Under the pieces are notes generated by a model. The model saw only the letters and a list, made by a program, of their open reading frames with translations, was not told the origin of the DNA and searched no databases. Positions 1 through 64,000 of a stretch of DNA of 64,000 bases are shown here, one piece after another. The stretch is from Undaria pinnatifida (Eukaryota; Sar; Phaeophyceae; Laminariales; Alariaceae), in the NCBI GenBank assembly GCA_012845835.1, contig JABAKD010000017.1, positions 4,648,867-4,712,866 on the forward strand. The letters are read 5' to 3'. Both the position numbers and the translations under genes were made by a program. Within the stretch, counting starts at the first letter, position 1. The number at the start of each line of letters is the position of its first letter.

Positions 1-1174
1 AGTACTTGCTGGTTGAGAGCGATGGAACTTTTTTTGCGCAGACCCTTGGAAGTGACGCTAGCCCGCATGGGAGCAGAGGCAGCTTTCATTGAGGTCGAGG
101 AAGCTTTAATGTTTTTGGAAACGCTTGGGGTGAGCAATCTTCTGTTAACTGTGCAACGGAAGGTCCCATGGAAACGTTCAGGGGGAAGCTAATACGAAAG
201 GTCGTACGGCAAACCAACGACACCCAGAGCAATCCTAAACCTGTTCACCCCTGCATGTACTCGTCTACTCCGATTCGATGGGAAATTGTCTCTGAAAACG
301 TAGGTCGAGCTCCACAGGAGTTACGCGCCAAAAGATGAACTAGATGAACTAGACGACAACAATATAATTTCCCAACATCCAAAAAATCTACATGGTCTGG
401 ATTAAACTTACCCAAGGAACCGCTCAATGTCATCGTCGGAGAACCCTTTGTACTCTGGGCAGCAGCGACTTTATCGTGCAGCTAGAGATAGGACGTACTC
501 ATCCGTCTGCGTACTCGTACGTATTTTTCAGCGGCTTCTCGCCGGGTTAATCTACGACATATAACGCGCTACCGATACCGTAGCCACGCGTAAATCGAAG
601 ACTTAACGGTCGTTCCTGACGAAAGCAAAAAAGTCAGAATGCTGTCACACAACGAGAGTTTCCGATAAGTCAGAAATGCAATGTACACGTTTTTTTTCCA
701 GGAATGCTGACATCAACTACCCTGGAAAAACGTCAAAACGGTTCAAACTCCGGCTTCCTGACCGATGATGTGACGTTTCGCGAAAAAAAAAATCACTTTT
801 TGATGTCACGAAAAATATTCCTCTTTTTTTGACATTTTTTGTGTTCGTTAGGAACGGCCCCAGCTGACGGTTTCGCGCAGTTTTTTCCGGGCCTGGCTCG
901 CCGGAACTGCGTGGTCCGTGGCAAAACTCTCAAACGTTCTGTATGTGCCGTTGGTTTCACCCCAAATGCCTCTAGATAGATCGTAAAATTGATTTAGAAA
1001 AACCCACGATGAAAACCGGGACGTCAACAGCTGTTTTGTGTACGTCCATAAGTAACAGTGCGCAATATATGGTCAACGGTTGTGGCTTTGGCACAGCGTC
1101 GGGGCAATGCTCGTTCATGTCGTAAGCCAAGCATGCAAGAGGGATCTAGTCCACGGAAAAAGAAACACTCTCAC
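1..1174. other. Intron or 3' end of the cassette gene; no exon recognised
   Basis: No further C-x4-C-x14-C cassette is present on either strand. The terminal exon implied by the M1 donor was not identified. The open frame at 245-433 (minus) lacks the cassette motif and shows no clear splice context. A poly-A/T-rich stretch lies at about 780-845. Confidence 0.4.
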
Positions 1175-1393
1175 CTCTCTCGCAGCACAGCTCTGTCGTC
1201 CAACCGTTTTCCCCGCACACTTTAGTTTCGTAGTCTGCCACCGCGGTGTACTTAGGAGGGCACTGTTTGCTGGAGCAGACCTTCTCGCAGCACTGGCCCT
1301 TGGTCCACTGGAAGTTCTCGCATTCCACCGAGTCGGGGTTGAGGATGGATTTGTACCCCTTCGGGCATTGTTTGGAGTCGCACGTTACCGCGT
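1175..1393 (-). CDS. Cassette exon M1 (type A-like, last cassette seen)
   Basis: 219 nt, phase 1-1, acceptor TCTCAG|AC, donor G|GTGAGA, so at least one further exon must follow. It reads C-DSKQ-C-PKGYKSILNPDSVE, CENFQWTKGQCC, CSSKQCPPKYTAVADYETKV, CGENGWTTELCC. Ten cysteines. It mixes type A features with the QWTKGQ of type D. Its downstream intron flank resembles that of type C exons. Confidence 0.88.
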
Positions 1394-2180
1394 CTGAGAT
1401 AAAATTGGAGGATCGTGGGAAACAACAAAGAAGGGGATGTTCGAGGCTGGTTCAAGCATACATCGTCTCAGGGTCTGACCCGGGCGAAATCGATAGAGAG
1501 CGAAAGGGTAAAAAACGGAACTTGACCGGATTTTGAATTGCTATTTCGGGCTAAAGTTGGTGTCGAAAAACATTAAAACAATGGCAGAATTAATATGTCG
1601 TCGATAACGTTTCGTTTCAGAATAACTCCTCCATTCCAAAGGGTTTTCCACTGTTGGTATCATTTTCCAGGACGGTTGCCTTGTTTAAGGTCTTCTGAAA
1701 AATTACAAGATATTCCATATCATGTGGTGGTGTCCTTTTATTGGCTGAAACATGTACATCGTTTTCGTTTTCACCTCGGTGATTTGATTTGATCTCTTTG
1801 GAGATCGAATTGCCAAATTTTTTTTTTTGAACGCCCCATAACATCACCCTAATATATTTGAAAAACGTGTTTTCTTCCATTTTTCACTAAACTGACACCG
1901 TTGCGAAGTATTGCAAGTTAGGATTGCATAAAACACGGACCAAGTATTTACATAGTACGGGCTTATATCATTGTATCGATCGGCACTAAGGACTACTGCC
2001 CGATCCCTGCGCCTCCACGGCAGACGGGCCATATTCGGGATATACCATATCGACAGATTTATCATGGAGTGCGTAAATTCCATGCGGCAACCTCGTCGCA
2101 CCGCAACAGCATTTTCCATATTTAATGCGTTGCGGCGAGGGTCCACGCGAATCATACCAGTCAAGACGAATGCGCTACTC

Positions 2181-2545
2181 TTTGCGACGCATCCAAGACA
2201 TGCCTCTGGTACATGCCCAAACGAATCAAAGACGTAATAAGTTATCCGCCCCTAAACCAAAGGTTGGGCGATGCGCTCGTTGGCGAGACGGGCGATTATC
2301 GGTGTCACCCTCCCGTCCAAACGAAAGGCGAGTAAGATAAAGCTGAGAATGTACGCGAGCCCTTAGCGATGCATCCAAGACATTTCCGCCACATGCACCA
2401 AACGAATCGAAGACGTAAAACATTATCCGCCCCTAAACCAAAGGTTGGGAGTTGCGCTCGTTGTCGAGACGGGCAATTCTCGGTGTCACCCTCCCGACGA
2501 AACGATGGGCGGGTAAGATAAAGCCGAGAATGTACGCGAGCACTT
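2181..2545 (+). repeat. Two-copy tandem repeat, period 181 bp
   Basis: The CCCTAAACCAAAGGTTGGG block occurs at 2250 and 2431, and the flanking sequence (ATCCAAGACAT, ACGAATC, GGTGTCACCCTCCCG, AAGATAAAG) matches in order. Copies are diverged. The short open frames over it are not credible genes. Confidence 0.8.
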
Positions 2546-3124
2546 GAGGGTGTTGCTCCAGAACTCGAATATCGGTATATAAACGAAGGAGGAGCTTTCT
2601 TCATTGTTCATTGGGGCGTTCTCGTCGTACAATGGCGACAACGAGAATAGCGCGAGCGAACATCGAGCCAAGTCGCGCCTTTCCGCAAAATCCGACAAGG
2701 CTAGGCCCGTTTAAGGTCACCGCAGGGAGTGCCGGCGCGTGATCTCCGGACCGCGCACGCTGCGATAGGCCCGGGGAGCCCAGGGGAATTCGAGCATCGC
2801 AGAGGGTTCGCACGAGGGCGAGTTTCCGGCTTGAGGTCCGATTTCCACAAACGCCAGCTTGCGAGGCTGATATGCAAATGGCTTAGGTTTAGCTTTCCAA
2901 AGCTATGTCGCATTTTTCAAGAAATATTTTGGACACATTTCTTGCCATCACCAGGAACTTTCTGTCTTTGACTTGTGTGCCTCGGCGTGAGAAGGAAGGT
3001 AGTGGCACAACACTCACCCGCGGCTAGAAGCAGCCACGCATGGGTAGGCAGCAGCACCGGGACAGCAGCGGGCAGCAGCAGGCAGCAAAGTCAATATCAA
3101 CGCTCAACTAACACCAGGTTATAA

Positions 3125-3260
3125 AGTACTTCGACCTGGAGTGGCCGAGTAGTCGCGGTTCCCTCTGGAGCACTTCGCCCTGAAACAGCTGAGTACTCGC
3201 GAGTGCTCCGGCGTAATTCGACCTGAAATGACTTGAGTACTCGCGATTGGGTAGTCGCGA
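3125..3260 (+). repeat. Minisatellite, three copies of about 45 bp
   Basis: CTTCGACCTG-type starts at about 3128, 3173 and 3217 are each followed by GAGTACTCGCG or GAGTAGTCGCG. Diverged copies inside an intron. Confidence 0.65.
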
Positions 3261-3984
3261 ATCACAAGAGGGCCACGTGCTTTCGATTTTCAAATCTAAA
3301 TCTAAATATGTACGCATATGTTGTGGATTTTCACACATACCTCGCACTGGTGAGGCCGTAGGTCTAGTCAGCGCAAAACAAGCCGTTAAATCCATCTTAA
3401 CTTTTTGACGGTTGGTACACAGTGCACAGAACTTGTATTATCGCACAAGAGTCCGTAGGCGACGATGAGGGCAGAGCCCCTATTATATATTGGAAATAAG
3501 GAAGCGCTCGAGAGCAATAAGAACGGCATACTGGTATTCACAGGTGCACAAGTAACGTAGGAGTTTTCGACGTGAAACAAGTGTAGAACGTAATCGAATT
3601 CTCGAGTAAGAGCTCCGACCTCGTTCTCTTTGCCAATATAACACAAAACAAAGAGATACGTACACGCATAGGTGTAAAGCGGCGCGCAGTTCAGGCGCCT
3701 TTAAAAACTTTTGCTGTTTCTTTTCTTCCCGCCAACAACAAAAAAGTGAAAACAACGTACAAATAGAACTTGGAGCCATTGATGGATCTAGCAACATTAC
3801 TTTGATTGTTGACACCCTCCAAGACGTGACCTGCGACTTCGACGGCTGTTGTGTGCCCTCACTCTCCCCAACAGTACCCGAAATATGGATAATTGTTGCA
3901 GCACCGGTGACGGAGTGGAATTGTTCTCGTGCACATGCGGTAAGCCAAGCATCCAAAGGGGGTCTAGAAGGAGTAAGCTCTCAC

Positions 3985-4203
3985 GTTTGTCGCAGCACAG
4001 CTCTTCCGTCCACCCGTTGTCGCCGCACACAATCGTGTCAGAGTCTGGTTTCGCGGAATAGTGGGCAGGGCACATTTTGCTAGAGCAGACCTTCTCACAG
4101 CACTCGCTCTCGGTCCACTGGAAGTTCGTGCACTGCGTCGCGCTGGGTTCCCCGATGTATTTGGATCCCCTCGGGCATTTTTTAGCGGCGCAGGTTACCG
4201 GGT
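3985..4203 (-). CDS. Cassette exon M2 (type C)
   Basis: 219 nt, phase 1-1, acceptor TCTCAG|AC, donor AAAC|GTGAGA, which gives a His junction codon with M1. It reads DPVTC-AAKK-C-PRGSKYIGEPSATQ, TESECC, CSSKMCPAHYSAKPDSDTIV, CGDNGWTEELCC. Ten cysteines. Close paralogue of M16, with matching intron flanks; the intron before it contains the conserved element at about 4312-4337. Confidence 0.88.
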
Positions 4204-5073
4204 CTGAGATGCAGAAATGGGATCGTGAAAAGCAAGGGGAAACGGAATAGTACAGGTTGGTTGGTGCACAACAAATCCCAGGTGTTGACCTCGGCCAATT
4301 AATGAGAGCTGCGTCGACACGATGGCCATTTGGTGAGTATTGCACAATAACCGCTACAAAGAGTTTAACAGCATGATTTACATGGTTCAATTCGTAAACT
4401 TCGACACAAGGTGGTGCCGAAAACAGAAAATAGGGCAGAAGACGCATGCATCGTTCAGAACGTTCAGCACTAAAATCTCGCACAAACTTTCTGCAGATTC
4501 CGGACAACAGAAAAATCACGTGAACGGATTCCGTGGAAAACACGAACGGGTCCGAGCATTTTGCAAGACGGCAGGCCTCGTGTCCATACTGTTTCTGTTG
4601 AACAATGCTTCTGGTCTTGCTCTTTACAAATTCGTCGGATTTGCTCTGTTTCAACTATATGGTCACACCGCATCGGCCAAGTACGACAACCTGTTTGTTT
4701 CTCGAAACCTGCCGTCGTCAAGCACGAACAAGACATGTGGTAGCCTCAAGATATCATAGGATCGAATTATTGTAATTGGGATCACGGTCAACGCCCCTCC
4801 GCCCCAATAAGAGAGAAGAAATACATTGTAACACAGAGCGCAAGGGGTTATCACGCGGTATATGCATTATACGTAGTTGGAGAGAGTCCTATCATAGCTC
4901 CATCGGAGAATGTCGTATGAGTCGCGTAATTGAAATACAAACTGCGTGAGTATCTGCAGGACGAAGGAAGTTTTCAGGTACATACAGCTGTATAGCCCTT
5001 GCTACAGAAGGGACTCTCTTGCCATCGACGTCTTCGCCTTTGTGAATAAAGGATGGCCGTTTTGATCAGTACT

Positions 5074-5200
5074 TAGCAGCAGTGGGCAGCAGCAGTGGGC
5101 AGCAGCAGGAAGCAGTAGCAAGCAAGGATACAGCCAGCAGCATCTATAGCCTCCAGCAGCCATCATCATCCACTAGCAACGACCAAGGAACAGGTAGCAG
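5074..5200 (+). repeat. CAG-rich interrupted microsatellite
   Basis: AGCAGCAGTGGGCAGCAGCA and related interrupted CAG runs in the M3-M2 intron. A similar cluster occurs at 22383-22690. Confidence 0.7.
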
Positions 5201-5621
5201 AAATCAGAAACACGTCATGTAAGACCAGGAACCAGCAGCCCGAACCGGAAGCAATATCTGAGTTAACCAGCCGCGGCCGCAAAGGGTTTTTACACAGCGG
5301 CAGGCGGTAGCAGTAGCAACCCCAAGGTCAAGGCTACTGTAGTGAGTATGTTTCATGATTTACCACAATTTTACTGCCGGATATGAGCTATCATACTCGC
5401 ACGAGTGACTCTGTACCTTGCTCACGAAAACGAGCTACTACGTTATTGATTTGTCGCAGCGTAGCTACCCATGCCTTTGGAGGTTCATATCGAGAAATAC
5501 GTTCAGCACGAAAGCTTTGAAGCCGCTTGAAATAGGGGGTTCACTAGCGCGAGCGTCCTCGAGCTACTGCAATAGAAGGCCCAAAAAACCAACACAAGCC
5601 CCCTACCGTTGCATTGGGCCC

Positions 5622-5895
5622 AGGAGCCAGGCAACGGTATGGGAGTCCCTTCTGAAACCTTTGTTTTGCACTGGCCGGAGGCCACTCGCGCGAGTAACCC
5701 CTCTGTTCCTTTGCGATCTTACGTTTTCCTTGATGAAATAAACGGATGGAATCGATCTGCAAGGGAATGGTAATTCACGCTGCACCAAAACATCACCTAC
5801 ACCACTTTCATCCGTGTGTTACCAAGTCGCTCGCGCGAGTGGCTCAAGCCCGGGAGCAAAACCGGGGGTATGATACTACAATACCGTTGCATTGG
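5622..5895 (+). mobile_element. Beta-type MITE copy (diverged)
   Basis: Contains the family's internal inverted pair, CTCGCGCGAGTAACCCCTC near 5686 and CGCTCGCGCGAGTGGCTC near 5829. Its flanks have the form CAACGGTAT and ATACCGTTG. It matches the 49365-49632 element in layout: a Cys-free, T-rich centre with 'TGTTCC...TTGCGATC...TTCTTGATGAAATA'. Ends are approximate. Confidence 0.55.
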
Positions 5896-6753
5896 GCATC
5901 TGTGCAGGTACGAGATGGAAGCGTTTCCGGTAGCACCCGGCGGCATCTAGCATCGGCTGAGGCTTAGTGCGAGTTTGCGGGCGGCTGTTGTGGAGGTTTG
6001 AGAAACCCTGGGGGAGGGCACGGAAGCCCTATCATACTTCGGTAAAACCACAAGCTGTACGTTCGCACAACCGTCGGTTGTTTAAGCCGACAGCGTAAGG
6101 TAGCAGGAAGCCACGATAGGCCGTCCCCACAGTGGACATTCCTTCGTCAGAAAATGGGTCATGGCCGATGACGAGGACAAGTGTGACGAGACTGTGCTGC
6201 TGGTTCGGTTGGTCGCGACACCCTAGATACCTGTCCAGTCAGGTTAGAAACTAAACGAAAAAAAATGCGTAAAGAACTGCCGGGAGATTCCGCCTTGGTT
6301 TGTGTTGATTCAGATTCTGTTCCTGAGAGAAAAGATGACGGTTTCGCTTGGAATTTATCTACTCTTAAATGACAGCAATTGCGCAGAGCTACTGTACTTT
6401 AAGGTGTTACCGCATACGCAGCACGCAGCAACGAAAAGGGTTACAACGAACGCCGTCGTTCGACACCTGGGATACAGTTCGTATAGCAGGTAGGTGTGTA
6501 ACATGACGTACGCCTCACTTGCGTGAGCGGCGTCATTTGACGATCAAGAAAAAAACGGGGGTGCTGAATTGCACCGCTTTACAATGCGTTCCTGTTTACT
6601 TGTGACGGTGACGATATTGGTTTGACGGCGACCTAACCAACACGACCCAACCTATGGCTAACGTCGGTAGCTTGGGCATGAGGTTAGGGAAGCACGCTCG
6701 CGCATGCGACAAACCAAGTACGATGAGACGTGCTCGTAGGAACAAGCTCTGAC

Positions 6754-6972
6754 CTCTGGTGCAGCACTGCTCTTTCTTGCACACGCCTCCCTCGCACACT
6801 GTAGTATCAGCGTCCTCCACCGGGGTGTGGGTTGAAGGGCAACCGAAGCTAGAGCAGACCTTTTCGCAGCACTGGTTCTTGGTCCACGCGAAGTTCGTAC
6901 ACTCCACCTCACCGGGGTTGGTAATATATTGGTATCCAGTTGGGCAGTCTTGAGATCGGCAGGTTACCGCGT
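6754..6972 (-). CDS. Cassette exon M3 (type B)
   Basis: 219 nt, phase 1-1, acceptor TCTCAG|AC, donor G|GTCAGA. PTGYQY, AWTKNQCC, CSSFGC, VEDADTTV and C-EGGV-C-KKEQ-CC. 11 cysteines. It lies 626 bp from M4, the same spacing as M9/M10 and close to M14/M15. Confidence 0.9.
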
Positions 6973-7379
6973 CTGAGATTAACAGCCGCATCGTGAAATA
7001 CAACGAAAAACCGAATGTTGGTGTCTGGTTCTGACAGAACGCGTCCTAGCCTCAGATACCGACGAATTCATGAGTCTAGTGTGGTCGACGCGATTGCCAC
7101 ATTGGAAGTATCGTGCTAACCGCTACGAGCAGATTGGGCAAGCCGAATGCTGAATACGTCAAAACCAAAACCGCAGACAGTCGTCATCATGCTTCGTTGT
7201 ACAATGTCGCATAAATCTCAGAATAACTAGAGAAAAAACCTACCACTGTCAACGTACTACTATAGTCTAGTTGAACGGTCCCAGTGCTGTTTCTCCAGAC
7301 AAAATCCCGGACACTCAAGCCTGTGCACGGTGGTAGAGGCCATTATTTGTGTCTGTCGGCATCGTTTGAAAATTCTTAC

Positions 7380-7598
7380 CTCTGTTGCAGCACAGCTCTT
7401 TTGTCCAGCCGCCTTCTCCGCACACTTTGGCTTCGGAGTCTGCCACCGCTGTGTACTTAGGAGGACACTGTTTGCTAGAGCAAACCTTCTCGCAGCACTG
7501 ACCCGTGTTCCACTCGAAGTTGTCGCATTCCATCGCGTCGGGGTTGAGGATGGATTTGTATCCCCTCGGACATTTTCTAGAGTCGCAGGTTACCGGGT
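7380..7598 (-). CDS. Cassette exon M4 (type A)
   Basis: 219 nt, phase 1-1, acceptor TCTCAG|AC, donor G|GTAAGA. Starts DPVTC-DSRK-C; FEWNTGQCC and VADSEAKV are private variants. Ten cysteines. It belongs to the shortest, two-exon (A then B) unit, which looks like the ancestral layout of the amplified block. Confidence 0.9.
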
Positions 7599-8813
7599 CT
7601 GAGACGAAAAGCGGAGATGATGTTGAACAACGGGAGACGGGATTGCAGAGACTGGTTCAAGCACAATGCGTCCGGTGTTCTGACCCTTTCTAAATCATGG
7701 GTACGGTATCGACGCCATTGCCACAACTTGTGAGTGTCAAACTTCACACTTCCGACAGGATAAAACCAAGACGTGAATTTTGTTCTGATTCGTTAGATTG
7801 GGTGACGTGAACGATGAAAGCATCGGACTAGAAATTGTGGGCGGAAGACAGGCGTTGAATAGATGTTTTGGCGTTGTCGTGTATCGTGTAAAGTTCTATT
7901 GATTTCTGAGCGACAGACGTATCTAGTTGAACGGCTGCCTCCCCCTACCGTTGCATTGGGCACAGAGAGGAGATGGATTATTTTCCGCCAGCACCCATCG
8001 GCATCTACCAGTGGTTGAGGCTCAGTGCGATGTTGCCGGCGGCTGTTGGGGAGGTTTGCGAAATTGTGGACGGCACGAAGGCCCAATCATACTTCGGTTA
8101 AACCCCTAAAACTGCTTTCGTACAACTGTTGGTTGCACACGCCGACAACTTCAAGGTAACAGGAAGCCATGATAGGCCGTCCCCACACCGTGGACATTTT
8201 TCGTCAGAAAATGGGTCGTGACCGATGTCGAGGACAAGTGACGAGCCTGTGCTGTTGTTTCGGTTGGTCGCGACACCCTAGATACCTGTCCAGTCAGGTT
8301 AGAAATAAATAGTAAAATACTAGGTATAAGGCTGTCGGGAGATTCCGCCTTAGTTTGTGTTTCAGATTCTATTTCTGACAGAGAAGCTAAAGATTTCGCT
8401 CGGAAATTATGGAGGCCTAAATGACAGCAATTGCGCAGATACTGTCCTTCAAGGTGTTACCGCAAACGTAGCACGTTTCAACAAAAAGGATGATGTCATC
8501 GTTCGAAATTTCGGGTAGAGTTCGTATAGCACGTGTGTAAAATCATTTGTGTCTAACGTTCGTAAACAGGGTCATTTGTCGGTGCGAAAAAATCGGTGCG
8601 GCTGAATGAAAAGGATTTGCAATACGTTCCTTAGATTGTTCTAACATTAACAGTTGTTACATGGTACGGTGACCGTATTGTTTTGCCGGCAGCCTAACCA
8701 ACATGACCCAACCTATGGCTAACGTCGGTAGCTTGGGCATGAGGTTAGGGAAAAACGCTCGCGCATGCGACAACCAAGTACGATGAGACGTGCTCGTAGG
8801 AACAAGCTCTGAC

Positions 8814-9032
8814 CTCTGGTGCAGCACTGTTCTTTCTTGCACACGCCTCCCTCGCACACTGTAGTATCAGCGTCCTCCACCGGGGTGTGGGTTGAAGGGC
8901 AACCGAAGCTAGAGCAGACCTTTTCGCAGCACTGGTTCTTGGTCCACGCGAAGTTCGTACACTCCACCTCACCGGGGTTGGTGATATATTGGTATCCAGT
9001 TGGGCAGTCTTGAGATCGGCAGGTTACCGCGT
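8814..9032 (-). CDS. Cassette exon M5 (type B, downstream B of its unit)
   Basis: 219 nt, phase 1-1, acceptor TCTCAG|AC, donor G|GTCAGA. It has AWTKNQCC rather than AWTRNQCC, and VEDADTTV, both shared with M3. 11 cysteines. M5 and M3 are thus close copies although in different units. Confidence 0.9.
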
Positions 9033-9346
9033 CTGAGATTGACAGGCGGATCGTGAAATACGAAAAAAAACGAATGTTGGTGTCTGGTTCTCAAAGAACG
9101 CGTCCTAGCCCCTCAGATACCGACGAATTCATGAGTCCAGTGTTGTCGACGCCATCGCCACATTGAAAGTATCGTGCAACCGCTACGAACAGATCGGGCA
9201 AGCCGAATGCTGAATACGTCAAAACCAAAACTACAGACAGTCGTCGCCATGCTTCTTTGTAGTTTAAGTAAGGGGTTAGAAAACAACGCTCGCGCGTGCG
9301 ATAAGCCAAGTACATAGGAGAGGTGCTCGTAGGAACAAGCTCTGAC

Positions 9347-9565
9347 CTCTAGTGCAGCACTGCTCTTTCTTGCACACGCCTCCCTCGCACACTGTAGTAT
9401 CAGCGCCCTCCACCGGGGTGTGGGTTGAAGGGCATTCGAAGCTAGAGCAGACCTTTTCGCAGCACTGGTTCCTTGTCCACGCGAAGTTCGTACACTCTAC
9501 CTCACCGGGGTTGGTGATATATTTGTATCCCATTGGGCAGTCTTGAGATCGGCAGGTTACCGCGT
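9347..9565 (-). CDS. Cassette exon M6 (type B, upstream B of its unit)
   Basis: 219 nt, phase 1-1, acceptor TCTCAG|AC. The donor is G|GTCAGA, unlike the A|GTAAGA of its counterparts M9 and M12. It has CSSFEC and PMGYKY like them but VEGADTTV like M8 and M11, so its 3' part may have been copied from a downstream B exon. 11 cysteines. Confidence 0.9.
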
Positions 9566-9686
9566 CTGAGATTGACAGTCGGATCGTGAAAAACAACGAA
9601 GAAACGAATGTTGGTGTCTGGTTCCGGCAGAAAGCGTCCCAACCTCAGAAACCAACGAGTCAGGAGTCCAGTGTCGTCGACGCGAT

Positions 9687-9691
<5 letters not shown>

Positions 9692-9720
<29 letters not shown>
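9692..9720 (+). repeat. (TA)n microsatellite
   Basis: Lies within the conserved intron element upstream of M6. The homologous tracts at 12292-12309, 14884-14900 and 16943-16958 differ in length. Confidence 0.95.
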
Positions 9721-9723
<3 letters not shown>

Positions 9724-9985
9724 GTATCATGCTAACCGCTACGAGCAGATAGCGCAAGTCGAATGCCGAACACGCCAAAACCAAAACCGCAGACGGTCGT
9801 CATCATGCTTCGTTGTACAATGTCGCAAAAAGTCCCGCGAAAAACCAAAGACAATAGTACTGTTACCGTACTAGTTGAACGGTCGCAGTGCTGTGTCTCC
9901 AGACAAAATACCCGGACACTCAAGCCTTGTGCACGGTGGTAGAGGACACTATTGGTGTCTGTCGGCATCGTCTGGAAATTCTTAC

Positions 9986-10204
9986 CTCTGTTGCAGCATA
10001 GCTCTTTCGTCCAGCCGCCTTCCCCGCACACTTTGGTTTCGGAGTCTGCCACCGCGGTGTACTTAAGAGGACACTTCTTGCTAGAGCAGACCTTCTCGCA
10101 GCACTGATCCGTGTTCCACTCGAAGTTGTCGCATTCCATCGCGTCGGGGTTGAGGATGGATTTGTACCCCCTCGGACATTTTTTAGAATCGCAGGTTACC
10201 GCGT
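9986..10204 (-). CDS. Cassette exon M7 (type A)
   Basis: 219 nt, phase 1-1, acceptor TCTCAG|AC, donor G|GTAAGA. C-DSKK-C start, CSSKKCPLKY second half. Ten cysteines. It shares the PLKY variant with M10 and M13 but lacks their Gly substitution, so it is the oldest of the three full-unit A exons. Confidence 0.9.
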
Positions 10205-11417
10205 CTGAGACAAAAGCGGAGGTCATGAGAAGCAACGGGGGACGGGATGACAGACACTGGTTCAAGCAGAGTGCTTGTTGGGTTTCGACACCTTCGAAAC
10301 CATGGGTGCTGTATCTATGCCGTTGCCACATCTGGTGAGTGTCATACTTCAAACTTTCAACAGGTTGAAATATTGAAGACGTGAATTTTGTTATGATTCG
10401 TTAGGTTGGGCGACGTGAATGCCGAGAAAAACAGACTAAATGTAGGTACAAGACAGGCGTTGAATAGCCGTTTGGCGTGGTCAAGTACTGTGTAAAGTTC
10501 TATTGGTTTCTGACCAGTAACAGACGTGTTTAGCTGAACGGCTGCCTCCTTACTGTTGCATTGGCCACAGAGAGGAGATGAAAGCGTTTCCGTCAGAACC
10601 CAGCGGCACCTCGCAGTGGCTGCGGCTCGATGGGCTTCTGCTTGGGGCTGTTGTTGGCGTTTGAGAAATCGGGGGGGCTCGAAGGCCCAATCATACTTCG
10701 GTTGAACCTTGAATTCAACCGTTAGTTGTACACGCCGACTACTTCAAGGTAACAGGAAGCCATGATAGGCCGTCCCCACATCGTGGACACTCTTCGTCAG
10801 GAAATTGATCATGGCCGATGACGAGGAAAGGTGACGAGACTGTGATGCTGTTTCGGTTGGTCTCGACACCCTAGATACCTGTCCAGTCAGGTGCGAAATA
10901 AAATAAATAAATAATGGGTATAAAGCTGTCGGAAGATTCCGCCTTTGTTTGTGTTGTTTCAGATTGTATTCCTAACAGATAATAAAACGATTTCGTTCTG
11001 AATATATGGAGGCCTTAGCGACAGCAATATCGCAGCTATTGTTTTGTAGGTGTTACCGCAAATATTTGCAGGTATCAACGAAAAGGGTGACAACGAACTT
11101 CTTCGTTCGACATTTCGGGTTGAGTTCGTGTAGCACGTGCGTGAAATCATGTGGGTCTAACTTTCGTGAACGGAGTCATTTGTCGGTGTGAAAAAATTGA
11201 TGCGGCTGAATTTAACGGCTTGACAATGCGCTCTTTTTCGATTGTTCGAATATTTACAGATTTTTAGTACAGTGACGGTATTGTGTTGCCGGCAACCTAA
11301 CCAACATGGCCCAACCTATGGCTACCGTCGGTAGCTTGGGCATGAGGTTAGGGAAGCACGCTCGCGCATGCGACAAACCAAGTACGATGAGACGTGCTCG
11401 TAGGAACAAGCTCTGAC

Positions 11418-11636
11418 CTCTAGTGCAGCACTGCTCTTTCTTGCACACGCCTCCCTCGCACACTGTAGTATCAGCGCCCTCCACCGGGGTGTGGGTTGAA
11501 GGGCAACCGAAGCTAGAGCAGACCTTTTCGCAGCACTGGTTCCTGGTCCACGCGAAGTTTGTACACTCCACCTCACCGGGGTTGGTGATATATTGGTATC
11601 CAGTTGGGCAGTCTTGAGATCGGCAGGTTACCGCGT
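11418..11636 (-). CDS. Cassette exon M8 (type B, downstream B of its unit)
   Basis: 219 nt, phase 1-1, acceptor TCTCAG|AC, donor G|GTCAGA. It encodes the same product as M11 (VEGADTTV, CSSFGC). 11 cysteines. It lies exactly 2,590 bp from M11. Confidence 0.9.
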
Positions 11637-11948
11637 CTGAGATTGACAGGCGGATCGTGAAATACGAAAAAACGAATGTTGGTGTCTGGTTCTCAAAGAA
11701 CGCGTCCTAGCCCCTCAGATACCGACGAATTCATGAGTCCAGTGTTGTCGACGCGATTGCCACATTGAAAGCATCGTGCAACCGCTACGAACAGATCGGG
11801 CAAGCCGAATGCTGAATACGTCAAAACCAAAACTACAGACAGTCGTCGCCATGCTTCTTTGTAGTTTAAGTAAGGGGTTAGAAAACAACGCTCGCGCGTG
11901 CGATAAGCCAAGTACATAGGAGAGGTGCTCGTAGGAACAAGCTCTTAC

Positions 11949-12167
11949 TTCTGGTGCAGCACTGCTCTTTCTTGCACACGCCTCCCTCGCACACAGTAGT
12001 ACCAGCGTCCTCCACCGGGGTGTGGGTTGAAGGGCACTCGAAGCTAGAGCAGACCTTTTCGCAGCACTGGTTCCTGGTCCACGCGAAGTTCGTACACTCC
12101 ACCTCACCGGGGTTGGTGATATATTTGTATCCCATTGGGCAGTCTTGAGATCGGCAGGTTACCGCGT
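11949..12167 (-). CDS. Cassette exon M9 (type B, upstream B of its unit)
   Basis: 219 nt, phase 1-1, acceptor TCTCAG|AC, donor A|GTAAGA as in M12 (Asn junction). The protein sequence matches M12, including CSSFEC and VEDAGTTV. The intron just upstream holds a (TA)n tract at 12292-12309 of different length from those in the sister units. Confidence 0.9.
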
Positions 12168-12574
12168 CTGAGATTGACAGTCAGATCGTGAAAAACAACG
12201 AAGAAACGAATGTTGGTGTCTGGTTCCGGCAGAAAGCGTCCCAACCTCAGATACCGTCAGTCAGGAGTCCAGTGCCGTCGACGCGATTGCCATATATATA
12301 TATATATATTAAGTATCATGCTAACCGCTGCGAGCAGATAGCGCAAGTCGAATGCCGAACACGCCAAAACCAAAACCGCAGACGGTCGTCATCATGCTTC
12401 GTTGTACAATGTCGCAAAAAATCCCGCGAAAAACCAAAGACAATAGTACTGTTACCGTACTAGTTGAACGGTCGCAGTGCTGTGTCTCCAGACAAAATAC
12501 CCGGACACTCAAGCCTTGTGCACGGTGGTAGAGGACACTATTGGTGTCTGTCGTCATCGTCTTGAAATTCTTAC

Positions 12575-12793
12575 CTCTGTTGCAGCATAGCTCTTTCGTC
12601 CAGCCGCCTTCCCCGCACACTTTGGTTTCGGAGTCTGCCACCGCGGTGTACTTAAGAGGACACTTCTTGCTAGAGCAGACCTTCTCGCAGCACTGATCCG
12701 TGTTCCACTCGAAGTTGTCGCATTCCATCGCGTCGGGGTTGAGGATGGATTTGTACCCCCTCGGACATTTTTTAGAACCGCAGGTTACCGCGT
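12575..12793 (-). CDS. Cassette exon M10 (type A)
   Basis: 219 nt, phase 1-1, acceptor TCTCAG|AC, donor G|GTAAGA. Carries the same C-GSKK-C start as M13, which shows that these two units share a more recent ancestor than M7, where the start is C-DSKK-C. Ten cysteines, Trp in both halves. Confidence 0.9.
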
Positions 12794-14007
12794 CTGAGAC
12801 GAAAAGCCGAGACCACGAGGAACAACGGGAGACGGGATGACAGAGACTGGTTCAAGCAGAGTGCTTGTTGGGTTTCGACACCTTCGAAACCATGGGTGCT
12901 GTATCTATGCCGTTGCCACATCTGGTGAGTGTCATACTTCAAACTTTCAACAGGTTGAAATATTGAAGACGTGACTATGGTTATGATTCGTTAGGTTGGG
13001 CGACGTGAATGCCGAAAAAAACAGACTAAATGTAGGTACAAGACAGGCGTTGAATAGCCGTTTGGCGTGGTCAAGTACTGTGTAAAGTTCTATTGGTTTC
13101 TGACCAGTAACAGACGTGTTTAGCTGAACGGCTGCCTCCTTACTGTTGCATTGGCCACAGAGAGGAGATGAAAGCGTTTCCGTCAGAACCCAGCGGCACC
13201 TCGCAGTGGCTGCGGCTCGATGGGCTTCTGCTTGGGGCTGTTGTTGGCGTTTGAGAAATCGGGGGGGCTCGAAGGCCCAATCATACTTCGGTTGAACCTT
13301 GAATTCAACCGTTAGTTGTACACGCCGACTACTTCAAGGTAACAGGAAGCCATGATAGGCCGTCCCCACATCGTGGACACTCTTCGTCAGGAAATTGATC
13401 ATGGCCGATGACGAGGAAAGGTGACGAGACTGTGATGCTGTTTCGGTTGGTCTCGACACCCTAGATACCTGTCCAGTCAGGTGCGAAATAAAATAAATAA
13501 ATAATGGGTATAAAGCTGTCGGAAGATTCCGCCTTTGTTTGTGTTGTTTCAGATTGTATTCCTAACAGATAATAAAACGATTTCGTTCTGAATATATGGA
13601 GGCCTTAGCGACAGCAATATCGCAGCTATTGTTTTGTAGGTGTTACCGCAAAAATTTGCAGGTATCAACGAAAAGGGTGACAACGAACTTCTTCGTTCGA
13701 CATTTCGGGTTGAGTTCGTGTAGCACGTGCGTGAAATCATGTGGGTCTAACTTTCGTAAACGGAGTCATTTGTCGGTGTGAAAAAATCGATGCGGCTGAA
13801 TTTAACGGCTTGACAATGCGCTCTTTTTCGATTGTTCGAATATTTACAGATTTTTAGTACAGTGACGGTATTGTGTTGCCGGCAACCTAACCAACATGGC
13901 CCAACCTATGGCTAACGTCGGTAGCTTGGGCATGAGGTTAGGGAAGCACGCTCGCGCATGCGACAAACCAAGTACGATGAGACGTGCTCGTAGGAACAAG
14001 CTCTGAC

Positions 14008-14226
14008 CTCTAGTGCAGCACTGCTCTTTCTTGCACACGCCTCCCTCGCACACTGTAGTATCAGCGCCCTCCACCGGGGTGTGGGTTGAAGGGCAACCGA
14101 AGCTAGAGCAGACCTTTTCGCAGCACTGGTTCCTGGTCCACGCGAAGTTCGTACACTCCACCTCACCGGGGTTGGTGATATATTGGTATCCAGTTGGGCA
14201 GTCTTGAGATCGGCAGGTTACCGCGT
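14008..14226 (-). CDS. Cassette exon M11 (type B, downstream B of its unit)
   Basis: 219 nt, phase 1-1, acceptor TCTCAG|AC, donor G|GTCAGA. It reads PTGYQYITNPGEVE, CSSFGCPSTHTPVEGADTTV (Gly where M5 and M3 have Asp). 11 cysteines. It lies 533 bp from M12, the spacing seen for the B pair in every full unit. Confidence 0.9.
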
Positions 14227-14540
14227 CTGAGATTGACAGGCGGATCGTGAAATACGAAAAAAAACGAATGTTGGTGTCTGGTTCTCAAAGAACGCGTCCT
14301 AGCCCCTCAGATACCGACGAATTCATGAGTCCAGTGTTGTCGACGCGATTGCCACATTGAAAGCATCGTGCAACCGCTACGAACAGATCGGGCAAGCCGA
14401 ATGCTGAATACGTCAAAACCAAAACTACAGACAGTCGTCGCCATGCTTCTTTGTAGTTTAAGTAAGGGGTTAGAAAACAACGCTCGCGCGTGCGATAAGC
14501 CAAGTACAAAGGAGAGGTGCTCGTAGGAACAAGCTCTTAC

Positions 14541-14759
14541 TTCTGGTGCAGCACTGCTCTTTCTTGCACACGCCTCCCTCGCACACAGTAGTACCAGCGT
14601 CCTCCACCGGGGTGTGGGTTGAAGGGCACTCGAAGCTAGAGCAGACCTTTTCGCAGCACTGGTTCCTGGTCCACGCGAAGTTCGTACACTCCACCTCACC
14701 GGGGTTGGTGATATATTTGTATCCCATTGGGCAGTCTTGAGATCGGCAGGTTACCGCGT
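14541..14759 (-). CDS. Cassette exon M12 (type B, upstream B of its unit)
   Basis: 219 nt, phase 1-1, acceptor TCTCAG|AC, donor AGA|GTAAGA preceded by A, giving an Asn junction codon and a stronger donor than most B exons. It reads PMGYKYITNPGEVE, CSSFECPSTHTPVEDAGTTV. 11 cysteines. The upstream B of each three-exon unit carries CSSFEC and PMGYKY; the downstream B carries CSSFGC and a Tyr-Gln-Tyr form. Confidence 0.9.
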
Positions 14760-15164
14760 CTGAGATTGACAGTCGGATCGTGAAAAACAACGAAGAAACG
14801 AATGTTGGTGTCTGGTTCCGGCAGAAAGCGTCCCAACCTCAGATACCGTCAGTCAGGAGTCCAGTGTCGTCGACGCGATTGCCATATATATATATATATT
14901 AAGTATCATGCTAACCGCTACGAGCAGATAGCGCAAGTCGAATGCCGAACACGCCAAAACCAAAACCGCAGACGGTCGTCATCATGCTTCGTTGTACAAT
15001 GTCGCAAAAAATCCCGCGAAAAACCAAAGACAATAGTACTGTTACCGTACTAGTTGAACGGTCGCAGTGCTGTGTCTCCAGACAAAATACCCGGACACTC
15101 AAGCCTTGTGCACGGTGGTAGAGGACACTATTGGTGTCTGTCGGCATCGTCTGGAAATTCTTAC

Positions 15165-15383
15165 CTCTGTTGCAGCATAGCTCTTTCGTCCAGCCGCCTT
15201 CCCCGCACACTTTGGTTTCGGAGTCTGCCACCGCGGTGTACTTAAGAGGACACTTCTTGCTAGAGCAGACCTTCTCGCAGCACTGATCCGTGTTCCACTC
15301 GAAGTTGTCGCATTCCATCGCGTCGGGGTTGAGGATGGATTTGTACCCCCTCGGACATTTTTTAGAACCGCAGGTTACCGCGT
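15165..15383 (-). CDS. Cassette exon M13 (type A)
   Basis: 219 nt, phase 1-1, acceptor TCTCAG|AC, donor G|GTAAGA. Differs from M15 in C-GSKK-C at the start (Gly for Asp) and in CSSKKCPLKY. Ten cysteines. Nearly identical to M10, one repeat unit (2,590 bp) lower. Confidence 0.9.
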
Positions 15384-16597
15384 CTGAGACGAAAAGCCGA
15401 GACCACGAGGAACAACGGGAGACGGGATGACAGAGACTGGTTCAAGCAGAGTGCTTGTTGGGTTTCGACACCTTCGAAACCATGGGTGCTGTATCTATGC
15501 CGTTGCCACATCTGGTGAGTGTCATACTTCAAACTTTCAACAGGTTGAAATATTGAAGACGTGACTATGGTTATGATTCGTTAGGTTGGGCGACGTGAAT
15601 GCCGAAAAAAACAGACTAAATGTAGGTACAAGACAGGCGTTGAATAGCCGTTTGGCGTGGTCAAGTACTGTGTAAAGTTCTATTGGTTTCTGACCAGTAA
15701 CAGACGTGTTTAGCTGAACGGCTGCCTCCTTACTGTTGCATTGGCCACAGAGAGGAGATGAAAGCGTTTCCGTCAGAACCCAGCGGCACCTCGCAGTGGC
15801 TGCGGCTCGATGGGCTTCTGCTTGGGGCTGTTGTTGGCGTTTGAGAAATCGGGGGGGCTCGAAGGCCCAATCATACTTCGGTTGAACCTTGAATTCAACC
15901 GTTAGTTGTACACGCCGACTACTTCAAGGTAACAGGAAGCCATGATAGGCCGTCCCCACATCGTGGACACTCTTCGTCAGGAAATTGATCATGGCCGATG
16001 ACGAGGAAAGGTGACGAGACTGTGATGCTGTTTCGGTTGGTCTCGACACCCTAGATACCTGTCCAGTCAGGTGCGAAATAAAATAAATAAATAATGGGTA
16101 TAAAGCTGTCGGAAGATTCCGCCTTTGTTTGTGTTGTTTCAGATTGTATTCCTAACAGATAATAAAACGATTTCGTTCTGAATATATGGAGGCCTTAGCG
16201 ACAGCAATATCGCAGCTATTGTTTTGTAGGTGTTACCGCAAAAATTTGCAGGTATCAACGAAAAGGGTGACAACGAACTTCTTCGTTCGACATTTCGGGT
16301 TGAGTTCGTGTAGCACGTGCGTGAAATCATGTGGGTCTAACTTTCGTAAACGGAGTCATTTGTCGGTGTGAAAAAATCGATGCGGCTGAATTTAACGGCT
16401 TGACAATGCGCTCTTTTTCGATTGTTCGAATATTTACAGATTTTTAGTACAGTGACGGTATTGTGTTGCCGGCAACCTAACCAACATGGCCCAACCTATG
16501 GCTACCGTCGGTAGCTTGGGCATGATGATAGAGAACAACGCTCGCGCATGCGACAAACCAAGTACGATGAGACGTGCTCGTAGGAACAAGCTCTGAC

Positions 16598-16816
16598 CTC
16601 TAGTGCAGCACTGCTCTTTCTTGCACACGCCTCCCTCGCACACTGTAGTATCAGCGTCCTCCACCGGGGTGTGGGTTGAAGGGCAACTGAAGCTAGAGCA
16701 GACCTTTTCGCAGCACTGGTTCCTGGTCCACGCGAAGTTCGTACACTCCACCTCACCGGGGTTGGTGATATATTTGTAACCAATTGGGCAGTCTTGAGAT
16801 CGGCAGGTTACCGCGT
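16598..16816 (-). CDS. Cassette exon M14 (type B)
   Basis: 219 nt, phase 1-1, acceptor ATCACAG|AC, donor G|GTCAGA (weak at +3). Type B signature: C-RSQD-C-PIGYKYITNPGEVE-C, CTNFAWTRNQCC, CSSFSCPSTHTPVEDADTTV, then C-EGGV-C-KKEQ-CC with Cys in the Trp position, so 11 cysteines. The serine in CSSFSC separates it from the other B copies. It is the only B exon in its unit and may be a fusion of the two B types found in full units. Confidence 0.9.
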
Positions 16817-17225
16817 CTGTGATTGGCAGTTGGATCGTGAAAAACAACAAAGAACCGAATGTTGGTGTCTGGTTCCGGCAGAAAGCGTCCCAACCTCAGA
16901 TACCGTCAGTCATGAGTCCAGTGATGTCGACGCGATTGCCACATATATATATATATATGAAGAATCGTGCTAACCGCTACGAGCAGATTGGGCAAGTTAA
17001 ATGCCGAACACGCCAAAACCAAAACCGCAAACAGTCGTCATCATGCTTCGTTGTACAATGTCGCGTAAATCTCCCCCGAAAAACCAGAGACAATAGTACT
17101 GTTACCGTACTAGTTGAACGGTCGCAGTGCTGTGTCTCCAGACAAAAAAACTCGGACACTCAAGCCTTGTGCACGGTGGTAGGGGCCCTAATTTGTGTCT
17201 GTAGGCATCGTCTGGAAATTCTTAC

Positions 17226-17444
17226 CTCTGTTGCAGCATAGCTCTTTCGTCCAGCCGCCTTCCCCGCACACTTTGGTTTCGGAGTCTACCACCGCGGTGT
17301 ACTTAGGAGGACACTGTTTGCTAGAGCAGACCTTCTCGCAGCACTGATCCGTGTTCCACTCGAAGTTGTCGCATTCCATCGCGTCGGGGTTGAGGATGGA
17401 TTTGTACCCCCTCGGACATTTTTTAGAATCGCAGGTTACCGCGT
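17226..17444 (-). CDS. Cassette exon M15 (type A)
   Basis: 219 nt, phase 1-1, acceptor TCTCAG|AC, donor G|GTAAGA. Type A signature: C-DSKK-C-PRGYKSILNPDAME-C, CDNFEWNTDQCC, CSSKQCPPKYTAVVDSETKV, CGEGGWTKELCC. The VVD replaces VAD of its relatives. Ten cysteines. It heads the last, incomplete repeat unit, in which only one type B exon (M14) follows. Confidence 0.9.
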
Positions 17445-17819
17445 CTGAGACGAAAAGCCGAGACCACGAGGAACAACGGGAGACGAAATGACAAAGACTG
17501 GTTCAATCAGAATGCTTGTTGGGTTTCGACACCTTCGAAATCAGAGAGCAGTAACGACGTCATTGCCACATCTGGTGAGTGTCATGTTTTAAACTTCCAG
17601 CAGGCTGAAATCAATACGTAATAATTTTCAAAGATTAGTTACGTCGTGCGACGTGAATGCCGAAAACATTAGACAAAAGCTGGAAGAAGACAGGCGTTGT
17701 AAAGAAGTTTTGTTTTTGAAAAAATCACTTCAAAGTTCCCCAGGTTTCCGAACGACAGGCACATTTAGTTGAACGGCTGCCGTGTTTTATCTCGACAACA
17801 CAAAGAGTAAATCCAAGGA

Positions 17820-18900
17820 TGCCCTGGCAGCGTGCACGACGACCGGCCTTGATGTCTTGCCTAAATACTAACCTTGTTTCTGTGACGCTTGCTGGTATTG
17901 TTTCATCGCATTTTCACTGTTTGGATTTAGAAGGCCCCGGAGTCATCCCCTTGGAGGGGTTGCAGTTGTTGGATAAGCTACCAGTGAACCTGTCCGATTA
18001 AGCTCCTCGAAAGTGAGAAACCATCAGTTAGTCATTACTCAAGTCATTTCACGCGAGAGTATATATTTTTTCAGAACTAAGATGCATAGAATCTTGGTTG
18101 GGTTTGTGCGAACGAATGCCTTCGAAGTCATTTTTCGGGTGAGATACTGGCGCTCCTCGTGTGAGGACCTGAGGAACTTTCCGCGGTACCCCCCAAAACC
18201 GTGGTATTCCTCTGTTTTGCATCGGGCTAGAGCAACAACCTGATGGAATTCAAAACCGTCCGTCTTCAAGCATTGACATATGTGGTGAATGACACAATTA
18301 GGCATACGTGTTCATATTCCGGACGTAATCGTATATTCTACTAAATGAATTGGCTATTGGAGCTTCTCTTTCCTGCAAACCACGGAACGGCTGTGCTTTG
18401 GAACCAAGAGGCCACGAACACGGCATGAAGAACGAAAGGTGTGGTCTCCTACGGTGTTATATGGCTGGCAGAAGATGGGCAAATTGTTATATGACTGAAG
18501 GGGATCCTTAACACAGGACCAAGCCAACGGCACCAGAATACGATTCGGATTTTCCCAACGTTTTCGGTATGCATCTGCATCAGACAACGGCCTTGTTCAT
18601 TCGCCGGATATTCAGTACTGTTGGTAACTTCAGCTTTTCGTGAGAATGCTGAGACCTCCCCGCAAGCGGGCGAAACCGTTGAAATTGCTACAACTACCGT
18701 CGCGCGCGTAAGCACAAAAACTCAGTGGAAATGGCAAACCCCGTGGTACTTGCGAAAGCTCGTAGAGTACGTACACATGCAAACATTTATGATTTAACTG
18801 CAGTACGCGGCGCGGAAAAGGGCCTGAATGAAAACTTAGTTTGTTTAGATTAAACCGACTAAGTAGTGCGTACATTTAGTATAAATCCCATGATTTCACC
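17820..18900. other. Intron M16-M15, central part
   Basis: Contains a gamma-type MITE relic at about 17936-18215. Otherwise no coding or repeat signal that I can support. Confidence 0.5.
17936..18215 (+). mobile_element. Gamma-type MITE copy (diverged)
   Basis: Shares in order with 51087-51333 and 63652-63921: GAGTCATCCC, GGTTGCAGTTGTT, CAAGTCATTTCAC, CGAACGAATGCCTTCGAAGTC and a right end with CCGTGGTAT. Termini are degraded. Confidence 0.6.
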
Positions 18901-19053
18901 TGGGACTTCTACAGCTGTTTTGTGTCCTCGCTCTCCCTGACAGTACCCGAAATATGATAAACGGTTGCAGCACCGGTGATGGAGTGGATTTTTTCTCGTG
19001 CACATGCGGTAAGCCAAGCATCCAAAGGGGGTCTAGAAGAAGTAAACTCTCAC

Positions 19054-19272
19054 TTTTATCGCAGCACAGCTCTTCCGTCCACCCGTTTTCGCCGCACACA
19101 ATCGTGTCAGAGTCTGGTTTCGCCGAATAGTGGGCAGGGCACATTTTGCTAGAGCAGACCTTCTCACAGCACTGACTCTCGGTCCACTGGAAGTTCGTGC
19201 ACTGCGTCGCGCTGGGTTCCCCGATGTATCTGGATCCCCTTGGGCATTTTTGAGCGGCGCAGGTTACTGCGT
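19054..19272 (-). CDS. Cassette exon M16 (type C)
   Basis: 219 nt, phase 1-1, acceptor ATCGCAG|AC, donor AAAA|GTGAGA, which gives an Asn junction codon with M15. Type C signature: C-AAQK-C-PRGSRYIGEPSATQ-C, CTNFQWTESQCC, CSSKMCPAHYSAKPDSDTIV. Ten cysteines, Trp in both halves. M2, 15 kb away, is its close paralogue and shares both intron flanks, so type C exons bracket the amplified A/B block. Confidence 0.88.
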
Positions 19273-20585
19273 CTGCGATGTAGAGTTGGGATCGTAAAAG
19301 GCAAGGGGAAACGGAATAGTGCAGGTTGGTTGGTTCACAACAAATCCCAGGTGTTGACCTCGTCCAATTAATGAGTGCAGCATCGACACGATGGCCATAT
19401 GGTGAGTATTACACAATAACCGCCACAAAGTGGTTAACAGCATGACATGGTTATAATTAAAACTTGGACACGAGGTAAAGCCCAAACACGTATGAATTGG
19501 CGGAAGACAGACATCTTCAACAATGCTAGAGCTATAAATATCGTCTAAATTTCTCTCAAGATTCCAAGTGACGGAAATGTTATCCGAACGGTTTCCGCAT
19601 AAAGCGAAAACTTGCAAACATGGTGTGTTCGATGGTAGCTTTTTTAACTCGGGTAGATGTCGACATTGGTTTCAGCATATCACATTTTTCTTTTTCATAT
19701 AATAGACATACGTGAGGTATTTTCGGTTTCTTCTCTAAGGCCTCATTACAGCGCCCATTCACAAACCTTACGTTTTACAAAACCCACCCCGTCGCCAAGC
19801 ACTAACAAGTCATGGTGGAAAAAACTTTGCCGTAACTTTCGACTGCAAGTCCCAGGGATCAGGGGTTGCCCCTCCGCCCCAATGGCGATAGGCGCATTTG
19901 TTGGAACCAGCAGAGCGAAAACAGCAACCAGAAAAGGAGTCATCTTCTAAGATGTTGCATTGGTGGCAGCAGTTATCCCGATGGGTTCTGACTGACAGGC
20001 TTCCCTAATTCCCGAGGTTATTTTTATTGAACAACGCCCGAGCACGGTTTAGGACTAGGTGCATGATGCGTGTTATGATAGAGGCACGCATCACTTGTTC
20101 TTCTGCGGCTCCTCACTGAAGCAGTTCCACACCTCGACCCAAAAGCTGCCTTTTGCAGAAAAATGAAAAATACTACTACATAGTACCCCGTTGCCCAATC
20201 CCATGTCCTAGGTATACGCCTGACAGTATTCTAAAACAAATCGATGAAATTGCGACGTTTTTGGGATAATGATCCCCACGTTTCGCAAACGTTTCACCCA
20301 AAACCTGCTACCTCGATATCGCAGCACGCATCACTACCCTTGCGTTGTCGTTATGCGTTATGCACCTACAGCAGGCAGCGGCATGGTTTATCCGCCGGGT
20401 GCATCCATTTCGTTGCCAACCGCGGTTTTGGGTGGGGTGTGTGGAGCTTCTCAAGGGTGTAACGGTGGCAGCCGAAGGTGCTACCACTGCAGTGTTGCTC
20501 ATGCGTCGACAAAATAAAGGAAATACCGAACACCGTCTTTCCAAAAAGTTCGGCCTGAGCTCAGAGAACCATGTGTGTGACACCC

Positions 20586-20780
20586 AGGCTGCGGTAGTGG
20601 TCTTGCTTAAAGTAGCTCGGGGTCCCTCGGGCGAGCGACCGCCCTACCCCATTGCGGTCTTGAACATGAGTGCGGTCAAAGTTTGCGATGCGAATCCGCA
20701 ACGGAATCGTAAAGATAATTGGGGCATATTATAACATAACAATATCACCGTCATAACATCCCCCCTACCGTAGACTCGAT
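20586..20780 (+). mobile_element. Beta-type MITE copy (short)
   Basis: Left end GGCTGCGGTAG, right end CCCCCCTACCGTAG: inverted ends of the beta family. The internal GGGTCCCTCGGGCGAGCGACC corresponds to the family's GGGTCACTCGCGCGAGT block. Sits in the M17-M16 intron. Confidence 0.6.
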
Positions 20781-21184
20781 CGCGAATATGCTGGTGTCTA
20801 GCTCGTGCGCACGCGGCGTGCGCAATGCCTTGTCTCAAATCAACCGTACGGTAAATCCTGTAGTGTGTTCGGTTCGTTCGTTTACTTCAAGTCTGGGACC
20901 TGGGGCAAGGACGGCTGTTTTGTGCGTGCACTCTTTACTCTGCAGTGACCGGATTTTTTTTGCGATGAACGGTTGCAACTTGGGGCTACGTAGTCGAACC
21001 ATAGTGCGCACTATCAGTCTAAAAAATCGATATTACCGTGGCATTCCAACACGGAGAAAAAATCGGGATGAAGAGAACGCCGCGTACCCAACGGGTACCC
21101 GCCGGGCGCCGGGTATCGGATGGGTTGGCGTTCGATAAACGAGGCACCTAAGAAGGGTTTGCTGCAAAAAGGAAGGGTTCTTAC

Positions 21185-21403
21185 CTCTGTCACAGCACAG
21201 ATCTGTCGACCACCCGTTTTCCCCGCACACTTTAGTATCAGAGTCTGCCACCGCGGTATATTTAGGGGGGCACTCTTTGCTGGAGCAAACCTTCTCGCAG
21301 CATTCGCGTTTGTTCCACATGAAGTCCGTGCACTGCCTCGCGCTGGGGTTAGCGATGGATTTGTATCCAACCGGGCAGTCTTCGGAGTCGCAGGTTACCG
21401 CCC
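21185..21403 (-). CDS. Cassette exon M17 (type D)
   Basis: 219 nt, phase 1-1, acceptor TCTCAG|GG, donor G|GTAAGA. It starts GAVTC rather than DAVTC because the first two exon bases are GG; the junction codon with M18 is Gly. Other differences from M18: PVGY, PSARQ, FMWNKRECC and CSSKEC. Ten cysteines, Trp in both halves. The conserved upstream intron element lies at about 21492-21512. Confidence 0.88.
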
Positions 21404-21699
21404 CTGAGATCAAGGGTCGGAATGGTGACAAGCAACGAAAACCCGAACGTTACAGACTGCTTCGGAACGAATGCTAGGTTCTTTGTGCAACATCGACACG
21501 ATTGCTACATGGTGGGTCTCCCGCTGAAAGCCACCAACAGAGCAACAGCATCAAGTGGTAATGTTAGTGAACTCGGGCTAAACATAAAGCTGAAAAATAG
21601 ACATCGTCAAAAGTGTGTTGTTCTACAATATCGCATGAACTTCCCAGAGATTCCAAGCGACACCAATACCAACATGAACGATTTATCCTTGTAAAAAGG

Positions 21700-22380
21700 A
21701 GAGTTGCAGGCATTGTGTACGATGGTAGATGATGCGGTCTTGGCCAAACGTCGATATTGATTTCATCAATATCAAGTTTCGATGTTTAGTCTTGCAGACA
21801 AAAGGTAGGTAGTCTAGGGTTTCAACTGCACGCCCTCATTACAGCGGCTATCTACGAACTCCAGATTTTCACGAAAGCGACCGTCGCCCCTAAAGGAAAT
21901 AACAAATCAAATGGTCGAACAAATCATAACGCAAGTTTTCAGCGTTTCGTGGTAGACTTACATCGATCTCGAGTAGAAGGGACTAAGGGTTGCCCCTCCG
22001 CTCCAATGAGGAGGGGACATACTTTAGAATCAACAGAGCGAAAGGTATTCATGCGGTGCAAACCATACACGTAGTTGACCTTAGACCCACACCATACCGC
22101 AATGTGAGAGAGTACTGTGCATGACTCCCGGAGCTAATCGTTAATCCTGCTTGTTGGCCAGACAGAGAGGTTTGTGGGCAGTTGGATTGTGGACGTAGTT
22201 TACAATTATAGCCGTGGCTGGGAACCCGCTGCCGGTAACTTGTGTCTGTTCGTGGGTGAAGGGTGGTCGTTGTATAAAGGTAGCGGCATTCAGCACCAGC
22301 AACCACCACCAATCACCACCACCTTTCGGCACACGGGGCCGGCAGCACGAGGCTGCAGATAGGGACATAAACGGTCGCTA
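21700..22380. other. Intron M18-M17, part
   Basis: No gene, cassette or clear mobile element seen. Several short open frames (for example 22049-22312 minus) have no supporting motif. Confidence 0.5.
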
Positions 22381-22382
22381 GC

Positions 22383-22690
22383 CGCTTTCGCGAGCATAGC
22401 AGAGGCCATACAACCAAGAAACAGCAAACAGCAGCTACCCGCAGCCACCGGGAGGGAGAATCAACCGAGCAACAGCAGACGACGAAACTGCAGCAGAAGG
22501 CAGCATCGCGCAGAGAGACAGCATACAGCAGGCACTAATGTAACGAAAACCAGCACTAGCCAGCAGGCATCAACACCCTACGCCGGGCAGAGGAAGTAGC
22601 ACCAGCAGCAGGTAGCAGATGAAAGCAATGCCAGTAGCACCGAGAGATATCGAGAAGAAACAGCAGCAGCAGGACTAACAACTCAGTGCA
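22383..22690 (+). repeat. CAG/CAA-rich low-complexity region
   Basis: Interrupted CAGCAG and AGCAAC runs throughout. Intronic, with no splice signals that would make it a poly-Gln exon. Confidence 0.65.
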
Positions 22691-22722
22691 TGTGTGGAGA
22701 TGTGGGGTTCCAATAAGCGGGG

Positions 22723-22990
22723 ACTGATTCTACGATACCCCCCCCCCCCCCCCCCGAGACCAGCGACGTTTTTTGACGAACGTTTCATGGCCGCTCGACA
22801 AGAGGAAGGACGCGACGAAATACAATTATTCGTTTTTTTTCTGTGTTTGCGAAAGAAGGATTATCGAACGATGACGTCGGGGGTGGGTGGCAAGGGGCAC
22901 CGTATTTTAGGAGATACGACCGGGAGCTGGTTTCAAAACTGGCGACTTCGTTAAAGAAAGGTTGGCGGCGGGCTACCGTAGGACGACTCA
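22723..22990 (-). mobile_element. Alpha-type MITE copy (inverted)
   Basis: Left GACTGATTCTACGATACCCC, right GGGCTACCGTAGGACGACTC: the ends of the 44747-45006 element in reverse. Inner blocks also match in reverse: AACGTTTCATGGCCGCTCGAC, GGAGATACGACCGGGAGCTG, AAACTGGCGACTTCGTTAAAG. A long poly-C run has expanded inside the left terminus. Confidence 0.75.
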
Positions 22991-23019
22991 GGGGGACACG
23001 AAATGTACTTTTTCTTGCT

Positions 23020-23870
23020 CAAAATCCTTACACAATATGTTGAGACCATCGTCGGTAGTACATTTCCAACAACGCGTAGTCACAGCACGCCATGATTGAG
23101 CGTCAGCACGCCATGATCGAGCGTCCTTGCCGTGCCTATTTGTTCCGTCCGAACAAGGGTCATGGCGGGAAACGACGAGGAATCCAAGTACACCGCGTTA
23201 TCTATGTTTCTCGCGATACCTTGGACACCTGTCCCATCAGTTGCGTTATAAAATACACTCCATCCAAGTTGAATCTATCCGACGATCCTGCCATTATAGT
23301 TTCCAGCGATACTCTTGAGCAAGAGTGACATTTTTTTTTACATTTGGTCCCTCTTGAGCTTTTTTCCGAGAAGGGTTGAAACATCAACAACTGCTTAACC
23401 ATGCCGTACGCGAATGTCTGATACTACTACTTTTTGTTGTGTACAAAGTCTGGAATGTCTGCCTCCGGCTTCGTAAAGAAAACGAGTGAAACTTCACGCA
23501 AGCTTCATGTTTGGCTGCCCAAAACAAAATTGGGACCCTGGTTGCTTTGACGGGGCTATTACTTTGAGACGTGTTTCGTGTGTTTTCAAGACCCGACATT
23601 CTAATCAAAACCTGCAAAACACCAAAACCATGAAGATACTAGAGGTAATGTATTTCAGTCGTAGGCTGTTTTATTTGGGTGGCAGAAGTTAGCCGATTTT
23701 TGTCTGACTAGCGGGGTTCTGTTTTGAGCCTGAAAATCCCTCCCTATTCTAACTGTCAAGTAAATTTGCCCTCAACGAGGTTTCCAACGGTAAAGGCCTT
23801 AACGCAGGAGGACCTAGTAATACACAATAACGCCTGAAAACGATACAATTATTTGTATCTGTCTTTATTG
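23020..23870. other. Intron M18-M17, part
   Basis: Contains a delta-like fragment near 23725-23800 (AAAATCCCTCCCTATTCTAA). No gene recognised. Confidence 0.5.
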
Positions 23871-24379
23871 TGCACATACAGCAGGCAACGGCAGGCATGC
23901 ATGGGTCATCCGAACGGGGGTTCATTTTGATGTGAACCTCGGTTTCGGGTGAGGTGCGGAGATCTCACGTGCGGCCAACCGTTGCGACTGAAGGTGGCAC
24001 CGCAACAACAGTGCTTACGCGGTGACAAAAAACAAATGAATTACCTAAGTTTGTCATTCAATAGTTGACCAAAGCTCAGTCAGTTATTCGGGCGAGCTTT
24101 GAGGGACTGACAATCGTTTACGCGGTGTGGGCAATGGCGTGGCTCTAACCAGGGTAGAAACGGCCGTATTTACCAAGCCTGTAGCGTTGCGTGTTTGGTT
24201 CGTTCGTCGACCCAAGTATTTGACCTAGGACCACACGACCACTGATTTTGTAAGCGCACTCTTTACGTCAGTACCCGCAAGACGGTCAACCGTTGCAGCT
24301 TCGTCAAAGTAGTGGAACAGTGCTTGACGAGTGCGTGCGGGACGCCGAGCAATCAAGAGGAGTAGGAATAGACTCTTAC

Positions 24380-24598
24380 CTCTGACGCAGCACAGATCCG
24401 TAGACCACCCGTCTTCCCCGCACACTTTGGTATCAGAGTCTGCCACCGCGGTATACTTGGGGGGGCACTTTTTGCTGGAGCAGACCTTCTCGCAGCATTG
24501 GCCCTTGTTCCACTGAAAGTCGGTGCACTTCGTCGCGCTGGGGTTAGCGATGGATTTGTATCCCGCCGGGCAGTCTTCGGAGTCGCAGGTTACCGCGT
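24380..24598 (-). CDS. Cassette exon M18 (type D)
   Basis: 219 nt, phase 1-1. Acceptor ATTCCAG|AC differs from the common TCTCAG; donor G|GTAAGA is strong. Signature: C-DSED-C-PAGYKSIANPSATK-C, then CTDFQWNKGQCC, then CSSKKCPPKYTAVADSD. Ten cysteines, Trp in both halves. Nearest relative is M17. Its downstream intron (about 23.88-24.37 kb) is partly homologous to the intron following M17 (about 20.36-21.18 kb), so the two arose by duplication of an exon plus flanking intron. Confidence 0.88.
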
Positions 24599-25100
24599 CT
24601 GGAATCAGAAGCCGGGGTCGTGGGAAGCAACGAAAACCGAACGTTACACAAGCTGGTTGACTCACAACGAAACATTAGGTTCGGACGCTGGGAAGTCTTC
24701 GGGTGCAGCGCCGACACGATGGCCACACGGTGAGTAGTATCCCTGGTGACAGCTATCCACGGAGTAAATGCAAGACTTGGTAATCCTACGGTTAGATCGG
24801 TTTGGAACAGTGAATATGTCAAACATAAACTTTTGTCGGCAGGAGACGGGTGCCATCAAGATTGTGCCGTATTTGGCCTCCCGTGGTTCTAGGATACAAG
24901 CGGAATGCCAGGAACGAACGCATGACTTCCCTTGAGTTTCCAAACGACAAGAGGATTATCACGGACGCTCCCCGTGTAATCTCCAGAGGAACGGGGACGC
25001 CCAAGCACGTATTCCCGACGTACGACGTCATCCCACAGTTGGATTGCAGCAGAACGTTCCTGAGCTCCTAATACATGAGGAGCTCAGTATCCCACCCGAA

Positions 25101-25616
25101 ACATGAGTTCCGAGGCATTCGTTCGCGCAACCCAACAAAAGGTTCTATGCCCCCTGATCTCAAGCATAGCACGAGGAAAATATTCGGACACTCTGCCGGT
25201 AGTTCCTTACGCGATGAGCTCAACCGGCCAGAAACCGTTTCGCTGAAAGAGTGCGAGTCCTGTTGTGAGATGACTGGAATGTAGGTCTTGGTATTTGCTA
25301 CCCTTAACTTCCACATTGCTTTCAGTTTGCTCTTGTTTCGGGTTTCTTTATGGTAGGAACATGAGTTCCGAGGCATTCGTTCGCGCAACCCAACAAAAGG
25401 TTCTATGCCCCCTGATCTCAAGCATAGCACGAGGAAAATATTCGGACACTCTGCCGGTAGTTCCTTACGCGATGAGCTCAACCGGCCAGAAACCGTTTCG
25501 CTGAAAGAGTGCGAGCCCTGTTGTGAGATGACTGGAATGTAGGTCTTGGTATTTGCTACCCTTAACGTCCACATTGCTTTCGGTTTTCTCTTGTTTCGGG
25601 TTTCTTTATGGTAGAA
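25101..25616 (+). repeat. Two-copy tandem duplication, period 258 bp
   Basis: ACATGAGTTCCGAGGCATTC starts at 25101 and 25359. The copies differ at only a few bases (for example GAGTCC/GAGCCC, TTAACTTCC/TTAACGTCC). A 197-residue open frame across both (minus, 25068-25661) simply translates the repeat twice. The GAGGCATTCGTTCGCG block is also found in gamma-type elements. Confidence 0.92.
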
Positions 25617-26065
25617 AAATGCCCTCTTCACCGTAGCATTTGTCGAGTGTAGCGTTGTCAAGCGCGGGAAACCACTACCGATGAAAACGCTACCGCTGCC
25701 GCGGCCACACCTGAACGAAACACTCGATAAAACGCAACTCGCTGTTCGAAAGTCCGGTAACCGCTCAAAGCGCGTATGTTCACAAAACTCGCAAGAGGTC
25801 TAACTCGCATAAACGGCGTGGGCAATGACCTGTGTCAAACGATCGTAGGGTGATCATAAACTGGCCTGCAATGCGTGTTGGGTTTGATTGAAACCCCCAA
25901 CATGTGACCTGGGGCCGCGATGGCTGTTTTGAGCGCTCACGCTCCACAGCATGCCCCCCGAAAAGCATGCTTAAAGGTTGTAGCTTGGACAAACTATTTG
26001 AACAGTGCTCGTGCGTGCGAATAAGACAAGCCCCCAAGGGGGGTCTAGCAGGAATAAGATCCTAC

Positions 26066-26281
26066 CTTTAACGCAGCACAGATCTGTCGACCAACTGTCC
26101 CCGCACACTTTCGTGTCAGCGTCTGCCACCGCGGCAAAGCCAGTCGGGCATTGTTTGCTAGAGCAAACCTTCTCGCAGCACTGGTCCTCGGTCCACAAGA
26201 AGTTGTTGCACTGCACCTTGCTGGGATCGCCGATGTATTTGAATCCCCACGGGCATGGTTTAGCGGCGCAGGTTACCGGCG
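26066..26281 (-). CDS. Cassette exon M19 (216 nt, one codon shorter)
   Basis: Acceptor CTCAG|CG, donor AAAG|GTAGGA, phase 1-1 kept because a whole codon is missing. The loss is in the second half, which reads C-GDS-W-STDL-CC (C-x3-W) in place of C-x4-W. The first half is APVTC-AAKP-C-PWGFKYI and resembles type C; the second half (CPTGFAAVADADTKV) resembles type D. It therefore looks like an intermediate or a recombinant. Ten cysteines are kept. The first 24-25 nt of this exon, with its upstream intron, are duplicated about 380 bp further upstream. Confidence 0.85.
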
Positions 26282-26945
26282 CTGAGACGAAAAGTGGGGA
26301 TCATGAGAAAATGACAAACGGCATGTTAGAGGTTGGTTGAAGCAGTAAGTGTCCCAGGTTTGACCCTGCTTACTTCATGAGGCCAATACTGAGACGAATG
26401 TCACCTAGTGGGTATCATACGCACTCCTACGCACGGGAAAGCTACCTGACGTGGTAGTTCTTCCAACCTTATTGTATTGGTATCATACGCACTCCTACGC
26501 ACAGGAAAGCTACCTGACGTGGTGGTTCTTTCAACCTTATCGTATTTCGGCAGGAGGTAAACGTGGTCTTGGCGTAATCGTTTGGTGTTTGGCATGAGAC
26601 AAGGCGTCGAAGGGAACGTTGCATTGTAGCACGACCGGTTTAGCGGCGCAGGTTACCGGCGCTGAGACGAAAAGTGGGGATCATGAGAAAATGACAAACG
26701 GCATGTTAGAGGTTGGTTGAAGCAGTAAGCGTCCCAGGCTTTGACCCTACTTACTTCATGAGGCCAATGCTGAGACGAATGTCACCTGGTGGGTATCATA
26801 CGCACTCCTACGCACAGGAAAGCTACCTGACGTAGTAGTTCTTCCGACCTTATTGTATTTCGGCAGGAGGTAAACGTGGTCTTGGACTAATAGTTTGGTG
26901 TTTGGAATGAGACAAGGCGTCGTCGGGAACGTTGCATCATATCAC
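26259..26945 (+). repeat. 380-bp tandem duplication copying the edge of exon M19
   Basis: Sequence from 26259 (last part of the exon on this strand, acceptor and upstream intron) recurs from 26639. The second copy holds only about the first 25 nt of the exon plus its acceptor, so it is a truncated, probably non-functional exon edge. The lower copy also has an internal ~63-bp duplication (GTATCATACGCACTCCTACG at about 26411 and 26480). Confidence 0.85.
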
Positions 26946-27472
26946 GACCGGGTAGATCGTTTTTTTTCCTCATAATCTTGCCAGGTCCAGGTGATTCTTC
27001 AGAACTGATTCCAAGTTTTGTCTCCCGACAAAATCAAAGCACGTCCCAGCAAATTTCACGAAGACGGTTCTTGGTAGAGATTAAAACATCAGTCTGATTT
27101 TTCGATTTAGTCTATTCTGGGTTTTACATGTGTAGACTAGAACTAGGATTTCGATGATTACAGCTACACTGACCCATGACAGCGGTCAACAATGAAAAGG
27201 TGTTTGTTTGTGATTAGACCATCGTTAATTACTACAAAAGTAATTATTGAAAAATTATATTTGGGCCATATGTTATAGCTCTAACCAGTTTGTGTCAATT
27301 AACATATTGTTAGGCCGTGGTTTGTTCGGTTCCCTGGTAAATGTAATTATACGGCTATGCCATTGAAGCGTTATAACTGCCATGCAAGAGCACGCTCGTG
27401 TGCAAGGGTTTGAACGCCCGCGCCGTTTCGGTGAAAGGAGATCCTCATGTTTCGCACACGTGTAACTCTTAC

Positions 27473-27691
27473 CTTTATCACAGCACCGGGCTGCCGTGCA
27501 ACCTTCACCACGACACTTGATGGTGCTGGCATCGTTCTTCAAGGTGGAGTGATTAGGACAGGCGAAGCTGGAGCAGACCTCCTCGCAGCACTGAGAGGCC
27601 TTCCACTCGCCGTCCATACACTCCATTTGGTCGGCGTTGTCAATCAAGGCGTATCCATCCGAGCATGTCCCGCTGTTGCAGTAGACCGGGG
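27473..27691 (-). CDS. Cassette exon M20
   Basis: 219 nt, phase 1-1, acceptor ATATCAG|CC, donor AAAG|GTAAGA. The first half is APVYC-NSGT-C-SDGYALI with CMDGEW; the second half is EVCSSFAC with C-RGEG-C-TAAR-CC, where Cys replaces Trp, making 11 cysteines. The linker is CCEEVC. It joins to M21 through an Ala codon rather than the usual Asp. Next cassette toward the 3' end is M19, about 1.2 kb away. The upstream intron flank keeps the conserved element at about 27808-27832. Confidence 0.85.
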
Positions 27692-27839
27692 CTGATATCA
27701 ATAGTCGCGATAGGAAGGAACCGACGGAAAAACGGAGGGTTAACGGCTGGCTTCAGCAGGACCCACCCCAATCCTTAAGTCCGGTAACCCACTTCCTGAC
27801 GTGCGGTATCGACACGACTACCCAATGGTGGGTATCGCA

Positions 27840-29460
27840 TTGACCACTGAAGCCACAGTAGAAAATTATGTTGTCAGATTTCGACCGCATTGTTTTGGGG
27901 GATATTTGAGGCTGAATTTTAGAATGTTCGAACTGAAAAAAAGAGAAACGGCCTTTTTTTTGTAAATAACGCGCCTGTAGTTTTTACCGCATGGTTTTCA
28001 TTTGAAGAAAATATCTCAGGGACTGTTTCAGTGTATTGCCTCCATGACGGTTAACGAAACCCAGTATTTTTCACAATGAGATCTATCGTTCTTGGCTCAA
28101 TAGCCAATTTATTCGATCTCCTGTCGAAATCGGATTCACGGTTTCAACTACAAGGTCCAACAACGCCAGGCAATAACGAACAATTTTGGTTTAGAAACTG
28201 GTTGTCATCAACCACCCTAAGCCATATTGTGGTAGTAATTTATGGCATTTTTTGTTAGTTCAGGCAAGGAGCTACATCACCTAACGATGTGTCTAAAATC
28301 AATGTAGTCCAATAGGCTGCCAACCAGTTTTTCCATGGCTACGCGGTATGTTTACTCCTGCATGTATTCGACAAGAGGTTCCAACGCCCACGTCATTTTA
28401 TGATGGAGACTCGGAACGTGTTCGCAAACATGTTGCGTGCGCCTGACGCCAGAACTCGAAGCACCCAAGTGCTCCGCGGTTTGATATAATTTCGAGAAAA
28501 ACTTGGTGTTCCCCTGGAGGCCTACGAACGAAATATATGAAAGAGCCGAAAACAAATTGTTGACCAAACTCACGGCTGACGTCCTTGAAACATTTTTATA
28601 AGATATTGTAGCTGTCGCTAAAACCAGCGACAGCTGATAGAATCTAGATGTCACTGTCGTCAGACGTGTGCGTCCACGGGCCATTGGTTCGTGTGATTGC
28701 GAGGGGCTCCACGTTTGACTTGCAATTGATTGGTCCTGCATCTGCAGCAGAAGCGGAAATCATTGGTTTCCTTAGGCGGCGTTGAAGACGCTCATGCCCG
28801 TGTACCTTTACCCTCGTGCTCTGTAATTGCGTGTGTTGTCTGCTGTACGTGTGGTGCTGACTGCTGTGCGACCGCTGTGCGTGTTGGCGATCGCTTGTGT
28901 GCTCTGTGTGCTCGTGTGTCCCTCTGTGCTGTTGTGCTGTTTTTTTTTTCGTGTGGCTCGCCACCACAGCACTCATTTTTCTAGTGACCTATTCTAAATT
29001 CAAGTTAAAGCGTACAAACACACAAACACACAATTTTTTTTTTCGAGTAGAGCGCTATTATTACGGGGGGACCGCAGCCGGGAATTAGAAACTCGCTTCG
29101 CTCGAATAATACCAACATCAACCATTACAGTGAGGAAAAACAAAATATGTTCCTTTTTTTTCTAAATTATAGGACCCTTCCCTTTAAGAAAAAACGTACC
29201 CACATAGTCTAGTGTATTCACGACTGACGTCCTGAAAATATTTTTACATTTTTTTTTTAAATAGAAGTCTGCGCACTTCTGTGCTCTTCACGTAACACTT
29301 CGTCATACTATTACTGCTTGCTGGGCGGAGAAACTACTTGAACTCGACGGGAAACAGTTACGATATCCCAAAGATCCTGGGCGGTGTACCTAGGTAATGA
29401 TGTTGGTCATCCCGCTGCATGCTCATCCATTTTTTGTTTCTTGGCCGGTTGTTGGACACG
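27840..29460. other. Intron M21-M20, part
   Basis: Mostly unrecognised sequence with a GT-rich low-complexity stretch at about 28800-28980. The minus-strand open frame at 28644-28976 is His/Gln/Thr-rich and looks like translated low complexity. No gene called. Confidence 0.5.
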
Positions 29461-29702
29461 TTCTACGATAGATGTGCACCACTTTTTTTCTGAGGTTTCG
29501 TCAACTTGGGAGATTAAGACCCTCCCAAACATTCGTTTGGACGAACACAAAAAGGCTACCTGAGATGAAACATCTCATGGCGTAGGTGTACACAACAAGA
29601 ATCACGCAAGAAAATGGCCTCGTTCTGACGATTTTGGGTTAAGGAGCCCCGTCATTAAGAAATCATTACAGACCAAAATTGCTGCCTCTATCGTAACGGG
29701 CG
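29460..29702 (+). mobile_element. Delta-type MITE copy
   Basis: Left TTCTACGATAGATGTGCACC, right end inverted as GTTACGATAGAGGCAGCA. Internal order: TCTGAGGTTTCGTCAA, GAGATTAAGA, GATGAAACATCTCATGG, ACAAGAATCACGCAA, GACGATTTTGGGTTAAGG, GAGCCCCGTCATT. Confidence 0.75.
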
Positions 29703-30090
29703 CGTTTGGTGAGATACTACGTAGATCTTCTCAAGCAAGTACCACAAAAAAACCAAGAAAAATTACAGCAAATTAAAAAAAACTCGTCGTTCGGAAGTGT
29801 GACAAGGGCATTTAAAAAACAGTTGCATCGCATCAAGTTCCGAGTCTAACTCGCATGAAAGGCACGGGTACCTGATGGGCAAAACGTTTAATGCGGTTGT
29901 CTTCCACTAGCCAGGGCTCCGTGTTTTACCTGTCTCGCAAGCCCTAAGACGGAAACTAGGACAGCGACGGGCGTTTTGGTGCCCTCGTCCTCAAACTTGG
30001 TACGCGTACTGTAATCGCCTTCCGTGGGCAGGTTAGCATATGATAGGGATTATCTTACAGGGGAAGTTACGGAGCATTCGCGAGGAGACC

Positions 30091-30338
30091 CGTGCTACGA
30101 TAGAGGTGCACCACTTTTTGTCTGAGGTTCCTCAATTTTGGGAGCTTAAGATTACTCTCCACCCAAAATCGATCTGGAAAAAAATTAAAACTTCTACCGG
30201 ATGAAAGCTCCCATGGCTAAGGTACACAACGAGAATCACTCCAAAAAAAATGTTCTTTTCGACGATTTTGATTGAATGAAGGAGCCCCGTCTTTCAGACA
30301 AGGAAAACGACAAAAAGTGCTTCCTCTATCGCAGCACG
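30091..30338 (+). mobile_element. Delta-type MITE copy next to exon M21
   Basis: Left CGTGCTACGATAGAGGTGCA, right end inverted CGTGCTGCGATAGAGGAAGC. Internal sequence follows the 29460 copy block by block. Its right end lies about 30 bp from the M21 donor at 30369. Confidence 0.75.
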
Positions 30339-30368
30339 CGTCAGGATCCAAGTGGGAACATGTATTAC

Positions 30369-30587
30369 CTTTGTCGCAGCACAGGTCTGTAGACCACCCG
30401 TTATCTCCACACACGATGGAGGCAGACTCAGCTTTCGGGGAAAAGCGCGAAGGGCAGTCCTGGCTAGAACAGACCCTCTGGCAGCACTGGCTCTTGGTCC
30501 ACTCGCCACTCATGCATTCCATTTCGGCCGGGTTTTTAATCGGAATGTAGCCATCTGTGCACTTGTGCTCGCTGCAGTACACCGGGT
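30369..30587 (-). CDS. Cassette exon M21
   Basis: 219 nt, phase 1-1, acceptor TCTCAG|AC, donor G|GTAATA. The first half starts DPVYC-SEHK-C-TDGYIPI and uses the ECMSGEW variant; the second half starts RVCSSQDC and ends CGDNGW-STDL-CC. Both halves keep Trp, so there are 10 cysteines. The usual CCEKVC linker is CCQRVC. With M20 it shares VYC, a Ser/Thr-Asp-Gly-Tyr motif and ECM.GEW, and forms a subtype distinct from downstream cassettes. A delta-type MITE ends within about 40 bp of its donor on the intron side. Confidence 0.85.
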
Positions 30588-30884
30588 CTGAGATTAACAG
30601 TCGAGGTCGTACAACAAGACACGCACCGTTTAGGCGTTGACGGTCGTTGGTTAAAGAGACGGGAGCGTGTCGGCGACGGCGAGTATCCAAACTGAGAATG
30701 TTTTCGCGGAAGTACTCGAAATGGCGACACTTTTTTAGCCGTGGTGACACGCAACTGGAAGGCTGCTGATACAAGGGAGTGTTCCCTCTGACAAAGCCTT
30801 AAAATCCCTCCCTATACCAAATCCACGAAAAAATCTCCCCCAATAGGGTTTTCAGTAGTGAAGACGTAGGCTTCCGACGCCTGC

Positions 30885-31227
30885 TACAATAGAGGTGCAC
30901 CAACATTATTCTAGTACTACTCCCCACTTTAGAAGGAGGTTGAGACATGCCCTTCTTGACCCAAAAACTGATTTGGAGGAAAAATATTATACCTGCTTTA
31001 TCGCGGATGAAATATTTAACGCATAGGGTACACGACGAGAATCACGCAAACAAGTGGGGGGTATTTCCGACGATTTTGGGTAAAGTAGAGCCCCCGAACC
31101 CCTCCCTATACTAAATCCAAGTGATTTTCTCCCCAAAAACGTTCCAGTTGTCAACGGGTTAAGGTGAGCCTCCGTCATTCAGAAACAATTTTGGGCTAAA
31201 AGTGCTATCTCTACCTTAGCCCGCCTC
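30885..31227 (+). mobile_element. Delta-type MITE, long form
   Basis: Left CTACAATAGAGGTGCACCA, right GCTATCTCTACCTTAGC. It has an extra centre beginning GAGCCCCCGAACCCCTCC and followed by TATACTAAATCCAAGTGATT. The same centre is in the 62622-62945 copy and, as a nested fragment, at about 43007-43090. Confidence 0.7.
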
Positions 31228-31385
31228 TTTCGGCTGTAGCGCCTGTGAATCCGAACAACAATGGAACAGCTGGGGTATCGAGAGCGTCTGGGGTAGTGTC
31301 GGCTGCCACAAGAGCGCCAGCACGCGCGGCTGGTACAAGCCAGCGCAATACATAACGAGATTTGTGCTGCACATCCGAGACAGGT

Positions 31386-31653
31386 CGAGGCTACAGGTGG
31401 GGGGTCACTTTCTCTCTCTCATGTTTTTGCAGTGGGTAGGGGGCCGCTCGCTCGATTGATCCCCCCGTTCTGTTTGCGATCTAAAGCTTTTGGTGTGATA
31501 GTTTCAATACCCAACATGAATCCACTAAAATGGAAGGGTAAACTACGCTGCGCCGAAACTAAAACGCCTGGTAATGTGCCCTTAGGCGTGAGGTACAGAG
31601 ACGCTCGCGCGAGAGAATCTGAAAAAAAAAACCCACCCTACCGTACCCTCGGT
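31386..31653 (+). mobile_element. Beta-type MITE copy
   Basis: Left GAGGCTACAGGTGGGGGGTCAC, right end inverted GAGGGTACGGTAGGGTGGG. Internal inverted pair is GCTCGCTCGATTG and GACGCTCGCGCGAGAG. Lies in the M22-M21 intron. Confidence 0.65.
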
Positions 31654-32383
31654 TGAACAAGGAAAAAAACTTAACACTTGGCTATGGCAGAGGGTATTTT
31701 TTTGTTCTTCTTTTTGTATTCCTCAGATGACGAGGTCCATACTAGTCATAGGTGCCATAGGTGCCCCACCCTCTCCTAAAAAGGTATTTTGAGTCAAACA
31801 AAAGTGCGTACGGGTGGACTTGACGACGTCCCAGAGCTGCAAAAAAGAAACATTGACACTGTGCGTCGACCCAGAATGACATTCCCCGATGATTGTGCGT
31901 TAGGTAATCCCATCACCCACAGAGGCCGAAACAAAATAACGAGACGTGGTAACTCCATCGTCGTACCGCGCGCTCCTTGCGCTTGTTCACGGGTGTCCTG
32001 GTTCTCCACATCCCATGTTTTTCTTCGATTTTATGGCAATGATTGCAAATGGGTCGTCGTCAAGTTTTCAAGCTCAAGCTTGGAGATCGTATTCCACACC
32101 GGAGTCGTCCGGCAGTAGGGGCTCGCCGAAGAATTTTGAGCTCTAACTAACAACATGAGAAGATCAGCAGATCGCCCGGAATACGACTTCGAAGGCATTC
32201 GCTCGCGTAATCCAACGAACCTCTTTTCCGAACCGGTGGTTCTTCACTTGCTGAGCCCAACTACCCAGATAGCGAGAGGGATGTGTCTGCCCCGAAACGT
32301 GCGGCCCCTTCCATGGGATAAGTAATCTTCCGATGGCAACTGTAAACATATACTGTTTTGGACGAGTCGTTTCGAGGGCTCAC

Positions 32384-32715
32384 GTTTTACGCAGCACAGG
32401 TCCCGCGTGCACTCGTCGTTAGGGCACACGATCCTGTGGTAGTGTGGCACCGCGGAGTGGTGAGGCGGGCAGTCGAAGCTGGAGCAGACCTTCTCGCAAC
32501 ACTGGTCCTTGGTGCACACGCCGTTGTTACACGGCACGTCGGAGGCTAGGTGGATCATTTTGTACCCGTAGGTGCAGTCGATGGAGTCGCAGCACATCTC
32601 CTGCGTGGGATGCCCGTGGTTGCAGTCACCGGGGTTGTTGGTCAGCCGCGCACAACATTCAGCCATTCGAGTAGGATAATGATATATTGAGCGATCGATC
32701 CCATGCAAATCAAGT
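32384..32715 (-). CDS. Cassette exon M22 (divergent, most N-terminal; 5' boundary uncertain)
   Basis: Two full half-modules are present: C-DSID-C with GYKMI, then CNNGV-C-TKDQ-CC, then CCEKVCSSFDC and CPNDE-C-TRDL-CC. In both halves the usual Trp is Cys, giving 12 cysteines. The donor is AAAC|GTGAGC at 32384. Upstream, still in frame, lies a partial extra half (C-NHGH-P-TQEM-CC), so the exon is probably longer than other cassettes. The frame is open up to a stop at 32727-32729. Possible acceptors are TAG ending at 32716 (phase 2) or CAG ending at 32601 (phase 0, giving a 217-nt cassette). Neither matches the phase-1 donor of exon 1, so an additional small exon or the alternative exon-1 donor is implied. 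Confidence 0.65.
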
Positions 32716-32759
32716 CTACGGTATACCTAGTGTTTGACCACCTTGGTCTGCCCATCGAG

Positions 32760-34860
32760 AATAGGGCGGGCGAAAACGGACAAACCTACTGTTTCTATTT
32801 TTTATGAAACGCATCAAGAGAGTAACCGCTCACGCGGCTGGCCATCAGTCACTGAAAAAGGACGTCCCCAAGGCAAACCCCCTACGCTAGTTTGCGCTAT
32901 AATATGATATGGTCAAGCACGCGATAGTGCCTGGCAAGATGCCGGGAAACCGTCCGCAACGTCTGTTCAGTTCACACGAATAGTATTGGTTTATATACGG
33001 TTTGAAGGGAACACCGTTCAATATGGAAAATCATTGAGATCGAACGTTCATGAGGAAATCAGGACCAATTATGTTATAGCGCTGTCCGAGAAAAAATGTG
33101 AAGGGGGTCTTTGTATGATTAGCTGGGAGCCATCGAATAATTACCACTGTTTTAGATATATATGTTCGACTTCCATCGGAGCGGCATCCCCGCCACCTTT
33201 CCGACGGCACAATCAGTGGCAACACTATCATCGTGACGCCGCACCCTGTCAAGCGAAATCGACATCGAGCGCGCAAGATATGGGTGCTGAGGGACCACGT
33301 CGCTAGACCAAATGCTCATACGAAGTATTACCTACCTCCCCTGCGCTGTGCCTCACGAAGACCACCTTAAATCACATTAAACGGGACGGAAAACACGCAA
33401 CCACCAACAAATCGTCTGTCCAAGTAAACGTTCTGTACGCCGTGTTGCCTCATACCTTGCGGTGTCCCCCACGGAGGCCCTTGTCGGTGTGCGTGGCATG
33501 CCTAGAGCCTGTTACATCGTTGGCGGTGTGGCGCGGAAAAAAGGGAGATCGGGTCGGTTCGGAAGCAAGAAGATCGAAATTGAACTGGATTTCGCCACGG
33601 AAATGGGGCGTTCATAGCCTTGACGGTCGAGTACTAACACATTTTACGGTGGAGGGTGCGTTCGTATTTTGTTTTTGAGGCTACTCACTTTAGCCGATCA
33701 ACACTTTTACTCCTCTGCAGCAAAAACTGATTCCGAGCAAACTCAAATTGCAACCCGATGATCAAACAAACAAACCCATGACCTAGATTGATGACCTTTT
33801 TTCGCGAAACAAAGGAATGACTTTTCCGACGATTGGGGAGTTAGTAGAGAAGCCCCCCTCTGAAAAATATACAAAATAGAATTTCCCCCAATAAATGTTC
33901 CCTCTACTGTAGCCCACATCTCTAGTCCTCGTGCCTTACAGTTTCGATTGCATTTTTGCATGGCACGCCTTAAGCATCCATGCGGTTACTATACTCGCCG
34001 GTTCACTGGAGAGTACCGGTATATTTGGTTGGCACACACTGGACCAATTTTGGGAGCGCCTTGTTCTGCATCATGGTGAGAATGGCACCGACCATGACAA
34101 CTTCAAATGCAGAAGGGATTAGCTATGCTCTGTAGTTCTTTTGCGCATCTCGCCCAAGGGACCGCTTTTGGTTACAACGAAAGGGTGGAACTGTGCAGCA
34201 ACAGTATCCCAAACGTAAACATCGAACAGGTTACCGTAATCAGATGCTGTCCCCACGCAATAGTTTGCTTCGTCATTAGGCGGGAGCCCCGGCTACTGCT
34301 GGCAAATGGTTGGGGGCGACACAATCCCAAGTCACAGGTACGCCGTATTGATTCTGAGGCGCCTCACGTAAGGAGCTTTAAATCCATTATAATAATAGCG
34401 CGTTGGCAGCGAAGTCGGGTAAACGATGAACTATTGCCTGCGTGCGCCCAACAAGAGAATGACGATCCGACGATTAAGGAACAGGGCTCGGCTACTCCAA
34501 ACGAATATATTTTGCCATAACACGCCCTGCCTCTATATCACGAGTAGAACATGACGAATGGCATAGAAAACGATGCTACACTTATCGTGTCGTTCAGCAA
34601 CATTAGTTCCGTGAGGACATGCGTGTACAGCGAAAGAACGTCGAAGGCACTCCGGTTGTCGTTCTACATTTCCCTCCGTCTCACCCGACATTAAAAATGG
34701 ATTTGACGTGCCCGCCCCGGTCAGAGCATGCAATAGCATAAAATACAAGTCACACGCATATCGATCGCGTCAGAGAGACGACATGGCACACGGCGCAAGT
34801 TTATCAAGCGGATTTCGGTATCGGCAGTAATATTGAGGGGAGATATCCCCAAGGACTGAA
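32760..34860. other. Region between exon 1 and M22 (putative first intron)
   Basis: Contains a diverged delta-like element (about 33690-33925: GCAAAAACTGATT, TCCGACGATTGGGGAGTTAG, GAAGCCCCCCTC). A 137-residue plus-strand open frame at 34107-34520 has no recognisable motif. A small bridging exon may be hidden here. Confidence 0.45.
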
Positions 34861-34914
34861 CTACCTTGAAGCGCGCCTGTCCATCGCGAGGTACAAAAAG
34901 AAGCAGGCACTCAC

Positions 34915-35032
34915 CGCCAAAGTGTTTCGGTGAACGGGGTTTAACGTGCTTATCGCCCCCGTGCTTAGGGCGACCAGCGGCTGCGATGCCAAGCATCACC
35001 CAAGCGGCGATGACGGAAGAAAATCGCACCAT
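34915..35032 (-). CDS. Exon 1: signal peptide exon
   Basis: ATG at 35032 sits in a good start context (ACAAGATGG). It is followed by MVRFSSVIAAWVMLGIAAAG, a short basic start, a hydrophobic core and a small-residue cleavage region. The next residues are basic and Pro/His/Gly-rich (RPKHGGDKHVKPRSPKHFG). A strong donor, GGCG|GTGAGT, ends the exon at 34915, giving 118 nt and a phase-1 end, the phase used by the cassettes. An alternative phase-0 donor, AAG|GTAGTT, would extend the exon to 34865. A TATA-like AAATATAAAT lies at 35275-35284, about 245 bp upstream. Assignment to the cassette gene rests on strand, position, phase and the secretory logic of a cysteine-rich product; no transcript shows the join. 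Confidence 0.6.
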
Positions 35033-35925
35033 CTTGTATGCGCCGTGTCCGTGTCCGTGTCAGTTCTGAGGAAACGTGTTCGTCGGGGGAGAAATTGTCA
35101 CGAGTGGGGCAGAAAGGTGTTGATTGCACGGGTTTAGTTTCCGACAAGGGAGTGGCTCGTAAGCGCCTGCGAATGCGCAGGGGTAGGACGGTTGGGCCAA
35201 CACTAAAACAAGCTGTCAAGGCTTATCCACTAAGGGTGGACTACCAAACATGTTCGAAATCCAATATATGGTACATTTATATTTGGTTGTTATTCGCTCC
35301 TTAACTATTCGTAACAAGTCACGCGTTCATTCGTCGTTTGTTTTGATGTTATATTCTCCTCATCCTCATGTAGTAACCTTCGCCTTATCGCTGTGATCGC
35401 ACACGTCGGATAAACGCGACCGCACAGCGGAAGAGCATGGTGTGTTGGTCAAAGACTACATGCAGTAGACTGGGCACGTTTTTTGTTTTTCTGCGGTGGT
35501 GCCGGGTCACCCACGCGAGTTACCCCTCTGTTCCCGCAACACATTTTCCGATCCCCGTTTAAACACGCCTCCTCGAGGCCTACCGGGTTACTATTAGTGA
35601 ACTAACGACGCTGGCCCGGGCACTACTGGCGTTGATACTTTCCGCAGAGCACCAACTCCCTCTTGAATTTGATTTGAAGGAATGCAGTGGTCAGGGCTTT
35701 CAAATGGGTAAGCAAAATGTGTAGTCCAAAGAGGACATGCGAATCAGATTTTCATTCAGGCCGAAAAGCCCATTAACTTTGTATTTTTTGAGACGGTACA
35801 TGTGCTTCAGGTCAGGAGGCATCACTTTTACGCGATCAGAATTTCAAGTCGTACAACATTAGCCAAAGACAAGGTATGTACCGTTCATGCTAAACAGCAT
35901 TTAGTAGGCGAAAATTTACACATAC
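35033..35925. promoter_or_regulatory. 5' flank of the cassette gene
   Basis: Upstream of the exon-1 ATG. A TATA-like AAATATAAAT on the minus strand lies at 35275-35284. A fragment with ACCCACGCGAGTTACCCCTCTG near 35510 is a beta-MITE relic. No other gene seen. Confidence 0.3.
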
Positions 35926-38900
35926 GTCGCGTTTGTTTGTCATCCGGACAGTCTCCCACAGGAGGCCCGAAATCATGGTTCGGAGGATCGCACAACGTGC
36001 GACACCGGCGAGCTAAGATCATGTGCTGTTCATAACGAAGATCCGAATCCAAACGTCGTGAGGCCAACGTCCGGTGTGGAATTCCACCCACAGCTCGGCA
36101 GAACCAGCCTAGCACATTCGAAAACGAAGGCTCTGAGGTGACGATGAAACCGAGAGAGGCGACAGCAAAATCTCTCTCGTCTGTTATGTACAGCAGTACG
36201 GCCACACGAACATGCTTTTCCGTGTACACAAACGGACCCCTGTATCCACTGCTAATCGCCACGCAAAACATAACGGTAAAGCACGCACGCGCGGGAAGAG
36301 GACGAATGAAGCTATGACTAAGGCAACTGGCACACGCTACGGTAACGATGAAGACGTGTGATACGACATAGGTAACACTTTTCGTGTGAAATTGCTCCTG
36401 AATGACTTGGACTCCTTAACCCATTATCGTCGAAAATACGTTTTTTTTTTGCACGATCCTCGTCATCTACCTGGTATGCCATGAAATTTTTCGTCCGGGG
36501 TAGCAGTTTTATTTTACTTCAAAGCAGTGTTTGGGAGAGATATGAAGCTCCCGAAACGAGGAACCTCGAAAAATATGTGGTCCATCTATATCTCGTATAA
36601 TGCGTCTGAATCACGTAGGTTTCTGACGTTTTCCTGCAAACACGAGGAGCTACATACACCACTGTTTTCTATGGCGATGAGAGCAAAACCGATGGACAAC
36701 ATCATACAACACATAGATGCAATAAAAAACAAAAACGTTACACTATAGACTAGTCTATGATATACCTGAAAATTCGGCGATATTGGATATGGGAGTCCCG
36801 AGAAATCGAACAAGTTTTGTTGAAAATGCTACCTCGTTTAGGTTCCTGCCCGTATTTCAAGGTGGGCGGACATGCCTTGTAGAAACGAACTTCGACTGTA
36901 TTATCAACAGTATGGGGTCGGTATCATTGTCATGAGGGTCACAACGAGTAACACACCGGCTATCGATCTGCATCCGAACGAGGGTACCCGGACCACGCTC
37001 GAGTTGTGTGCGTATGCGTCCGGCATGGTGTCCCGGAAAAGGGGCATACCAGAAGTGAGCCTTGGACAGGCGAGGGCCACAAAGAGATGTGTGGGCTATA
37101 TTGGGACCATACTAACGTGGCATAGCTAATATATTTTCGTACGGTATTTCAAACGCCTGAAAAAAACACAAAAGGATGACAAACACGCACGAGACGTTCA
37201 TTCAAGGGACACCAAACCCGGACAAGCGATCGTTAGGTTGACCCATTTTCTGGTAATGCCGCTGCGTACAATGCCAGAGGTGGGCCAACTTGCGTGATCG
37301 AAAGTGACTTGGGTGGCGTCACAGAGAGTAGTCGGTATCAGTGTCATTTCGTTGGTCCCGAGGATTCCAGAGTGCAACAACGGCAGTCTATCACCGACGT
37401 CAAACCGAGTTAACACGTATCGTATGATTTCCATTGTGTGGCCGGCACGATCCCACCCGCTAGTCGTCAACAACGAACCTGGCACAACCGAAGGAGCAGC
37501 CTCGGAGCGAGTAGCGAACCCCGAGAGGGGAAAACGACGAGTACATTGTATGGGTCTTGTTGTGACTACGCCAAAATGCCAAATACCGACCACGTTATAT
37601 GAAGCACCTGCGCTTGGACTCCAAACGTGAGCCGGAGAAGTACACGGGGCTAACAACCGAGAAAAAAAGCACAAAACCATAAATATTCTCAACACTTCGC
37701 GCGTTCCGTCTCTTACCAATGCTACAGGTGAGCAGAGAGTGACTGACTTCATGGGGTCTTTCGTTGTAGTTAGTATCAGGGTCCTGGCATGGTTCGGAGG
37801 ATCACAACGTGTGACGCCGGCGATTGGCACGTTGTCATGAGCGTAAGTTTACGACGAAAGTGTATTCGAATGGCAGCGTTGGAAAGTCTTGGCGTCCGGC
37901 ATGATCCTACCCTCTACTCGGCAAAATCCGGAGAAATCGAACGACGAGACCCGGAGATAGGAAATGAATCTGGGAGAGGCGAGGGATACCAATCAATCGT
38001 ATAGGTCTTATTATGTTGCGGTAAAATGCTGTATCGTTGCATGCCTATGGGTTTTCGTATGCTAAACGTAACGGTGTTACAGAAAGTGGCTGATTTTGAT
38101 GGAGTCACATATTAGAAATCAGTATCAGGGTCTTCACATGATTCGGAGGACCGTAACGCGTGACGCTGGCTACGGGCAAGTTGCCGTGATCGTGTCTGTG
38201 CGAGGGAATGTATTTGCACCCTCTGGTTTTGAGAAGTGTTGGCGTCCGGCATGAACCAACCATGCTTTCGGCGCAATCTAGAGCAGCCGAACGACGAAAC
38301 CCGGAGATTAAGGACATAACGCTCGAAGAGCCGAGGCCAGCGAATAAATTGTATGGCGTTCAATATACCGTGCTAAAGTGAAATATCCTTTTCACAAATC
38401 TATGGGTTCTAGTATGATCAACTAAACGACATACAAACCTGGTGCGCGTATGTGAACTAAACAAACGAAACCCGTACAAGCAAGAAGCAAGCAACCTTGA
38501 CGTTTCGCTGCTTGCAGTGACACCATCGGTGGGGGGACGTGCTCGACAGTTGCTGGTCTGGTGGCATCACAAGTAGTAGTCGTAATATCGGTGACATCGC
38601 TTCATTCAGGTTTGGAGAGTAGCAGCGTGAGACGCCGGCAGCCTATCGCGAATCTATCAAAGCGAAACTACATGTATCTCGTTTGGTGAGTTTGACATCC
38701 AGCATTATATGATGCCACCAACAGCTCGGCACATCCCCTCCGAACCGAAAGACAAGACTCGGAGACAGGAAATGAGCTTTACACATATACCAATAAATCG
38801 TATGGGTGTTAGTGTGTGCGTCTAAAGCCGCCAGCCCATCACATCATGTGGGCTTTCGTACAGTTTTTACAGCGTTTTAAGCGCCGTATGAAGCAAGATA

Positions 38901-40200
38901 ACCCAACAAGTATGATATGTCCAAGGAGTTTCGAAAAAGAGGAAATCCCCAGACAAGAGTCCAATAGACCCCTTGTATTGTTGACTGCCCTCACAAAAGG
39001 TGGTCAGCAATACTTTTGATCGCTGTGACTTCTATCGCCGATACGTGTATGTACACGGAGGCGTCATCGGGTAGTCGGGCGAGTATCAACGTTTCTTTAC
39101 GCCCGCAAGCCATCTCGTGCTACCTGCAACCAATAGGTTAAAAAATGACCGTACTAGTAGGAGGCTATACGAATGCCAGCCTTGTCAGATGTTGGCGTGT
39201 ATTGGAGTATCCTACGCTCTTCCTGGCAAAACCTTTAGCTGCAGCAAGATTGACTCGGACATTCCTGCTAGGAAATCAGCCTTAAAGAGAGGCGAGGGCT
39301 ACAAAATAAACCATATGGGATTTGCAGCAATGTAGCACAGGACCTGGTAGCATTAATAAACGAAAAACGGTGTACGACACCTGGTGTGCAGAAGTTTAAT
39401 TATGCCGTACTAAACACCATACAACCTAAAAATCCAAGTACGCATGCGTAACAAAGCAAAAACATAAGCCCAAACAATCATGATTATTAAAACAGTGCCT
39501 CTGTGTGATCGCTCATCAGCCCAACAGATGGGCAAAATACGTGTCTGGCAGAGAAGTACACTGTGTTAGACTAGTACTTGGTATCAAATATAATGATCAG
39601 GGTATTAGGATCATTGATCTGGGAGGATCACGACGTGAGACAGCGCGACGCTAGCGTAGCGAATAAGGTCGAGGGTCAACATAACGAGGCACTGTGAGTT
39701 TGACGCCTAGCACAATTCCTCCCACGACTCGGTACAACCCGGCCCAACAGCAATACAAGACTCGGAGATAGGAAATGAGTCTGCGCGGGGTACAACTTTA
39801 TCGTACCAAGTATGGAGTTTAGTGTGACCGAGTAATAATGCCGCGAACAATATGGATTTTCGTACGCTATACTAAACTCCTCACAAACCCAAGAAAAGCA
39901 AAAACGCCCATGCCCAGTCTAACGAAGTAGGAAACAAAAACAAATCAAGCAAGAACAAAACCAACGATGTATTTCGTTGTCAAGCGACACTAAACGTGGG
40001 CGAAGATGCCCGGTTGAACGTGAGCTCGTTCCAGCACGGGTAGTAGTGGGTGTCAGTGTCATCATGTGGTCAGGAGGACCACAACACATGCGGTGGCGGC
40101 AAGGTATCATGAGCGTAGCAGAACATCGTAGCAAATTGGAGATTTGACGCCCAACATGATCGTATCCACCAGTCGGCATAACATCCTGGCACAACCGAGC
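35925..40200 (-). repeat. Decayed tandem array, about nine copies of a ~450-bp unit
   Basis: Anchor CGGAGGATCACAACGTGTGACGC and relatives occur at about 35986, 36936, 37345, 37795, 38144, 38609, 39070, 39621 and 40072; spacings after the first are 350-550 bp. Each copy has the same order of blocks: GTATCAGGGTC, the anchor, GTCATGAGCGTA, GGCGTCCGGCATGATC, CGACGAGACTCGGAGATAGG, AAATGAGTCTG, GAGGCGAGGG, AATCGTATGGGT. Open frames up to 210 residues cross it (37198-37830 minus; 35885-36271 minus starting at a true ATG), but the frame is not kept between copies. I regard it as non-coding satellite-like DNA or a very old decayed tandem gene family. Confidence 0.7.
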
Positions 40201-40205
40201 GACGA

Positions 40206-40672
40206 TTACCTCACGGGTAGGAAAGAGACGAAGAGGGCCGGGAGCGATAGATAGTTTCGCTGTTGTAAGTCGTGGTAAAAGAAACGTGTTCTTCTCTCGG
40301 CAGCCTCAGAGGTGTACCACGCGCCATCCACACAGGAAGAAGCCACAGCTGCAAAAAGGCAGACAAATGTTGTTTTTTTCCCCTTTCCTTTGTTGAACGA
40401 AAACGCGTTGCACACATTACTCACCTGAAATGTTTCCGACGAGTTCTTTGATGGTGGTAATGGTGCCGCTGTTGAGGACCTGGACGCCCACACGATGCGA
40501 CGAGAGAATTCACACTGACTGCAACGAATAAACTTTATGTCCCAAGCTCTTCTGCAGCGGGGTAGATATCGAACAATGCAGGGTTTGATCTGGGTTTGTG
40601 GTGTGCTTTGGTTGTGAAAGGAGGGGGCAAGGCCAGGCACAAGAACATGGAAACTCGAAAGAGGTCTCTCAT
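40206..40672 (-). CDS. Putative small spliced gene, function unknown
   Basis: A 76-bp intron at 40349-40424 has a strong donor (ATTTCAG|GTGAGT) and a strong acceptor (GCCTTTTTGCAG|CT). Before it, the frame ending in phase 1 reads VQVLNSGTITTIKELVGNIS, with C-rich third positions. After the splice it continues AVASSCVDGAWYTSEAAE and runs to a stop at about 40205. The 5' end is unsettled: that frame meets a stop at about 40518, so an upstream splice (for example acceptor CGTCCAG) would be needed. Another open frame starts at ATG 40672. Three CCAAT boxes lie just upstream. I do not recognise the product; it may be a fragment. Confidence 0.35.
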
Positions 40673-40694
40673 TGTTTCTTGTGGTCGGACGCTT

Positions 40695-40791
40695 ATTGGC
40701 GCACAAAGATGTTATCAAGCCGCGTACGCTGATTGGCCCGCACTAACCATTATTAAACCGCATCGTGGGCTCGTGGTGGGACGTTGATTGG
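40695..40791 (-). promoter_or_regulatory. Cluster of three CCAAT boxes
   Basis: CCAAT on the minus strand at 40695-40699, 40732-40736 and 40787-40791, each as (G)CCAAT(A/C)A. All point toward the putative gene at 40.2-40.67 kb. Spacings 37 and 55 bp. Confidence 0.4.
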
Positions 40792-41395
40792 CTCTTGCAC
40801 ATTTTCGCCCCGCATATTTTTTCACCTGTGGCAGTGGTTGGGTGTTGATCGGCAGAAACGAACAGCACTTGATTGCACCGCCTTTGGTGTTAGTCGGCAT
40901 ATATCTCACTACGTCACAACCGGGCCGGGGCGTGTCTCCCCCATTGTGCCGGGACGTGCCTGCCGGAAATAACAACACTAACTGTAGCGGAAATCGGCAA
41001 AACTGCGCATACTGCCACTTTTCTGTGTGTTCCCATCTGTGGCAAGGTAGTTCACAGTCGGTTCATAGTAGCGGTTAACTCCCACCACTCTTTCGTATCC
41101 CAACTGACACCACAGCGAAGTACTCAACCGGCACCATAGGTATGCAAAGAAAAGGTCAGTTCTAGGCTGCCGGTGGCGCCGGGGGTCATACCCACCTTCA
41201 AGGGTGTGCATTTGTCTACACCCATTGCTTTTGCGGAAATAACGACCAGCTACGTGGCCGAAGGCTTTTCGGGGGATTAAAAGAAAAGGTAAGTTTTCCA
41301 TCTTCCTGCTCTTTGGATCCAAGGAGGGAAACATCGAATTGCGTTTTCGTCGTAACCACGAGCTATACAGTTAGACTAGACACTAGTACTATCAG

Positions 41396-41682
41396 TGCTA
41401 CTACCCAGCCATGCTGCTGCTGTGCTTCTACTGCAACGTATACTGCTACTAGTATAATGTATACTATTACTGCTGTTGCTACTGCTACTACCGCTGGTAA
41501 TACTACTACCATTAAACTACTGCTATTAACTACTACTACTATTAATACTACTACTACTACTACTACTACTTCTACTACTTTACTGCTATTATCACTAATA
41601 TTACTGCTACTTATAGTGGTACTACTAGACTACCACTACAATACTACTACTACTACTCCTACTACTACTACTCCTACTACTA

Positions 41683-41739
<57 letters not shown>

Positions 41740-42052
41740 TTTTTGTTGCAACTACCACTACTTCTACTACTACACTACTGCTATAGCTACTACTACTACT
41801 TCTAGATACTACTATTAATACTAGTGCTTATACTACTACTACACCACTATTACTACACTACTACACTACTACTACTAGTACTGTGCCACTTTTACTACAA
41901 CAACTACTATACTATTACTACTACTATTACTGCTACTGCTACTGCTACTACTACCACACCTACTACTACACTACTACTATACCTACTACTACTTCTACTA
42001 CAAGTACTACTCTACTACTACTAGTACTACTATTGGACTAATACTAGTGCTG

Positions 42053-42120
<68 letters not shown>

Positions 42121-42297
42121 ACTACTACTACTACTACTACTATTACTGCTGCTACTACTACTGCTACTACTACTATCCGCTCCTCCTATTATTATTACTA
42201 CTACTACTGTTGCTGCTACCACTACTACTGCTGCTGATACTCCTATTATTTCTACTATCACTACCACTCCCCAGCTACTAATACTGTACTACTATTG

Positions 42298-42342
<45 letters not shown>

Positions 42343-42361
42343 CTACAACCATTAATACTAC
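41396..42361 (+). repeat. TAC/ACT trinucleotide block 1
   Basis: Nearly continuous interrupted (TAC)n over almost 1 kb, with purer runs at about 41690-41735 and 42053-42110. Every long open frame here encodes Thr, Tyr or Leu homopolymers and is not a gene. Confidence 0.97.
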
Positions 42362-42366
42362 GACTT

Positions 42367-42509
42367 TTACATAGATCCGTTTTTATCAGGGGGAAATGCC
42401 TTGTCATGTTGCAAAAAATTCACCGCACTTCTACCGTGTAATTTTCGTAATACCTCGGCCACAACGTCGTACTGCTTAAACTTTTTTTCTTCCGCCGTGA
42501 CCGTAAGGC
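42367..42509 (-). CDS. Coding-like terminal exon between trinucleotide blocks, function unknown
   Basis: A 250-bp island of complex sequence separates two TAC blocks. On the minus strand a TTTGCGTAG acceptor-like site precedes an open frame ending at TAA 42367-42369. It reads LTVTAEEKKFKQYDVVAEVL, continues RKLHGRSAVNFLQHDKAF, then PPDKNGSM. The sequence is charged and amphipathic like a real protein, and unlike the translated repeats around it. No upstream exon found; the TAC block may have expanded in its intron. Could be a relic. Confidence 0.35.
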
Positions 42510-42611
42510 CTACGCAAACAATCCAAGTGATCGTTACCGTTATCGACGAAGAATTGAGAGAGTTATGACCCCATAGGCATTTAATCAGCCCTGTTAACAA
42601 TTGATCTCCGT

Positions 42612-42621
42612 AGTACTATTG

Positions 42622-42676
<55 letters not shown>

Positions 42677-42706
42677 TACTACTACTACTACCACTACTAC
42701 TACTAG

Positions 42707-42761
<55 letters not shown>

Positions 42762-42830
42762 GCTCCTACTACTGCTACTACTACTACTACTACTGCTGCT
42801 GCTGCTACTTCTATTAATAGTACTGCTACT
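42612..42830 (+). repeat. TAC/ACT trinucleotide block 2
   Basis: Continuous (CTA)n with few interruptions. Translates to poly-Leu in one frame; not coding. Confidence 0.97.
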
Positions 42831-42832
42831 TG

Positions 42833-43178
42833 AGTCGTTCTACCCCCACGGTAGCCTGCCCGACTTATATTTAACGAAATCGCCGGTTTTGATAACTAGT
42901 GTACCACCGTATCTCCTGGAATACGGTGTCCATTAACAAGGACGTTGTCGTTCGAAAGCCCCGAGAAAAAAAGTACAACTTGTAAGGAAAGTTTTGGTTT
43001 AACCCCCTTTAGAGCCCCCGAACCCCTCCATGTACTAAATCCAAGTAGTTTTGTCCCCATAAACGGGTTTCCAGTTGTAGAATGGGTTAATGGCATGCTT
43101 CCTCGTGTCGAGTAGCAGTGGAACCTTCGTTACAGAAAAACGCCGGTTTTTTGGGGGGGGCTATCGTAGGACCAGGCA
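42833..43178 (+). mobile_element. Alpha-type MITE interrupted by a delta-type fragment
   Basis: Left GAGTCGTTCTACCCCCACGG, right GGGGGGGCTATCGTAGGACC. The inner blocks ACGAAATCGCCGGTTTTGAT, GTATCTCCTGGAATACGGTG and CCTCGTGTCGAGTAGC match 44747-45006. Between them, about 43005-43092, lies the delta long-form centre (AGAGCCCCCGAACCCCTCCA...AAACGGGTTTCCAGTTG). Confidence 0.7.
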
Positions 43179-43181
43179 CTT

Positions 43182-43452
43182 CTACTATTTCTATTATTAT
43201 CATTTTTACTACTACTAGACTACTACTACCACTACTCTACTACTGCTACTACTACTACTACTACTACTACTACACTACTACTAATTTTACTACTACTACT
43301 ACTACTACCACTGCTACTACTACTCCTACTACTACTTCTACTACTACTACTACTACTACTACTACACTACTACTACTACTACTACTACTAATACTCCTAC
43401 TATACTTATACTACTACTACTACTACTACTAGTAGTAGTACTAGTACTAGTA
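43182..43452 (+). repeat. TAC/ACT trinucleotide block 3
   Basis: Interrupted (TAC)n ending in an inverted ACTAGTAGTAGTACTAGTAC palindromic stretch at about 43428-43452. Confidence 0.95.
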
Positions 43453-43559
43453 CTTTTAATAGTTGTACTGGTCTAAAAAACAAAATTACTATACAAGGGA
43501 TGTCTTATTGCTACAATCGTCAGGTTTGTCCCTTTTAAGGATTTATAGTCTCCGCGCAC

Positions 43560-44660
43560 ATATTGATATGTCCCGCGCACCCGCCCCCCCCCCCCCTTCC
43601 CGCCCCCCTCCCCTGATCCCTCTTGTTCATAAAAAAAAAACCACCCCTCCCCCGCCCCCCCCCCCGTCCCCCGATCCCTCCCCCCCCCCTTACGCCTAGT
43701 GTGTCAAACGCCCCACTCACAATCGAAATCGGCCAGAGTAATAAACACCTATACGCAGTTGATATCACGTCATTATCTTTCTAACCATCCATGACGTAGT
43801 TTTCATTCCCCCCCCCCAAAAAAAAAACCTTCAACGCCCCCTCTTTTCCAACCATTCGCACGATCGCCTAGACCTAGCACCACGCGTATAACAAGCCCTT
43901 ACATATCTTTGATCTCACAGCCGAAGTGCATTTAAACATTATTTGTGACCTAAACCTCCTAAACCCCCCCCCCCCCCCCCTTTTCGCTCTTCCTTGCTCA
44001 AACGCCCCACCTAATAAAATCGAAATCCGCCAGATTAATAAACACTTCACGCACTGGATATCACCTCATCATTTTTCGAGAGCCATTCATGCCGCTGCTT
44101 CCCCCCCCCCCCCCGCCCCGAACGCCCCCTTCTTCCCCACCACCCGCACCATCGCCTAAACCTAGCACCACACGTAAAACAAACCGCTCACCTAAAACCC
44201 TTCCTCCCCCCCCCGCCCCGCCCCCACCCCCCACCACCCCCAAACCCCCCCAACCCATCCCAACCCCACCCCCTCGAACACTCCGCCCTCTCTCTACTAA
44301 CTGATTATACGACTTACCCCAGCATATACATGATAAACTGATGCATTATTTCCAAAACCGTCACATTTATCCCCTCAAAATAATGTATAGTTTCCACGCA
44401 CAGATTGAGCTGCCCCACACGCCCCACCCCCGCCCCAACCCCCCCCCCATGATAATCTGGTGTGTTTGTTTTTCCCCCAAAACCGTCAGATGTATTCCCT
44501 TGAAAGGATTTATACCTCACACGCACAAATTGCCCGCCCGTCCGCCCCCCCCCCCCTTCCCCCCCCCCCCCCCCCCCCCCCAATTCCGCTCGCTTTTGGT
44601 CAAAACCAGGCCCCCACGTCCTTCAAAACTCCGCCCCCCCCTTCACCGGTTATTCGACTC
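43560..44660 (+). repeat. Poly-C-bearing tandem repeats, plus orientation
   Basis: Two interleaved repeat types. One (~210-270 bp) carries CATGCCGCTGC, poly-C, CACCATCGCCTAAACCTAGC, ACCACACGTA at about 43700-44200. The other (~110 bp) carries GATAAACTGATGCATTATTT, CCAAAACCGTCACATTTATC, CCCTCAAAATAATGTATAGT, TTCCACGCACAGATTGAGC, poly-C at about 44330-44700. Pro-rich open frames are artefacts of the poly-C runs. Confidence 0.8.
43904..43960 (+). pseudogene. Decayed MSFDKIF-type micro-ORF copy
   Basis: Without a start codon: CATATCTTTGATCTCACAGC reads HIFDLTAEVHLNI, matching the IFDLTAGVYF core of the other copies. Embedded in the poly-C district. Confidence 0.5.
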
Positions 44661-44746
44661 ACAGGATTCACTTGATAGACGGATACATTTCCCTCCACAG
44701 CTGTCAGTTTTTGTCCCCCTCAGAAACGGTTCTTATAGTTTCCGCG

Positions 44747-45006
44747 AGTCGTTCTACGATAGCCCCCCCAACTTTTCTTTTACGAAATCGGCGGTTTCAA
44801 AACCAGCTCCCCGGTAGTATCTCCTAAAACACGGTGTCCCTCGACACCCCGACGTAATCAATCGATAGACCTCTCCTTGCACACAAGAAAATATATGTGG
44901 ACACTTTTCTTTCTCAACAGCAGTATCCTTCGTTGTGTCGAGCAGCCATGAAACGTTCGTTGAAGAAAATCGCTGTTTTTTGGGAGGGGCTATCGTAGAA
45001 TCAGTC
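44747..45006 (+). mobile_element. Alpha-type MITE with 5-bp target duplication CCGCG
   Basis: 260 bp. Ends AGTCGTTCTACGATAGCCCC and, inverted, GACTGATTCTACGATAGCCC. CCGCG lies on both sides (44742-44746 and 45007-45011). Removing the element and one CCGCG restores GTTTCCGCGCACAGACTGAC, the uninterrupted repeat sequence seen at about 49340 (GTTTCCGCGCACAAACTGAC). No coding capacity. Confidence 0.88.
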
Positions 45007-45011
45007 CCGCG

Positions 45012-45213
45012 CACAGACTGACTAACATCACCCTGTCGACCCTGATAGCTACACTGCAGTTGCAAGGAGAGTCGCCGACCTATATCCTTAATGAGGACAC
45101 ACAGCTCGTAATACGCGCGATCGGAGTATCACACACAGCTTGCAAAGATGAGTTTCGACGACATCTTCGATCTCCCAGCTGGAGTGTATTTTGATTTTTT
45201 GATTATATTTTGA
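45012..45213 (+). CDS. MSFDKIF-type micro-ORF copy with conserved upstream region
   Basis: ATG at 45148 encodes MSFDDIFDLPAGVYFDFLII and one more residue before TGA at 45211-45213. The upstream 130 bp is shared with other copies: CCCTGATAGCTACACTG, GAGTCGCCGACCTATATCCT, ACGCGCGATCGGAGTATCAC, ACACAGCTTGCAAAG. Either a tiny repeat-borne gene or the conserved 5' end of a lost longer one. I cannot name the family. Confidence 0.45.
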
Positions 45214-45363
45214 GGACGTCAGCCGTGTGTTCGACGATTACATTTTGTACACACAAGTTTGTTTGCACATATATGTCATGCAGGTGTTGTGATCTGTTGT
45301 TCCCCCCGATTTATCATCCCTTCGGCAATATCCTGACCCCATTTCCATTACTATTTAGTAAAA

Positions 45364-45480
45364 CTAGACTCCAGCTGTGAGATCGAAGATTTTGTCGAAA
45401 CTTTTGTTTGCAGGCTGTGCGTGATACTCCGACCGCGCGTATTACGGGTTGTGTCTCCTCATTAAGGATACTTGCACTTC
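45364..45480 (-). pseudogene. MSFDKIF-type copy, start codon lost
   Basis: On the minus strand the CGGTCGGAGTATCAC-type upstream box is present, but ATGAG is replaced (ACAAAAG). The frame then reads SFDKIFDLTAGV and stops at TAG. Inverted relative to the copy 200 bp away. Confidence 0.6.
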
Positions 45481-45999
45481 TATATATCATCCCCCCCTTC
45501 CCCCCTCAAAATATATCATCATCCCCTCTAAAATATATCATCCCCTCCTGAACTACATAACATGCCCATCAAGTTTATAGCCACCCCCCTCCCACTCAAA
45601 CAGCAGCATGAATTCCTATATCAAGAGCGAAACATAGCCGCGTTGTATACTATCGACGGGGGGGGGGGTGATACTTTGAAGTGGGGCCCGGATATTGCGG
45701 AATGGTTCCCATAAATCGGGAGGAACGTCAAATCGCAACGTGGTATATTATGAAATGGGGGTAGGAATATGGCCAGTTCAAGTGAGACATCATGTACCTG
45801 TTAGAGGCGCGTCTTGATCAAAGTTCACCGACAATGGCGTTCTAATCGCTGCTAAATGAAATATCCGCGACAACTAAGACTGCGGCACTTTCATGTGCCC
45901 ATATAGTTACGTTTGTTTGTGAAGGCGTCCTATGCCAACTGTATTCTGGCGCCATTTTTTCACGTTGTAGAAGTTGAGCACCCCTTTTCGTGTTGAGTC

Positions 46000-47000
46000 C
46001 GAAGGTGGTTGCATTTATCCTTTTCACACCGTACTCTCCAGTGCACCTATACCGCGAATTCATCCGAACGATGTAGCGACGTATGAACTCGATAGCGTGT
46101 TGTTGACGTTTCACAATACTTGGCAAGTTCAACATAAATGGCAATCCATACTCCTATGAAGATTAAAATTTCACAAACTCCGGCAGATAATACGTGTGCG
46201 GTAGAATATTTCATTCCACCGTTCGGCTCCACTCGCGCGCGGGTAACCGTATGCCCCAACCTTCCCCCTCCCGGGTGCCGCGAGGTAGCTCGCCGTTCTC
46301 AACCCACACACTCGGATTACATATTTTGTACCCGGAGAAATGTCACAGTGTTCTCCTGACACCGAAAACACGCATGTCGACAAGGGCCACGCGGCCGGCT
46401 GGTCTGGTTCAATGAGCTGTCGTTTGGGTGCGGTAGGGTCGTTTCCAACGAACAATACAAATGCAAGCACTCGGAGCTAGACTAATGTGGCGTTTTCAAT
46501 CGACCATCGCGGTGCGGGATCCACGGAGGCTCACGGGGAGATTGCTCTCTATCCCCTGAGCGCCATCAGGCGGAGAAAATAGATATATCGAAATATATAG
46601 AAAGCTGGTGTAAGTCAACATACTGACGTGTGGAACGTTGCCCTCTTGTCATACGTGGGTAGCACAGGTGTAGACCTATACGTGAACCCGGAGACACCAT
46701 CACATACCAAGCAGTTCACCGGTTTTTGAGCCCATTAATTCCACTGAATCTTCGCAGATGTCACCGTTACCCACGTCGAACACCGGACATTGGATCAGAC
46801 TTGTCATCAAGCACAAACAAAAGGTTTTCGATACGCGTGATGTTTATCGTTATTTTGTTTAATTTGGAACTATTTTCGATTTTTTCTTAATCGTTGACGT
46901 TAGGATTATTGTTGGCAAACGAAAATATGTGATTTTTCGGCAAAAACAAGTACGTTTCACAAGTTCGAAGTTGTGAGGAGTCGTTTTTATGTTGTCAGTA
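46000..47000. other. Unassigned sequence
   Basis: Apart from the LTR-like fragment near 46.5 kb, no gene or repeat recognised. The short open frames at 45974-46470 overlap on both strands and have no motif. Confidence 0.45.
46500..46625 (-). repeat. Partial LTR-like fragment
   Basis: GGCTCACGGGGAGATTGCTC and CATCAGGCGGAGAA match both LTRs of the element at 50958-56035. The remaining LTR blocks are absent, so this is a remnant. Confidence 0.5.
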
Positions 47001-47018
47001 AAAATGATACCTGGTGTG

Positions 47019-47160
47019 TTAGTAACAATGAAAATACACTCCAGCTGTGGGATCGAATATTTTGTCGAAACTCATCTTTGCAAGCTGTTACTGTGTGTGA
47101 TACTCCGATCGCGCGTATTACGAGTTGTGTGTCCTAATTAAGGATATAGGTCGTCGACTC
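47019..47160 (-). CDS. MSFDKIF-type micro-ORF copy (intact start)
   Basis: ATG at 47075 on the minus strand encodes MSFDKIFDPTAGVYFHCY and stops at 47019-47021. The upstream block (to about 47220) matches the 45.1-kb copy, including the CGCGCGATCGGAGTATCAC box and the CTATATCCTTAAT element. The uninterrupted ACCCTGTTGACCCTGATAG here supplies an empty site for the 49365 MITE. Confidence 0.5.
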
Positions 47161-47229
47161 CCCTTGCAACTACAGTGTATCTATCAGGGTCAACAGGGTG
47201 ATCTTAGTCAGTCTGTGCGCGGAAACTTT

Positions 47230-48060
47230 ATAACCCGTTTTTGAGGGGGACCAAACCTGACAGCAACTGTGGAAGGAAATGCATCCGTTTACTAGATGAT
47301 TCCTGTAAGTAAAAAAACCGGTTTGAGGGGAGAGCGGACCTTTTAAGGACGTGGGGGCCTGGTTTTGATCAAAACAAGGCCGGGTTTAGGGTGTGTGTGG
47401 GGGGAAGGGGGGGGCGTGCGGGGCAGCTCAAGTTGTGCGTGGAAACTATAAATCTTTCAAGGGGATAAATCTGACGGTTTCGGAAATTGCACCAGTTCAT
47501 CATGGGGGGGGGGGTTAGGGCGGGGGCGGGGCGGGTGGGGCAGCTCAGTTTGGGCGTGGAAACTATGCATTATTTTAAGGTGATAAACCTAACGGGTTTG
47601 GAAAATGCACCAGTTTATCACGGGGGGGGTTGGGGCGGGGGCGGGGCGGGTGGGGCAGCTCAATCTGGGTGTGGCAACTATACATTATTTTAAGGGGGTA
47701 AATAGGACGGTTTTGAAAATAATGCACCAGTTTATGATGTAAATCCTGTAAGTCGTACAACCAGTGAGTCGAGGGTGGAGTGTTCGAGGGGCTGGGGGTG
47801 GGGTGGGGTGGGGGTGTAGAGGGGTCGGGGGGTGGGGGGATGGGGGTGTGGGGAGTGACGGAGGGGGGGAGGTGGGGATGGGGGGGGTGCGGGGTGGAAG
47901 GAGGGGCCTTAGGTGGCACAGATGTAGGGGTTTGCTATACGTGTGGTGCTAGGTTTAGGCGATGGTGCGGGTGGTGGGAGAGGAGGAGGCGTTGGGGGCG
48001 CGGCGGGGGGGAAGAGGAGGGGGTGGGGGGGGGGGGGGGAGCAGCGGCATGGATGGCTCG
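47230..48060 (-). repeat. Poly-G-bearing tandem repeats (the C-rich array in reverse)
   Basis: Three ~110-bp units at about 47400-47750 carry GGGGCAGCTCAATCTGGGTG, ACTATACATTATTTTAAGG and ACGGTTTTGGAAA. Then come the CGGCAT-type units to 48060. These are reverse complements of the 43.5-44.7-kb units, so the district forms a very large imperfect inverted repeat. Confidence 0.8.
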
Positions 48061-48309
48061 AGAAAGATAACGAGGTGATATCCAGTGCGTGGACGTATCT
48101 GGTATATGTTTTTGTTGGTTAGTATCGCCCGTGATGGGGCCCGTGCCGCGTGGGACCTAGTGGACCTTGGCATCAAAAGGCGGTTCCACTCTCGGCACCA
48201 TTGTTGCCGTCGATGGGTTGGCACCCAAAATAAAACAGGAACACAAATCAGGAATGCATTTTTTTGCAAACAGGGGAATGTGACAAAACCTTTTATCCGT
48301 CCCAGTTTT

Positions 48310-49133
48310 TTCAAACGCCTCACTGACAATCGAAATCGACCAGAGTAATACACACTTCTAAGCAATTGATATCACGTCATTATCTTTCTAGGCCATTCAC
48401 GACGTAGCTTTCATTCATACCCCCCCCACTCTAACGACCCCTCCTTCCCCACCATCCGCACGATCGCCTAGACCTAGCACCACGCGTATAGCAAGCCCCT
48501 ACATAAATAACTAATACGCGCGATCGGAGTATCGCACACAATCTTGCAAAGATGAGAGATGAGTTTTGATCACATCTTTGATCTCACAGATGGAGTGTAT
48601 TTCGATATTATGCCTGGTATATGACCTAAACCTCTTGAAAACCATCCCCCCCACCCCCCGCCTTTTCTTTTCCCCGCTTCCTCTTCTTGCTCAAGCGCCA
48701 CACCTTAGATTGATATCCGCCATACTATTCAACACTTCCACGCACTGCATATCACCTGATTACCGTTCTTGAGCCATCCATGCCGCTGCTGCAATTCCTA
48801 CCCTCCCCCCGGCGCCAACGCCCCCTCCTCCCGCACCACCCAAGCCATCGCCCAGACCTAGCACCACGCGTATACCAAACCCCTACATATATGCGACCTA
48901 AAGCCCTCCTTCCCGCCCCCCGCCCCCCCCGGCACATTTCCCCCCACATTTCGCCCCGCCCGCCCCCTCTCCCTCACTCCCACCCCCTAGAACACTCCGC
49001 CCTCTACTCAATGGTTGTACGACTTACAGGATATACATGATAAACTGCAGCATTCTTTCCAAAATCGTCACATGTATCCACTTGAAGGATGTATAGTTTT
49101 CTACGCACAAATTGAGCAGCCCTACCCGTCTCC

Positions 49134-49166
<33 letters not shown>

Positions 49167-49185
49167 CCCCCCCTCCAACACCGCT
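48310..49185 (+). repeat. Poly-C-bearing tandem repeats, second plus-oriented block
   Basis: Same two unit types as 43.56-44.66 kb: CCATGCCGCTGC...CACCACGCGTATA units at about 48310-48890, and the GATAAACTG..TTTCC..CGTCACATGTATCC unit at 49040-49185 with a 34-bp C-run. Confidence 0.8.
48559..48624 (+). CDS. MSFDKIF-type micro-ORF copy
   Basis: ATG AGT at 48559 encodes MSFDHIFDLTDGVYFDIMPG plus one residue and TGA. It is preceded by the ACGCGCGATCGGAGTATCGC box at about 48515. A small GAGAGATGAG duplication creates a second upstream ATG. Confidence 0.45.
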   Translation: MSFDHIFDLTDGVYFDIMPGI

Positions 49186-49364
49186 CCCTTCCGATCAAAA
49201 CCAGGGCCCCACGTCCTCAAAAACTCCACCCTCCCCTCGCCGGTTAGTCGACATAAAGGATTCACTTGATAAACTGATGCATTTCCTTCGACAGCTGTCA
49301 GATGTTGTCCCCCTCGGAAACGGGTTTAAAGTTTCCGCGCACAAACTGACGGGCATCACCCTGT

Positions 49365-49632
49365 GACCCAGGCTACGGTAGGGGGGTTACTTTTAGGTCC
49401 GTTTTTTTCATTGGCTCGGGGTCACTCGCGCGAGTAACCCTCCTGTTCCTCCGCGGTGCTAGGGTTTCTTGATGATATACCTTGACGAAATAAGTCCGCA
49501 ATGGAATGGTTATCTTCGCCGCCCGTAAAAAATCGCCTAAAGCATTCTTGTCCGTGAGGTACTTAGTCAATCGTGCGAGTGGCTCAATTCCCGTAATGAA
49601 AATTGGGGGTTCCCCCCTACCGTAGCCTTGGT
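49365..49632 (+). mobile_element. Beta-type MITE with 5-bp target duplication CCTGT
   Basis: 268 bp. Inverted ends GGCTACGGTAGGGGGG and CCCCCCTACCGTAGCC, with a few extra outer bases. CCTGT flanks both sides (49360-49364, 49633-49637). Empty site ATCACCCTGTCGACCCTGAT is present at about 45024-45044 and, inverted, at about 47186-47212. Inside is the family's inverted pair CACTCGCGCGAGTAACC and CGTGCGAGTGGCTCA. Non-coding. Confidence 0.9.
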
Positions 49633-49747
49633 CCTGTTGACCCTGATAGCTACACTGTGTTTCCAAGGGAGTCGCCGACCTATATCCTTAATTAAGACAC
49701 ACAACCCATAAAACGCGCGATCGGAGTATCACACACAGCTTGCGAAG

Positions 49748-49870
49748 ATGAGTTTAAACAAAATATTCCATCTCACAGCCGGCGTGTGTTATTTATTTTA
49801 TTATGAAAACCTTTTCATCACAACTAGGTTTACTTCAGTACCTTGCTTTATCCATCTGCTTGTTGTTGTT
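49748..49870 (+). CDS. MSFDKIF-type micro-ORF copy running into a GTT repeat
   Basis: ATG at 49748 encodes MSLNKIFHLTAGVCYLFYYE and continues in frame into a (GTT)n tract, where poly-Val/Leu is translated. The conserved upstream box (AACGCGCGATCGGAGTATCA) is present at about 49714. Only the first ~20 residues are family sequence. Confidence 0.35.
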
Positions 49871-50004
49871 GTTGTTGTTGTTCTTGCTGTTGTCGTTGTT
49901 GTTGTTGTTGTTGTTGTTGTCGTTGTTGTTGTTGTCGTTGTTGCTGTTGTTGTTGGTGGTGTTGGTGGTGGCGGTGGTGGCGGTGGTGGTGTTGATGGTG
50001 GGTT
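49856..50004 (+). repeat. (GTT)n with GGT/GGC tail
   Basis: Interrupted GTT run grading into GGTGGTGGCGGTGG. Not coding. Confidence 0.95.
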
Positions 50005-50957
50005 TGTCAACAATATATCTCATTTTCAAATATTTGGCCGCGGGACAGGCTCCAGTTACCTTGGAGTGGAACATAACTACCCCCGACGTAACATCGGGTA
50101 AAGGGATGATGGGGAGACAACCCTTTACCGGTGAAGAAGGAGGTAGCGGACATTCGCACCGTTGAGGACTGAATATTCCAACCCAGGCAAAACAAAGTAA
50201 CACATACTACGGGCACACGCAACCTGGATCGCTTTGATGGTCTTTCCGAACGAGACACAAGTAAAACATGAATCCTTCGACCGTCTGAAAATCTGAAATG
50301 TTGCGGTTTCGAAAAAATATTGAGTATTCTGTTAGAAATTCTTACGATGACATCACTTTATTCACGGTCGGAAATATTACAACGATTCAAACTCCGGATT
50401 ACCGACGGGAAAGATGGTCCGAGAATATAACACGTTTTTTCGTCGTGATTTCCGTATTGCTTTGTGTGCTCGTTAACAACCGCTCTAAGTGTGACAATCG
50501 CGGAAGTGGTTTATATGTCCGGCGGGGTCTTTGTAGCCAATAGAAACACCGCAGCTCATGCGATTAGCATCAAATCCAATGGAGGCTGAGCTTGTCGCTG
50601 CTGTAAACGGGAATTGATTTTGATGAGATGCACACGCATTATGGCCAGCCTGCGTATAGCTTTAGGGCATAGACTACACCCTGCGTACAGCTTTTACTGT
50701 TCGATTCAAATGTTTCACAACTACGTACAATTCTACCTTACTTTGTCGGGATGAACAACTAACTGTTTCCGGCATGTATGTGGATAATGTTTTTTTCCGA
50801 ACATCATGGAATTCCCAAATCAGGTGCGAACCTGCACGTTCCGTAAAACCATCCTTGAAACGACGACACAGGAAACTGTTCTTAGGGACATAAATCGCGT
50901 TATACCTTATTGAAGCGTTCGTTTTGCTGCCGAGTTCAAACACGCGTACATGAGAGG

Positions 50958-51548
50958 TAATCGACAATCTGTATCCCCGGCGTAGGGTGGCTCACGGGGA
51001 GATTGCTATCGGTACCCGCCGAGGGACCATCCGGCGGAGAAGACAAGGAGATATAATATATGTTAGAAAGTGCCGGAGTCCCGGAGGAGTCATCCCACGG
51101 TAGGGGTTGCACGTTTTGCGCTAAAAAGTCCCTAGGGGCGATTGAGTTCCTCATGTGAGGAACTGCCGGTCAAGGAAGTATTTTGACGAGTACATTATAT
51201 TTTGGACTAAGGCATAGAAGCTTTTTCGGGTTTTGCGAACGAATGCATTCAAAGTCATTTTGGGGGTTAGGTATTGAGTTCCTCATGTGAGGAGCTCAGG
51301 GACGTTCTGCTGCAACCCTATCGTGGAATGGCTCGGAGGCCACTCTGAACATGCACACCCGAAGATAACAAAATAGTAGACTGAGTAACCGCGGTAATAC
51401 TAGCACACTGCGCCAAAAGGGGGCTCAACTCGAACATATCGAAGACTGGGACCGACAATCCTATCGATAGTTTTACGCTACCATCTCCGTAGATTCTATG
51501 CAGTCAATCACATCATACATCAAACGTGTGCGCAGGCATAAACCAACA
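50958..51548 (-). mobile_element. LTR, right-hand (3') copy, interrupted by a MITE
   Basis: In minus orientation it begins TGTTGGTTTATGCC and ends ATTGTCGATTA. Without the 252-bp insertion it is about 339 bp and aligns along its length with 55636-56035. Immediately before it (minus sense) is a purine-rich AGGCAGGAGGAA at about 51549-51560, as expected of a polypurine tract. Confidence 0.65.
51087..51333 (+). mobile_element. Gamma-type MITE with 5-bp target duplication CGGAG
   Basis: 247 bp. Left GAGTCATCCCACGGTAGGGG, right end inverted AGCCATTCCACGATAGGG. CGGAG flanks both sides (51082-51086, 51334-51338). The other LTR (around 55765-55780, GCCCGGAGGCCACTCTGAAC) is the uninterrupted site. 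Inside, TTCCTCATGTGAGGAA occurs twice. Confidence 0.9.
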
Positions 51549-51889
51549 TTCCTCCTGCCTGTGTGCACGTCATGATAACGTTCAACCAAGGCGCACCATA
51601 CGGAACCTTGCTTATTCAAGCAAGGTACGAGTACATAAGTCAAATATTGAATGGAAATTTCAAAACAATACTGACTCTGCTCCAAAAACCCGAATATCGA
51701 TACCCAACGCCGTAGCTGGCGGAGTTGAACCGCAGTAATCGTAACGGAAATCGCTGATAAAAATATGGGTGATCAAGAGTGCAGTAAAGGATTAATCCGT
51801 GCAACACCAAAAATGAAAACTATCGAAATTGTGCCTAAAACAACCCCGGAACCACCAACATTTCACCTCAAACTATCATACTCCCAAGC

Positions 51890-52570
51890 GTTCGATCAAG
51901 CAAATTCAACGCTGAAATCAATATAATTATAGTCTAACAATACTAGGAATCAAATTTCGTCATCCACTACTCAAAAACAACCAAACAATACTGCTCTTTC
52001 CCCAAAGTAATATTACTTCCAAAAAAAAATCACACACAACGAACACCCCTTGCACCACGCTATAACACTGACGCGGCTAGCCCCCACCGCAAACCTGCGC
52101 AATCTATGAAACCCCGTCGCATCTCCAGCGAAAACGGGTACGCTTACCCAAAAAAGTAACAAGCAGGCGCAACGTTACTGCGACCGATGAACTCCCCCTC
52201 AACTGATTCCGTCAAAAGCCCGGGCGGGTGGGTGGGAACTTAAATTAGTCTGAATCACACTTTGGACCTGTAGCTCAGACTCTGCTCCCCTACGCGCTCC
52301 CCGAGCAGGTCGTCGCCTACACAGCTGGGCCAGGTGTACCCAATGCTATCGCTCATACTAATATGAAATACCGCATTGATTGATCTGATAGGGCAATCGT
52401 CTTACGTACGTGCAAAACCCATATTTTCTCATACTTCGATAATATTCTGCACTTCCACATGTTTGATCAAGCAGATTCGATGCTGAGATCAAGATAAAAA
52501 ATACCAGGTGTCAAATTTCGTCTTCCACTACTCGAAAACAACAAATACTGTTCCCGAAATCAATATGCTT
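51890..52570 (+). repeat. Internal direct repeat of the retroelement
   Basis: GATCAAGCAAATTCAACGCT, GGAATCAAATTTCGTCATCC, ACTACTCAAAAACAAC (about 51893-51985) recurs with changes at about 52463-52545. A weaker third copy is near 53240-53290. This is AT-rich non-coding internal sequence. Confidence 0.65.
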
Positions 52571-54320
52571 CCAAACCTTCCATTATCAACCAAAATTCTA
52601 ATGGCAATATAGATACTCTCATTTTCAACATGCGCCGGGCAAAATTGAAAATAGTATAATTATAATTAGTATCAACGCAGACCCGAGTTTGTTTCTCGGA
52701 CATCGATACGAGCAAATAGTCATTTCTACATCCCTCCTGCTCGTGACAACTGTCACGTTCATGCTCACGCCATCTCACATTGAATTTCCTGCGAACTCAA
52801 AAGTACCATCCTCAAATTCAAACAAAAATGTAAGAATCGCCTTGTTGTTGACTATTATTTCATTGCGTGCCCAAAATATGAGCATACAACTCCCCCACTC
52901 CGGAGACAAACTCCCTCACTCAGGAGTCAAGCCACATTTAGTCCAACAAGTTCCACTCTTGATTAGTCCGGACCAAGCTCTCAACACGCGTCGTTATTGT
53001 TTATCACAGGACACTTTGATTATTAGGACATGTATGTGCTCTTTCAACGAACTATGGAAGCCAACATTCATCAGTCCTACCTACTCTCCCTGTTCAAAGA
53101 AATCAAGCATCCTGCCAGCTCGACCGCCAATCCATATCACCAGGAGTTCATCGCAAGGCTACGGCGGTGTTAATGTCTACGCGAGCTGAAAAGAATGTGT
53201 CACGTGGACGATCGATATCTCTTTCCGCTCCACCAGCTCAGTGATAAAAATCTCAAATTTCCCTGTCAAACGCTCCCAAAAACAACAAATATTTTTCTCG
53301 TAATATACTATTGCTGCGCATTTGTTCGTATATACTTGACGTATGGTCACCCGTGAATAGTATAAGCCTTGGTCTATATCTGTCTACTCTTCCCCCCAGA
53401 TCACTCGGTTTTGTACGCCATTGGGGGTGGGGGGGGGGTGAACACAATCCTATTATCCACTAATGCCAGGAAAATACGTCAATACACTATCATACGACTC
53501 TCATGCCTGGTACGACAGGTGGTGTATTAATGCAGTCATAACTCCAGGCAGGGTTGGAAGTTCAGTTGTGTGATAAAAGCGCAACCACCCTATCCATCAC
53601 CTCTCGTTGTTGCAACCAAAAAAAAATAAGCACGGATGCATACGTATACGATCACATGTGAACTTGCTCCGGCCAACCATAAATATACCACCATGACCAC
53701 CTACCAAGTACCCTCTATAAAGGTATAGACCGCTGATACCCGAAACAATAAATGATATTTTATAAAAAGAGTTAAATCGACACACGACGCGTATGAAAAT
53801 ACGTGGAAGTGTGGTGAGCTTTATTTTTCCCCATCCGCCGAAGGATGCAAAAAAAAAAACAAAAAAAAAATTCCAACGACCAGGATCAAAAGTCATTCTT
53901 TCAGCAGTAGCCATTTTCTCTCAAATATTTTGGAACTGAGGGAAAATGGTTAAATGAAATTTAAGGAAAGTGCCAACTCATATCATATACGACAGAAAAT
54001 TCGGCTATCACAGGCAAGCGCTATGTATCATATCCATAAACAACAACAGTACTATGATCGGCGATAACTCCTCCATAAAAAAACCAGCATACCAGTTCGT
54101 AGTTGCGCTTGATACGCAGAGTATCAACCGCTAAGTATACCAGTTGTAGTATTTTTTTTTTTTTTTTTTTAGTTGTAGTATTTTTAGTTGTAGTATAACA
54201 TCATTCGACTGACCCTACGACCTCGAGTAAGCACTATGCCAACCAAACAATTTGTGATCGCTATGAACCGCTAATCATACCAGTTGCAGTATGTCCTCAT
54301 TCGACGAACAAGCGTGTTTT
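52571..54320. other. Internal retroelement sequence without recognisable coding
   Basis: A 166-residue plus-strand frame (52689-53189) is antisense to the element and shows no family motif. A T-run lies at about 54149-54170, and two tandem TAGTTGTAGTATTTTT copies sit nearby. Confidence 0.45.
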
Positions 54321-54324
54321 GATA

Positions 54325-54492
54325 CTCAGGTGGCCCGGGTCATATAGTGCGTGTGTCCGATATTGTGCGGGTGAAATCGTTTGGCACAATAAAGACCCCT
54401 TTATAGTGGCCGGTTTTTATATGGTGCGGGTGCCCGGTATAGTGCGGGTAATTTTCGTGACACGTACCCGCACCATATAGGGCCACCTACTG
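54325..54492 (+). mobile_element. Tc1/mariner-like MITE with TA target duplication
   Basis: 168 bp. Left CTCAGGTGGCCCGGGTCATA, right end inverted CAGTAGGTGGCCCTATATGG. TA dinucleotides flank both sides. Internal repeats of the terminal motif (ATATGGTGCGGGTGCCCGG, ATAGTGCGGGTAA). CAGTRGG-type ends with a TA duplication are usual for the Tc1/mariner superfamily; no transposase is present. Confidence 0.75.
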
Positions 54493-54495
54493 TAC

Positions 54496-55635
54496 TTAAA
54501 AATAATCCATGCCTTTCGATCTCGACACCCGATAGTTAGTGGTGTCACTTCTTTTAGCGTACACGTGTTCGCCGCGGACGGGTAAGGCGCCGAATAGGCG
54601 TCTCCTGCCACCGACCCCCGAAGATGCTGAAGGGAACAACCAGTGCCAATGCCTTCTCGCTTCCAATCGCTCTCTCTCCTGCTCGCGATCGCTCTGGCCT
54701 TCCTTCGGTTGTGGTTCGCATTTCCCAAACGCAAACGACTCTGCTGTTTCTCTGCCTCCCAAAACTAGAACCTGAGACTCATGGCTTCCGATCTCCCAAT
54801 CGCTGTTGATCTTATCAAGACCTGCTGGCCATTGGGGGTGGCCACGGGTCTGGGTCGGCAGCACCTGGTAGTTGTGGCTGCTGCTGGTTGGATGCTGTTG
54901 AGGCGGCTCTTTGTCCATCTGCATAGACTCCATCATCCCTTTTCCCCCATCACACGCCATCACTCCTCCAATCTCAACCATGTTCTCAGATACCATCACC
55001 CCTTCGTGCTCATCTCGGCCAACTTCTTCCGGTGGCGACAGGAGGACCAGCGGCTTCGCTGCCAGCGACTGCTGCGGCGGTAGCGGGTCGGGCGGTTGCG
55101 GAGGCGTTTCTGCTCTGCCGCGTCAGAGTCCTCTTCCAGCCTTCCCGAATCGGGTTGGTTTGCGCTAATTTCCTCCGATCGCTTTTCCTCCAACGTCCAT
55201 GCCGTTACTACTGAAGCCGTTACTTTGTGTAGCTCTTGCTGCTGCCCATGGAACCCATGCCTTAGCTGCCATTTCAACTGGCCGACGATGTCTGAAAGAA
55301 TTCCCTATAGGAATTCTTGAGGTGTCGGGAATGCAGCGTTCCCTTGGGCGTCTGTCCATTCCTCGAACACTCGCTCTTCTCCACGGAGGATTGTCTTGGC
55401 AATATCCTGTACTTGCAATGCAGCAAACGAAGCCATTTGCTTGTCAGTTAAGCGTTGGGTCTCGACCTTGTGGTCCTCAGAGACTGAGTAACCTTCCCAG
55501 CAAATCGGTTCTCCTCCATTTCAACTGTAGCCTCCGCAAAAGCAGCTGCAAGTCGAAAATCATGCTCGTCCCGAGCTCCGCCGAGCACTCTACGTCCAAA
55601 GGCACAAGTTGTCTTGTCGTACGATTATGCTAGCA
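54496..55635 (-). pseudogene. Broken gag-like coding region of the LTR element
   Basis: Reading inward from the 5' LTR, coding-like sequence can be followed across frame changes. First LAAAFAEATVEMEENRFAGK; after a shift near 55480, TDKQMASFAALQVQDIAKTI and RGEERVFEEWTDAQGN, up to a stop near 55310; then QLKWQLRHGFHGQQQELHKV. After a further shift comes a Pro/Gln-rich linker (PPQPPDPLPPQQ) and a Met/Gly/acidic region ending at the stop near 54496. Helical, charged sequence with a Pro/Gln-rich hinge is gag-like in character, but no zinc knuckle (CCHC) is present. Assignment rests on position and character only. Confidence 0.45.
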
Positions 55636-56035
55636 TGATCGACAATGTGTATTCCCGGCGTAGGGTTGCTCACGGGGAGATTGCTCTCGGTACCCGACGA
55701 GAGGCCATCAGGCGGAGGAGAAGATGACAACGTAAAAAATGTACTCCGGAGTATTAAAGTACCGGAGGCCCGGAGGCCACTCTGAACATGCACACCGGAA
55801 GATTACAAGATAGAAAACTGAGAAACATCGGTAGTACTAAGACACTGCACAAGAGGGGGCTCACCTCGAACATATCGAAGATTGGGACCGCCAATATCAT
55901 ATCAATAGTTCTACTCTACCATCTCCGTATATCCTATGCAATCATACACATCGTACACATCACATCATACACATTATATCATACACATCACACACATGAT
56001 GATACACTAGACTTGTGCGCGGGCATAATCCAACA
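55636..56035 (-). mobile_element. LTR, left-hand (5') copy
   Basis: In minus orientation TGTTGGATTATGCC to ATTGTCGATCA, 400 bp. Longer than its partner because of an expanded CATACACATCA-type tract at about 55930-56000. It keeps the uninterrupted version of the MITE insertion site. Confidence 0.65.
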
Positions 56036-56039
56036 TGAA

Positions 56040-57180
56040 GTTCACGTGCACCTGATATTTGTGGTCCATAATTTCTAGCCGGGTTGGTCGACCCCTGGAT
56101 CGTGGAGGAAGGCATTTTCTGCTATCGATATAGACTATAATCTATAGGAGCGTACGCGCATCGGGCCATATCAGCGGTGGGTTCAATATTCACAACATGA
56201 GCTACCAGTCACAGGTTGACCAATTAGCTGCGGCCAACTGATATTTCGGCATGTTCGACTAGTGAACGCACACAGCCACATGAACACACTAACGTGTTTC
56301 GACGCTTCTCTGGAAACCGTTGCCAACAGAGACCATGTTCCACCCTGATCCGAGCGGCGCAAACCAACTCCATGGCTGTGAGACTGGCCACCACCGGACC
56401 CCACCAAGCACACGGAATCTACGGACACCAACATCATGGTGGCGTACGTCGGCAACAAGCACAATGCGTTACGTGTCAGAATGCTGCGACCACGGTGTCG
56501 GACGAACGTACCCGGGGTACTGTAGTCTGTAGTCTACCCTCCGTAAACATAATCATTATATATATACTTTCACTAAAGAAAGCAAGAGAACTGTTAATGC
56601 GGCTGCGGCAGAGCATTTCATTTTGCTATTGGATCATCTTCGGGGTGACATCTCGCTGTAGATTCATGGAGTTCTTCTCACCTTTACCCGGTAAGTACAA
56701 AATAATGGATGAAATAGGCCTTATCAACTCCCAACGTCGGAATGCTTTACGTTGTAGTTTCAAATTGGTCCATTGTTTCACGAGCACTTATTATGTATGA
56801 CACCAAGTAATTTATAAATTACACACGTAGTATATGTGAAAGTACCCACAACAGGATGGTAATATATATTTCAAGGGCTGTGTATATGCGAGAGCACGAA
56901 AATATATCGGGTTGGGCACATAATGTGTACACGTTGTGCGCACTAGCGGTACGGCCACGCCTGCGCCAGTAGCGCAGATATCTGCTACGGAAGACATGCA
57001 TTAAAGGGGAGTGACGTCCTCGAAAAAAGCAACCCCCTATTCACTGCTGCTTAAGTCTGACCTGTTGTGTCTTCATTCAAGCGGGCGGACCGATTTGACC
57101 AGCGGGGCTGCCGACCTGTTGCAGCGGAAAGATTTGGCCAGCGGGACAGTGCACAAGGATGCAGGTAGAGCTTCTGGCGT
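56040..57180. other. Unassigned sequence right of the LTR element
   Basis: Open frames at 56183-56464 (minus) and 56294-56800 (plus) overlap. A short plus-strand stretch near 56415-56500 (STDTNIMVAYVGNKHNAL) has coding-like third positions but stops soon after. No gene called. Confidence 0.4.
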
Positions 57181-57185
57181 CATCG

Positions 57186-57425
57186 GAGTTGTTCTACGGT
57201 AGCCCCCCCCCAGATTTTCTTTAACAAAGTCGCCGGTGTTGAAATCAGCTCCCGGTCGTATCTCCTCATACGCGGTGCCCCTTGCCAGCCCGATGTCATC
57301 GTTTGATAGTCTCTTCCAAAAAAGCGAGATATTTGAAGAAATTTTCATTATGGCATCCTTCCTCGTGTCTAGCAGCCATGAAACGTTCGTTAAAGAAACT
57401 TAATCGTTCCGGGGGATAGAATCAG
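57186..57425 (+). mobile_element. Alpha-type MITE copy
   Basis: Left GTTCTACGGTAGCCCCCCCC, right end GGGGGATAGAATCAGTGAGC. Inner blocks AAGTCGCCGGTGTTGAAATC, GTCGTATCTCCTCATACGCG, TAGCAGCCATGAAACGTTCG match 44747-45006. Confidence 0.75.
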
Positions 57426-57829
57426 TGAGCGGCGCAGGTGTTTTGTGCAGTTTCGGTCTCATGCGATCAATTCACAGGTTTACAGGGTTCAGATCTTCAA
57501 TTTTTCAAACTTTTCGTGCTTTCAAGTGATCGATCTACCGAAAAAATCCTTTCGAGCCCTCGCTCGTGTGATCGATCTCCTCCCTTCGAACTTCCTGCAA
57601 CTCCGGTTGGTTTACATCCCATATGTATGGGAGAAGTTTTCCTGCTCGCCGTGACAGATCTTCCTTTCTCGTGTACGGTAGTGGCAACGGGAGTACTGCG
57701 GCAGTACCGGTATCGTAGTGTGCTGCGACGAAAATGCAAGGACTACTATATTGCTCTAGACTATATGTCAACGGCCCTTGCATTGTCGTCCGTAGCCAAT
57801 GGCTGGTAGCGCTTTCATGATATGAAATG

Positions 57830-58130
57830 CACAGACTCCCTTCACCGGTCATACGACTAAACGAGTTGCGCAATATACACTTGGGCCTTCCACAGCCGGC
57901 AGACTTTCTTTCACTCAAAAACGGGTTTGGTAGTTTCCGTGTGGAGATTGGCCAAAGTATCCCTGTTGATCCTGTTCCAAGCTATTGCCAAATGGAGTGG
58001 CCGACCTTTATACTTCATGAGGACATGCACCCAGTAATACGCGCGATCGGAGTGTCGCCCACAGATTGCAAATATGAGTTTCGACGAAATCTTCGAGCTC
58101 ACAGAATCCAGAGTGTGTCTTATTTTTTAA
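57830..58130 (+). CDS. MSFDKIF-type copy with full upstream block
   Basis: ATG at 58074 encodes MSFDEIFELTESRVCLIF, then TAA. Upstream it retains, in order, the CGGTCATACGACT, AAACGGGTTTGGTAGTTTCC, GTTGATCCTGTTCCAAGC and AATACGCGCGATCGGAGTGT blocks. It lies far from the poly-C district, so the whole module is dispersed. Confidence 0.45.
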
Positions 58131-58139
58131 CAACTACGT

Positions 58140-58830
58140 TTACATGAAACACACGATGTATCATATTTGGGGTTTCATACCCTGGCACGCTGTCCACGGC
58201 AGAAACTTCTGCTGCAGCCCCTAGCACTGGATTACTTTACCCATATGCTGCGGTTAGTGTAAAACGACCTCTAGCCTGTCAAATACGAAACTCGGCCTGT
58301 GAGTGAGAGTAGTATATGCCTCAAGGTTGTTCGCCAGCATTTCCCCTTGAACCAACACTGCGTGTCAGCTTTACGTACTACGCGCCGTGATCCACATAAT
58401 TCACTGTGTGATACCGTGTCCATGCATTTGTTTTCATGATTGTAGTTCGTTCAAGCCCCTTACTGTAGACCATAGGACAAGCCCAAGGACGACGCGTCTG
58501 CATAAACGTTTTCAATAGTACTGCCATAGAGCATACTGTGGTCATTATTTTTGTCATTTCGACTGCAGGTAACGGATCGCGTGGTTGGTCGTTGAAATCT
58601 ATTGTTTACTCTAGTCTAGCTAAAGCGAGACACAATGAGGCGGGAAAACACGCCTCGGGCGAGGGCCATTTTGAGTATCATAAACAACAGCTGGGCTACG
58701 ACATAAGCAAGGGTTAGCCGCTCTGGTAAGTCCCGTCGCGGTGGGGAATGTCGTCGGAATCGACAATCGGCAGGCCAGGCCCACCATGGCAACGTGCCCA
58801 TCGACCGACACTATACGGCTTGTATGGAAC
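58140..58830. other. Unassigned sequence
   Basis: No gene, tandem repeat or mobile-element end that I can support. Confidence 0.5.
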
Positions 58831-58831
58831 G

Positions 58832-59085
58832 TGGTACGGTATAAAGGGGTAACTTTATATACCCTTGTATTGCAGTGGCGTGGGGTCATTTGCGCGAGTT
58901 ACTCCCCTGCCCTTTTGCGGTCGTGAGGTTTCTTGTTGTTGACATTTAGAGGTATGATTATTATAAGCAATACTCAGACATGTCGTGTCGAACAGGCCGC
59001 CAAAAAGGTTTTTGTCAGTGAACTCTTGGGAGTAACTCAAATCCGGTTGCGGAAATGGGAGTACCCGCCCGACCGCAGCTTTGGT
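58832..59085 (+). mobile_element. Beta-type MITE copy (diverged)
   Basis: Left GGTACGGTATAAAGGGG, internal GGGGTCATTTGCGCGAGTTACTCCCCTG, GAGGTTTCTTGTTG and GGGAGTAACTCAAATCCGG, right CCCGCCCGACCGCAGC. Ends are approximate. Confidence 0.55.
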
Positions 59086-59347
59086 TGATGGACGGGTTGT
59101 GACGGACGTGTGATATGATGCAGCCTCCACAGCTCAACGTTTTCAACAAGGACGAGAAGGCCGAGGGCTCCAATATATAACAATGTGCATGTGTACGGAA
59201 GGTGCTCGAGTGGGTGGTATTAGCCTACAGGTACCCAAGCATCGTACCCGCCGGGCCACTTCAACGTTAGACACTGCCCTACTGCTGTATTCATGTATTC
59301 TTAAACACTCAACTGTGAGCTGGATATATCACACACAGCTTGCGAAG

Positions 59348-59488
59348 ATGAGTTTCGACGAAATCATTGATCTCACAGCTGGAGTGTATTTTAATTTTTA
59401 TAATATAGTTAGGGTCAATACCCATCTTAGAAATGTTCGTGATATTTGGTACGCCGTCGATGAAGCCATGATGCCCAATAAAATATGA
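59348..59488 (+). CDS. Longest MSFDKIF-type micro-ORF (46 aa)
   Basis: ATG at 59348 encodes MSFDEIIDLTAGVYFNFYNI, then VRVNTHLRNVRDIWYAVDEA and a short tail to TGA. The start context (ACACAGCTTGCGAAG) matches the other copies, but the CGCGCGATCGGAG box is replaced (AGCTGGATATATCACACACAG). If any copy is functional this is the best candidate. Product unknown; it may be the first exon of a longer gene. Confidence 0.45.
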   Translation: MSFDEIIDLTAGVYFNFYNIVRVNTHLRNVRDIWYAVDEAMMPNKI

Positions 59489-59489
59489 A

Positions 59490-61110
59490 CCATACAATGC
59501 ATAAATCATTAGGGGAGACAGGGCCATACGTAGCAGGAGAATAGCTTTAGCCTCAGAGAAGAGCTCGTGAAGCCGTCCAATAGCAAAGCCCTGCAAAACT
59601 TGACACTGCACTTAAAGACAACATGTACTTCCCCTCATGTGTATAGAATATATCGCATCGTTTCTATCTGGCTGTCTAAGCATTAAAGTTTACCTTTGGG
59701 GAATACGATGGGGCCGACGTAACCTCTCTTCCCTGTTTCGTGTATGTTGTTGGCATGCGCAGTCTGTGTTAGCTTCGCCTGTATACGTTTCGCCGATGCC
59801 ACGTATCACCACTTCAACGTTTTGAAGATGGCACAACTTCCTGAAGGCGATATACCAAGACTAACTCTCATCCAAGATGGCCATCGGAAAAAAAAGAAAA
59901 GTACAACAGAAACGGCTCCTCCAGCGAAGCCTGGTTAAGGGCCCAGAAGGCCGTCGATCTTTTCATCGTGGCCCGATGAGTTCGATGTCGCCAAGCGAGC
60001 ACTCTGTGGGGATTTAAAGCGTGGTCGCCGCAGATACAGCCGGCGGATGCTGCTCCAGCCAAGCACAGCGGAGCCCTACCGATTTCGATGCACTCGAGAG
60101 GCGTCGGGTAGCCTACCCATGCTTGTCGGGAGATATACGCTAGCTGTGCGTCGTAAGAAAATTTGTACGTTCATGTGCTCCAGTATTTTGTCGAGCAAGC
60201 AGGCGATATGTAGGTCCTCGTACGGCTGTGAAGCGGAAGAGCGAGCAGTGCCGTGAACGCGCAACTTCCCCACCCATACGACGACCATGCCACGCTTGGA
60301 CCCGACACATGATTCCATGGCAGGGTATCCTCAACAATTTTTTGCCATGATGCTTAGGGCTACGTGAGAATTGACGTACAGGACCAATCCCAGACCTATG
60401 TCTACGATCGAGGTCAAAAATCTATATTATGTGGCGGGAAACCGACCAAACATCGGTCGATAAACAGTCGCCCACGAAAGGTAAGGCTTACAACAATCTG
60501 GATGTATCAGGTACGGTGGAGCTACGGGATGTTTGACACAACTGGCGGCAACATTCCCGGAAACGGGGAACGGTTGAATGGTGGATAATCCTGAACATGA
60601 CATTGTATTGCAGACCGTCTGCCTAGAACACGACTTTTGGAGGAAAAGCCAGCACTCGAGCTACTAATAGATACACAGTTGTGACGACCAGATTAAATGG
60701 CCACGGAGTATCAGCAATACAGTGCGTACTTGAACACGAAAGCAGGTGCATACACCAAATTTAAGTAGAACACTACTTGACCGGGTAAATTTGTTTCTGT
60801 TGTACCATAGTGTACATCCTGCAGTCTAACCGGTAGACGCAGTTTTCACAACCAAAACCAAACTTTCGTCCGATATGAAAGTAACAAATTTGGAAATATG
60901 AACATGATACTATTCAACAAATAATTTGTGTTCTTGCAGCCTTTCCTTTCCGATCTTCTTCTTGCATCACATTCTCCAGAACATCCATAGTATCTGTCGT
61001 TTGTTTTCCTTTGCTTTCATTTTTCTTATTGTGAATTTCTTGATTTTGTTCTCGTATTTTTTTTGTCTCCGATTTATGTGGTCTGCCTCAATTTATTGTG
61101 TTCTGGTACT
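59490..61110. other. Unassigned sequence
   Basis: A stretch at about 59880-60256 (plus) contains coding-like pieces in two frames (EAWLRAQKAVDLFIVAR, then FDVAKRALCGDLKRGRRRYS) and may be a frame-shifted relic of unknown type. The rest shows nothing supportable. Confidence 0.35.
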
Positions 61111-61121
61111 CGGTGGCTTGT

Positions 61122-61350
61122 GCTACGATAGAGGCATGCCTTTGCTTTCGCTGAATTTGTTTTATAAATACCGAGGCTCCTTAACCCTAGAACCATCGGA
61201 AAAAGACCATCTTGTGATTTATGAAGACGACTCTCGTTGTATACCTAGGCCATGGGATTTTTCATCCGGTTTCATTGCAGTAATTTAATCCTGTGTTCAA
61301 ATCCGTTTCTAGGAGAGGTATTATGCTCCCAAATGCCGTAGCACACACAC
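61122..61350 (-). mobile_element. Delta-type MITE copy (inverted)
   Basis: Left GTGCTACGATAGAGGCATGC, right end inverted GTGCTACGGCATTTGGGAGC. Internal GACTCTCGTTGTATACCTAG and ATGGGATTTTTCATCCGG are the reverse of the ATCACGC/GATGAAA blocks of other delta copies. Confidence 0.65.
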
Positions 61351-62620
61351 ATATATATATATATCCCAGCACACGTTGTGCGTTAGACGTTTACTTGCTT
61401 TACCTTTCACAAACTGCTACTGTTTAGTTTACCCTGTTTAACAGTCTGTGACCGCAGAACTTGTATCTCTCCAGGATGAACAATCGCCGCGGGCTCTGAC
61501 TGTACCGATGTCGCTGGGTAGAAAATAACGGTCTAATGTGGAGGCAAGACATACATACAGGTGCTTGCGCCGACAGTTCGATTGCGCCTGCCAGCAAACG
61601 GTACTGCAATTCCACGAGCGGGGACCATTAGGACGCCAACTCACGTGAAAATGAACGCACATGCACAAGGGTGGTTCGGTCAAACACCTGCCACAACGTA
61701 TTGTCAACAACGTCGATGAGGGTAAACCTCCTTGAGGTATAGGTAGACAACGAGAATAGGAGTACAATTACACGAGAACAAGAATATACCTTGATGATTC
61801 TAACGCCCGCGGGCGCATCTCGGCTACCGCGCGCGAGGATCCCGTGAAGACGCCTCAGGAAGAAGTCTGCACCATAGTGATAAAGCACGCACCCACCCAC
61901 CTTTCGGCCGCGAATGTATCCTTGAGACAAAAGTCTACAGCTACAGGTTATGTCAGCTCCATTCTTCCAGTAGAGTACAACGAGTAACACGTCACAGTAG
62001 TGTTCCCAACAGCTTGACACAGAAAAGACAGCGTGGTTAGCCCAGGCAATATGTGTGGGCTGACCATGCTGTACCGATGAACTGGCTTCAAGGATGTTGG
62101 TGAATGTACACGTAGCTTCCAGATAAAGATAAATTGCCCAACTCGACGTGGAAGATTCCGGAATGAAGGGTAGTTGAACATGGAGTGTGTCTTGTCGGTT
62201 CGCTCTGCAAACACGAACACTCTCGTCATGCCACCGACTGATCTCACTAGCTTGCCTCGTCGGTTACAGTTGTACGCTTATATCCCTGGATGTTGCAAGT
62301 CGGGTTGGCGTTTGAACGTTCTCTTGCATAGAATGATTGATCGCCTGCTGAAAAAATGGCCATTTTGGTCTTGGTTGCGACGAAAAAGAACACGGAATCT
62401 GGCGATATGACAGTGCCAATACAGCCTACAAGAGCATCGGACATCAAATGCGTCGTGCTGACCAAACCGTGTATTAAATGTGTCGCCACATTGTCTCTTT
62501 ATACCCGCAACGGGCGTGCCACGAAGCTGCTCTTCAGTGCACCCCTCTCTGACGGGCGCCACTGTCGAGATATTAAGATCGACCACTTTTGGGCTACACC
62601 ATTGTCTGAATGGTCACCCG
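61350..62620. other. Unassigned sequence
   Basis: A short (TA)n run lies at about 61352-61363. Overlapping open frames on both strands at 61424-62650 lack motifs. No gene called. Confidence 0.4.
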
Positions 62621-62621
62621 C

Positions 62622-62945
62622 TACGGTGTACAGTGCACCACTTTCTTTCTGAAGGGTTTTCTCAGTCAAGGAGCTTGAGATCGCACCAAAAACCGATAGA
62701 GAGAGAACTAAAACTGCTAGCAGATGAAAGTTTCCACTACTACCTAGGTACAAAAAGGAAAATCGTGGGAAAAAAATGACCTATTTTTCAGGCGATATCG
62801 CTTAACCCCTTTAGAGCCCCCAATCCCCTCTCTATACTAAATCCAAGTAATTTTGTCCCCCAAACGGGTTTCCAGTGGTGAAGGGGTTAAGGATCCCCGT
62901 CACTCAGAAACCATTTCAGACGAAAAGTGATATCTCTATGGTCAG
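62622..62945 (+). mobile_element. Delta-type MITE, long form
   Basis: Left CTACGGTGTACAGTGCACCA, right AAAAGTGATATCTCTATGGT. Carries the extra centre (CCTTTAGAGCCCCCAATCCC, CTATACTAAATCCAAGTAAT, CAAACGGGTTTCCAGTGGTG) shared with 30885-31227. A further delta-like fragment follows at about 63290-63360. Confidence 0.7.
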
Positions 62946-62967
62946 AAGGATATTGAATTTTGCTATT

Positions 62968-63145
62968 GGACCACGGCTAGGGGAGGGGGTGTCACGTTTG
63001 GGAGCCTTCTTCGCTGTCACTCGGGGTCAGTCGGGCGAGTGGTCCCCTTGTTCCTTTGCAACCTTGACCGTTTTGCGCTGAGTAAAAAAATGCGAGATAC
63101 GCATCCGTATTGGAATGGTAAGCTACAAACGCCAAGATGACAACG
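62968..63145 (+). mobile_element. Beta-type MITE fragment
   Basis: Left CCACGGCTAGGGGAGGGGGTGTCAC, then CACTCGGGGTCAGTCGGGCGAGTGGTCCCCTTGTTCCTTTGC and ATTGGAATGGTAAGCTAC. The right end was not found. Confidence 0.5.
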
Positions 63146-63651
63146 AAAAGTCGAGATAGTAATTGCCTTAGAGGTGCATTATTTCTTTTTCCTGCCGCTC
63201 CGCACTACAGGTCTATACCACAAACTTAAAACCGGACGCGCAATCCAATGAAAAAACCCGTGGCGCCCGGGCATACACCAAAAAAAGGTGCAAAAACAAA
63301 ATGGTCTATTTCTGACGATTGTGGGTTAAAGGATTCTCGTTATCCAGAGTATACTTCACGCTGGAAGCGCAATCGGATGGACAAAAACCCGTGGTCCAGG
63401 ATTACAGTTTTTTTCACGAAGGAAGTGAATGGACGATTCGACCGTTTTGGGTCAATCAGCCTCGTCCACCCAGAAAACGGTTCGAAAAAATATATCTGCT
63501 TCTAGATCGTGTAGCACGCGTCTCAATTAGCCGGAGACGCATTGAATCACTCGTGCGGGAGGTGAACACCTAGTACTAGTACCAATGCCCCCCCGCCCCC
63601 TCTTACCGAAACACCGGTCATTATGACAGGACACTATTAACATATTGAGTC

Positions 63652-63921
63652 ATCCCATGGTAGGAGTTGCAGTTGTTAGATTAACTAATATTGTACCTGT
63701 CCGGTCGAGCTGCTCAAAGAGAGGAACTATAGGTTAGCCATCGATCAAGTCATTTCACCAGTACATATTAGGTTTTTGGACTACAGGGCACAGCAGCTTG
63801 GCCGGGTTGTGATGACGAATGCCTTCGAAGCCGTGTGGCATCGGGTGAGATATTGAGCTAGCTTTTCGTGTTAGGAGCTCAGGGACTGATGCTACAACTC
63901 CTACGGTTACCGTGGGATATC
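63652..63921 (+). mobile_element. Gamma-type MITE copy
   Basis: Left TCATCCCATGGTAGGAGTTGCAG, right end inverted ATCCCACGGTAACCGTAGGAGTTG. Internal ATCAAGTCATTTCACCAG, GACGAATGCCTTCGAAGCC, GTGAGATATTGAGCTAGC match the other gamma copies. Confidence 0.75.
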
Positions 63922-64000
63922 TTCGAGAGAGGCAGTTGGTTTTGTGATCGGGTCGCACTTAAGGTTTGCTCAAAATCGGTTTTGGGGGAGTAATGGCAGA

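What the first reader, a model, noticed from the sequence alone, without database searches (positions are those of the whole stretch)
1175..32715. Twenty-two interchangeable 73-residue cysteine cassettes, one per exon
All 22 exons encode the same strict pattern, two times C-x4-C-x14-C-x4-[W/C]-x4-C-C. Twenty exons are exactly 219 nt and one (M19) is 216 nt; M22 is the exception. M21 to M1 are phase 1-1. A modular extracellular protein built from identical symmetric exons is a good candidate for an undescribed repeat family, and I cannot match the pattern to a named domain.
Basis: partly seen in the sequence, partly recalled or inferred. Interest (0 to 1): 0.9.

Follow-up and report, generated by a model that had tools for sequence, protein, structure and literature searches.

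The report
Huge brown-algal secreted cysteine-repeat gene
A brown seaweed carries one very large gene that appears to encode a secreted protein made of about thirty similar, disulfide-type modules, each on its own exon; the module matches no described domain family well and is probably a building block of the seaweed's extracellular matrix.

Summary
In detail: 22 minus-strand exons with the stated pattern (43 strict half-modules, none in 60 shuffles) and, for M21-M1, phase 1-1 splice sites. They are the first 22 of 30 module exons of one gene that runs out of the window. With a signal-peptide exon (34915-35032) and a less certain second exon (33456-33508), the model has 32 exons over 49.8 kb, all 31 junctions GT/AG and in frame: 2,212 residues, 313 cysteines, no membrane segment, a stop just after the last module. 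M22 is a regular first module (phase 0 acceptor, 217 nt), as in paralogues. The genome is a brown alga's; relatives in Ectocarpus and Pylaiella are unnamed proteins. No Pfam, NCBIfam or PDB match is significant; AlphaFold gives a confident small fold without a PDB match. One relative carries CBM_1, another a weak galactose-binding-like domain, so a polysaccharide-associated matrix protein is my best guess (inferred). The array grew by duplication of symmetric exons, with a young three-exon unit in the middle. Sub-threshold leads: oomycete PcF, CCP modules, CPL1-like.

The parts
34915..35032 (-). exon 1: start codon and signal peptide (MVRFSSVIAAWVMLGIAAAG...), donor GGCG|GTGAGT, phase 1
   Evidence: signal-peptide exons of three paralogues at C23:4165125, 4152582, 4141009
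33456..33508 (-). exon 2 (53 nt, basic peptide, phase 1 to 0); predicted, the least certain exon
   Evidence: comparable 50-nt candidate in three near-identical paralogues
32384..32600 (-). M22, first module exon, 217 nt, phase 0 to 1, C/C halves
30369..30587 (-). module exon M21 (219 nt, phase 1-1)
27473..27691 (-). module exon M20
26066..26281 (-). module exon M19 (216 nt)
24380..24598 (-). module exon M18
21185..21403 (-). module exon M17
19054..19272 (-). module exon M16
17226..17444 (-). module exon M15
16598..16816 (-). module exon M14
15165..15383 (-). module exon M13
14541..14759 (-). module exon M12
14008..14226 (-). module exon M11
12575..12793 (-). module exon M10
11949..12167 (-). 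module exon M9
11418..11636 (-). module exon M8
9986..10204 (-). module exon M7
9347..9565 (-). module exon M6 (AlphaFold model covers 9352-9563)
8814..9032 (-). module exon M5
7380..7598 (-). module exon M4
6754..6972 (-). module exon M3
3985..4203 (-). module exon M2
1175..1393 (-). module exon M1; eight further module exons follow below the window start (to C23:4634055)
7599..15383 (-). three tandem copies of a three-exon unit (M13-M11, M10-M8, M7-M5; 2590, 2589, 2606 nt)

Best explanation
One large gene of a brown alga encodes a secreted, roughly 240-kDa protein: signal peptide, short basic segment, then 30 module exons (29 with two units, one with a single unit) of a small disulfide-type unit (C-x4-C-x14-C-x4-[C/W]-x4-CC), ending just after the last module. 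Each module is one symmetric exon, so copies can be added or lost without breaking the frame; the gene grew by repeated duplication, most recently of a three-exon unit in the middle. The protein most likely works as a long multivalent scaffold in the extracellular matrix or cell wall: cysteine modules strung in a row, binding polysaccharide and/or cross-linked to each other. Shown by sequence: the exons, splice phases, in-frame model, a signal-peptide-like start, constraint on exons, brown-algal family. Inferred: secretion, disulfides, matrix role, polysaccharide binding.
For: In-frame model, 32 exons, GT/AG at all 31 junctions, 2,212 residues, 313 Cys, highest 19-residue hydropathy after residue 40 only 0.5. 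GT exactly 7 nt after the CC in 61 of 72 modules or fragments ending in CC, over nine genomic stretches. Three paralogues have a signal-peptide exon; paralogues have acidic or Ser/Thr/Pro-rich linkers. Constraint: the two nearest unit copies differ at 1 of 657 exon but 22 of 1930 intron sites (Poisson P 0.005); median dN/dS 0.46 over 267 module pairs with dS<1.2. Four ENA proteins differ at 1 of 73 exon residues each from their match here. Named relatives in Ectocarpus and Pylaiella, signal-peptide-like starts by eye in four of the five (the fifth is partial). P0064 carries CBM_1 (E 1.7e-10); P0060 a C-terminal domain weakly like F5_F8_type_C_2 (E 0.036). Module model pLDDT 92.6.
Against: No transcript or protein evidence. 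Exon 2 rests on phase, a good donor (score 8.0) and a weak acceptor (score 0.1); 12 phase-compatible candidates exist, several overlapping, and its counterpart in paralogues is seen only in three near-identical tandem copies. The partner domains are in relatives, not in this gene; P0060's C-terminal part is modelled with low confidence, and its two best Foldseek hits are phage baseplate chains (E 0.005 and 0.009, none at 0.001 or below). dN/dS in single pairs reaches 1.19, so some modules may be diversifying or neutral. The exon/intron contrast with unit M7-M5 is inflated because its last intron is of different ancestry.
Confidence: 0.55

Rival explanations
1. A soluble recognition (immune-type) protein: symmetric exons are shuffled or alternatively spliced to vary a binding repertoire, as proposed for the LRR exons of brown-algal ROCO genes.
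For: One repeat per symmetric exon and recent duplication, as in ROCO LRR exons (72 bp, phase 2; PMC11378527, section 11 read); variable positions between cysteines; local family of paralogues.
Against: Median dN/dS below 1; the youngest modules are identical in protein (M8=M11, M9=M12, M10=M13), the opposite of diversification; no membrane segment in the model.
Confidence: 0.2
2. A precursor cut into small secreted cysteine-rich peptides (antimicrobial or effector-like), possibly of the same stock as the oomycete PcF/SCR family.
For: K or R ends each of the 22 modules in the window; PcF (PDB 2bic) is the best hit of profile A5, E 0.034 over positions 1-39, and shares C-x4-C-x14-C ... CC-x3-C; oomycetes and brown algae are both stramenopiles (recalled).
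Against: Never significant: E 0.12, 0.33 and 0.069 with three other profiles, where CCP chains or an insulin A chain rank above it. Pfam PcF is hit by 1 of 38 units at E 0.0038, 1 of 8 modules at 1.2, none of 14 or 16. Two of the seven module ends beyond the window that precede another module have no K or R before the junction (AQ, EE), nor have several paralogues. Foldseek did not list 2bic.
Confidence: 0.13
3. A divergent CCP/sushi (complement control) module protein.
For: W-type units match factor H CCP chains over about positions 6-30 (best E 0.025); the only Foldseek hit of the module is CD55 (E 9.4).
Against: Not significant; covers about 25 of 42 positions; Pfam matches none of 16 W-type units; the model has short helices whereas CCP is all-beta (recalled); the C/C units lack the W.
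Confidence: 0.05
4. Assembly artefact or dead repeat array.
For: Near-identical tandem units can be misassembled.
Against: Unit copies differ in introns (22 of 1930 sites between the closest two) and exons are more conserved than introns; the spliced model has no internal stop; ENA proteins match three modules of the window gene.
Confidence: 0.04

Closest known systems
Unnamed proteins of Ectocarpus sp., E. fasciculatus and Pylaiella littoralis (P0057, P0059, P0061-P0063)
   Same: Same module, several copies, signal-peptide-like start in four of five: true relatives
   Different: 258-320 residues with few modules; C in place of W; no function or family name attached
Brown-algal ROCO genes with one LRR per exon (PMC11378527; Zambounis 2012, cited there, not held and not read)
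   Same: One repeat per symmetric exon, amplification by exon duplication
   Different: Different domain (LRR), 72-bp phase 2 exons, ROC-COR GTPases; no sequence relation expected
PcF/SCR family of oomycetes (PF09461)
   Same: Spacing C-x4-C-x14-C ... CC-x3-C, small secreted cysteine-rich unit
   Different: Match below significance; single small domain; no middle Cys; 12 instead of 9 residues before CC
CCP/sushi module (PF00084)
   Same: C..GY...C...W core in the W-type units; strings of modules
   Different: No Pfam match, about half the length, CC pair, short helices in the model
CPL1-like (PF21671)
   Same: Weak Pfam hits: 2 of 8 modules (E 0.017), 1 of 38 units (0.025), 2 of 14 (0.013)
   Different: All below the curated cut-off; only about 25 residues aligned in the one alignment shown
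EsV-1-7 cysteine repeat (PF19114, IMM family)
   Same: Cysteine repeat expanded in brown algae, starts C-x4-C (recalled)
   Different: No match of the module to PF19114; 150 EsV-1-7 places scored in this genome, none in the array

Membership tests
EsV-1-7 (PF19114) | match to the Pfam model (35 positions) | tested here: not met
   Pfam scan of a nine-module stretch and four single-module ORFs up to E 10 lists no PF19114; genome scan lists none in C23:4.57-4.89 Mb among the 150 scored of 2167 candidates
PcF/SCR (PF09461) | Pfam PcF model above its cut-off | tested here: not met
   1 of 38 units at E 0.0038; 1 of 8 modules at E 1.2; 0 of 14, 0 of 16
PcF/SCR (PF09461) | six cysteines C-x4-C-x14-C-xn-CC-x3-C | tested here: met
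   alignment to the 2bic chain; n is 12 in PcF, 9 here, and the sixth Cys is the first of the next unit
PcF/SCR (PF09461) | same fold and three disulfides | tested here: inconclusive
   Foldseek of the module model lists one PDB chain at E<=10, not 2bic; disulfides not testable
PcF/SCR (PF09461) | small single-domain secreted protein (73 aa for PcF; PMC7327169, passages) | tested here: not met
   2,212 residues, 30 module exons
CCP/sushi (PF00084) | Pfam Sushi match | tested here: not met
   none of 16 W-type units, none in the nine-module stretch
CCP/sushi (PF00084) | C..GY and G.W core | tested here: inconclusive
   complement factor H chains, E 0.025 upwards, positions 6-30
CPL1-like (PF21671) | Pfam match above cut-off (27.4 bits) | tested here: not met
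   best E 0.013-0.025 in 2 of 8, 1 of 38, 2 of 14 members; 15.6 bits where shown
Brown-algal exon-per-repeat genes (works like) | one repeat per symmetric exon | tested here: met
Brown-algal exon-per-repeat genes (works like) | alternative splicing of repeat exons | not testable with these tools
   no transcripts held
Secreted matrix protein | signal peptide and no membrane anchor | tested here: met
   (by hydropathy, no dedicated predictor)
Secreted matrix protein | polysaccharide binding | not testable with these tools
   only partner domains in relatives

The most novel reading that the evidence does not exclude
The module is a new stramenopile domain family in which brown algae rebuilt, independently of animals, the phase 1-1 modular matrix protein, from a small secreted cysteine unit that oomycetes kept as PcF-type effectors; in this gene a C-to-W change in most units (26 of 27 first halves, 14 of 27 second halves) leaves modules with 10, 11 or 12 cysteines, and the spare thiols of the odd ones cross-link neighbouring molecules of the seaweed matrix.
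Probability: 0.15. Interest if true: 0.8.

Novelty: new variant of a known kind. Interest (0 to 1): 0.6.

Why it matters
Proteins made of repeated symmetric phase 1-1 exons are the classic signature of animal matrix evolution (recalled). A brown-algal gene of the same build, with an undescribed domain and a fresh internal expansion, would be an independent case in another complex multicellular lineage, and the introns let the order of duplications be read. It also offers a family for unnamed brown-algal secreted proteins and a candidate for the wall or adhesive chemistry of seaweeds.

Tried and rejected
Rejected: EsV-1-7. NCBIfam (one two-module protein, 0 families). Viral origin: two alignments against viral contigs, 13 and 22 pattern matches, none confirmed. 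Prokaryotic origin: the same against genome contigs, 32 and 18 pattern matches, none confirmed; records very near the own genome may be left out there. PNPOx as a partner domain: P0055 and P0058 carry a second signal-peptide-like start inside, so I read them as fused gene models. Pairwise scoring of candidate second exons gave no pair above the threshold; the candidate was found later by phase and donor. All-against-all ORF comparison of clusters was swamped by interspersed repeats and its output was cut. Literature: nine searches answered; I saw no description of this module in their listings; a search for the spacing found one spider-venom paper (listing only) and one for five module strings found 0 papers. 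That covers only the held open-access library. Seen of papers: PMC11378527 abstract and section 11; PMC7058681 and PMC8307928 passages; PMC7327169 passages and section 7; all others listings only.
Full report
What was claimed and what is there. A regular-expression scan finds them. The strict pattern occurs 43 times in the window against none in 60 dinucleotide shuffles (low-complexity hits filtered out); the forty-fourth half, in M19, is one residue short. Splice sites and lengths agree with the finding for M21-M1. Poly-Cys hits on the plus strand at 49.86 kb are low complexity and not part of it.

The gene is larger than the window. The window is C23:4648867-4712866 of a 511-Mb genome in 68 contigs. 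That search gave 81 module matches (a lower bound), among them a continuation of the array below the window start. I fetched 20 stretches of 10 kb and scanned them with a profile of 106 distinct half-units. The array has 30 module exons, from C23:4681466 down to 4634055; one of them holds a single unit, and the last ends CC-N-Y-H-stop. Upstream, a signal-peptide exon lies at window 34915-35032 with a strong phase 1 donor; three tandem paralogous genes at C23:4.137-4.165 Mb have such an exon too, also phase 1 at the copy I printed.

M22 explained. Of 13 first or lone modules that I printed, 10 (M22 included) have an AG 9, 12 or 15 nt before the first TGC, that is a phase 0 acceptor; I picked these AGs by eye. 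For M22 that gives a 217-nt exon, 32384-32600. A phase 1 to 0 exon is then needed between it and the signal peptide. Twelve candidates, several overlapping, fit the phases. I prefer window 33456-33508: donor score 8.0, acceptor score only 0.1, a basic peptide, and a 50-nt candidate of the same phases with a similar basic peptide in the three paralogues, which are near-identical copies and so not independent. Relatives such as P0057 and P0059 (Ectocarpus) carry a short basic stretch (RRLQ) between signal peptide and first module. This exon remains the least certain part.

Full model. 32 exons join without an internal stop to 6639 nt, 2,212 residues, 313 Cys, 45 Trp, pI 5.0, with no hydrophobic 19-residue segment above 0.5 after residue 40. 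Of 72 modules or fragments ending in CC over nine genomic stretches, 61 have GT exactly 7 nt later; the 11 misses include last exons, fragments and variants. Paralogues put acidic or Ser/Thr/Pro-rich linkers before the module in the same open frame.

Evolution. Grouping the 30 modules at 85% nucleotide identity gives the order A B C D E E F G H G H H G H H G H H G H F G I F G J K L M N: unlike modules at both ends and a young amplified middle. The unit G-H-H recurs three times as blocks of 2590, 2589 and 2606 nt with their introns. The two closest blocks differ at 1 of 657 exon and 22 of 1930 intron positions; at the intron rate 7.5 exon changes would be expected (P 0.005). Against the third block the contrast looks larger (13 of 657 against 212 of 1912), but its last intron has another ancestry (about 80% identity), so I do not lean on it. 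Of 351 pairs of the 27 modules of standard length (3 of other length were dropped), 267 with dS below 1.2 and at least 5 synonymous changes have a median dN/dS of 0.46, range 0.12-1.19: constraint on average, not uniformly strong. Four ENA proteins differ from their best match here at 1 of 73 exon residues each, and at 3 of 73, 5 of 105, 1 of 62 and 23 of 83 residues outside the exon; three match the window gene and one a module on C22.

Which organism, which relatives. Five of the ten hits bear names: Ectocarpus sp., E. fasciculatus (two) and Pylaiella littoralis (two), each 'unnamed protein product'. The EsV-1-7 repeat, recalled as a brown-algal expansion, gives 150 matches over the cut-off among 150 scored (2167 candidates) and none in 14 control genomes. 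So this is a brown alga; the size suggests a kelp, but the species is not given.

What the module is. Pfam (E up to 10) and NCBIfam give nothing significant; the best PDB sequence hit has E 0.076. AlphaFold2 on M6 with 57 sequences gives pLDDT 92.6, pTM 0.71; a second model, of relative P0060, shows much the same secondary structure in four consecutive units. Foldseek finds one PDB chain at E 9.4 (CD55) and the second look finds none; small cysteine-rich folds are easily missed. Three sub-threshold leads remain. PcF (2bic) aligns over nearly the whole unit with E 0.034, 0.12, 0.33 and 0.069 for four profiles, as best hit in the first only, and shares every cysteine spacing but one; Pfam PcF is hit by 1 of 38 units at E 0.0038, by 1 of 8 modules at 1.2, and by none of 14 and 16. 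CCP modules of factor H match the W-type units over about 25 positions, best E 0.025. Pfam CPL1-like is hit by 2 of 8, 1 of 38 and 2 of 14 at E 0.013-0.025. PMC7327169 (passages) calls PcF/SCR an oomycete-specific family and PcF a protein with six conserved cysteines. I file the module under none of these.

How it probably works. P0064 joins the module to CBM_1 (E 1.7e-10). P0060 joins four units to a C-terminal domain with a weak F5_F8_type_C_2 match (E 0.036); Foldseek of its low-confidence model lists two phage baseplate chains first, then enzymes and several CBM35, CBM61, CBM27 and similar sandwiches, none at E 0.001 or below. Together with a signal peptide, no anchor and a long string of cysteine modules, a multivalent matrix scaffold associated with wall polysaccharide is the most economical reading. 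In this gene the fourth cysteine is Trp in 26 of 27 first halves and 14 of 27 second halves, so two-unit modules carry 10, 11 or 12 cysteines; how the odd ones pair cannot be told here. The recognition-repertoire rival fits the exon design seen in ROCO genes, but the youngest modules are identical in protein, which argues against diversification. The precursor rival has a basic residue at the end of all 22 window modules, but not of all modules beyond the window nor of several paralogues.

Limits. No transcripts, no proteomics, no coordinates of the model, no genome-wide profile count; family size is a lower bound. On rereading the calls I mended several numbers and added hits that speak against my reading; none moved the odds.

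Noticed in passing
G000:C23:4136200-4165125 (L025-L028): Three near-identical tandem paralogous genes about 12 kb apart, each with signal-peptide exon and 4-5 modules.
   Followed up: partly
window 45083-45470: Hairpin-like element, 110-nt inverted arms 87% complementary; similar translated sequence recurs in several fetched stretches on both strands, MITE-like.
   Followed up: no
window 26257-26361 and 26637-26741: The 5' edge of exon M19 with its upstream intron is duplicated at 98% inside the intron: a partial exon copy.
   Followed up: no
window 25100-25615: Two tandem 258-nt copies at 98% in an intron, in an open frame of 243 codons without Pfam match at E 0.1.
   Followed up: no
window 41166-42355: Long simple-repeat open frames; the 40-44 kb bin has strong GC skew (-0.27).
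   Followed up: no
G000, many contigs: EsV-1-7 repeats: 2167 first-look candidates, all 150 scored over the cut-off, a very large expansion.
   Followed up: no
P0055, P0058: Pyridoxamine oxidase domain fused to modules, with a second signal-peptide-like start inside: probably fused gene models.
   Followed up: partly
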